Positions 1 through 29,470 of a stretch of 29,470 nucleotides of DNA are shown piece by piece. The stretch covers positions 1 through 29,470 of IMG/VR virus record IMGVR_UViG_3300042319_000676. One strand, written 5' to 3'. Origin of the DNA: a virus. Each line of letters begins with the position of its first letter. Within the stretch, counting starts at the first letter, position 1. The notes beneath the pieces are model-generated. The model was given only the letters and a program-made list of their open reading frames with translations, was not told the origin of the DNA and searched no databases. The translations under genes and the position numbers were made by a program.

Positions 1-131
1 AGAACGGTGGGAAGAATGGTGGGAAGAACGGGAAGAACGGTGGGAAGAACGGTGGGAAGAATGGTGGGAAGAACGGTGGGAAGAACGGGAAGAACGGTGG
101 GAAGAACGGCGGGAAGAATGGGAAGAACGGT
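1..131. repeat. Tandem GGGAAGAACGG-type repeat encoding PFFP
   Basis: Units of 9 or 12 bp (TTCTTCCCR with or without an extra CCR codon on the minus strand) follow one another from the window edge to about 131. All unit lengths are multiples of three, so copy-number change keeps the reading frame of the tail protein. The tract continues beyond the window. Confidence 0.9.
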
Positions 132-1288
132 GCTATGGTAGTAATATTAGCACTATTATTTGAAGCCAAGGAAGTTCCATTAGCATTAGTTGCTGTAGCT
201 GAATATGTTTGAGAAGTATTTGCTGTATCAGCAATAACTACAGAAGTTGCATTAGCCGCTAAATCTCCAGATGAAGATCCATCTGATCCAGTAACATTAT
301 GTCGTGTTAATGCAGATCCTCCAGAAGCTCCTATTTGCCAGTTAATTGTATTTTGATTAACACCAGCAGTTGCAGTGAGTGATTGTGGGGCTTGAGGAAC
401 TGTAGTTGCTGTAATTGATGACGATGTTGTAGCTGCTGAAGTTCCGTTGGCATTTGTTGCTGTTACGGTAAAAGCATAAGAGGTTGCTGAAAGAAGAGAT
501 TGAACAGTTACTGGAGAAGATCCAGACCCTGAAAAGGAGCCAGATGTAGCAGTGTAAGATGTGATTGCAGAACCACCAGTTGCCCCGCCTGTTGCTGTAA
601 TAGTAGCTGCACCATTATTATATGGTCGTGCTGTTCCTACGTCTGCTACTGTTACTGTAGGTGCCTGTGGAACTGTAGTTGCTGTAATCGAGTTTGATGT
701 TGTAGATGTTGAAGTTCCGTTAGCGTTTGTTGCTGTTACGCTGAAAGTATAAGCTGTTGCTGATGCAAGTCCCGTTACGGTTAGTGGAGAACCGCTAGAA
801 GCAGTAAAAGAACCTGGGCTCGATGTAGCAGTAAAGCCACCAATTGCAGAACCACCATTTGATCCACCTGTTATTGTAATAGTAGCTGCACCATTGTTAT
901 ATGGGCGGCCTGTTCCTACGTTAACCGCTGTTACGGTTGGTGCTTGTGGAACTGTTGTTACGGTTACTGCAGCAGAAGCAGCAGATGCAGCAGAAGTTCC
1001 TGCAGCATTAGTTGCTGTTACTGTAAATGTTGGAGTTGCTCCTGAAGCAATTCCAGTTACTGTCAAGGGAGATGCTGCTCCACTTGCTGTCTGTCCTGTG
1101 CTTGCTGTTACTGTAAAAGAAGTGGCATTAGGAGAAAGGGCTGGTAAAGAAAACGCTACAGATACGGCACCGTCATTAAATGCTCTTCCTGTTCCAACGT
1201 TTGTTCCAACAACACCTGTTGGTGCTAATGGCTCCAAGAAGTCATTTGACGCTTGGGACTTTTTACCTATTCTCTTGCCTGATGCCAT
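1..1288 (-). CDS. Fibronectin-type-III repeat tail protein with PFFP-repeat C terminus (partial)
   Basis: Leftward open frame with no stop, so its C terminus lies beyond the window. The start at 1288 reads MASGKRIGKKSQASNDF and has a GGGAG Shine-Dalgarno. After a basic N terminus come four fn3-like modules of about 90-100 residues. Each ends in a strand like FTVTATNANGTS and is joined to the next by a linker like TTVPQAPTV. From about residue 386 the chain becomes a repeat of PFFP and PPFFP encoded by the near-perfect DNA repeat at 1-131. fn3 repeats are common in tail and fibre proteins and may bind cell-surface glycans. The PFFP tract is not a family I can name. It is the last gene of the leftward structural run. 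Role as a surface or fibre protein is inferred. Confidence 0.8.
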   Translation of the reverse strand, partial: MASGKRIGKKSQASNDFLEPLAPTGVVGTNVGTGRAFNDGAVSVAFSLPALSPNATSFTVTASTGQTASGAASPLTVTGIASGATPTFTVTATNAAGTSAASAASAAVTVTTVPQAPTVTAVNVGTGRPYNNGAATITITGGSNGGSAIGGFTATSSPGSFTASSGSPLTVTGLASATAYTFSVTATNANGTSTSTTSNSITATTVPQAPTVTVADVGTARPYNNGAATITATGGATGGSAITSYTATSGSFSGSGSSPVTVQSLLSATSYAFTVTATNANGTSAATTSSSITATTVPQAPQSLTATAGVNQNTINWQIGASGGSALTRHNVTGSDGSSSGDLAANATSVVIADTANTSQTYSATATNANGTSLASNNSANITTIAPFFPFFPPFFPPFFPFFPPFFPPFFPPFFPPFFPFFPPFFPPF

Positions 1289-1321
1289 TCTTAATCTCCC
1301 ATTTCTTATTAAATATTTGTA

Positions 1322-4300
1322 TTACGCTGTCAAGTCTCCAAAGACAACCCATGTATTTGCTGCTCTCTTTAAGAGAGTTGCAGATGACCAAGTTGTGCGA
1401 AGCTTCAAGCCAGGTGTTGCATTTACTGTAACTGTTCCAGATACTGGGGCAATTGTTACTTGTCCCGCTCCAGTTTGAAGAATATCAATTGATGTTCCAA
1501 TTGGATAATTTAGTGTAGCATCTGTTGGAATTGTAAGGGTAATTGGTGATGCTGAACCCATTTCAATTAGATCATCTCTTTCAGTTAATGATGAAAGTGT
1601 GTATGATGCTGTCTTTTGTGAAATTGGTGTTAAGGAATCTACCTTAAGTCCAAGGCTAGTTGTTACTGATGCCGCAAAGTTTGCGTCATCACCAAGTGCT
1701 GCAGCAAGCTCATCAAGTGTGTTTAATGCTGCTGGCGCACCAGATAGCAGTGCGTTTACTTGCGATGTTGCATCTGAGATTGCTTCTGCTTTTGCAGTTG
1801 CAATTGCGGTAGCCTGTGCTGTTGAAACTGGCTTTGCTGAGTCTGCTGTATTATCAACATTAGCAAGGCCGACATCTGCTTTTACTAATCCCGATGGAGA
1901 AGTAATTGTCTTATTAGTTAGGGTTTGTGTGCCAGTTGTTGTAACAAGCAAACTAGTGTCTGCAATTCCGTGAATATTTGTTGTATCGGCTTCGTGTGTT
2001 GAAAGCGCTGTTACCCCTGCTGTAAGCTGAGTTTGAATTGCTGAAGTTACTCCATTAACATATCCAATTTCAGTTGAATCAACTGTTGAAGATATTGCAA
2101 GTTTAGTCCAGTCAATTGCTGCTGATGCATTAATATCGCTATTAACAATTGTGCCAGAAACAATTTTTGCTGATGTAATTGAATCATCTGCAATTTTAGC
2201 AGTAGTAACTGCTGCATCTGCAATTTTACCAGTTGATATTGCTAAATCTGCAACATCTGCTGTTGCAACTGCTCCGTCAGCAATCATTCCAGATGTAACT
2301 GTTCCAGATGGAAGAGTTACTGTACCTGTAAATGTTGGTGAGGCTAGAGGGGCTTTGCTATCAATCTGAGTCTGAATAGATGATGTAACTCCATTTACAT
2401 ATCCAAGCTCTGATAAATCAACTAAGCCTATTGATGTTGTTGAAGGCAATACAACCGTGCCAGTAAATGTTGGAGAATTTAGCGGTGCTTTTAGATCCAA
2501 GGCTGCTTGAGTAGCAGTAGAAATTGGTTTAGCTAAATCTGAAGTGTCGTTAGCGTTTGTTAAGCCTACCATTGCCTTTGTAATACCAGACACTGTACCA
2601 GTAAATGTTGGTGAGGCTAGTGGGGCCTTTAGATCAAGAGCTGACTGAGCAGCAGTTGAAACTGGCTTTTCTGCATCTGTTGTGTTATCAACAGACCCTA
2701 GTCCAACCATAGACTTTGTAATACCAGATACTGTACCAGTAAATGTTGGTGAGGCTAGTGGAGCCTTTAGGTCAAGAGCTGTGTCGAGGCCTGAGATCTT
2801 AGATGTTGCAATTGCTGCTGCTCCGCTAATGTCTGAATCTAGAATTGCTCCGTCGGCAATCATTCCAGATGTAACTGTTCCAGCTGGAAGAGTTACGGTT
2901 CCTGTAAATGTAGGTGAGGCTAGCGGGGCCTTTAGCCCAAGCGCTGTGTCGAGGCCTGCAATCTTTGATGTAGCAATTTCTGCGGCTGCATTAATATCTG
3001 CATTCATGATTGATCCGTCGGCAATCATTCCAGATGTAACTGTTCCGACTGGAAGAGTTACTGTTCCTGTAAATGTTGGTGAGGCTAGTGGGGCCTTTAG
3101 ATCAAGAGCTGACTGAGCAGCAGTTGAAACTGGCTTTGCAGAATCAGCTGTATTGTCTACATTTGAAAGTCCAACATCTGATTTTGTAATACCAGTAGGT
3201 GTGTTAATTATTGGCGAGTTCAAAGTTTTATTTGTAAGATTTTGAGTTTCTGTTGTTCCAACGACTACATCTGGAAGGCTTTTTCCAAAAATAGTAGTCA
3301 ATGTTAATACTTCAATGTTGTTTATTTTAATAGATTTATCTGCAGGGATATTAATATTTTCTGAAACATCCCATGCTGATTTTGCAACGCTATATTTGAT
3401 TGATTTATCAGTTGTTCCCTTTAATATAATTCCGCCGTTATCTGCAGCGGCATCTGTTGGGCTTGATGTCTGTCCCAAAACAATATCTTTATCTTGAACT
3501 GTAAGTGTAGTTGAATTAATAGTTGAAGTTGTTCCATTTACTGTCAAATTTCCAGAAAGAGTTAAATTAACTGCAGTTGCATCGCCAGTAAGAGCTGGTG
3601 AAGATAGTGGTGCTTTTAAGTCTAACGCTGTAAGTGTGGCAGAAGAAACTGGCTTAGATAAGTCTGAAGTATTATCTACATTTGAAAGCCCAACTGAAGA
3701 TTTTGTAAGGGCAGATACTGCGGTTGTCACTGCTGAATTTGCATATGTTTTTGTAGCAAGCTCTGCTGTATCTGCAATGCCGTGTACTCCTGTTGTGTCA
3801 ACATCGTGAGTTGAAAGTGCGGTTCCTGCTGCAGTAGCGGCTGCAGAAATTGCTTCTGATTTAGCAGTTGCTACGTTTGCTGTAGTTGCTAGAAGCGAAG
3901 TGTCAGCAATTCCGTGTACGCTTGTTGTATCTGCTTCGTGAGTAGCAATTGCTGCTGAGATTGCTGCTGTAGCGGATATTTCTCTCCAGTTGCCATTTGT
4001 GCTTGCAGGGGAAGAGGCAAGTACATATGTTGTTCCATTGTCTGACTGGATTGCAATATCGCCAGGTTCTGCGGTTAAAGCCAAACGTGCAGCTTGATTT
4101 GCTGCTGAAGAAACTGTAACTTTTGCTAATGGGGGTAGCTGTGCTGATGGAATAAATCCTGATGAGTCTAATGACGCAACACCATTTGCAACACCTTTAG
4201 TGCTTAAAAGAATATAATCGTCTACTGTTTGTGAGAGAGCATAGCTTAGTGAATTCCAAGGGGTGCTTCCATCTCCAAATTTAAATGTATTAGTATCTGT

Positions 4301-4393
4301 TTCAATACCAATTTCTCCTGGTGCTAGTGTTGGGTTGGCGGCAACCCATTGATCTGCTTCGCCTCTTCTTAATTGTAATCTTACTGTTGCCAT
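1322..4393 (-). CDS. Large tail fibre protein with Mtd-type N-terminal domain (1023 aa)
   Basis: Residues 1-52 match the phage N-terminal domain seen in major tropism determinant-like proteins: LRRGEADQWVAANPTLAPGE, then ETDTNTFKFGDGSTPWNSL. The shaft has many copies of KAPLASPTFTGTV, of SGMIADGAI-type segments, and of VGLSNVDNTSD-type segments, as in long trimeric fibres. The C terminus (ITLTIPTDATLNYPIGTSID to TWVVFGDLTA) resembles the beta-rich end domain of many phage fibres. SD AAGGGG lies before the ATG at 4393. It probably binds the host surface; which receptor cannot be read from the sequence. The internal repeats are similar at DNA level, so recombination between them is plausible. 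Confidence 0.85.
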   Translation of the reverse strand: MATVRLQLRRGEADQWVAANPTLAPGEIGIETDTNTFKFGDGSTPWNSLSYALSQTVDDYILLSTKGVANGVASLDSSGFIPSAQLPPLAKVTVSSAANQAARLALTAEPGDIAIQSDNGTTYVLASSPASTNGNWREISATAAISAAIATHEADTTSVHGIADTSLLATTANVATAKSEAISAAATAAGTALSTHDVDTTGVHGIADTAELATKTYANSAVTTAVSALTKSSVGLSNVDNTSDLSKPVSSATLTALDLKAPLSSPALTGDATAVNLTLSGNLTVNGTTSTINSTTLTVQDKDIVLGQTSSPTDAAADNGGIILKGTTDKSIKYSVAKSAWDVSENINIPADKSIKINNIEVLTLTTIFGKSLPDVVVGTTETQNLTNKTLNSPIINTPTGITKSDVGLSNVDNTADSAKPVSTAAQSALDLKAPLASPTFTGTVTLPVGTVTSGMIADGSIMNADINAAAEIATSKIAGLDTALGLKAPLASPTFTGTVTLPAGTVTSGMIADGAILDSDISGAAAIATSKISGLDTALDLKAPLASPTFTGTVSGITKSMVGLGSVDNTTDAEKPVSTAAQSALDLKAPLASPTFTGTVSGITKAMVGLTNANDTSDLAKPISTATQAALDLKAPLNSPTFTGTVVLPSTTSIGLVDLSELGYVNGVTSSIQTQIDSKAPLASPTFTGTVTLPSGTVTSGMIADGAVATADVADLAISTGKIADAAVTTAKIADDSITSAKIVSGTIVNSDINASAAIDWTKLAISSTVDSTEIGYVNGVTSAIQTQLTAGVTALSTHEADTTNIHGIADTSLLVTTTGTQTLTNKTITSPSGLVKADVGLANVDNTADSAKPVSTAQATAIATAKAEAISDATSQVNALLSGAPAALNTLDELAAALGDDANFAASVTTSLGLKVDSLTPISQKTASYTLSSLTERDDLIEMGSASPITLTIPTDATLNYPIGTSIDILQTGAGQVTIAPVSGTVTVNATPGLKLRTTWSSATLLKRAANTWVVFGDLTA

Positions 4394-4446
4394 TTTGTTA
4401 CCCCTTATATATTTTATTTATACTGCTTATTGTATCATTTATTGCT

Positions 4447-4812
4447 TTAAGATATGACTCCAGAGTCAAAAACCATAGAAACATCGGCATCTGTAGAAGA
4501 TGGAGATCCACCATCTACAAACTTGCTTGTTACTTCAGGAGTAACTCCATTTGCCTGCACTGTGTAGATTGGTTCTCCGTTATAATCAATGGCCAATCCG
4601 ATGTCCATAAAGCTAATTTGTGAAGCTGGATCTGGTATATCTGAATTAAAAGCTATTGGGGTCCATGTCCCATTTAGCTGAATTTGTAGCTTATTTGTTG
4701 CTGTATCAAATCTAAGGGGTGTTTCGCCTAAAACGACATTAGACCCAAATGTGGCAGTACCTGCTACATTGAGTCCGTTCTTTACTTTAAAATTCTTATT
4801 TTCTGTTGCCAT
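4447..4812 (-). CDS. Small fibre/adaptor protein (121 aa)
   Basis: Starts MATENKNFKVKNGLNVAGTA, the same N-terminal block as the 496-aa fibre encoded just upstream (MATVNKNFRVKNGLIVEGG). This suggests a shared attachment module carried by two fibre proteins. The middle (LRFDTATNKLQIQLNGTWTP) is typical of short beta-rich repeats in phage fibres. No enzymatic motif is visible. Role as a tail appendage component is inferred from this homology and from position between two fibre genes. Confidence 0.75.
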   Translation of the reverse strand: MATENKNFKVKNGLNVAGTATFGSNVVLGETPLRFDTATNKLQIQLNGTWTPIAFNSDIPDPASQISFMDIGLAIDYNGEPIYTVQANGVTPEVTSKFVDGGSPSSTDADVSMVFDSGVIS

Positions 4813-4842
4813 TTAAGTTCACATATCCCCTAAGTGTTTTGG

Positions 4843-4865
4843 TGGGGTTTTTAAAAGGAACCCCA
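4843..4865 (-). terminator. Hairpin between fibre genes
   Basis: TGGGGTT and AACCCCA form a 7-bp stem around a 9-nt AT-rich loop. On the transcribed (minus) strand no clear U tract follows, so it may be a processing or partial termination site. Confidence 0.35.
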
Positions 4866-4881
4866 TAACCTTGTTATTTAA

Positions 4882-6372
4882 TTATTTAATAAGTGTTGCT
4901 ACTACGGTTACTGTTGTATTTGCATAAACAGTATTTACTTCTATTCCAATGTTTCCCGCCACATATGAGGCAGTAATTGTTCCAAGGGAACCATTTGTGC
5001 CAGTCTCAGCAAAATCAGTAATTGCTATGTTATTTGATGAGTCTGTAGTTAGTAGAATTTCTGAAATTTGTGAATGTGTTGCTGTTGCAAACTTTACCCA
5101 CAATTTAGCTGTTGGATAGTCTGACTTAGCCCATGACATTACAGAAGAGCCTGTTGCTATTGAAGCAAGAACTGCCTGGGCTGCCCGTTGTGAAACCAGG
5201 TCATTTACGTTTACTGCTGTAAACTTTGTAGTACCATTCTTTACTGCAGTAAGTGCTGATGCTGCTGTAGCCTCTGCTGCTGCCTGAGCTGCGTTAGCTT
5301 TTGTAGTAGCATCTGTTGCTGCTGCTGTAGTTGCTGCTGACTGAGCTGCATTAGCTTTTGTAGTAGCATCTGTTGCTGCTGCAGTTGTTGCTGCTGACTG
5401 AGCTGCATTAGCTTTTGTAGTAGCATCTGCTGCTGCTGTGGCTTCTGCTGCTGCTTGAGCTGCATCTGCTTCTGCTTTTGCGAATGCTGTAGTTGCAATC
5501 TGAGTTGTGTCAGTGTTTGCTGCTGCAGTAGGTGCTGTTGGCACACCAGTAAGTGCTGGTGAAGCAAGAGGAGCCTTTGTCGCCAAAGCTGATGTCATAG
5601 TTGTTGCGTAGTTTGCATCGTCTGCAATTGCTGCTGCTAATTCATCAAGTGTGTTAAGTAAATTTGGTGCTCCTGCAACAAGGTTATCTACCGCTGTTGA
5701 AATTGCTGTATTTCGGTTTGAAACTTCTGTTGAAATTGCAGAGGTTAATGCTGAGTTTGCTGCTGTTGCTGCTGCTGAAATTGCTGCTGCCTGGGCTGCG
5801 TTAGCTTTTGTAGTAGCATCTGCTGCTGCTGTGGCCTCTGCTGCTGCCTGGGCTGCGTTAGCCTTTGTAGTAGCATCTGTTGCTGCTGCAGTCTGTGCTG
5901 CTGAAGCTGCACCGTATGCATCATAAGTATTTGCAGTTACAGATATTGCACCTGTTGTATCATTGTATGAAAGACCAGTACCTAAAGAATTACCTATAGC
6001 ATCTTGAGCTCTTTCATCTGTGTAATATTTATTTGTTGATCCTTCTGAGATCTCGTCTGAACTATGTCCTGAAAGGCTTGATACTGTTCCAGCTTGACCG
6101 CTTACGTTACCAGTTACATCACCAGTTACGTTACCAGTAAGGTTACCCGTAAATGTTGCAGTAATTGTTCCTGCAGCAAAATTTCCGTTGGCATCTCTTT
6201 TTACAACAGTATTAGCTGTATTGGCTGAGGTTGCTGTACCACCAATAATACTAACAATGTAGTCTTGGTCCGCTTGTGCCTTTGTTAATACATCAAAACC
6301 ATTGACGGTGGCTGAACCACCTTCAACGATAAGACCATTTTTAACTCTAAAATTCTTATTTACTGTTGCCAT
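4882..6372 (-). CDS. Tail fibre with Ala-rich coiled-coil shaft (496 aa)
   Basis: N terminus shares the NKNFRVKNGL block with the 121-aa protein. Residues about 75-95 hold a GNVTGDVTGNVSG repeat. About residues 155-380 hold repeated units of ATDATTKANAAQAAAEA, an alanine-rich heptad-like pattern expected to form a trimeric coiled coil. A single KAPLASPALTGVP unit in the middle links it to the 1023-aa fibre. The C-terminal 100 residues (from about LVSQRAAQAVLASIATGSSV) are non-repetitive and may be the distal domain. The same GCTGCT-rich DNA produces long artefactual open frames on both strands. Confidence 0.82.
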   Translation of the reverse strand: MATVNKNFRVKNGLIVEGGSATVNGFDVLTKAQADQDYIVSIIGGTATSANTANTVVKRDANGNFAAGTITATFTGNLTGNVTGDVTGNVSGQAGTVSSLSGHSSDEISEGSTNKYYTDERAQDAIGNSLGTGLSYNDTTGAISVTANTYDAYGAASAAQTAAATDATTKANAAQAAAEATAAADATTKANAAQAAAISAAATAANSALTSAISTEVSNRNTAISTAVDNLVAGAPNLLNTLDELAAAIADDANYATTMTSALATKAPLASPALTGVPTAPTAAANTDTTQIATTAFAKAEADAAQAAAEATAAADATTKANAAQSAATTAAATDATTKANAAQSAATTAAATDATTKANAAQAAAEATAASALTAVKNGTTKFTAVNVNDLVSQRAAQAVLASIATGSSVMSWAKSDYPTAKLWVKFATATHSQISEILLTTDSSNNIAITDFAETGTNGSLGTITASYVAGNIGIEVNTVYANTTVTVVATLIK

Positions 6373-6397
6373 TGATATGACTCCCTTTTACTGCTTT

Positions 6398-6949
6398 TTA
6401 TGCTTTTAGTGCTGTTCTAGAATATCTTACTCTTATGGAGCCTGATATCGGCGCAACACATAGACTTATTATACCGCTATTTTCTTCAAAAGTTATATTA
6501 CCCAAAACATCATTTGTATTTGAAATAACATTAGATTCGGACATGTAGACATTTGCTCCATCGTTTAGAATCAGTACTGTTGAGCTTGTAGTTAAGTTTC
6601 CAACCTGCTTATCAATCTGAATTTTATACTCAACTGTTTTGTAAACATTTTTAGAAAACGAATCAATAGTTGTTTTGTTCTCTATACCGTTTATAGTTAA
6701 ATCATTATTGCCATCTAGCCCCAAAAGTTCTGAAGCGTTTTCTGCATCAAGGTTAGCTAAGTTTGTTTCTAGCTGAGAAACCTTATAGTCTATTGAATTT
6801 ACATCTGATGATCCGTTTACGCCTAGCTTGTTTTCAATTGCTTCAATTGCATCATTGACGTTGCCATGCAGAGACGCATGGCCTTCCATTGATTCAGTTG
6901 CGGCAGGATTAGTAAAGTTATCTTTTGATGTAGGATAATTAGTCGCCAA
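6398..6949 (-). CDS. Tail fibre/baseplate-associated protein (183 aa, TTG start)
   Basis: I place the start at a TTG at 6949 because GGAGG lies 5 nt upstream. The in-frame ATG at 6961 has no comparable SD. The resulting N terminus, ATNYPTSKDNFTNPAATESM, followed by NDAIEAIENKLG, resembles the start of a recurrent phage tail protein type. The C-terminal half is beta-rich (GNITFEENSGIISLCVAPIS). It overlaps the upstream gene by 11 nt, indicating translational coupling. No catalytic motif is seen. Confidence 0.75.
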   Translation of the reverse strand: MATNYPTSKDNFTNPAATESMEGHASLHGNVNDAIEAIENKLGVNGSSDVNSIDYKVSQLETNLANLDAENASELLGLDGNNDLTINGIENKTTIDSFSKNVYKTVEYKIQIDKQVGNLTTSSTVLILNDGANVYMSESNVISNTNDVLGNITFEENSGIISLCVAPISGSIRVRYSRTALKA

Positions 6950-7313
6950 TTTGGCCTCCATCCAACAATGTTAACTGCGTGTAACTTGCATTTGTATACG
7001 ATGATGTTGGAGTACCACCGTCTATGCCTATTATAGCAGGACTTGTTTCTACAACTCCTGCGTTATTGTTAATATCAGAAAAATCAATTGTTTCTTGTAA
7101 ATTAACTGTATGTACATTTCCATCATAAGAGTGAGTGTGCATATAAAATGGAGCGGGATCGGTAGAGCCAGGAGTTAAGTCAACCCACACTGCACCATTG
7201 TATATCTTAATGTTTTTGCTTGTTACATTAAAATACACATCTCCAGTTGATCCAATTATAGGATCTTCTGGAAGTGTAAGCAGATTTAATAATGACTTAA
7301 ACTTTTTGGCCAT
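6939..7313 (-). CDS. Tail appendage protein (124 aa)
   Basis: Starts MAKKFKSLLNLLTLPEDPII, then GDVYFNVTSKNIKIYNGAVW. That block resembles the corresponding region of the next upstream gene product ([17 protein letters not shown]), suggesting related attachment modules. A histidine-containing segment (MHTHSYDGNVHTV) is a common feature of trimeric fibre proteins that bind metal. The gene lies 9 nt after its upstream neighbour within the structural run. Assignment is by architecture and position only. Confidence 0.72.
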   Translation of the reverse strand: MAKKFKSLLNLLTLPEDPIIGSTGDVYFNVTSKNIKIYNGAVWVDLTPGSTDPAPFYMHTHSYDGNVHTVNLQETIDFSDINNNAGVVETSPAIIGIDGGTPTSSYTNASYTQLTLLDGGQIGD

Positions 7314-7322
7314 TTGAAATCC

Positions 7323-8618
7323 TTATCCTATTACAACTACTCTATATTCTCCAATTGCTGGTGCAACTGCAAATCTAATAGTTACAACTGAATCTGATGT
7401 ATGCTCAATATCTGCCTCAATTTGTGCATATGGAGAAGCAACTTCATATATAGCAGTCACAACATCTTTTGTTCCTAAATTGTGAGTTACTGTATAAGAT
7501 GTTGCTGAAGTATTAAGAGTTGTCTTATACTTTCTTGTTATCTCATGATAATTTGTTCCATCATTAGTTAGTGTCCACTGATCTGATGTTTCATTCCACA
7601 ATATTTCTGCATCTGCAGATGTTCCTCGTTCTACACGGATTCCAGCATCTACTGTTGGTGCTCCTGCAAAATCGGTATTTAGGTTAATCTTATTGTCAAC
7701 AATATTTACCTGAGTAGTATTTACTGAGTTAATTGTTCCAGTTACATTCAAATTACCGCCAACTGTTAAATTATTAGTAATTGTTACGTCATCTGGCAAT
7801 CCAATTGTTACGGCTGCTGACTCTCCGCTATTTGGAGAAACAGTAACTTCATTGGCTGTGCCAACAATTGTTGCTACATAATCTCCAGTTGTATCTGTTC
7901 CAAGGGCAATTGAGTTTGGCTCAATTGTGGTTGATATTGTTACGTCTCCCAAATTGGTCATTGTTGCAGAACCAGTTACATCTCCTGAAAGTGTAATTAC
8001 TGGATCTTTATTGAGAGATACTGCTCCTGCTGTAACTGTAAAATCTGTTGAATTAAATGAAGCAACACCCTTATTTGTATAAGTTGCATCTTCTGCAGAT
8101 ACCGTAATTGTGTTATTTGTTACCGCTACATCAATTCCTTCTCCGCCAGATACTGTAAGAGTGTCTGTAAGAAGATCGACTGTGTCTGTTCCAGTGTCTC
8201 CAGCAACTGAAAGATTAGTTGCTACGCTAACTGTTCCTGCTGCAGTTAAACGACCTTGAGCGTCAACTGTAAATGTAGGAATTGCTGTTGTTGATCCATA
8301 TGAACCAGCAGTTACAGCGGTATCGTCTAAATCAATTGTTGTTGTTCCAGCTGGGTCTCCGTATGTTGCTGTTAAGCCAACTCCGCCAACAATAGATGAA
8401 CCGATTACATCTTGTATAACTTCTGTAGAGCCAGACATTGGCATCCATGGACCATTAGGTGATGATAGTCCATTATAGTAATACATTGTGTTATTTGATG
8501 TATCGTAGTAAATCTGTCCAACTACTGGATTTGAAGGTGCTGAACCTAAGTTTTGGATTCTAGCATTGAGCAACTCATTCTTGTTGAGATCAACGCTAAC
8601 TAAAAATTTTCTTGCCAT
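7323..8618 (-). CDS. Tail fibre protein (431 aa)
   Basis: Begins [20 protein letters not shown], with SD AAGGAG. Repeated beta segments include [20 protein letters not shown] and [20 protein letters not shown]. They resemble long fibre proteins best known from cyanophages and other aquatic phages. The [18 protein letters not shown] segment followed by [20 protein letters not shown] is a characteristic block in those fibres. The C terminus ([20 protein letters not shown], then GEYRVVVIG) is a small beta domain also seen in the 146-aa protein next door (VISHGLGYQPNVTV), so the two may share a tip fold. Confidence 0.82.
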
Positions 8619-8629
8619 TTGCTATCTCC

Positions 8630-9070
8630 TTATGACAGGTATGCTGTCCCTGAAAATGGTTGAGCCATTGTCAGTGTTATTTGGTTATTACTATTGTAAT
8701 CTATTCCAGTTTCTAAAATATCTCCTGCGCTTGATTTAACTGTAACGTTTGGTTGATACCCAAGCCCATGGCTAATAACAACAGAATACACACCTAGGGT
8801 TGGCCCAGTGACCTGAGCGAGCTCCCAAGAATAAGCTAATGTATTATTTGTTAAAAATATTTTAGTAGATCCTGACCATGTTAAATCAGAAACTTTTGGT
8901 CCGTGAAAAGCAGAAGATACCGTGTCGTAATAAAAATCTCCAGTAAGTCCTAAATTTGCTGCAGGATCTCCAGATCCATTTAGAATAGTTCTTCCTCTTG
9001 GGCCTTGTGGTCCAGGTGAAGAAATTATGACTTTGTTTATTTGTTCTTTAACAACTACGGATTCTACCAT
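8630..9070 (-). CDS. Collagen-like stub fibre/adaptor (146 aa)
   Basis: Residues about 18-27 read SPGPQGPRGR, a short collagen-type Gly-X-Y stretch typical of phage fibre adaptors. It is followed by LTGDFYYDTVSSAFHGPK, a segment often found after such stretches. The C-terminal domain (SVVISHGLGYQPNVTVKSSA to PFSGTAYLS) is beta-rich. The start overlaps the previous stop in a TAATG arrangement. It likely joins fibres to the tail; this is inferred. Confidence 0.78.
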   Translation of the reverse strand: MVESVVVKEQINKVIISSPGPQGPRGRTILNGSGDPAANLGLTGDFYYDTVSSAFHGPKVSDLTWSGSTKIFLTNNTLAYSWELAQVTGPTLGVYSVVISHGLGYQPNVTVKSSAGDILETGIDYNSNNQITLTMAQPFSGTAYLS

Positions 9071-9417
9071 TATATGGTCACCGACCTATTTAGGGTTATA
9101 AACCCTTCAAGGAGTTTTATTTTATTCGCATTAGAATCTACGACCATGATGTCATATACAGACTTTGGGTAAAAGAGTTTATTTGTTTGAGTTGGTGTAA
9201 GTGTTACAGTTACTTTTCCAAGTGGGCCGTTTATTACTATACCGCCGCTTGGAGATGTTAAAGTTACTGCTAGCTTTGTTCCACCTTTTACATCACGAAC
9301 CTGCATTTTTGCAGATGCGCCAGTGAGATCAATCGCATTACCATTGTCGTCTTTATATTCTACTACAAAGCTAAATGTTGCATTCTGATCTACTTCGAAA
9401 TTCTTTTGTCCTGCCAT
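9070..9417 (-). CDS. Putative baseplate/tail structural protein (115 aa)
   Basis: Sequence MAGQKNFEVDQNATFSFVVE and then DLTGASAKMQVRD fit the small Ig-like phage proteins that begin many fibre operons. Alternating hydrophobic strands run the whole length (GKVTVTLTPTQTNKLFY). It is the first gene of the tail run after the hairpin at 9440-9473. No enzymatic residues are seen. Confidence 0.7.
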   Translation of the reverse strand: MAGQKNFEVDQNATFSFVVEYKDDNGNAIDLTGASAKMQVRDVKGGTKLAVTLTSPSGGIVINGPLGKVTVTLTPTQTNKLFYPKSVYDIMVVDSNANKIKLLEGFITLNRSVTI

Positions 9418-9439
9418 TTGCCATAGTCTCCTAAATAGG

Positions 9440-9473
9440 AATACTCCTGTACTAATTTTAGCACAGGAGTATT
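9440..9473. terminator. Perfect 11-bp hairpin between lysis-type and tail genes
   Basis: AATACTCCTGT and ACAGGAGTATT form a perfect stem with a 12-nt loop. The U tract is weak on the leftward strand (CCTATTT), so read-through into the tail genes is possible. Confidence 0.55.
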
Positions 9474-9488
9474 TCTAATCGACTATAT

Positions 9489-9722
9489 TTACTTGTTTGT
9501 GAAACCGAACGATGGTTCGTTTGGATTAAGTGCTTTCAAAATTACGGGTGCTGTGGCAGCAAATCCGCCCAATAGTAGGTCTCTTGGACTAGTGTTGCCA
9601 GTCATATATAGGGCAATTGCTGCTCCTAAAAAATGACGTCCATAACTTGCTAGTGCTGCTAGAATTTTCTCTTGCATTGTAACCTTTCCATCTCCATTAA
9701 GATCTTCTTTAGCTTTTGCCAT
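9489..9722 (-). CDS. Putative holin with N-terminal EF-hand loop (77 aa)
   Basis: A 77-residue protein with a hydrophobic core (about residues 25-62) that could form one or two membrane spans: LAALASYGRHFLGAAIALYM and LLLGGFAATAPVILKAL. Size, position next to nrdJ and close to the exported lysozyme suggest a holin. Residues 7-18 (DLNGDGKVTMQE) match a canonical 12-residue EF-hand/dockerin calcium loop, with acidic or amide ligands at loop positions 1, 3, 5 and 12. That is unusual in a holin. SD AAGGAGG. It could instead be a membrane-anchored calcium-responsive protein. Confidence 0.65.
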   Translation of the reverse strand: MAKAKEDLNGDGKVTMQEKILAALASYGRHFLGAAIALYMTGNTSPRDLLLGGFAATAPVILKALNPNEPSFGFTNK

Positions 9723-9761
9723 TTTTGATCCTCCTTATTTCTAGGCGGGTAGCCTAGGAAT

Positions 9762-9777
9762 TTTGGGCTTTAGCCCA
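9762..9777. terminator. Short hairpin after nrdJ
   Basis: TTGGGCT and AGCCCAA pair around a 2-nt loop, extended by AATT on both sides, 18 nt beyond the nrdJ stop. There is no strong U tract on the minus strand, so termination is uncertain. Confidence 0.35.
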
Positions 9778-9794
9778 ATTCTATTATTGTACCA

Positions 9795-11729
9795 CTATGC
9801 GCTAATATCTACCAATTCACAATTGCCGTCAGAGCTGCAAGCAAGAGTAGCATTTGTTGAAGTTCCATCTTCTGTTTCATAAAAAGATAGATCTTCCCAG
9901 CGAATTTCCTTTGGCATCTTTGCAACAAGGGCCTCGTACTCCTCCTTGCTTACTTCTTGATAAGGAGCTTGCTTATAAGAGTGATCTGAATGTGGTAGAA
10001 ATGAAATTCCAGACACTTCATCAAAATGCTTGTACACCCAGGCGCCAACTTCCATCCACTCATCTTCTTTTACAGAAACTGTAATAGATGGCTTATGCTC
10101 ACACCATGCACGTTGGTAAACCAACCAAATATTAAGGTGCTCAATAGCTGTCAAATCATTTCTAACAATTGCACCTTCTGGTGCCTTTACTGGAAAAGAA
10201 AAAACATAAGTTTCATTTGGCTTCATTACATCATCTTCTACTGGAATTCCAACTTCTTTAAGAAATACAGAAATAGGATCCCCCTTAGAACCACGAACAG
10301 TTCTAATGTAGTATGGAGAGTGCCACGCATGCATGCCAGAAGACACTCCAACTAATTGGGAAACAGTTCCAGATGGCTTTACACATGTAATAGCTGCAGA
10401 CTCGGGAATTCCAATTTTTCCTGCTTCTTTTTTATTTGCTTCTCTTGCTGATTCACGAAGATTCATTAAAAAGGCTTCGAGGGAAACCAGATCTTCTTTT
10501 CCTGACATAAACTTATTTCCAAATTGTCCTGTTAAAGATACTCCCAGCAAGCGTTCTTCTTCTGTATTATCTTTCCAGATTTTTCTAAGATATTTAAAAT
10601 CAGTAAGCGTAGATTGCCATGTGCCAAGGATTGTAGCTAGCTCTACCTTGCGTTCAATATCTTTCTTTGTATCACCTTCACGTAATACGACTTCTGAAAG
10701 ATTGCAAAACTGATAAGGACGTAAAATAATTTCTGAACACGGGTTAGTGCCATAGTGTATATCTGGATCTCTTCTTCCATATTTGGCTGCTTGGGTTTGA
10801 GCTGCGGCCACATTGTATATCCCTCGTTCTCCCGACTTTGAGTCATATAGAGATTTCCATTCTGCAATAAATTGCTCCATATCTGGCTTGCGTGAGTATG
10901 CAACAGAATTATTAGACAACGCTCTCTGAGGGCTTTGCTCCCACCAGTTTCCTGATTTAGCCTGTGCCATTTCAATATCATTAATGTTAGAAAGAGAAAT
11001 CATTGCTGAGCGACGAACTCCTCCTACAACAACTACTTCACCAATCTTGCACATAATATCATGGCATTCAATTGGCTTAAGAGTTCTTCCTGCGGCATTT
11101 TTAAATTTTGCAATTGTAAAATCAAACAAGTTAACCAATGGCTGCGGGCCAGATGATCTTCCGCCCATTGTCTTAAGTCTTGCGCCTGCAGGACGAACCC
11201 TAGAAACATCTATTGCTGGAATCTGACCCGACCAAAGAAGGGCTAGCAACTCACGATATGCTTTTGCCCACCCTTGCTTTGAATCTTCTACAGTAATAAC
11301 TGTAGTTGATTTCTCTAAAGATTCTGGGACGGCAGGAAGTTTATTAATGTACTTGTATTCAACAGAAAACCCTACACCCGTTCCACACATAAGGATATAC
11401 ATTGTTTCATCAAATGAACGTGGTGAGTCAACTGGCAAAAAAGCACAATTGTATCCTGCAACATTATCTCGTTCTAGTGCTGCTCCTGAAGTCATTACGG
11501 AGCGCATTGAGGGCATGACATTTCTTTTGAATACACCGTCTTTTAATTCCGCTACAAGCTTTTCAGTTGGAATATAATTGTGGTTTTGCTTTAGGTGATT
11601 CAGCATATAGTCAAAATATCTATCTACTGTTTCACCCCACGTTTCACGACGGTTCTCTTCTGGAATCCATCTAGCGTAACGCGATAACGCAATAAAATTT
11701 TCGTAAGGGTTTGCAATAGTATTTGACAT
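9795..11729 (-). CDS. nrdJ: Adenosylcobalamin-dependent ribonucleoside-triphosphate reductase (class II)
   Basis: Reduces ribonucleotides to deoxyribonucleotides using B12 coenzyme, feeding phage DNA synthesis. It resembles the monomeric RTPR type. Key residues are visible. C95 (in YNCAFLP) and C342 (in FCNLSE) would be the redox pair. N329, C331 and E333 in NPCSE form the radical active site. C331 and C342 are 11 apart, as in the Lactobacillus enzyme. The C terminus carries the shuttle cysteines C631 and C637 (ACSSDGNCEL). Other conserved blocks are GTGVGFSVE, GRSSGPQPL, GGVRRSAMISLS and CVKPSGTVSQL. At 644 aa it is about 100 shorter than the Lactobacillus protein. Oxygen-independent class II enzymes are common in aquatic phages. 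It lies between the lysozyme operon and the holin-like gene. Confidence 0.95.
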   Translation of the reverse strand: MSNTIANPYENFIALSRYARWIPEENRRETWGETVDRYFDYMLNHLKQNHNYIPTEKLVAELKDGVFKRNVMPSMRSVMTSGAALERDNVAGYNCAFLPVDSPRSFDETMYILMCGTGVGFSVEYKYINKLPAVPESLEKSTTVITVEDSKQGWAKAYRELLALLWSGQIPAIDVSRVRPAGARLKTMGGRSSGPQPLVNLFDFTIAKFKNAAGRTLKPIECHDIMCKIGEVVVVGGVRRSAMISLSNINDIEMAQAKSGNWWEQSPQRALSNNSVAYSRKPDMEQFIAEWKSLYDSKSGERGIYNVAAAQTQAAKYGRRDPDIHYGTNPCSEIILRPYQFCNLSEVVLREGDTKKDIERKVELATILGTWQSTLTDFKYLRKIWKDNTEEERLLGVSLTGQFGNKFMSGKEDLVSLEAFLMNLRESAREANKKEAGKIGIPESAAITCVKPSGTVSQLVGVSSGMHAWHSPYYIRTVRGSKGDPISVFLKEVGIPVEDDVMKPNETYVFSFPVKAPEGAIVRNDLTAIEHLNIWLVYQRAWCEHKPSITVSVKEDEWMEVGAWVYKHFDEVSGISFLPHSDHSYKQAPYQEVSKEEYEALVAKMPKEIRWEDLSFYETEDGTSTNATLACSSDGNCELVDISA

Positions 11730-11883
11730 TTATAGTACCTGTTTCTCCGCCTAGCGGTCTAATTTAATTTAAGTAGAGTCCTATTCTACCAAACTTTTTT
11801 ACGCATGGGAAGAGCATTAAATTAAAAGTAAAGAAAACAGCTTTATTATTAGTTAACTAAAACAAATATAACATGAACTCTAG

Positions 11884-11914
11884 GTTGACAGATTAAACTT
11901 TTTAATGGTATTCT
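11884..11914 (+). promoter_or_regulatory. Sigma70-type promoter of lysozyme operon
   Basis: TTGACA (11884-11889), a 19-bp spacer and TATTCT (11909-11914) stand 33 nt before the start codon. The spacer is long but the -35 is perfect. This differs from the 10-bp-spaced promoters further right, so it may be read by host sigma factor alone. Confidence 0.55.
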
Positions 11915-11947
11915 TATAGTTCGTTATCTCTATTGGAGGAAATGCCT

Positions 11948-12508
11948 ATGGAGAATATAAAAGAAAAACTTAGCGATGTTTTACATCACTATGTTGCAAT
12001 AGCAGTAGCTGTATTGTTTTTATTTACTGGTCAACCAGAAATGATTCAATCAGCATCTGCACTGGTTGTAAAACCAGATGTAAAAACCGAAGCACAACTT
12101 GACAAGGAAACGCTGAAGCAATTCAGTAATACTGTGTGGAAACCATCTGAGTCTTTAACAGATAAAGAATTGGTTGAACTTCTCAAAGCTGTAGGCTTTG
12201 AGGGTAGCGCCCTTAAAATGGCGTGGGCCGTAGCTAAAAAGGAGTCTAATGGACGCCCAATGGCTTATAACGGCAACATAAAAACTGGAGACAGCTCTTA
12301 TGGAATTTTTCAGATTAACATGTTGGGAAACCTAGGTGATAATCGTAAAGAAAAGTTCAAACTGGACAGTAACTATTCGTTATTTGATCCAGCAATCAAC
12401 GCAGAGATAACGTATTATATGACCAATGGCGGTCAAGATTGGTCGTCATGGAAAGGTTTAACTCCTCGAACAAAAGAGTGGCTAAACAAATTTCCATCTA
12501 GAAGTTAG
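11948..12508 (+). CDS. Exported lysozyme-like peptidoglycan hydrolase (186 aa)
   Basis: Probably cleaves cell-wall glycan strands at lysis. Residues 14-27 are hydrophobic (HYVAIAVAVLFLFTG) and are followed by SASA, a plausible signal-peptidase site near residue 38, so export is likely. The catalytic domain has the lysozyme/SLT signature: Glu99 in AVAKKESNGRP, then GDSSYGIFQINM at 114-125. I chose the ATG at 11948 because TTGGAGGA ends 7 nt before it; the ATG at 11942 is too close. It is the first gene of a five-gene operon and divergent from nrdJ. A host-like signal or signal-arrest segment would allow lysis timing independent of the holin. Confidence 0.85.
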   Translation: MENIKEKLSDVLHHYVAIAVAVLFLFTGQPEMIQSASALVVKPDVKTEAQLDKETLKQFSNTVWKPSESLTDKELVELLKAVGFEGSALKMAWAVAKKESNGRPMAYNGNIKTGDSSYGIFQINMLGNLGDNRKEKFKLDSNYSLFDPAINAEITYYMTNGGQDWSSWKGLTPRTKEWLNKFPSRS

Positions 12509-12520
12509 AAAGGATTTACT

Positions 12521-12742
12521 ATTAAGATACAATTGGTATCTGAATATCTGAGCCTTTCAAGAGAAGGTCTTGTTTCAGAAATGGCTTGTCCATTAGATCA
12601 AGGCCTTCTCTTTTCTAACACAGACAACGAAGATAAAATTTTTATTTATTGTGTTTCTTGTAAATACAAAAGCTATATCGGTATAGCCCTTTATAGCAAA
12701 ATGGTGAAAGAAATAGAAAATGCAAATAGAAAGCAAGTTTAA
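12521..12742 (+). CDS. Small zinc-ribbon-like protein, probable ATT start (73 aa)
   Basis: The frame has no ATG. The SD AGAAAGGA (12507-12514) lies 6 nt before an in-frame ATT at 12521, whereas the first in-frame TTG at 12533 is 18 nt away. I therefore read it as an ATT start giving (M)KIQLVSEYLSLSREGLVSE. C23 in MACPLDQ and C44, C47 in YCVSCKY suggest a metal-binding ribbon with one ligand not Cys. Function unknown. It lies 12 nt after the lysozyme gene and overlaps the next gene by 23 nt. Confidence 0.65.
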   Translation: MKIQLVSEYLSLSREGLVSEMACPLDQGLLFSNTDNEDKIFIYCVSCKYKSYIGIALYSKMVKEIENANRKQV

Positions 12743-12914
12743 CAAAGACTTAGTTCTAGACATGTCTTCTAATATTCCATGTGCACACATACCCAGAGCA
12801 TTTCTTGCTGAAAAAGCATTAAATGTTATTCAGTCATATTTAGAGCTAGCTAAAGTTCGCGGCCTAAATACAATTGACGAAGTGCTTGAAGACATAAAAG
12901 TAAAAAATGACTGA
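12720..12914 (+). CDS. Hypothetical protein (64 aa)
   Basis: Starts MQIESKFNKDLVLDMSSNIP and is mostly helical after residue 25 (FLAEKALNVIQSYLELAKVR). Overlaps both neighbours, which supports a coupled operon with the lysozyme gene. No recognisable domain. Confidence 0.65.
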   Translation: MQIESKFNKDLVLDMSSNIPCAHIPRAFLAEKALNVIQSYLELAKVRGLNTIDEVLEDIKVKND

Positions 12915-13110
12915 AACTAATTCTAGCAACCTAGAAGACAATCTGCCTATGGTAAATTATATAATGCTTCATAGAATATATGACGTATTATGCCTGATAG
13001 CCAAGCAAGGCGGGGATGTAAAAGAAATAGAGAAAATGGTAGAATATCATAAAGAAGGATTCTTGCTGGGACCTTCCCCAGCATTTATTTCTGAGGAGAA
13101 TAATGGATAG
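12907..13110 (+). CDS. Hypothetical protein (67 aa)
   Basis: Starts MTETNSSNLEDNLPMVNYIM and contains an amphipathic helical middle (LHRIYDVLCLIAKQGGDVKE). Overlaps the preceding gene by 8 nt and the following one by 8 nt. No family recognised. Confidence 0.65.
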   Translation: MTETNSSNLEDNLPMVNYIMLHRIYDVLCLIAKQGGDVKEIEKMVEYHKEGFLLGPSPAFISEENNG

Positions 13111-13288
13111 AGAAGAAATAATCAACCTCATGACTGAGGTTTTTAGCGAAACAAATAAGAGCATGGCTCTAGCAAGCGGTATGGAAGAAGCTGAAGTAGA
13201 TAAGTTTATTGAGCAAAGCACTCCTTCTATTAATCATGCATTGACTGCTGTATACGATGTGCTTCTTGAAAAAGAACTCGTAAAATAG
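13103..13288 (+). CDS. Hypothetical acidic helical protein (61 aa)
   Basis: Starts MDREEIINLMTEVFSETNKS. SD GAGGAG ends 6 nt upstream inside the previous gene. The sequence is all-helical by appearance and acidic. Last gene of the lysozyme operon; a terminator lies about 80 nt downstream. Function unknown. Confidence 0.65.
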   Translation: MDREEIINLMTEVFSETNKSMALASGMEEAEVDKFIEQSTPSINHALTAVYDVLLEKELVK

Positions 13289-13295
13289 TATTGCT

Positions 13296-13319
13296 TTGTC
13301 AAAAAAAATATACTACAAT
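13296..13319 (+). promoter_or_regulatory. Promoter-like box TTGTCA-N12-TACAAT
   Basis: Resembles the short-spaced early promoters but with TTGTCA, a 12-bp gap and TACAAT. A TGTGA-N6-TTACA near-palindrome follows at 13327-13342. Any transcript would meet the terminator at 13367 within about 50 nt. Confidence 0.35.
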
Positions 13320-13366
13320 ATAAGTGTGTGATATTAATTACACTATGCGGATATAACGCAACAAAG

Positions 13367-13399
13367 ACCCTAAAGGATCCGCCTCCTTTGGGGTTTTTT
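13367..13399 (+). terminator. Intrinsic terminator
   Basis: An 11-bp stem (ACCCTAAAGGA with TCCTTTGGGGT, one G-U pair), a 6-nt loop TCCGCC and then TTTTT. It ends 14 nt before the methyltransferase ATG, so it either separates operons or acts as an attenuator. Confidence 0.85.
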
Positions 13400-13413
13400 G
13401 TTTAAGGAGCAAA

Positions 13414-14046
13414 ATGGACTCATATTTAAGCAGATGGACTGAAGACCAAGATTTTGTAAAACTACATAATGATTTTAATTTAATATGTAACATACAGAAT
13501 TCTATGGACAATGCTCAGTACGGAAGAATATCTATATTAAGACAGCTGGCAAAACATCAATCTGTAATCAATCCAAATTTAAACTTTGCTGAGACTGGTG
13601 TTTATGCTGGAATGACAATGTTCTTTACCGCCGAGTTTTGCAACAAATCTTTTATAGGAATTGATTCTTGGGAAGGCGTTTCTGAGCCAGGAGAGTTTGA
13701 TACAGAATACTTTAAAACAGTAAAACTAAAATCTGAAATGGCGTGGGCAAAAAATAACCTATCTAGATACAAAAATATAGAATTAAAAAAAGGCTGGATA
13801 CCAGAAGTATTTAAAGACCTTGAAGAAAAACAGTATTCATTTGTACATGTAGATGTAGATTTATACGAGCCAACAAAAGAATCAATAGAATATTTTTGGC
13901 CTAAAATAGTTTCTGGCGGAGTATTAATATGTGATGACTACGGTTCTTACAAAACAGAAGGATCTAGAAAAGCTGTAAAAGACGCTTTTGAAGATCACAA
14001 TATACTTGAGCTACCTACTGGCCAAGCTATTATGTGGAAGGAATGA
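13414..14046 (+). CDS. TylF/MycF-like SAM-dependent methyltransferase (210 aa)
   Basis: Rossmann-type class I methyltransferase. Motif I is ETGVYAGMT (60-68), where SAM would bind. FIGIDSWEG (80-88) ends strand 2. HVDVDLYEPT (145-154) and GGVLICDDYG (168-177) match the TylF/macrocin O-methyltransferase family, whose acidic residues bind a divalent metal. In antibiotic pathways these enzymes methylate sugar hydroxyls; the phage substrate is unknown. SD AAGGAG lies right after a terminator. The next gene, an oxygenase, starts 12 nt downstream, so the two may modify one substrate such as a glycan, protein or lipid. Confidence 0.85.
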   Translation: MDSYLSRWTEDQDFVKLHNDFNLICNIQNSMDNAQYGRISILRQLAKHQSVINPNLNFAETGVYAGMTMFFTAEFCNKSFIGIDSWEGVSEPGEFDTEYFKTVKLKSEMAWAKNNLSRYKNIELKKGWIPEVFKDLEEKQYSFVHVDVDLYEPTKESIEYFWPKIVSGGVLICDDYGSYKTEGSRKAVKDAFEDHNILELPTGQAIMWKE

Positions 14047-14058
14047 TACAATAATACT

Positions 14059-14709
14059 ATGACCACTTGGATGAAAAAAGAATTTGAAGAAAGCGGATAT
14101 ACCGTAGAAACTCCTATTGATGGATTGCTTGTTGTTAAAAACTTTATAACGAAAGAAGACATTGAAGAATACATGGGTATAATAAATAACACCTCTGAAG
14201 AACAATGGGATAAGTGGTATACAGACCAGCTAAAGGTTTTTACAAAAGAAAAATTTGGCAGGGAAGATATAGAAAATTTAGTTAAAGAAGGTTTATACGA
14301 AGTAACATTAAACTGGAATGATAAAAACGTATCCTTCATTAACTCAGATATACATAGAAGAATAGATAAAAGATTTAATGATGTGCTTGAAAAAACCAAA
14401 GAAGGGCTTTTACTAAGTGGATTTTATTTTATACAGAGAATGTATGATGGGGTACAGCTAGTATCTCATCATGATCAAAATACAGATGAATCCATACAAC
14501 ACGCTGGAGTTATATACATAAATAATGATTATAACGGTGGTGAAATTTTTTGGGCTAAAAAAGGATTTGAAATGAAACCAGAACCTGGAGATCTTTTACT
14601 ATTTGGTGGGGATCCAGAATGGGAGCATGGAGTAAGATTTGTAACAGAAGGACCTACAAGATATGTACTTCCAGCTTTTATAAAAATACCTAACTTTTAC
14701 AAAAATTAA
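14059..14709 (+). CDS. 2-oxoglutarate/Fe(II)-dependent dioxygenase, prolyl-4-hydroxylase-like (216 aa)
   Basis: The double-stranded beta-helix iron site is visible: H137 or H138 with D139 (SHHDQ), H190 (WEHGV) and the 2-oxoglutarate-binding R201 (TRYVL). Between them lies the conserved YINNDYNGGEIFWAKKGFEM and PGDLLLFGG. This fits the P4H-like 2OG-FeII family, which hydroxylates proteins or small molecules. The N-terminal 100 residues are less recognisable and may bind substrate. It is co-oriented with the methyltransferase and convergent with the minus-strand gene, only 6 nt apart. Substrate cannot be told from sequence. Confidence 0.88.
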   Translation: MTTWMKKEFEESGYTVETPIDGLLVVKNFITKEDIEEYMGIINNTSEEQWDKWYTDQLKVFTKEKFGREDIENLVKEGLYEVTLNWNDKNVSFINSDIHRRIDKRFNDVLEKTKEGLLLSGFYFIQRMYDGVQLVSHHDQNTDESIQHAGVIYINNDYNGGEIFWAKKGFEMKPEPGDLLLFGGDPEWEHGVRFVTEGPTRYVLPAFIKIPNFYKN

Positions 14710-14715
14710 TCTTTG

Positions 14716-15252
14716 TTATGCTAAAGTGAGTCCCAAAATAAGAGAATCTTCTTCTCCTGAACTCATGATGTTTTCATTTTCAGAATCTGATACAAAAAAC
14801 ACAATTTCTTTTGGTGCAAACACTTTAGAAGAAATTCCATTTATTTTTAAGCTACCATCTAATACAATATAAGCTTTTACAAATATTGCATCTGGATCTA
14901 GCTCTACAGACATTGTATGAGTATGTTCAAAAGGCTCGGCGTTAGAGTAAGCCATTGTGTAATAATTTTTTATGCTGAGTAGGCTTTTTAAATCAGACAA
15001 CTCTACAAACTTTTCTCTTATTTCAGTTAAAGTAGGTCTTACTGGAAGTCTTGGATGAGAGTAATTAATTCTAGTTATATTAGAATGCTCAATTGTTTCT
15101 TTTTCCTCATCTGTAGCAGAATTTAGCCAATTTTTAATTTCAAGAACTTCTTCGTCTGTAATTTCAAAAGAAATAAATTTTTTTTGTGAGCTTGCAGGAA
15201 GAGTAATTACTGGTTGCTCTTCAGCATGGGTTACGTCATCAAGGATTCCCAT
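14716..15252 (-). CDS. Hypothetical protein, possibly cupin-like (178 aa)
   Basis: Start chosen at 15252 (MGILDDVTHAEEQPVITLP) because it overlaps the previous stop in TAATG. The C-terminal half is beta-rich (AYIVLDGSLKINGISSKVFA) and contains EPFEHTHTMS, which could be a metal site of a cupin or jelly-roll fold; this is only suggestive. It follows the 97-aa gene and converges with the oxygenase, so it may act with that pair. Confidence 0.65.
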   Translation of the reverse strand: MGILDDVTHAEEQPVITLPASSQKKFISFEITDEEVLEIKNWLNSATDEEKETIEHSNITRINYSHPRLPVRPTLTEIREKFVELSDLKSLLSIKNYYTMAYSNAEPFEHTHTMSVELDPDAIFVKAYIVLDGSLKINGISSKVFAPKEIVFFVSDSENENIMSSGEEDSLILGLTLA

Positions 15253-15545
15253 TAATTTGCAGCCTTCCAAGATTCAAGATCTGCTATGTCAGACTCTGTG
15301 CCGAAGTTTGTTACTAGATACTCTTCAGACTCTTCTAGCTTTAGATTTGCTGTTTCATAAACCAATACATCGTAGTTTTGATCTTCTTGGTATTTAATTG
15401 TTAGCTTGCCATCTTTTGTTGCTTCCAAGATTTCTTCGTCTGATAAAGATGGGTTTGCTTCTTTGAATTCTTTAACTAGAAAAAGATCGAACTTGTTCCA
15501 GATTGCGTTTACTCTTTCAGAGTCAATTGTACTAAAAAATCTCAT
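15252..15545 (-). CDS. Hypothetical protein (97 aa)
   Basis: Starts MRFFSTIDSERVNAIWNKFD with SD AAAGGAG. It is acidic, with helix-rich N terminus and a segment YQEDQNYDVLVYETANLKLE that looks beta. First gene of a two-gene unit with its own promoter at 15579-15607. No family recognised. Confidence 0.7.
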   Translation of the reverse strand: MRFFSTIDSERVNAIWNKFDLFLVKEFKEANPSLSDEEILEATKDGKLTIKYQEDQNYDVLVYETANLKLEESEEYLVTNFGTESDIADLESWKAAN

Positions 15546-15578
15546 CGTGTATCTCCTTTAATTTTTAAGAATAAGTAT

Positions 15579-15607
15579 ATTATACCCTACATATTCTACA
15601 GATTCAA
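15579..15607 (-). promoter_or_regulatory. Sigma70-type promoter, leftward
   Basis: On the minus strand TTGAAT, a 17-bp spacer and a perfect TATAAT stand 33 nt before the ATG of the 97-aa gene. Confidence 0.65.
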
Positions 15608-15642
15608 TGTCCTAAAAAGTGCGGCGAAAAGTGAGCCGAAAA

Positions 15643-15804
15643 TTAGAGACCATAGTCCTGAATTCTTTTTAACATCGCTATATACTCGTCCAATTGCTCC
15701 TCAGTAGGCCCTATATTATTTTTTGCTGGTACTCCAGCATATACAATAAAAAAGAGGGCGGAAAGAGGAACATCATAGGCTAGCATAGTAATATTATACT
15801 CCAT
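15643..15804 (-). CDS. Microprotein (53 aa) starting at the edge of a parS site
   Basis: Reads MEYNITMLAYDVPLSALFFI, then VYAGVPAKNNIGPTEEQLDE and a helical tail ending IQDYGL. The N-terminal third is hydrophobic. There is no SD: the bases before the ATG are the parS-like palindrome. It could be leaderless, or start at the inner ATG (codon 7), or not be expressed. Function unknown. Confidence 0.5.
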   Translation of the reverse strand: MEYNITMLAYDVPLSALFFIVYAGVPAKNNIGPTEEQLDEYIAMLKRIQDYGL

Positions 15805-15819
15805 GTTTCACGTGAAACC
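15804..15819. promoter_or_regulatory. parS-like centromere site
   Basis: TGTTTCACGTGAAACC differs at one base (the last) from the bacterial parS consensus TGTTTCACGTGAAACA bound by ParB. The inner 14 bp GTTTCACGTGAAAC are a perfect palindrome. Confidence 0.8.
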
Positions 15820-15827
15820 AAGTAGAT

Positions 15828-15932
15828 CTATAAATTAAAAAAAAGAAATAGTACTATAACGCCAAAGCATACAAGAAGGAATTTAGCCTTCTTAGTTTTT
15901 GGCCATTCATCTGGCACTCTTACATTATCCAT
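15828..15932 (-). CDS. Small single-span membrane protein (34 aa)
   Basis: Reads MDNVRVPDEWPKTKKAKF, then a hydrophobic span LLVCFGVIVLFLFFNL to the end. A strong SD (GGAGG, 5 nt from ATG) supports translation. Short polar N terminus, positively charged KTKKAK before the span, so the C terminus likely lies out or in the membrane. Could be an accessory lysis or exclusion peptide; no homologue recognised. Confidence 0.65.
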   Translation of the reverse strand: MDNVRVPDEWPKTKKAKFLLVCFGVIVLFLFFNL

Positions 15933-15944
15933 ATTTCCTCCAAG

Positions 15945-16019
15945 TAGGCCTATTGGGATTTGAACCCAAAGTCGATTGCATATAAGACAATTGCTTTAAC
16001 CAGGTTAAGCTATAGGCCC
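15945..16019 (-). tRNA. tRNA-Ile (anticodon UAU)
   Basis: On the minus strand the 75-nt sequence folds as a cloverleaf. Acceptor GGGCCTA pairs with TAGGCCT (one G-U end pair). The D stem is GCTT/AAGC, and the anticodon stem is ATTGT/GCAAT around loop CTTATAT. The T stem TTGGG/CCCAA encloses TTCAAAT. Anticodon TAT reads ATA isoleucine codons, which this AT-rich phage uses. The 3 prime CCA is not encoded (CTT follows). Confidence 0.85.
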
Positions 16020-16024
16020 TTATA

Positions 16025-16102
16025 TTAGCCTATTATCTGATATATTATACCAAGGGTAAAAGTCATTACAGTTACTATGGCTATAGCCAAAAGAAGTTTC
16101 AC
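16025..16102 (-). CDS. Membrane microprotein (25 aa, GTG start)
   Basis: GTG at 16102 overlaps the preceding stop as GTGA. Product MKLLLAIAIVTVMTFTLGII, ending YQIIG, is a single hydrophobic span. Translational coupling and length suggest a real small membrane peptide, but 25 codons is near the limit of confidence. Confidence 0.5.
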   Translation of the reverse strand: MKLLLAIAIVTVMTFTLGIIYQIIG

Positions 16103-16206
16103 TGTTCTACCCCCGTTTTTTTAAAAATTGAATCTAGGACTTCATCCATAGAATCATCTATCGTTCTAGTATGTTGTCTTGAACAGTTTCCACATTCTCT
16201 ACACAT
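16099..16206 (-). CDS. Cys-rich microprotein (35 aa)
   Basis: Reads MCRECGNCSRQHTRTIDD and ends KKTGVEQ. CRECGNC packs three cysteines in seven residues and could bind zinc. It heads the leftward microprotein/tRNA unit behind the promoter at 16403-16432. SD is weak (GGTGA). Confidence 0.55.
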   Translation of the reverse strand: MCRECGNCSRQHTRTIDDSMDEVLDSIFKKTGVEQ

Positions 16207-16339
16207 ACTTATCACCTATTTGTCTTATATTCTTTATCTTTTTTAACTTTTTATCTGGGTATATTAGATTTTAGGAAAGCCCCCCTACCCCCCAAATTTT
16301 TTCTTTTTGGAAAGATAGAGAAAGCAATTCCTGGAACAT

Positions 16340-16348
16340 ATATCCACA
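16340..16348 (+). promoter_or_regulatory. Near-consensus DnaA box
   Basis: ATATCCACA, 8 of 9 to TTATCCACA, just after a TTCCTGGAAC element, as in the rightward repeat blocks. Confidence 0.4.
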
Positions 16349-16402
16349 GATGTTATCTGGTACATATTGAGTTTCAGGGTAAGCCCCCCACAAAGCAAAC
16401 TA

Positions 16403-16432
16403 AGTGTAGCATTTTACTTTTACCAAAGTCAA
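16403..16432 (-). promoter_or_regulatory. Sigma70-type leftward promoter
   Basis: Minus strand TTGACT, 18-bp spacer, TACACT. Best candidate to transcribe the microprotein/tRNA-Ile unit, about 195 nt before its first ATG. Confidence 0.5.
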
Positions 16433-16606
16433 TAGCTTATATAACAGCTATGTTGATCAAGTAGTATCTTACCATATTCCCCGCCATTTATTCTAGTTGA
16501 CTGCTTTTTCAGATTTAAGAAAATGTTAATATATTTTTTACATGTATGATACACAATTTAGGCAAAACGGACATTTCGGATAGTGCGCCCATAATGAATG
16601 GTCATT

Positions 16607-16622
16607 TGTGACTCATCTCACA
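16607..16622. promoter_or_regulatory. Crp/GlxR-type palindrome 1
   Basis: TGTGA-CTCATC-TCACA, perfect arms. Begins 91 bp before the -10 of the first early promoter. Confidence 0.6.
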
Positions 16623-16631
16623 CGATTTTTT

Positions 16632-16647
16632 TGTGATACATCTCACA
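16632..16647. promoter_or_regulatory. Crp/GlxR-type palindrome 2
   Basis: TGTGA-TACATC-TCACA, perfect arms, 25 bp after palindrome 1 and 66 bp before the -10. Confidence 0.6.
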
Positions 16648-16681
16648 ATGTCCGAATTATACGCATTTTGGATTAGACATT

Positions 16682-16703
16682 TGTCAGACCCCCATGCTAT
16701 GCT
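16682..16703 (+). promoter_or_regulatory. Early promoter 1 (TGTCAG-N10-TATGCT)
   Basis: TGTCAG, ACCCCC spacer start, TATGCT. 35 nt before the ATG at 16739; the leader carries AAACGAAAGG. Confidence 0.75.
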
Positions 16704-16738
16704 TAAGGTATAACAAACAAACGAAAGGTAATCATCTA

Positions 16739-16909
16739 ATGAATACACTAGAACGAATTAGAAAAGAACAACAAGAGCGAAACGCTATCGCTCACGAAAA
16801 GGCTATGGCTAAGTCACCTTGGATTAGAGAGAGCGTACAGGCTTTCCGCAACGCTACACCTGAGCAATTAGCACAGGTCGAGGCTATTCGCCTCAAGAGA
16901 GGCATGTGA
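16739..16909 (+). CDS. Hypothetical helical protein (56 aa)
   Basis: First gene of the rightward early block. Reads MNTLERIRKEQQERNAIAHE and ends AIRLKRGM. Charged and helical, with residues 37-50 (FRNATPEQLAQVEA). The upstream in-frame ATG at 16694 lies in the promoter, so 16739 with leader SD GAAAGG is the start. The stop TGA is part of a Crp-type palindrome. Function unknown; may bind nucleic acid. Confidence 0.75.
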   Translation: MNTLERIRKEQQERNAIAHEKAMAKSPWIRESVQAFRNATPEQLAQVEAIRLKRGM

Positions 16910-16920
16910 CACACCTCACA
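16905..16920. promoter_or_regulatory. Crp/GlxR-type palindrome 3, overlapping a stop codon
   Basis: TGTGA-CACACC-TCACA, perfect arms; its TGA is the stop of the 56-aa gene. Begins 60 bp before the next -10. Confidence 0.6.
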
Positions 16921-16948
16921 GCGACACGCTAGCCCAACCTCCCCAATT

Positions 16949-16970
16949 TGTCAGACCCCCATGCTACAAT
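16949..16970 (+). promoter_or_regulatory. Early promoter 2 (TGTCAG-N10-TACAAT)
   Basis: Same spacer start ACCCCC as promoter 1. 32 nt before ATG 17003; leader CAACGAAAGG. Confidence 0.78.
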
Positions 16971-17002
16971 TACAGAATAACAACAACGAAAGGTCAGAAT
17001 AA

Positions 17003-17116
17003 ATGACACTAGATGAATACAAGCAAATGGTAGAGGCGCAACGCCTTGCCTCCCTAGCAATAGCCCTAGAGGCTTTGCGTAAGTCCGATACAATCGCTAA
17101 GGAGATGAATAAATAA
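17003..17116 (+). CDS. Hypothetical microprotein (37 aa)
   Basis: MTLDEYKQMVEAQRLASLAI then ALEALRKSDTIAKEMNK. Helical. Heads a six-gene unit whose members are mostly joined by TAATG overlaps. Leader SD AACGAAAGG. No family recognised. Confidence 0.7.
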   Translation: MTLDEYKQMVEAQRLASLAIALEALRKSDTIAKEMNK

Positions 17117-17298
17117 TGTCATACGCATACTCATACGAAACTAATAGCGTATCTAAATGGGATACTATCCAATCAGATGTCGCAGACGCATACGCATACC
17201 TTGATGAGGTAGATGAGGAACAACCTCCACTAGATGAATTTGATGACTCAGATGATGAGGCACTAGCAAAACTTTACCAACTAACATGGGAGAACTAA
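17116..17298 (+). CDS. Hypothetical acidic protein (60 aa)
   Basis: Starts MSYAYSYETNSVSKWDTIQS; the second half is very acidic (LDEVDEEQPPLDEFDDSDDE), suggesting a DNA mimic or a binding partner of a basic protein. TAATG coupling to the gene before. Confidence 0.75.
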   Translation: MSYAYSYETNSVSKWDTIQSDVADAYAYLDEVDEEQPPLDEFDDSDDEALAKLYQLTWEN

Positions 17299-17300
17299 TA

Positions 17301-17420
17301 ATGATGTACCCAATGGATACACTAGCCGACATGGCTAAGGCTAACGGATTTACTGTAACACCTGAACTACTAACACTACTAAACAAGTCCTATGAACTAG
17401 GCGTAGAGGATACTTACTAA
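17301..17420 (+). CDS. Hypothetical microprotein (39 aa)
   Basis: MMYPMDTLADMAKANGFTVT, then PELLTLLNKSYELGVEDTY. Either of the two leading ATG codons may start. Follows the previous stop by 2 nt. Function unknown. Confidence 0.65.
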   Translation: MMYPMDTLADMAKANGFTVTPELLTLLNKSYELGVEDTY

Positions 17421-17575
17421 TGATAATCACTTACACACTTTGGCAAGGTAGCCAACTACTAAGCGTTAATAACAAGGCTACTAGCGCAGATGAATTGCTA
17501 ACAGTAATGAACGAACTAAATAAACTAGGTAAGGGTTTCACTTACAACATTAGAGAAGTAGAGGTAAATAAGTAA
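17420..17575 (+). CDS. Hypothetical protein (51 aa)
   Basis: MIITYTLWQGSQLLSVNNKA then a helix (DELLTVMNELNKLGKGF) and a final strand (TYNIREVEVNK). TAATG start overlap at both ends. A small alpha-beta fold is likely. Function unknown. Confidence 0.68.
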   Translation: MIITYTLWQGSQLLSVNNKATSADELLTVMNELNKLGKGFTYNIREVEVNK

Positions 17576-17766
17576 TGACTATCGAACTAAATGAATACGG
17601 CTTTATGCTTGACATGGGTGATTTTATTTACTTATCCCTATCATGGGCTTTCCTTATCTTGTCCTCCGTTGTTTTTATCGGTTATAAGATTTATAAAAGA
17701 GTAAAGAATAATCGAACACTAGGCAATTGCTTGCCTACTAATACTAATGATACATGGGGAGAGTAA
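17575..17766 (+). CDS. Small membrane protein (63 aa)
   Basis: One clear membrane span (about 17-40: FIYLSLSWAFLILSSVVFIG) followed by a basic stop-transfer segment (YKIYKRVKNNR), which places the C-terminal tail in the cytoplasm. TAATG overlaps on both sides. Could be involved in membrane takeover or superinfection exclusion; not recognised. Confidence 0.75.
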   Translation: MTIELNEYGFMLDMGDFIYLSLSWAFLILSSVVFIGYKIYKRVKNNRTLGNCLPTNTNDTWGE

Positions 17767-17885
17767 TGAATAGACTACTTACTACACTAGTCCAATTAGG
17801 TATTGGTATTCCCGCCCTAATTATGCTCCGCCTTGTATGGCGTGAGATCGTAGCGGATTACCGAGAGTGGGCTAACTCACACTAG
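17766..17885 (+). CDS. Small membrane protein (39 aa)
   Basis: MNRLLTTLVQLGIGIPALIM then LRLVWREIVADYREWANSH. One span over residues 4-24 and an amphipathic charged tail. Last of the six-gene unit; it is followed by the DnaA-box block. Confidence 0.65.
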   Translation: MNRLLTTLVQLGIGIPALIMLRLVWREIVADYREWANSH

Positions 17886-17891
17886 CCTAAC

Positions 17892-17993
17892 GGCGTGTCG
17901 GCTTGACATTGTCAAGCTGGCCCGCAAGTACTTGCGGGAGTTATCCACAGGGTTACGGGGGTTATCCACAACCCCCAGGTTTTGCGACACGCC
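17892..17993. repeat. Structured intergenic block A with two DnaA boxes
   Basis: Bounded by GGCGTGTCG (17892) and its reverse complement CGACACGCC (17985). Inside are two perfect palindromes: GCTTGACA-T-TGTCAAGC (17901-17917) and the 18-bp CCCGCAAGTACTTGCGGG (17921-17938). They are followed by TTATCCACA at 17941 and at 17962 (21 bp apart). The second box sits in the loop of a GGGGGTT/AACCCCC hairpin. The block could fold as a multi-branched structure. Confidence 0.75.
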
Positions 17994-18001
17994 CGAGATT
18001 T

Positions 18002-18017
18002 TGTGATTACTATCACA
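18002..18017. promoter_or_regulatory. Crp/GlxR-type palindrome 4
   Basis: TGTGA-TTACTA-TCACA, perfect arms; begins 81 bp before the -10 of promoter 3. A TGAG-CGT-CTCA palindrome follows at 18022-18032. Confidence 0.6.
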
Positions 18018-18066
18018 TAGGCTGAGCGTCTCATTATTTGGAATTACTGGCTAGTAGGTAGATAAA

Positions 18067-18088
18067 TGTCAGACCCCCGTGGTAAAAT
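18067..18088 (+). promoter_or_regulatory. Early promoter 3 (TGTCAG-N10-TAAAAT)
   Basis: 31 nt before ATG 18120; leader ATAACGAAAAAGAAAGG. Confidence 0.72.
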
Positions 18089-18119
18089 ACTACCATAACG
18101 AAAAAGAAAGGTGGTCACT

Positions 18120-18305
18120 ATGACTACACTAACAAATACACATACACACACTCCACACATGGAGAGCGTATCTACTACCTATGGCATGGGTGTAGATGTC
18201 GAATACACTTTCTGCGAAACATGCGAGCAGAACATAGATAGAGTCTATTTCTATGATGACTATGACCGCTTACCATTTTATTCCGATTGGAGTTTAACTA
18301 AATGA
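18120..18305 (+). CDS. Small His/Cys protein (61 aa)
   Basis: MTTLTNTHTHTPHMESVSTT; a histidine cluster (HTHTPH, residues 8-13) and CETC (C32, C35) suggest metal binding. C-terminal DDYDRLPFYSDWSLTK is acidic-aromatic. Start set at the ATG after GAAAGG; a GTG 9 nt upstream is in frame but overlaps the SD. ATGA coupling to the next gene. Confidence 0.72.
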   Translation: MTTLTNTHTHTPHMESVSTTYGMGVDVEYTFCETCEQNIDRVYFYDDYDRLPFYSDWSLTK

Positions 18306-18463
18306 AAACTAATTTTGAGGTAACGCAAGAAATAACAACTCTTGCTAAAAAGCACTATGGCGAAATGGATTTAGCCTTTAAGTGGGGTTGCGCTCAAGCG
18401 TTACTAAGCACTAAGCAATTAGAGATTATTCTAAACATACTAAAAGATAAGGAAACTAACTAA
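18302..18463 (+). CDS. Hypothetical helical protein (53 aa)
   Basis: MKTNFEVTQEITTLAKKHYG, then DLAFKWGCAQALLSTKQLEI and a C-terminal helix. ATGA overlap with the gene before. No recognised family. Confidence 0.68.
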   Translation: MKTNFEVTQEITTLAKKHYGEMDLAFKWGCAQALLSTKQLEIILNILKDKETN

Positions 18464-18604
18464 ATGGCTGTATTTAATTTTGATTTATCCGTTACTGTTG
18501 AGGCAGATGATTTTGAGTCTGCCTTATCATGGTTAAAGGTTGTTCCATTAGAGCGACTTGATTTTATTGTTGTTGATTATACCGAATTGGAGTTAAGCGA
18601 ATGA
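18464..18604 (+). CDS. Hypothetical acidic protein (46 aa)
   Basis: MAVFNFDLSVTVEADDFESA, then LSWLKVVPLERLDFIVVDY. Pattern strand-helix-strand; resembles small ferredoxin-like folds only in outline. ATG begins directly after the previous stop and the end overlaps the next gene as ATGA. Confidence 0.65.
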   Translation: MAVFNFDLSVTVEADDFESALSWLKVVPLERLDFIVVDYTELELSE

Positions 18605-18795
18605 AATCAGATTTCGAAAAAGATTTAGAAATTAAAGAAAGCTTTATTGATTTACTAAATGATGTTTACCCTACTGTAAAAATTGGTTACTCTACTTTTA
18701 CTCCCGCCGAAATTTTGGAATGTTGCGACCCAATCGCTTTTTCAATCGGACTAATTGAACATGAAGATTATTTAGCAGAAATGGAAAACGAATAA
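18601..18795 (+). CDS. Hypothetical acidic protein (64 aa)
   Basis: MKSDFEKDLEIKESFIDLLN, VYPTVKIGYSTFTPAEILEC, CDPIAFSIGLIEHEDYLAEM. The order helix, YSTFTPAEIL and an acidic end recurs in small actinophage proteins, but no function is known to me. ATGA and TAATG overlaps at its ends. Confidence 0.72.
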   Translation: MKSDFEKDLEIKESFIDLLNDVYPTVKIGYSTFTPAEILECCDPIAFSIGLIEHEDYLAEMENE

Positions 18796-18890
18796 TGGAT
18801 TTTTTTGGATTTGAAAAAGCAATTGAAATTGATCATTTAACAGATGAGCAAATTCTAAAGCTTGAAGAAATTTTTAAAGATTTCGAATAA
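18795..18890 (+). CDS. Hypothetical microprotein (31 aa)
   Basis: MDFFGFEKAIEIDHLTDEQI then LKLEEIFKDFE. Acidic and helical. TAATG start. Ends 5 nt before block B. Confidence 0.6.
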   Translation: MDFFGFEKAIEIDHLTDEQILKLEEIFKDFE

Positions 18891-18895
18891 ACAGC

Positions 18896-18994
18896 GGCGT
18901 GTCGACTTGACAAAAGTTGATGCGCCCGCAAAAGAGCGGGGTTATCCACAGGGTTACGGGGGTTATCCACAACCCCTGGAATTTGCGACACGCC
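18896..18994. repeat. Structured intergenic block B with two DnaA boxes
   Basis: Same outer arms as block A (GGCGTGTCG at 18896, CGACACGCC at 18986). Inner CCCGC/GCGGG hairpin, then TTATCCACA at 18942 and 18963, again 21 bp apart, and CCCCTGGAATTTG. The first inner palindrome of block A is degraded here. Confidence 0.75.
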
Positions 18995-19002
18995 CGAGAT
19001 TT

Positions 19003-19018
19003 TGTGATTTTTATCACA
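19003..19018. promoter_or_regulatory. Crp/GlxR-type palindrome 5
   Basis: TGTGA-TTTTTA-TCACA; begins 80 bp before the -10 of promoter 4, followed by TGAG-CGT-CTCA as in the preceding block. Confidence 0.6.
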
Positions 19019-19066
19019 CGACTTGAGCGTCTCAAAATGTGGAATTACTCGCCAGTAATGTGAAAA

Positions 19067-19088
19067 TGTCAGTGGCATAGGCTATAAT
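19067..19088 (+). promoter_or_regulatory. Early promoter 4 (TGTCAG-N10-TATAAT)
   Basis: Spacer TGGCATAGGC, identical to promoter 6. 32 nt before ATG 19121; leader AAACGAAAGG. Confidence 0.8.
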
Positions 19089-19120
19089 TGCCAGTATCAA
19101 CAAACGAAAGGTGACAACTC

Positions 19121-19330
19121 ATGTCAGCAAAAGCATACACTATCGAAAGCCTCTTAGAGGGAAAACACTATCGCTCACACTCTCGCCATGACGAGGGAAC
19201 TATCGTATACGCAACAAAGCGTGACGCAATTTGGTACGGAGAAAACCTAGAGGCTTACGCTATCGAGGTTCGCCCAACCCGTGGGATCAAAAACTTTTGG
19301 GCAACCATTGCGGTTAGGGTATCTGACTAA
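19121..19330 (+). CDS. Hypothetical protein (69 aa)
   Basis: MSAKAYTIESLLEGKHYRSH, SRHDEGTIVYATKRDAIWYG, then a strand AYAIEVRPTR. Looks like a compact alpha-beta fold with basic surface. Alone in its transcription unit: a new promoter begins 2 nt after its stop. Function unknown. Confidence 0.75.
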   Translation: MSAKAYTIESLLEGKHYRSHSRHDEGTIVYATKRDAIWYGENLEAYAIEVRPTRGIKNFWATIAVRVSD

Positions 19331-19332
19331 TT

Positions 19333-19354
19333 TGTCAGTGCTATCCGCTATAAT
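19333..19354 (+). promoter_or_regulatory. Early promoter 5 (TGTCAG-N10-TATAAT)
   Basis: Starts 2 nt after a stop codon and has no Crp-type site upstream. 28 nt before ATG 19383; leader AAACGAAAGG. Confidence 0.8.
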
Positions 19355-19382
19355 TACAGAATAAACAAACGAAAGGAAAACT

Positions 19383-19547
19383 ATGTTAAACATAATCGAC
19401 AAAACCGATTTCTATGAAATCGCAGACGAGCAACATTTTTGTTGTGATGAAAGTCAATTTAAGTATTACTGTATCGAACACCTAGAATTTATGGGTTGCT
19501 ACTTTTGCGGATTTGACTATGACAAAGATTGCGAGGAACAACACTAA
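19383..19547 (+). CDS. Cys-rich small protein (54 aa)
   Basis: MLNIIDKTDFYEIADEQHFC; cysteines at 20, 21, 30, 39, 42 and 50 with histidines (EQH, EHL) suggest a zinc-binding fold, including MGCYFCGFDYD (CxxC at 39-42). TAATG overlap with the next gene. Confidence 0.7.
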   Translation: MLNIIDKTDFYEIADEQHFCCDESQFKYYCIEHLEFMGCYFCGFDYDKDCEEQH

Positions 19548-19687
19548 TGATTAACTCAGTATTAACAATAGATTGCCAAGATTGCTTAGGTCATGGCGTA
19601 ATCTTTTTTGGTGATGATAATGATTTTGATTGCGAGCCTTGCGATTGTCAAGATGGCTCTTTATTTAAGAACGGGGAAAATGACTAA
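19547..19687 (+). CDS. DnaJ-type zinc-finger microprotein (46 aa)
   Basis: CQDCLGHGV (C10, C13, G15, G17) is the CxxCxGxG motif of the DnaJ cysteine-rich domain. A second set CEPCDC (C29, C32, C34) completes four ligands. No J domain is present. Such fragments in phages may bind unfolded or partner proteins; role unknown. TAATG overlaps on both sides. Confidence 0.72.
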   Translation: MINSVLTIDCQDCLGHGVIFFGDDNDFDCEPCDCQDGSLFKNGEND

Positions 19688-19893
19688 TGTACCAAATAAC
19701 AATTTCCTACGATAGCAAGCCTATCCATTGGAATAAAAACTATGATGACGCTTTAGAAGCGTTCACCGCATTTCTTTCATTTACCGATTGGGGATTTGCT
19801 AACGAATACTCAACTGTAAATTTAATGACGCCAACTGGCAAGATGTACACAAAAACATTTTATCGTGAAGGTCGAAAGGTCGTAACAAAATGA
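19687..19893 (+). CDS. Hypothetical protein (68 aa)
   Basis: MYQITISYDSKPIHWNKNYD then DALEAFTAFLSFTDWGFANE and a final strand and basic tail (FYREGRKVVTK). Alpha-beta. Coupled at both ends. Confidence 0.72.
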   Translation: MYQITISYDSKPIHWNKNYDDALEAFTAFLSFTDWGFANEYSTVNLMTPTGKMYTKTFYREGRKVVTK

Positions 19894-20081
19894 TGACAAG
19901 AAAAGATTATGTCGCAGTAGCAGAAATTTTAAACTTTGCTAGTGATAAGGCGCACCCTGCTTTATTTTCTAAAATTGTAAATGATTTCGCAGTTATGTTC
20001 GCAAAAGATAATGAGCGATTTGATGTAAACCGATTTCATAAAGCGTGTGGATACCATGTCACAAAATTCACTTCGAGATAA
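19890..20081 (+). CDS. Hypothetical protein (63 aa)
   Basis: MMTRKDYVAVAEILNFASDK, then FSKIVNDFAVMFAKDNERFD and VNRFHKACGY. The RKDYVAVAEIL to NPRFD-like ending recurs in actinophage small proteins; its function is not known to me. Overlaps the next gene by 26 nt in another frame. Confidence 0.75.
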   Translation: MMTRKDYVAVAEILNFASDKAHPALFSKIVNDFAVMFAKDNERFDVNRFHKACGYHVTKFTSR

Positions 20082-20187
20082 AGTTAAACGCATACAGGAA
20101 TTGCGTCGCAGTAATGCGGCGCAACCTGTACGCAATAAGAAAAAATATTTTAGAAAAATAAAACATAAAAATAAATTTGATCAATGA
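20056..20187 (+). CDS. Strongly basic microprotein (43 aa)
   Basis: MSQNSLRDKVKRIQELRRSN, AAQPVRNKKKYFRKIKHKN, ending KFDQ. About one third Lys/Arg, so nucleic-acid binding is likely. No strong SD; starts inside the preceding gene. It ends directly before block C. Confidence 0.6.
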   Translation: MSQNSLRDKVKRIQELRRSNAAQPVRNKKKYFRKIKHKNKFDQ

Positions 20188-20192
20188 CGCTG

Positions 20193-20252
20193 CCCGCCCG
20201 TAAAGCTGCGGGGTTATCCACAGGGTTACGGGCGTTATCCACAACCCCCTGG
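20193..20252. repeat. Structured intergenic block C with two DnaA boxes
   Basis: CCCGC/GCGGG hairpin (20193-20211), TTATCCACA at 20214 and 20235 (21 bp apart), then CCCCCTGGAATTTG. The outer GGCGTGTCG arms of blocks A and B are missing; a GGGCGTGTTG remnant follows at 20293. Confidence 0.72.
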
Positions 20253-20256
20253 AATT

Positions 20257-20272
20257 TGTGAGATTAATCACA
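20257..20272. promoter_or_regulatory. Crp/GlxR-type palindrome 6
   Basis: TGTGA-GATTAA-TCACA; begins 69 bp before the -10 of promoter 6. Confidence 0.6.
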
Positions 20273-20309
20273 AAATAAATTAGATAAAGCTTGGGCGTGT
20301 TGAGCAATT

Positions 20310-20331
20310 TGTCAGTGGCATAGGCTATAAT
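20310..20331 (+). promoter_or_regulatory. Early promoter 6 (TGTCAG-N10-TATAAT)
   Basis: 29 nt before ATG 20361; leader CAACAACGAAAGG, one of the best matches to the candidate sRNA complement. Confidence 0.8.
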
Positions 20332-20360
20332 ACTCTTATACCAACAACGAAAGGCAACAA

Positions 20361-20564
20361 ATGAGAATAGAACACAACCTGAAGTTCGTAACAGAGTTTA
20401 AGGACGGCCATCCAGTAACTAAGCAAATAGAAATGCTTGATGAGGATACTCGTATCTTTATGCTAGAGTCAATGCTAAAAGATTTAGTCGGTAGCCGACT
20501 ACAACCAATTCTTGATGAGATAAATGCTAATGGCTCATACGCAATTCTTAAGGTGGCAGAATAA
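20361..20564 (+). CDS. Hypothetical protein (67 aa)
   Basis: MRIEHNLKFVTEFKDGHPVT, then KQIEMLDEDTRIFMLESMLK and DEINANGSYAILKVAE. Strand-helix-strand pattern. TAATG overlap with the next gene. Not recognised. Confidence 0.75.
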   Translation: MRIEHNLKFVTEFKDGHPVTKQIEMLDEDTRIFMLESMLKDLVGSRLQPILDEINANGSYAILKVAE

Positions 20565-20827
20565 TGGGATACAATACAGCATTAGATTTAACTGAATTAG
20601 ATTTAGAGGTAGCACTAGGTTATCACTTACAGGGTAATCATTACCCGCCCGTCCCACTTTCTATGGTACAGCCTTGTATCGAGGCTATTGATGCTTACTA
20701 TGATGAGGATTATAATAAGTTGATCGAAATGCCTGAAGGCGTATCTTATAAGGGTGACTCTCATGCGCCAGCGTGGGCTATTATCGAACAGCACCACTTA
20801 GACGCTTGGCTACCTGAAAGTGACTAA
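20564..20827 (+). CDS. Hypothetical protein (87 aa)
   Basis: MGYNTALDLTELDLEVALGY, HLQGNHYPPVPLSMVQPCIE, AIDAYYDEDYNKLIEMPEGV. Opening HLQGNHYPPVP is a typical small-phage motif linking a helix to a proline turn; the rest is acidic. It recurs in actinophages as far as I know, without assigned function. Confidence 0.78.
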   Translation: MGYNTALDLTELDLEVALGYHLQGNHYPPVPLSMVQPCIEAIDAYYDEDYNKLIEMPEGVSYKGDSHAPAWAIIEQHHLDAWLPESD

Positions 20828-20843
20828 GGTCACACAATAACTT

Positions 20844-20858
20844 TCTCAAATAATGAGA
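20844..20858. promoter_or_regulatory. Palindrome TCTCA-N5-TGAGA, copy 1
   Basis: TCTCA-AATAA-TGAGA, 15 bp before promoter 7. Same arms as the palindrome at 28800-28814; operator candidate. Confidence 0.45.
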
Positions 20859-20872
20859 TAGGGCTAGACTAA

Positions 20873-20894
20873 TGTCAGACCCCAATGCTATAAT
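20873..20894 (+). promoter_or_regulatory. Early promoter 7 (TGTCAG-N10-TATAAT)
   Basis: Spacer ACCCCAATGC. 30 nt before ATG 20925; leader AACAAAGAAAAGAGG is the most divergent. Confidence 0.78.
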
Positions 20895-20924
20895 TACCAA
20901 CCTAACAAAGAAAAGAGGCAATAA

Positions 20925-21107
20925 ATGACAATCAACGACAAGTTGTATCAGGTAGGCGATTTATTCACTACCCTTAAGTCAAAGAAAACAGGTGTGATTA
21001 AAGAAATCCACCCACAAACATCTGGCTCGGTGCGTGTGCTATTGGAAATGCCAAACAAGGAAACTCGTTGGACTTCCGTATCCGCTCAAACACTACTAGG
21101 CGTATAA
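20925..21107 (+). CDS. Hypothetical small beta protein (60 aa)
   Basis: MTINDKLYQVGDLFTTLKSK, KTGVIKEIHPQTSGSVRVLL, EMPNKETRWTSVSAQTLLGV. The run of strands with GDLFTT..KTGVI..V resembles a KOW/SH3-like barrel that binds nucleic acid; inferred from pattern only. Single-gene unit. Confidence 0.75.
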   Translation: MTINDKLYQVGDLFTTLKSKKTGVIKEIHPQTSGSVRVLLEMPNKETRWTSVSAQTLLGV

Positions 21108-21132
21108 TCTAAAGGCAGGGGGGTCGCAGAAA

Positions 21133-21154
21133 TGTCAGACCTCCCTGCTATAAT
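21133..21154 (+). promoter_or_regulatory. Early promoter 8 (TGTCAG-N10-TATAAT)
   Basis: 39 nt before ATG 21194; leader ACAACGAAAGAAGG, which would pair over 11 nt with the ncRNA candidate. Confidence 0.8.
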
Positions 21155-21193
21155 TACTTCATCAACCCAACCCACAACGAAAGAAGGAAACAA

Positions 21194-21616
21194 ATGGCTA
21201 GAGGAAAAGCAATCTCGGTGAAAATCCCAACTCAGCGAGTAATCAAGGCTTTGGAAACAAAGTTGGCACAACTAAATAAAGACTTCGCATCACAAGAAGC
21301 AAACGAAGCAAAGTATAACAAGCAGGTAGAAGCGTGGAAAAAGGAAATTGGAAAGTGGGCTATTGCTAACTTCTCAAAGGCTGAAAACCTACGCACAAAC
21401 TATCGCAACTGGAACAACACTCTCAATGTTGATTTTGACATCATCACAAAGGAAGGAAACTTCCCTGCTGAACCTGAGAAGGACTACGAAGTAATCCACC
21501 GCCACTCATACAATGAGATGAAAGAGGAAATGGAAAACGCAATTCGTATTCTTAAAATGACAGATGAGGAAGTTGTTAATACCAGCACTTACAATGCGGT
21601 TGCTCGTTATCTGTAA
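21194..21616 (+). CDS. Hypothetical coiled-coil protein (140 aa)
   Basis: Basic start MARGKAISVKIPTQRVIKAL, then a long helix (LETKLAQLNKDFASQEANEA) that could be a coiled coil. The C-terminal half has EVIHRHSYNEMKEEMENAIR and ILKMTDEEVVNTSTYNAVAR. It follows its promoter alone and is 71 nt before the next gene. No known domain; a structural or DNA-associated role is possible. Confidence 0.78.
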   Translation: MARGKAISVKIPTQRVIKALETKLAQLNKDFASQEANEAKYNKQVEAWKKEIGKWAIANFSKAENLRTNYRNWNNTLNVDFDIITKEGNFPAEPEKDYEVIHRHSYNEMKEEMENAIRILKMTDEEVVNTSTYNAVARYL

Positions 21617-21687
21617 ATAATCCAACGACCTGAGTATGTCGCCAAACTGCTCTCCCTTTTGGGACAACTACTAACAAAGGCAACAAA

Positions 21688-21942
21688 ATGAAAAATCGTT
21701 TCAGAGTAGAAATCTATGATGAGAACAAGTTAAATGATGTAACAATTTATTCAGAGCAAGGCGTTGATAAGGAATACTTAACTGAATTAGCATTCTCTAA
21801 TCGCCGTAACTTTTTTGGTGATGTTCGTGCTTATGTGTATGATACATTGAAGAAGACTAAGACAACTGCTCTTTATCTTCCCGCCGAAGTTATTAACTTC
21901 AATCGAAAGAATCAATTAACCAGGGATGAGTTAGGTCTGTAA
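21688..21942 (+). CDS. Hypothetical protein (84 aa)
   Basis: MKNRFRVEIYDENKLNDVTI, YSEQGVDKEYLTELAFSNRR, then AYVYDTLKKTKTTALYLPAE. Two strand-helix-strand units. Preceded by AACAAAGGCAACAAA, similar to the early leaders but without its own TGTCAG box, so it is probably transcribed with the 140-aa gene. Confidence 0.75.
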   Translation: MKNRFRVEIYDENKLNDVTIYSEQGVDKEYLTELAFSNRRNFFGDVRAYVYDTLKKTKTTALYLPAEVINFNRKNQLTRDELGL

Positions 21943-21954
21943 AGATCTAACACT

Positions 21955-22024
21955 AGCTGCATATCCTGCAGCTGGCCCGTAAAGGTAAGGGGTTATCCAC
22001 AGGGTTACGACTGCCTGTGGATAT
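21955..22024. repeat. Structured intergenic block D with inverted DnaA boxes
   Basis: AGCTGCA/TGCAGCT hairpin (21955-21973), then TTATCCACA at 21993 and, in reverse, TGTGGATAT at 22016 (8 of 9). Together TATCCACAGG and CCTGTGGATA form a 10-bp inverted repeat. Differs from A-C in box orientation. Confidence 0.7.
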
Positions 22025-22035
22025 CCCTGGAATTT

Positions 22036-22051
22036 TGTGAGATTAATCACA
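22036..22051. promoter_or_regulatory. Crp/GlxR-type palindrome 7
   Basis: TGTGA-GATTAA-TCACA, identical to palindrome 6; begins 70 bp before the -10. CAATTCGGACATA follows at 22057. Confidence 0.6.
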
Positions 22052-22089
22052 TGGATCAATTCGGACATATTGTATCTAATCCTAGACAA

Positions 22090-22111
22090 TGTCAGTGGCA
22101 CCTGTTATACT
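22090..22111 (+). promoter_or_regulatory. Early promoter 9 (TGTCAG-N10-TATACT)
   Basis: 31 nt before ATG 22143; leader CAAACGAAAGG. Confidence 0.78.
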
Positions 22112-22142
22112 TATGACTAATCAAACGAAAGGTAAAAAATAT

Positions 22143-23150
22143 ATGGCTCACAATCTAGAAATGGAAAACGGCGAAGTTGCTTTCGCTCTCCGTGGCGCAC
22201 CTGCTTGGCACAACCTAGCAAATCGCATCTTCACAAAAGATGAAGAAGTTACTACCGCCCTAATGCTTGAAGAAGCAAAGTTGGCAAATTGGAATGTTCG
22301 TCTATCTCCAATCACTGAGCACATTCCAGAATCTTGGAATGATGTCTCTACCGCATCTCTTGTCATTCGTGACAATCCATTCAATAAGGGAACTGATGTT
22401 CTTGCCACTGTTGGCAAGCGTTACAAGCCTGTACAGAATGAAGAATTATTCGCATTCGCTGATGCTATTCATGATGCGAACGCTGACTGCCGTTGGGAAT
22501 CTGCTGGCTCATTGAAAAAGGGCAAAGTTGTATTCGGCACTGTTGATATTCCTCGCACAATGGTTCTTGACCCACAAGGTGCCAACGATGAAACTAAACT
22601 CTATTTAATTGTATGGACATCACATGACGGGTCAGTTGCTGTTCAGGCTGCTGTTACTCCTGTTCGTGTTGTATGCCAAAACACATTGAATCTTGCCATG
22701 CGTAACGCTAAGCAATCTTTCAAGATTCGTCATACGCAATCTGTTGAAGGTCGCATTCAAGTTGCTCGTGAAACTCTTGGGCTTGCTCTTGGTTACTTTG
22801 ATGAATTCGAGAAGGAAGCGCAAGCACTTTATTCTCAGTCAATTACTGATGCTGAATTCTCAAAGTTAATTCACACAATTTATCCAAAGCCTGCTGATGA
22901 TGCTGCTAAAGTTGCGCTAACTAAATGGGAGAATAAGGTCGTGCTACTTGATGACCTTTACCATAACTCACCAACTAATGCTAACATCAAGGGAACTAAA
23001 TGGGGTGCGTTTAATGCTCTCACCGAACGCCTTGATTACTATCGCTCAGGTCGTGGAAATTCTGAAACGCTTATGGCTGGCGCATCAGGATTTGACCCAG
23101 TGCTAACCGCTGAGAAAAACAAAATCAAGAAATTGATTTCTGCTTTCTAA
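22143..23150 (+). CDS. DUF932 / TIGR03299 phage-plasmid protein (335 aa)
   Basis: Largest gene of the early block. The opening MAHNLEMENGEVAFALRGAP, then AWHNLANRIF, and later RYKPVQNEELFAFADAI, LIVWTSHDGSVAVQAAVTPV and RVVCQNTLNLAM are hallmark blocks of DUF932 (TIGR03299), widespread in phages and plasmids and of unknown molecular function. The C-terminal part (NIKGTKWGAFNALTERLDYY) is also typical. Start set after leader SD AAACGAAAGG; an upstream in-frame ATG lies in promoter 9. Often encoded near replication functions, but that is context, not proof. Confidence 0.92.
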   Translation: MAHNLEMENGEVAFALRGAPAWHNLANRIFTKDEEVTTALMLEEAKLANWNVRLSPITEHIPESWNDVSTASLVIRDNPFNKGTDVLATVGKRYKPVQNEELFAFADAIHDANADCRWESAGSLKKGKVVFGTVDIPRTMVLDPQGANDETKLYLIVWTSHDGSVAVQAAVTPVRVVCQNTLNLAMRNAKQSFKIRHTQSVEGRIQVARETLGLALGYFDEFEKEAQALYSQSITDAEFSKLIHTIYPKPADDAAKVALTKWENKVVLLDDLYHNSPTNANIKGTKWGAFNALTERLDYYRSGRGNSETLMAGASGFDPVLTAEKNKIKKLISAF

Positions 23151-23197
23151 ATAAAAATAATCCTGAGCAAGATTTAAAACTGCTCACATTTTTTCTT

Positions 23198-23274
23198 GGT
23201 CCATTAGCTCAGTTGGTTAGAGCGCTACCCTGTCACGGTAGAGGCCGACGGTTCAAGTCCGTTATGGATCGCCA
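23198..23274 (+). tRNA. tRNA-Asp (anticodon GUC)
   Basis: 77 nt. Acceptor GGTCCAT pairs with ATGGATC (one G-U). The anticodon stem CTACC/GGTAG encloses CTGTCAC with anticodon GTC. T arm GACGG/CCGTT around TTCAAGT; CCA is encoded at the 3 prime end. It lies between the DUF932 gene and promoter 10. Confidence 0.95.
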
Positions 23275-23277
23275 AGC

Positions 23278-23297
23278 GCCCTCAAAGCTAAGGGGGC
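23278..23297 (+). terminator. Hairpin after tRNA-Asp
   Basis: GCCCTC and GGGGGC (one U-G pair) around an 8-nt loop, just past the CCA end. No U tract, so it may aid 3 prime processing rather than terminate. Confidence 0.4.
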
Positions 23298-23303
23298 AAA
23301 AAG

Positions 23304-23319
23304 TGTGTTACGACTCACA
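23304..23319. promoter_or_regulatory. Crp/GlxR-type palindrome 8 (one mismatch)
   Basis: TGTGT-TACGAC-TCACA; begins 59 bp before the -10 of promoter 10. CCCTGGAATC follows. Confidence 0.5.
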
Positions 23320-23346
23320 TTTAAATTCCCTGGAATCTATTGTAAA

Positions 23347-23368
23347 TGTCAGTGGGGTCCTGTATAAT
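23347..23368 (+). promoter_or_regulatory. Early promoter 10 (TGTCAG-N10-TATAAT), leaderless
   Basis: The -10 ends 7 nt before an ATG at 23376, so transcription would start at or next to the start codon. It lacks the usual AACGAAAGG leader. Confidence 0.75.
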
Positions 23369-23375
23369 TCTGTAC

Positions 23376-24050
23376 ATGACCAACGAACTAGTATCAAGCG
23401 TGTACACATTTGTCTGTGACCCAGATGAGTGTGATTGTTTAATCCAATTAACATCATCTGATGGATTTGGCTTTCCATCAGGTGTGACAGAACTCACATG
23501 CCCGTGTGGCCGTAAGACCACATTAGTGTCAGTGGAGCATGCTACAATTACATCCTTAAACCAAACGAAAGAAGGAAGCAATATGGACGGAATGACAGTA
23601 GAAAACCTGCCTCTATCAGATGCAGAGAAGTACAACCCTGACCAATTAGTTACATACAAAGTAATCCGTGGTTATTCGGATGCTGAATATGCTACAGATA
23701 AAGTTCGCAACATTGAATACGAACTGCATAATGGTCGCACAAATTCTAAGGCAGTCTCATCTTTACAGAATAAGATTGGCTTAGTTAAAGATATTATTTC
23801 AGAGGCATATGCTGATTCAGAAGACCAAGAAACTTTGCAAGCAATTGCAGAAGCGCTTGAGATTGAATTAATTAGAGAGATTGAATGGTCTGCATCTATT
23901 GAAGTTAGCGGAACTATTTCAGTCAACCTACTTGAGGATACTCATTTTGACTTAGATTCAGAAATTGAAGATGCTCTTTATGCTGATTCACACAATGGCA
24001 ACATTGAAGTTGTTGACCAAGAAATCTGCAACATTAGGGAGAACTGCTAA
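23376..24050 (+). CDS. Zinc-ribbon protein with nested second start (224 aa, or 155 aa from 23583)
   Basis: From ATG 23376 the frame reads MTNELVSSVYTFVCDPDECD, CLIQLTSSDGFGFPSGVTEL and TCPCGRKTTL. CDPDECDC and CPCG look like a zinc ribbon of about 50 residues. The same frame then runs through promoter 11 (as SVEHATI) and its leader to a second ATG at 23583 with SD GAAGGAAG, giving a 155-aa form MDGMTVENLPLSDAEKYNPD. The C-terminal domain has ALEIELIREIEWSASIEVSG then TISVNLLEDTHFDLDSEIED, a small sensor-like alpha-beta unit. So a leaderless long form and a leadered short form may share one C terminus. Alternatively only the short form is made. Confidence 0.75.
   Translation: MTNELVSSVYTFVCDPDECDCLIQLTSSDGFGFPSGVTELTCPCGRKTTLVSVEHATITSLNQTKEGSNMDGMTVENLPLSDAEKYNPDQLVTYKVIRGYSDAEYATDKVRNIEYELHNGRTNSKAVSSLQNKIGLVKDIISEAYADSEDQETLQAIAEALEIELIREIEWSASIEVSGTISVNLLEDTHFDLDSEIEDALYADSHNGNIEVVDQEICNIRENC
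23527..23548 (+). promoter_or_regulatory. Early promoter 11, inside coding sequence
   Basis: TGTCAG-N10-TACAAT within the long zinc-ribbon frame; 34 nt before ATG 23583; leader CCAAACGAAAGAAGG. Confidence 0.78.
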
Positions 24051-24253
24051 TGTATTTTGAGTTGACTGCTCCTGATAGGCTATCCATGGAGATGGCCTAT
24101 TGGGATGCACAAATTATTGGGCTGGACCCGCAAGCAATGTCACCGTTGACATTCAACATTGGAACTGGTAGTATTGAGAAAGTAAGTAGAATTCGTGATA
24201 AGTATAACTTAACTGAATCTTACATATCAGACTACGAAACCACAGGTTATTAA
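24050..24253 (+). CDS. Hypothetical protein (67 aa)
   Basis: MYFELTAPDRLSMEMAYWDA, QIIGLDPQAMSPLTFNIGTG, SIEKVSRIRDKYNLTESYIS. Starts in a TAATG overlap. A strand-helix unit then a conserved-looking FNIGTGSIEKV. Not recognised. Confidence 0.75.
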   Translation: MYFELTAPDRLSMEMAYWDAQIIGLDPQAMSPLTFNIGTGSIEKVSRIRDKYNLTESYISDYETTGY

Positions 24254-24262
24254 GGAGAAATT

Positions 24263-24409
24263 ATGTCAGACTATAAAGATGGTTGGGACGATGGGTATAA
24301 GTTTGCCCGTGATGAAATCATGGAAAAGTTATCAGAGATTGATATCAACGACATTGATTCCTGGATCCTTGATCGTCTTTCTGAGATGATTGAAGGTGGA
24401 GCACTATGA
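24263..24409 (+). CDS. Hypothetical acidic protein (48 aa)
   Basis: MSDYKDGWDDGYKFARDEIM then EKLSEIDINDIDSWILDRLS and EMIEGGAL. WDDGYKFARDEI is a recurring motif of small phage proteins. SD AAGGAG; ATGA overlap with the next gene. Confidence 0.75.
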   Translation: MSDYKDGWDDGYKFARDEIMEKLSEIDINDIDSWILDRLSEMIEGGAL

Positions 24410-24615
24410 CAATGGAAGATCTAACAAGATGGATAGCATGTGACCAATGTGGCACAGCCCAAGCAATGTATATGGTTAAACTAGTAGATGGTGAGCTTTT
24501 CTTTTGCGGTCACCACTACAACGCAAGCAAGCGTGGCCTTGACAAGGTCGCATACGAAGTGATAGAATTAAACAAAACGGAAGAAGCAATCCCTCAACTA
24601 GAAACGGCGGAATAA
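24406..24615 (+). CDS. DUF7455-like zinc protein (69 aa)
   Basis: C12 and C15 (CDQCGTAQ) with C34 and H36/H37 (FFCGHHYN) match the small actinobacterial/actinophage zinc proteins whose members read CDRCGAQA ... LLFCGHH. The middle MYMVKLVDGE is the expected beta hairpin. Function unknown even in hosts. It is the best single taxonomic hint for an actinobacterial host. Confidence 0.82.
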   Translation: MTMEDLTRWIACDQCGTAQAMYMVKLVDGELFFCGHHYNASKRGLDKVAYEVIELNKTEEAIPQLETAE

Positions 24616-24616
24616 A

Positions 24617-24982
24617 ATGGGCGACAGAGCAAACTTTGGATTCAGAGATTCCAAGGAGAATGTACTATTTCTATATGGACACTGGGCTGGGCATAATATG
24701 CTAGCCAAGTTGGCCAATGCTGTGCAGGCTGCAGAGCCTCGCTGGCAGGATGAATCATATGCAACACGCATTGCTATATCTAATCTAATTGGAGAAGACT
24801 GGACTGAAAAAACAGGCTGGGGTATCTACATTAATCAATTAGGAGATAATGAGCATAAGGTGCCTGTTATTGATTGGTCCAATCAAACTTTTACACTGTA
24901 TGAAGAGGACCTGAGCACGGTAGTGTTTACCTCGTCCCTTGCAGCATTCGTAGATAAATACAGTCGACTAGTTATGGTATAA
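24617..24982 (+). CDS. Conserved phage hypothetical protein (121 aa)
   Basis: MGDRANFGFRDSKENVLFLY, GHWAGHNMLAKLANAVQAAE, then WTEKTGWGIYINQLGDNEHK. The block GDRANFGF then LYGHWAGH recurs in phages and some bacteria, without an assigned activity. Its stop lies inside the -10 of the ncRNA promoter. Confidence 0.8.
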   Translation: MGDRANFGFRDSKENVLFLYGHWAGHNMLAKLANAVQAAEPRWQDESYATRIAISNLIGEDWTEKTGWGIYINQLGDNEHKVPVIDWSNQTFTLYEEDLSTVVFTSSLAAFVDKYSRLVMV

Positions 24983-24983
24983 T
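24962..24983 (+). promoter_or_regulatory. Probable ncRNA promoter (degenerate AGTCGA-N10-TATAAT)
   Basis: Same 10-bp geometry as the early promoters but the upstream box is AGTCGA. The -10 is perfect and overlaps the stop codon of the 121-aa gene. Confidence 0.5.
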
Positions 24984-24989
24984 TAGACT

Positions 24990-25131
24990 AGGACTTTGGT
25001 CCTGGTTTTAATAGGAAATGAAATGGTGCGTCTATTAGTCTTTAGGGCCAGGCGCTAAGTAAAGCGGTTTATTTCTTTCGTTGGAAATCAGCAGCCATAT
25101 TCATAACCCCCAGCATAGCTGGGGGTTTTCT
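24990..25131 (+). ncRNA. Candidate structured small RNA with anti-leader segment
   Basis: About 142 nt between the TATAAT at 24978 and the terminator at 25105, with no coding potential. Predicted pairings are AGGAC/GTCCT (24990-25003) or, as an alternative, CCTGG (25001) with CCAGG (25048). Nested inside the latter is TAATAG (25009) with CTATTA (25032). An unpaired-looking segment at 25072-25084, TTTCTTTCGTTGG, is the exact reverse complement of CCAACGAAAGAAA. It can therefore pair over 9-11 nt with the CAACGAAAG leaders of several early mRNAs, covering the SD. Transcription and pairing are inferred. It could instead be an untranslated spacer. Confidence 0.55.
25105..25131 (+). terminator. 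Strong intrinsic terminator
   Basis: A perfect 10-bp stem AACCCCCAGC/GCTGGGGGTT with a 3-nt loop, then TTCT. Confidence 0.85.
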
Positions 25132-25199
25132 ATTGCCCGCAAAGACTTGAGGGTAGCATGTTTGTTTTACGACGTCAAGTTAATTTTCCCAGGAATTTG

Positions 25200-25215
25200 T
25201 GTGATCTTGACCACA
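25200..25215. promoter_or_regulatory. Crp/GlxR-type palindrome 9 (one mismatch) and adjacent palindrome
   Basis: TGTGA-TCTTGA-CCACA begins 78 bp before the -10 of promoter 12. A second perfect palindrome GGTGTG-AAA-CACACC lies at 25231-25245. Confidence 0.5.
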
Positions 25216-25261
25216 TAGCTTGGAAAATGTGGTGTGAAACACACCTATTTGCTATTCCAAA

Positions 25262-25283
25262 TGTCAGTGGTCCATTGTATAAT
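25262..25283 (+). promoter_or_regulatory. Early promoter 12 (TGTCAG-N10-TATAAT)
   Basis: 27 nt before ATG 25311; leader TCAACGAAAGG. Confidence 0.8.
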
Positions 25284-25310
25284 TGGAACATATCAACGAA
25301 AGGATATAAA

Positions 25311-26045
25311 ATGCCAAATTGGGTATTTAATGGATTAACTATTGAAGGTAATCCTGAGCAAGTAAAATCTCTAATCAAACAAATGAATAAGCCATTTGTT
25401 TATTCTATTACTGCAGTAGGTGATTTATCATATGATGTCAAGCAGACTAAGTATGTTAATCCTATCTTTGCTTTTCATAATATCTATAACTATAGAGATG
25501 CTGGTATTACTGATGAGGTATATCATGGACAGCCTCCTCGTTCCACCGACTTTTCTCAGGCAATGAAGTTTGAGACCAATGACTGGTACAACTTTAATGT
25601 GCGTGAGTGGGGAACCAAGTGGGATGTTGCTGTAGCCGAGGGTAATAAGTATCCTGATACAACTATTGAAGAAGCAGAAAACGGTGAGAACTATGTAGTT
25701 CATTACAACTTTAACACTGCATGGTCACGACCTCTTGGTGCTATCTCTAAACTATCTGCACAATACCCAACACTACTATTTACTTTATCATATGAAGAAG
25801 AAACAGGTTGGGGTGGGGAAATGGAATTCCTCCGTGGAGAAGTTATATCAGAATCAGAATACGATAACATGTGCCGTGATTGTGATGCAACTGACCAAAT
25901 GGAATACTGCGACAATGACTGCGGTGAAATCTGTGGCAACTGCAACTGGCTAGGCAATGCTGACCTAGAGGCTGTAGCAATTTGTCAGACCCATAAGATA
26001 TACTTAGACACTAAAGTACCCGAATATAGAAAGGCGGAAGCATAA
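25311..26045 (+). CDS. Api92-like (DUF1281-type) protein with C-terminal zinc module (244 aa)
   Basis: MPNWVFNGLTIEGNPEQVKS is the signature opening of the Api92-like phage family (DUF1281/ferredoxin-like). The middle NTAWSRPLGAISKLSAQYPT then LFTLSYEEETGWGGEMEF is the second conserved block. The family has no known activity. A Cys-rich tail follows (C188, C191, C200, C204, C208, C211, C225), likely a zinc module. Start set after leader SD CGAAAGG; the frame open from 25158 only reflects non-coding sequence. Promoter 13 lies in its last codons. Confidence 0.85.
   Translation: MPNWVFNGLTIEGNPEQVKSLIKQMNKPFVYSITAVGDLSYDVKQTKYVNPIFAFHNIYNYRDAGITDEVYHGQPPRSTDFSQAMKFETNDWYNFNVREWGTKWDVAVAEGNKYPDTTIEEAENGENYVVHYNFNTAWSRPLGAISKLSAQYPTLLFTLSYEEETGWGGEMEFLRGEVISESEYDNMCRDCDATDQMEYCDNDCGEICGNCNWLGNADLEAVAICQTHKIYLDTKVPEYRKAEA
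25983..26004 (+). promoter_or_regulatory. Early promoter 13, inside coding sequence
   Basis: TGTCAG-N10-TATACT within codons for CQTHKIYL of the Api92-like gene; 40 nt before ATG 26045, with AGAAAGGCGG as SD. Confidence 0.65.
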
Positions 26046-26257
26046 TGGAAGCATTTACAGATACAGTAGGAGAACATATCCTTGGAGCAATTCAAGTAGA
26101 TATTGAGCAACATCTCTTTGAACAATGGAACAGCAAAAATTTAGATGAGGGCAGCGATTATGCTGAATATATGTTCATGCAATTTGCTCCTGATAACTTA
26201 AAACAATCATACAATGAGTACTATGGTTATATTGAAGGAGATGAATTCCTCCTATGA
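26045..26257 (+). CDS. Hypothetical acidic protein (70 aa)
   Basis: MEAFTDTVGEHILGAIQVDI, EQHLFEQWNSKNLDEGSDYA, EYMFMQFAPDNLKQSYNEYY. TAATG start. Helical and acidic. Not recognised. Confidence 0.75.
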   Translation: MEAFTDTVGEHILGAIQVDIEQHLFEQWNSKNLDEGSDYAEYMFMQFAPDNLKQSYNEYYGYIEGDEFLL

Positions 26258-26400
26258 TTACCAGCCAAGAACTAATTGATTATATCTATGATGACAACTT
26301 AATCCATTTTGATGATAGAGATACATCAGATGATTGTGATTGTCACATTCATATAACACTTAATACTATGATTAAATATATGGAGGCAATAGAATGCTAG
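26254..26400 (+). CDS. Hypothetical protein with DCDCHIH motif (48 aa)
   Basis: MITSQELIDYIYDDNLIHFD, then DDRDTSDDCDCHIHITLNTM. The acidic and Cys/His cluster could bind a metal ion. ATGA overlap before, 7-nt overlap after. Confidence 0.7.
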   Translation: MITSQELIDYIYDDNLIHFDDRDTSDDCDCHIHITLNTMIKYMEAIEC

Positions 26401-26567
26401 GTTATACTAAAGATGATCTTGATGAGATGATTAACTCAGTACATGATGCTAAGTTATTTTATCTTAGAACCCCGTCCGATTTAATGGACAAGTCAATATT
26501 AAATGAAGGCTTGTTAAAAACAAATGACTTCCTCCAGGGGCTTTGGGCGGAGGGTTATTTTGACTAA
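26394..26567 (+). CDS. Hypothetical protein (57 aa)
   Basis: MLGYTKDDLDEMINSVHDAK, then FYLRTPSDLMDKSILNEGLL and FLQGLWAEGYFD. Overlaps the previous gene by 7 nt. SD GGAGG sits upstream. All-helical by appearance; not recognised. Confidence 0.7.
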   Translation: MLGYTKDDLDEMINSVHDAKLFYLRTPSDLMDKSILNEGLLKTNDFLQGLWAEGYFD

Positions 26568-26766
26568 GTCATCACATTTTATGGAGTATCTAAAGATACA
26601 TAAGATTAGTTTAGAACAAGATTTAGAAGATGCTAGAAATAATATTCCTATTCCTGAAGATGAATACTTCGAATCAGATAGTTATTATATGGGTGCCATT
26701 GATACTATGGAACATATTTTGTCAGTGGCTACTGATATAATGATTGATAACGAAAGGGTATATTAA
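26560..26766 (+). CDS. Hypothetical protein, TTG start (68 aa)
   Basis: GGAGG at 26549 is 6 nt before TTG 26560, which fits better than the ATG at 26524 (no SD). Reads TKSSHFMEYLKIHKISLEQD, then DEYFESDSYYMGAIDTMEHI and LSVATDIMIDNERVY. Its last 15 codons contain the whole of promoter 14. Confidence 0.68.
   Translation: MTKSSHFMEYLKIHKISLEQDLEDARNNIPIPEDEYFESDSYYMGAIDTMEHILSVATDIMIDNERVY
26720..26741 (+). promoter_or_regulatory. Early promoter 14, inside coding sequence
   Basis: TGTCAG-N10-TATAAT in the codons for SVATDIM, with leader ATAACGAAAGG, 24 nt before ATG 26766. Confidence 0.75.
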
Positions 26767-26969
26767 TGAACATATCATCTAGAGAAGTTACTTATCGTTC
26801 CGCCGTTGAACAAATATTTTTTGAGGACGGGACAGAATTGGTAATCACAATTGGTGCTCCTGCCGAAGGCGGAGGAGATATCGATATTGAATATGATTGG
26901 GTAGAAGGAAAGCCTGATTGGGCAAACAACTTAAATGAATCAACACTAGTGAACTATGAGGTAATATAA
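26766..26969 (+). CDS. Hypothetical acidic beta protein (67 aa)
   Basis: MNISSREVTYRSAVEQIFFE, DGTELVITIGAPAEGGGDID, then a WVEGKPDWANNLNESTLVNY tail. Likely strands throughout. TAATG overlaps at both ends. Confidence 0.75.
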   Translation: MNISSREVTYRSAVEQIFFEDGTELVITIGAPAEGGGDIDIEYDWVEGKPDWANNLNESTLVNYEVI

Positions 26970-27259
26970 TGAATCAAGAAGACATTGGGCTCCCTCCGCA
27001 CCTACAGCGTTTGGTTAATGCGGGTGTTAGCGGATTAGATATAATGCACGGAGAACTAAAGAACTTAATGCTAATTGCCGAGCAAGATTTAAAGGACGCA
27101 TTAGCACAGGAGGAGTTGTCTGAAGAGGCAATGGATTCTATGGTCCGAACAGAATGTGAAGGACGACTAGATACTCTAGTCGAACTATATCAACTAACAT
27201 ATGAACTATCATTTGCAATTCAATCAAGAATAGATTTGGAGTTTGCTAATGAAGCCTGA
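26969..27259 (+). CDS. Hypothetical acidic helical protein (96 aa)
   Basis: MNQEDIGLPPHLQRLVNAGV, SGLDIMHGELKNLMLIAEQD, then acidic LAQEELSEEAMDSMVRTECE and a final helix. Could be a small helical bundle. TAATG start; overlaps the next gene by 11 nt. Confidence 0.78.
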   Translation: MNQEDIGLPPHLQRLVNAGVSGLDIMHGELKNLMLIAEQDLKDALAQEELSEEAMDSMVRTECEGRLDTLVELYQLTYELSFAIQSRIDLEFANEA

Positions 27260-27575
27260 CGATAAAGATAAACTAAACAAGTGTTTAGAGATTCTAGACA
27301 GCACTGACCTAGGTCTATCATTAGTTTGGTTGTGGACTTGGTCAACAATTAACAACATATTTGAGGATGAGACCTACAAGCAGAACTGCACCCTAGATGA
27401 CATGTGGGGCCACCTCTGTGAGGCTGTGGAGGCTGGTATGGGGTTCTCTCTGGAGTACGGTGCCGAACAGCACAACGAAGATGTCCTTGAATGGATGATG
27501 AATCGTGAATACATTGTGGACACAATGTTTGAGGAAGATGAAGAAGAGGAGGACGACGAAGATGAAGATGAGTGA
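27249..27575 (+). CDS. Hypothetical protein with poly-acidic tail (108 aa)
   Basis: MKPDDKDKLNKCLEILDSTD, LGLSLVWLWTWSTINNIFED, and a tail after MMNREYIVDTMF of about 16 Glu/Asp. Start at the ATG inside the previous gene; an upstream in-frame TTG exists. Tail may mimic DNA or bind cations. Function unknown. Confidence 0.75.
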   Translation: MKPDDKDKLNKCLEILDSTDLGLSLVWLWTWSTINNIFEDETYKQNCTLDDMWGHLCEAVEAGMGFSLEYGAEQHNEDVLEWMMNREYIVDTMFEEDEEEEDDEDEDE

Positions 27576-27705
27576 TAAGTACTTAAACGATCAACTTAGT
27601 AAAGCCCAAAAGCTTTTGTGGGGTGGGTCCGAAACAGAAAACATCGAGGCACACAACATCATTGCTAAACTAATTAAAGACAAGATAGAACAGGTGGAAC
27701 TATGA
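27568..27705 (+). CDS. Hypothetical microprotein (45 aa)
   Basis: MSDKYLNDQLSKAQKLLWGG then SETENIEAHNIIAKLIKDKI. Overlaps the acidic tail of the previous gene in another frame. An ATG 6 nt upstream is an alternative. Helical, charged. Confidence 0.65.
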   Translation: MSDKYLNDQLSKAQKLLWGGSETENIEAHNIIAKLIKDKIEQVEL

Positions 27706-27884
27706 CTAAACAGTTTAAAGTATATGGCGACACCATTCAGGAATTTTACATTGTAGTAGAAGCCAAGGACAGCGATGAGGCATGGTACAAGGCAGTAGCC
27801 GCACCTAAGAAAGAATGGCAAAAGGGTGCCAATCGTAAAGATAAGATAGAGCCATACCAAGTAGAAGAACTAACAACTGAATAA
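27702..27884 (+). CDS. Hypothetical small alpha-beta protein (60 aa)
   Basis: MTKQFKVYGDTIQEFYIVVE, then AKDSDEAWYKAVAAPKKEW and a basic-acidic end. The order strand-strand-helix (YIVVEAKDSDEAW) resembles small DUF-type folds of phages. ATGA start. Confidence 0.75.
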   Translation: MTKQFKVYGDTIQEFYIVVEAKDSDEAWYKAVAAPKKEWQKGANRKDKIEPYQVEELTTE

Positions 27885-27896
27885 AGATAGGTTGGG

Positions 27897-27923
27897 CCGT
27901 TATGGACAATTCGGACATAACGG
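27897..27923. repeat. Inverted repeat CCGTTATG ... CATAACGG
   Basis: 8-bp perfect arms around GACAATTCGGA; includes the CAATTCGGACATA motif also found at 22057. Operator or terminator-like structure between two transcription units. Confidence 0.55.
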
Positions 27924-27968
27924 TCATAATCTAAGGGCACGGGCAAAAATTTTGCTTTACGGCACCTA

Positions 27969-27997
27969 TTTACAAATCGCCGAAATTCGGATATAAT
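27969..27997 (+). promoter_or_regulatory. Sigma70-type promoter of the Lsr2-like gene
   Basis: TTTACA, 17-bp spacer, TATAAT, 33 nt before ATG 28031. A canonical spacing, unlike the early promoters around it. Confidence 0.75.
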
Positions 27998-28030
27998 ATA
28001 TATAACAAAGATCTAGAAAGGATCAAACAA

Positions 28031-28183
28031 ATGACATCAACACCAACAACAACTCGTGAGTACCTCAAGACCCAGGGAATTTCTGTGGGCAAGCGTGGCC
28101 GCTTTTCAGCTGCAGCTCTAGGCGTTATCAGCAAGGCAGCACAAGAGGGCGTAGTCTTCACAGACAAGAAGAACGTCAAGTAA
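28031..28183 (+). CDS. Lsr2-type DNA-binding domain-only protein (50 aa)
   Basis: Residues 8-32 (TREYLKTQGISVGKRGRFSA) align with the C-terminal DNA-binding domain of Lsr2, the actinobacterial xenogeneic silencer. That domain ends in REW...G..VS.RGRIPA and inserts RGR (here 22-24) into AT-rich minor grooves. The N-terminal oligomerization domain of Lsr2 is absent. Such a protein could bind AT-rich phage or host DNA, compete with host Lsr2, or act as a regulator. It is the only gene here with a canonical sigma70 promoter, so it may be expressed differently. SD GAAAGG. Confidence 0.8.
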   Translation: MTSTPTTTREYLKTQGISVGKRGRFSAAALGVISKAAQEGVVFTDKKNVK

Positions 28184-28197
28184 TAAACTAAGTGTGG

Positions 28198-28238
28198 GGT
28201 TCCTCCTCTCTGTGGGAAAACGGGAAAGGGGAGGAACC
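28198..28238 (+). terminator. Hairpin after the Lsr2-like gene
   Basis: GGTTCCTCC and GGAGGAACC pair over a long G/A-rich loop; weak U content after. Probable terminator before promoter 15. Confidence 0.5.
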
Positions 28239-28254
28239 TCGCTTCATTTACAAA

Positions 28255-28276
28255 TGTCAGTGGTCAATGGTATAAT
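28255..28276 (+). promoter_or_regulatory. Early promoter 15 (TGTCAG-N10-TATAAT)
   Basis: 21 nt before ATG 28298, the shortest leader; AAAACGAAAGG present. Confidence 0.8.
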
Positions 28277-28297
28277 CAAAACGAAAGGCGGAACTCA

Positions 28298-28642
28298 ATG
28301 GCTAAAGCGAACGAATTCAAAGCAGCAGAAAAACTAACAGACTATCTAAACAATGCTAACTTCTCCCCTGCCGTAATGGCAAATGTATTAACAACTGAAC
28401 ATACCTTATACACCCAAGACAGGCTAATGGAACTAGTTAGATATATTATCCAATACAATTCCCTTAGATTAAAGTCAGAATGGGACAAGGGATACACATC
28501 CGAAGGATTGCTTCTGGCTGATGCTCTCAACGATATGATTGAGGCAAAATACGGGGCGGTGGATAGAAACCTAACTATTAAATCCCTTGAAGAAACAAGA
28601 GTAAGAGATAGCAAATACATAATGGATCTAGATTCATTCTAA
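28298..28642 (+). CDS. Hypothetical helical protein (114 aa)
   Basis: MAKANEFKAAEKLTDYLNNA, NFSPAVMANVLTTEHTLYTQ, DRLMELVRYIIQYNSLRLKS. All helix by appearance, with a repeated NNANFSPAVMANVL-type block common in small actinophage proteins. Last gene of the early block, followed by a strong terminator. Function unknown. Confidence 0.8.
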   Translation: MAKANEFKAAEKLTDYLNNANFSPAVMANVLTTEHTLYTQDRLMELVRYIIQYNSLRLKSEWDKGYTSEGLLLADALNDMIEAKYGAVDRNLTIKSLEETRVRDSKYIMDLDSF

Positions 28643-28657
28643 TATAACTTCCCCTAT

Positions 28658-28695
28658 GGGGCATATGGCTTTAATTAGCTATATGTCCCATTTTT
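28658..28695 (+). terminator. Strong intrinsic terminator closing the early block
   Basis: A 13-bp stem GGGGCATATGGCT/AGCTATATGTCCC with two G-U pairs, loop TTAATT, then ATTTTT. Confidence 0.85.
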
Positions 28696-28799
28696 GTATG
28701 CCCATCTTATGGGCCAAATTTCTTCTTTACGACGCATGTAAAAATACGCTGGAATTTGTATGCATATTGAATAAAATCTGTCAAAATCTGTATAGAATA

Positions 28800-28814
28800 T
28801 CTCATTATATGAGA
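28800..28814. promoter_or_regulatory. Palindrome TCTCA-N5-TGAGA, copy 2
   Basis: TCTCA-TTATA-TGAGA; same arms as at 20844. Operator candidate. Confidence 0.45.
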
Positions 28815-28906
28815 CAAATTATACAGAATTAGACATAATTTTTTGCCATAAATATGGGCCAAAATTGCTCTTTACGAACAAATAAAAAAATTTCCTGGAA
28901 TATCTA

Positions 28907-28935
28907 TTGACAAATATTGGCCAATATGCTTTATA
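28907..28935 (+). promoter_or_regulatory. Sigma70-type promoter with palindromic spacer
   Basis: TTGACA, 17-bp spacer, TTTATA. The spacer contains the perfect 14-bp palindrome ATATTGGCCAATAT (28914-28927), a likely repressor site. Confidence 0.55.
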
Positions 28936-29006
28936 TAGGCCCTATTGACATTATGACCCATCAAATGGTAACGTTCCATTACATAGATATGTTTAACTAT
29001 ATATAA

Positions 29007-29070
29007 TGATAGTATTTGGATCTAAATTGATAGTATGATTCTCCACTTTACTCCACAATACTCCACTAAA
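29007..29070. repeat. Iteron-like direct repeats
   Basis: TGATAGTAT at 29007 and 29028 (21 bp apart), then three 10-bp units CTCCAC(T/A)(T/A)(T/A)A at 29041, 29051 and 29061, in AT-rich sequence. Pattern fits protein-binding iterons or an origin; unproven. Confidence 0.5.
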
Positions 29071-29133
29071 TAAGCCTCTAGGAGGCTGATACAAGGGAGA
29101 TAAAAGGAGGGGGGATATAATGGGTAAGAGCTT

Positions 29134-29319
29134 TTAAGACTCTAATTGTCTGCCTATTTGTGCAGCTTTCTTTCGCACCTTATCTGCTGCATCTATGGTA
29201 TGTTCAATTGATTGTTGAAAGGATTTGCACATTTTGCAGAGATCGAGCATATCTGGGTATTTAGCCCATGCTGCCTTATTTGTCTCTATTGAACATGTCT
29301 TGCACATTGGAGTACTCAT
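29134..29319 (-). CDS. Small zinc-binding protein (61 aa)
   Basis: Start at 29319 (MSTPMCKTCSIETNKAAW), with AGAAAG as SD; an upstream ATG is in frame but lacks one. C6 and C9 (CKTC) and C28 and C31 (CKMC) form a four-Cys zinc site, followed by a long helix (SFQQSIEHTIDAADKVRKKA). CxxC-x18-CxxC with a helical tail resembles small phage recruitment or HNH-like zinc modules, without the HNH residues. Confidence 0.75.
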   Translation of the reverse strand: MSTPMCKTCSIETNKAAWAKYPDMLDLCKMCKSFQQSIEHTIDAADKVRKKAAQIGRQLES

Positions 29320-29416
29320 GTTATATCTTTCTCTAGTAACCAAGGATGTTTATCCCTATAGTACTATTATACTCCTTTGTCTCCCCCGCCTTAAAGATAT
29401 GGGGTAGGGCTGTCAC

Positions 29417-29470
29417 TCATTTTGCTGAGCATGTAAGGCATATAAATGGGTCATCATCTTGCTTGACATA
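29417..29470 (-). CDS. C-terminal fragment of a Cys-containing gene (cut by window edge)
   Basis: Frame open from the right edge and ending at 29417: KQDDDPFICLTCSAK. CLTC is a possible half zinc site. Too short to identify. Confidence 0.4.
   Translation of the reverse strand, partial: YVKQDDDPFICLTCSAK

Follow-up and report, generated by a model that had tools for sequence, protein, structure and literature searches.

The window analysed here, the whole stretch of 29,470 nucleotides, corresponds to positions 1-29,470 of the IMG/VR virus record IMGVR_UViG_3300042319_000676, on one strand. A pattern count discloses 16 occurrences of TGTCAG-N10-TANNNT, all on the + strand; 15 are gathered at 16682-28276 and the 16th, at 3901, is a stray within the half of the window that holds the structural genes. 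The region comprises (i) fifteen putative promoters, (ii) the reading frames behind them, (iii) Crp/GlxR-type palindromes, and (iv) copies of TTATCCACA, which we take to be DnaA-box-like (Table 1). The genes of the promoter set are co-directional, small, and probably early or middle, where 'early' is assigned from gene size and synteny only. For the ORF at 21194, one Pfam hit to a family of toxin domains scored below the family cut-off and was put down to chance.

Table 1. Predicted features of the promoter region. Orthologue figures give orthologous promoters keeping the motif/orthologues compared.
Feature	Position	Strand	Comment
Promoter 1	16682..16703	+	TGTCAG-N10-TATGCT; two Crp-type palindromes upstream; 5/5 orthologues
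Promoter 2	16949..16970	+	TGTCAG-N10-TACAAT; 11/14 orthologues
Promoter 3	18067..18088	+	TGTCAG-N10-TAAAAT; 14/15 orthologues
Promoter 4	19067..19088	+	TGTCAG-N10-TATAAT; 53/54 orthologues
Promoter 5	19333..19354	+	TGTCAG-N10-TATAAT; only 14/28 orthologues
Promoter 6	20310..20331	+	TGTCAG-N10-TATAAT; 36/36 orthologues
Promoter 7	20873..20894	+	TGTCAG-N10-TATAAT; 50/51 orthologues
Promoter 8	21133..21154	+	TGTCAG-N10-TATAAT; 54/57 orthologues
Promoter 9	22090..22111	+	TGTCAG-N10-TATACT; before DUF932 gene; 59/60 orthologues
Promoter 10	23347..23368	+	TGTCAG-N10-TATAAT; putatively leaderless; left out of orthologue count
Promoter 11	23527..23548	+	TGTCAG-N10-TACAAT; 180 bp downstream of promoter 10; 19/19 orthologues
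Promoter 12	25262..25283	+	TGTCAG-N10-TATAAT; 72/73 orthologues; outside seed pattern 15/16
Promoter 13	25983..26004	+	TGTCAG-N10-TATACT; 52/55 orthologues
Promoter 14	26720..26741	+	TGTCAG-N10-TATAAT; 7/7 orthologues
Promoter 15	28255..28276	+	TGTCAG-N10-TATAAT; only 13/50 orthologues
DUF932 gene	22143..23150	+	behind promoter 9; PF06067, E 9.2e-56
Reading frame from promoter-10 ATG	23376..24050	+	promoter-11 start nested, same frame
DUF1281_C-match gene	25311..26045	+	behind promoter 12
Crp/GlxR-type palindrome TGTGA-N6-TCACA	16607..16622	.	75 bp before promoter 1
Crp/GlxR-type palindrome	16632..16647	.	50 bp before promoter 1; off common helical phase
Crp/GlxR-type palindrome	16905..16920	.	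44 bp before promoter 2
Crp/GlxR-type palindrome	18002..18017	.	65 bp before promoter 3
Crp/GlxR-type palindrome	19003..19018	.	64 bp before promoter 4
Crp/GlxR-type palindrome	20257..20272	.	53 bp before promoter 6
Crp/GlxR-type palindrome	22036..22051	.	54 bp before promoter 9
Crp/GlxR-type palindrome	23483..23498	.	44 bp before promoter 11
TTATCCACA pair, 21 bp apart	17941..17970	+	upstream of promoter 3
TTATCCACA pair, 21 bp apart	18942..18971	+	upstream of promoter 4
TTATCCACA pair, 21 bp apart	20214..20243	+	upstream of promoter 6
Single TTATCCACA	21993..22001	+	upstream of promoter 9

A sequence-only reading had described these fifteen sites as promoters under selection for an exact spacing, with a box distinct from a normal -35 element, and this description is supported in each respect. 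Dinucleotide shuffles of the window (n=100) yield a mean of 0.38 matches and a maximum of 2 versus the 16 observed, and TGTCRG with a TANNNT partner occurs in the window 16 times at N10, with none at N9 or N11. The spacer begins, as had been noted for nearly all sites, with TGG (8 sites) or ACC (6), the remaining one reading TGC; TATAAT was counted at nine sites rather than the ten reported. The box continues as TGTCRGTG in 9/15 cluster sites and with AC in 6/15, and is preceded by A (61%) or T (35%) in the logo. An ATG does lie 21-40 nt past the -10 hexamer in 14 of the 15, and the sequence said usually to precede it, AACGAAAGG, is found exactly before 9 of those 14. At the fifteenth site (23347) the ATG is only 7 nt past the -10, which fits a leaderless mRNA.

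Such close start codons recur among 755 unique sites, in which the ATG stands 6 nt past the -10 in 21 and 7 nt in 38, followed by 3 cases up to 19 nt and then by the leadered class. If the ATGs at 6-7 nt are leaderless starts, the centre of the box would fall at about -25.5/-26.5, that is, near -26. Overall, the predicted promoters combine a TGTCRG box with a sigma-A-type -10 that follows at an exact distance of 10 bp; the -10 is often extended (TGn), and a -35 element is mostly lacking: a near -35 (5/6 match) at 16-18 bp occurs in 31/182 non-redundant promoters, compared with 2-3 in controls, and is missing from 151/182. Some promoters, those with a near -35, may therefore fire without the host activator PafBC discussed below.

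The same architecture is conserved across the phage lineage and recurs in a contig whose packaging genes are different. In a scan that took every hexamer at 22 spacings ahead of TANNNT, each spacing being left out of its own background, the top element is TGTCAG-N10 in the window, G003, G009 and G011:C31, AATGTC-N12 in G019 and G020, and GTCGGT-N9 in G021, so that the top elements of the window and of these six related or box-bearing contigs are parts of one WWTGTCRGT box in one register. Most of the larger contigs carry 10-22 sites in one region. Among 315 -10-plus-SD units, 265 display TGTCAG and 24 TGTCGG; G021 shows 17 TGTCGG and 5 TGTCAG at N10, and G020 is looser after TGTC (28 AATGTC-N12 versus 11 TGTCAG and 7 TGTCGG). 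The motif is kept in 459/524 orthologous promoters (362/427 outside the seed pattern), with no case among the 524 of a motif at only N9 or N11, and the 1073 TGTCAG outside seed matches have TANNNT at N10 in 719, at N9 in 10 and at N11 in 5. The contig with different packaging genes, G019, encodes a T4-type terminase and, like G020, is a fragment; it bears the same promoter battery (17 matches, 12 in one co-directional run) and has 7 ORFs in common with G003, two of them from the promoter cluster, so the battery may have travelled together with early genes, a phage factor perhaps being one of them.

Among the phages tested, the battery is present only in metagenomic ones. The cultured relatives tested, phages of Streptomyces and Rhodococcus, do not use it; their hosts should have PafBC. 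The Stanwilliamsviridae Streptomyces phage BillNye resembles G003 in its orthologous core genes (DnaE 57%, RNR 59%, WhiB 47%) and carries many small ORFs, but has 0 TGTCRG-N10 sites, with TTGACA-N18 as the leading element in the same scan. The battery is also missing from DSL-LC01, Pumpernickel and GodonK, which are related to G019 through one protein and give 0, 2 and 1 matches versus 0, 1 and 1 in controls. This virus group, known from environmental DNA, probably infects actinobacteria; of the 13 loci reached with an RNR query, none carries an actinobacterial name and one, in a 'cyanobacterium' bin, is a phage of this lineage, and the strict promoter pattern had no match in the genome contigs searched and hence points to no host.

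Upstream of the box, 8 palindromes in the window match the Crp/GlxR consensus TGTGA-N6-TCACA (PMC7999487), versus 0.03 expected. They stand 43-75 bp before a box in 8/8 cases in the window, 7/7 in G003 and 4/4 in G011:C31; G009 has a single palindrome, away from any box, and G019, G020 and G021 have 0. Such sites precede 7/15 window promoters, mostly on one helical face as in the class I arrangement (phase R 0.82, p 5e-5, 12 distances from the window and G011:C31), and 137 palindrome-box distances were collected from related promoters. Through these predicted sites, cAMP status may tune the promoters.

The promoter motif itself is already known. The consensus of the actinobacterial RecA-NDp (P1) DNA-damage promoters, tTGTCRgtg-8 nt-TannnT (PMC5656591), contains TGTCRG-N10-TANNNT letter for letter; its -26 motif is bound by PafB and read by the host activator PafBC when ssDNA-bound (PMC11804915). 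The R of TGTCRG was recovered here independently of that consensus, TGTCAG and TGTCGG both being present, and the likeness extends to the exact 10 bp (tg + 8 nt) to TANNNT, the presumed position near -26 and the usual lack of a -35. The present sites differ in lying on phage genomes before small phage genes, in their flanks (TG or AC/SS after the box rather than tg, and A commoner than T before it) and in being joined to Crp-type sites in part of the lineage. The SOS box CGAAC-N4-GTTCG has one copy in the window (9506), which lies outside the cluster, and one in G011:C31 at 6066, near a box; none was found in G003, G009 or BillNye.

The sequence-only reading had proposed a phage-encoded activator or sigma-like factor as the reader of the box, or a stoperator-like repressor site. 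Its activator-type component stands, but no recognisable phage activator and no phage sigma emerged: WYL proteins number 0 in 13 records searched, sigma-70 region 2 is found in 0 of 11 (window included), and the WhiB, 46-aa HTH and HTH_17 proteins are also in BillNye, which is box-less, so WhiB was set aside as reader. WhiA was likewise discarded, its GACAC motif mismatching the W before the box. A phage activator binding TGTCRG and recruiting host RNA polymerase in the manner of T4 MotA is unlikely. T4 middle promoters, comprising a MotA box and a -10, do resemble the present ones in having an activator box in place of the -35 and in serving a co-directional phage gene set; MotA, however, is phage-encoded and tolerates 11-13 bp, whereas the present sites keep to one spacing and are probably read by a host protein. 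That the battery is confined to metagenomic phages, among those tested, would suit such a factor. So would four G003 cluster ORFs (72478, 73342, 73705 and 74877 in G003 coordinates) that BillNye lacks but 4/5 other box-bearing contigs have; the orthologue of 73705 in the window has a sub-cut-off YccV-like match. A novel small protein may lie beyond the 46 distinct proteins scanned, of which 20 are from the window and 26 from the 182 G003 ORFs. Yet tblastn detected no G003 ORF that all five other box-bearing contigs share and BillNye lacks, two of the contigs (G019, G020) being fragments, and hosts already use this motif in a promoter class of their own (PMC5656591).

Cluster A mycobacteriophage stoperators (GGTGGMTGTCAAG) are repressor sites scattered over the genome, and the many repeated TGTC-containing sites of this actinophage recall them in outline, as does the partial inverted repeat TGTCAG-N6-CTGNTA readable in some sites of the logo. 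A repressor operator overlapping extended -10 promoters is nevertheless highly improbable: the second half of the repeat is poorly conserved (T 61%, G 74%) and in some sites displaced by one base, the sites are clustered at promoters with matches elsewhere no more frequent than those of the reversed control pattern, and the fixed 10-bp register to the -10 is left unexplained. An alternative or phage sigma using TGTCRG as its -35 would face a 10-bp spacer that leaves too little room for sigma regions 4 and 2, together with the missing sigma-70 region 2, and merits scarcely any credence. Sigma-54, considered for its strict spacing, was set aside, as actinobacteria are not known to have it and the -10 is sigma-A-type; a single-subunit phage RNA polymerase was rejected since the -10 variants are typical of sigma-A and the start region is not conserved. 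In favour of a sigma reader, a sigma-70 factor is encoded by Planktophila phages E7 and F5, isolated phages distinct from those analysed here (PMC10202952). Another host regulator, ClgR/ClpR or a further WYL protein, is improbable: recognition of the mycobacterial P1 promoter by ClgR/ClpR has been reported, as cited in PMC5656591, but the factor observed at the -26 motif is PafBC, and pafBC deletion blocks P1 induction (PMC5656591, PMC11804915).

The fifteen sites are thus probably PafBC-type (RecA-NDp) promoters, forming a phage regulon that we infer to be driven by host PafBC. By extension from mycobacterial work, RNA polymerase with the housekeeping sigma A would stop at the -10, and the PafBC heterodimer, holding ssDNA in its WYL domains, would insert between sigma domain 4 and the DNA, with the PafB HTH reading TGTCRG and letting transcription start, a process termed 'sigma adaptation'. 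Co-directional small phage genes would thereby come under the host DNA-damage switch, and their promoters would become more active when genome entry, breakdown of host DNA or phage replication produced ssDNA. A wider proposal, which we hold tentatively and at somewhat less than even confidence, is that actinophages whose packaging genes differ have come to control an entire regulon through host-type PafBC promoters, by convergence or early-region exchange, one branch having fused them to phased Crp sites and placed them near DnaA-box pairs, with expression following the host ssDNA (and cAMP) state and no phage regulator.

The known role of PafBC is to regulate repair in the host. Among the literature matches listed, from open-licence literature only, none describes a PafBC-driven phage regulon, and the matches listed hold nothing on PafBC in Nanopelagicales. 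The placement of about 15 viral genes behind host-like damage promoters suggests that the virus borrows the damage-sensing switch of its host. If PafBC drives the phage regulon, damage to host DNA would switch phage genes on directly. The start of infection by phages of hard-to-culture actinobacteria would then have a testable explanation, and the sequence signature could link metagenomic phages to PafBC-bearing hosts.

The window, a virus record of 29,470 bases, carries 15 TGTCAG-N10-TANNNT sites, as the sequence-only reading had described, all of them on the + strand, compared with 0.38 expected by chance and a maximum of two in 100 shuffles; the TATAAT hexamer it had assigned to ten of the promoters occurs in nine. 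The exact spacing that it had reported also holds across the window, TGTCRG being followed by TANNNT 16 times at N10 and never at N9 or N11. One stray copy in the structural-gene half of the window is probably a chance occurrence.

An IMG/VR search with a seed pattern comprising the box, the -10 hexamer and a Shine-Dalgarno sequence matched at least 120 stretches. At least two proteins of the related 116.5-kb contig G003 matched in each of the 120 loci listed (mean identity 39-95%), so that these loci represent one phage lineage. Outside the seed matches, the loci among the matches listed contain 1073 TGTCAG, followed by TANNNT at N10 in 719 cases, at N9 in 10 and at N11 in 5; the remaining spacings up to N29 yield 1-69 each, except N5 (163), an excess partly due to TANNNT located inside some spacers. 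In each of ten contigs of 97-117 kb there are 5-18 sites, almost all of them gathered in a single co-directional cluster, and 0-2 matches to a reversed control pattern. When units of a -10 and AACGAAAGG were collected with no box required (n = 315), the exact box position was occupied by TGTCAG in 265 and TGTCGG in 24, many of the other 26 being the same promoters read off-register. Conservation was also evaluated in the 120 bases upstream of 524 genes orthologous to those of 14 window promoters, dropping matches that start after residue 12: the motif is preserved in 459, including 362 of 427 that the seed pattern had not captured, and N9 or N11 alone in none, with the promoters at 28255 (13/50) and 19333 (14/28) weakly conserved.

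A scan of every hexamer at every 4-25 bp spacing before TANNNT, scored against the other spacings, disclosed TGTCAG-N10 as the strongest element in the window, G003, G009 and G011:C31, and this box again, in unchanged register, in the box-bearing contigs G019 and G020 (AATGTC-N12) and G021 (GTCGGT-N9). G020 (L323-L325) uses a looser dialect, with 28 AATGTC-N12-TANNNT, only 11 TGTCAG-N10 and 7 TGTCGG-N10, and enrichment of TGTCTT (9) and TGTCGT (6) at N10; G021 displays mostly TGTCGG (17 versus 5 TGTCAG). The top element of the Streptomyces phage BillNye is TTGACA-N18, also strong in G011:C31 (L140), where normal and box promoters thus stand side by side in one genome; TTGATA lies one base ahead of the box in 4 of its 14 box promoters.

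A logo built from 182 non-redundant sites gives WWW-TGTCAG-[TA]SS...TGn-TAtAAT and shows no conserved -35; site selection itself imposed every letter of the box as well as T, A and T in the -10. In 31 of these sites, TTGACA is matched at 5/6 positions with a spacing of 16-18 bp, versus 2-3 at control positions, and a minority of promoters therefore also has a weak -35. In 21 of 755 unique sites the first ATG with a long open frame follows the -10 by 6 nt, and in 38 by 7 nt; a near-empty gap (3 sites) separates these from ATGs at 20 nt onward. The close ATGs leave no space for a leader, so that such mRNAs are probably leaderless with the ATG as +1, which would center the box at about -25.5 to -26.5. 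A closely spaced promoter pair, present in 37 of 121 sources (the window and 36 loci), gives rise to a long frame, probably leaderless, and to an internal start in the same frame.

Coordinates of the promoter cluster and of neighboring or related features
Feature	Record	Position	Remarks
Promoter cluster	Window	16682-28276	+ strand
Stray TGTCAG-N10-TANNNT	Window	3901-3922	
Promoter pair	Window	23347-24050	180 bp apart (179 bp in some relatives)
tRNA-Ile(tat) gene	Window	15944-16019	
tRNA-Asp(gtc) gene	Window	23198-23274	Within promoter cluster
TTATCCACA boxes, DnaA-box-like	Window	17941-22001	Three pairs with a spacing of exactly 21 bp, plus a lone box
GGCGTGTCG ... CGACACGCC inverted repeats	Window	17892-17993 and 18896-18994	Surround the DnaA-box-like pairs that precede promoters 3 and 4
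Histone-deacetylase-fold protein	G019 (L320)	4055-5026	PF00850, E 1.2e-40
AAAGCCTATG ... GTGGAATGCGC units	BillNye (L139)	~31000-32400	Repeated before several genes (by eye)

The lineage is related to the Stanwilliamsviridae, as judged from G003 identities to BillNye in DnaE (57%), RNR (59%) and WhiB (47%); G021 is a further member (DnaE 54% identical to that of G003). WhiB and the kin suggest an actinobacterial host, and the lineage may be of freshwater origin, an impression from kin and sample names. Isolated Planktophila phages, distinct from this lineage, carry WhiB according to an excerpt of PMC10202952. G011:C31, a 110-kb lineage phage, lies inside a genome bin named 'uncultured cyanobacterium'. 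The cluster genes are presumably early, as suggested by their small co-directional ORFs and by the cluster location, which relative to RNR and transglycosylase corresponds to the BillNye genome end.

A phage-encoded sigma factor, raised earlier as a reader of the box, finds no counterpart, no sigma-70 region 2 having been found in the 11 records searched, some possibly fragments. Likewise, a search of 13 records (12 box-bearing, including the window, and BillNye; some may be fragments) yielded no WYL protein, and ten cluster proteins gave no Pfam match above cut-off. The recognized DNA-binding proteins (WhiB, a 46-residue HTH protein and an HTH_17 protein) are common to BillNye, which has no boxes; five Streptomyces/Rhodococcus relatives pooled give 8 box matches versus 16 for the reversed control. 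Among the G003 ORFs, none was found to be common to G009, G011:C31, G019, G020 and G021 and missing from BillNye, with four reaching four of these five contigs. The 48.6-kb fragment G019 encodes a T4-type terminase and shows lineage matches in 8 of 91 ORFs, terminase, portal and capsid genes not among them; by tblastn it shares seven G003 ORFs, two within the promoter cluster. It carries 12 boxes in one run, with five more matches on the opposite strand. That phages whose packaging genes differ share one promoter class suggests a host factor, although early-gene exchange between phages could also have spread the class. The kin of G019 by one protein are Dishui Lake phage DSL-LC01 along with phages of Microbacterium and Gordonia; three of these kin lack the promoter battery.

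The likely host reader is PafBC. The P1/RecA-NDp consensus of mycobacterial DNA-damage genes, 'tTGTCRgtg - 8 nt - TannnT' in the excerpt of PMC5656591, contains TGTCRG-N10-TANNNT, including the R observed here, and the motif extends to further Actinobacteria according to part of PMC8223512. PMC11804915 describes PafBC as its reader, (i) positioned between sigma-A domain 4 and DNA, with the HTH of PafB contacting the -26 motif, (ii) requiring ssDNA in its WYL domains, and (iii) not binding promoter DNA without RNA polymerase.

Predicted Crp/GlxR-type sites constitute a putative second host input. The GlxR consensus is TGTGA-N6-TCACA in the excerpt of PMC7999487, a sequence that occurs eight times in the window (0.03 expected), always 44-75 bp upstream of a box and serving 7 of 15 promoters. 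It is likewise upstream of the box in 7/7 cases in G003 and 4/4 in G011:C31; the single copy of G009 does not show this placement, and none occurs in G019, G020 or G021. Among related, non-redundant promoters, 135 of 406 have a site within 250 bp. The site-to-box distances cluster at intervals of one helical turn (R 0.82; permutation p 5e-5 for 12 distances taken in the window and G011:C31), a phasing that class I activators require. Seven TTATCCACA boxes, compared with 0.34 expected, stand farther upstream in the same intergenic regions, each of them inside the promoter region. With PafBC as the reader of the box, ssDNA would, by extension from the mycobacterial system, trigger the phage promoters.
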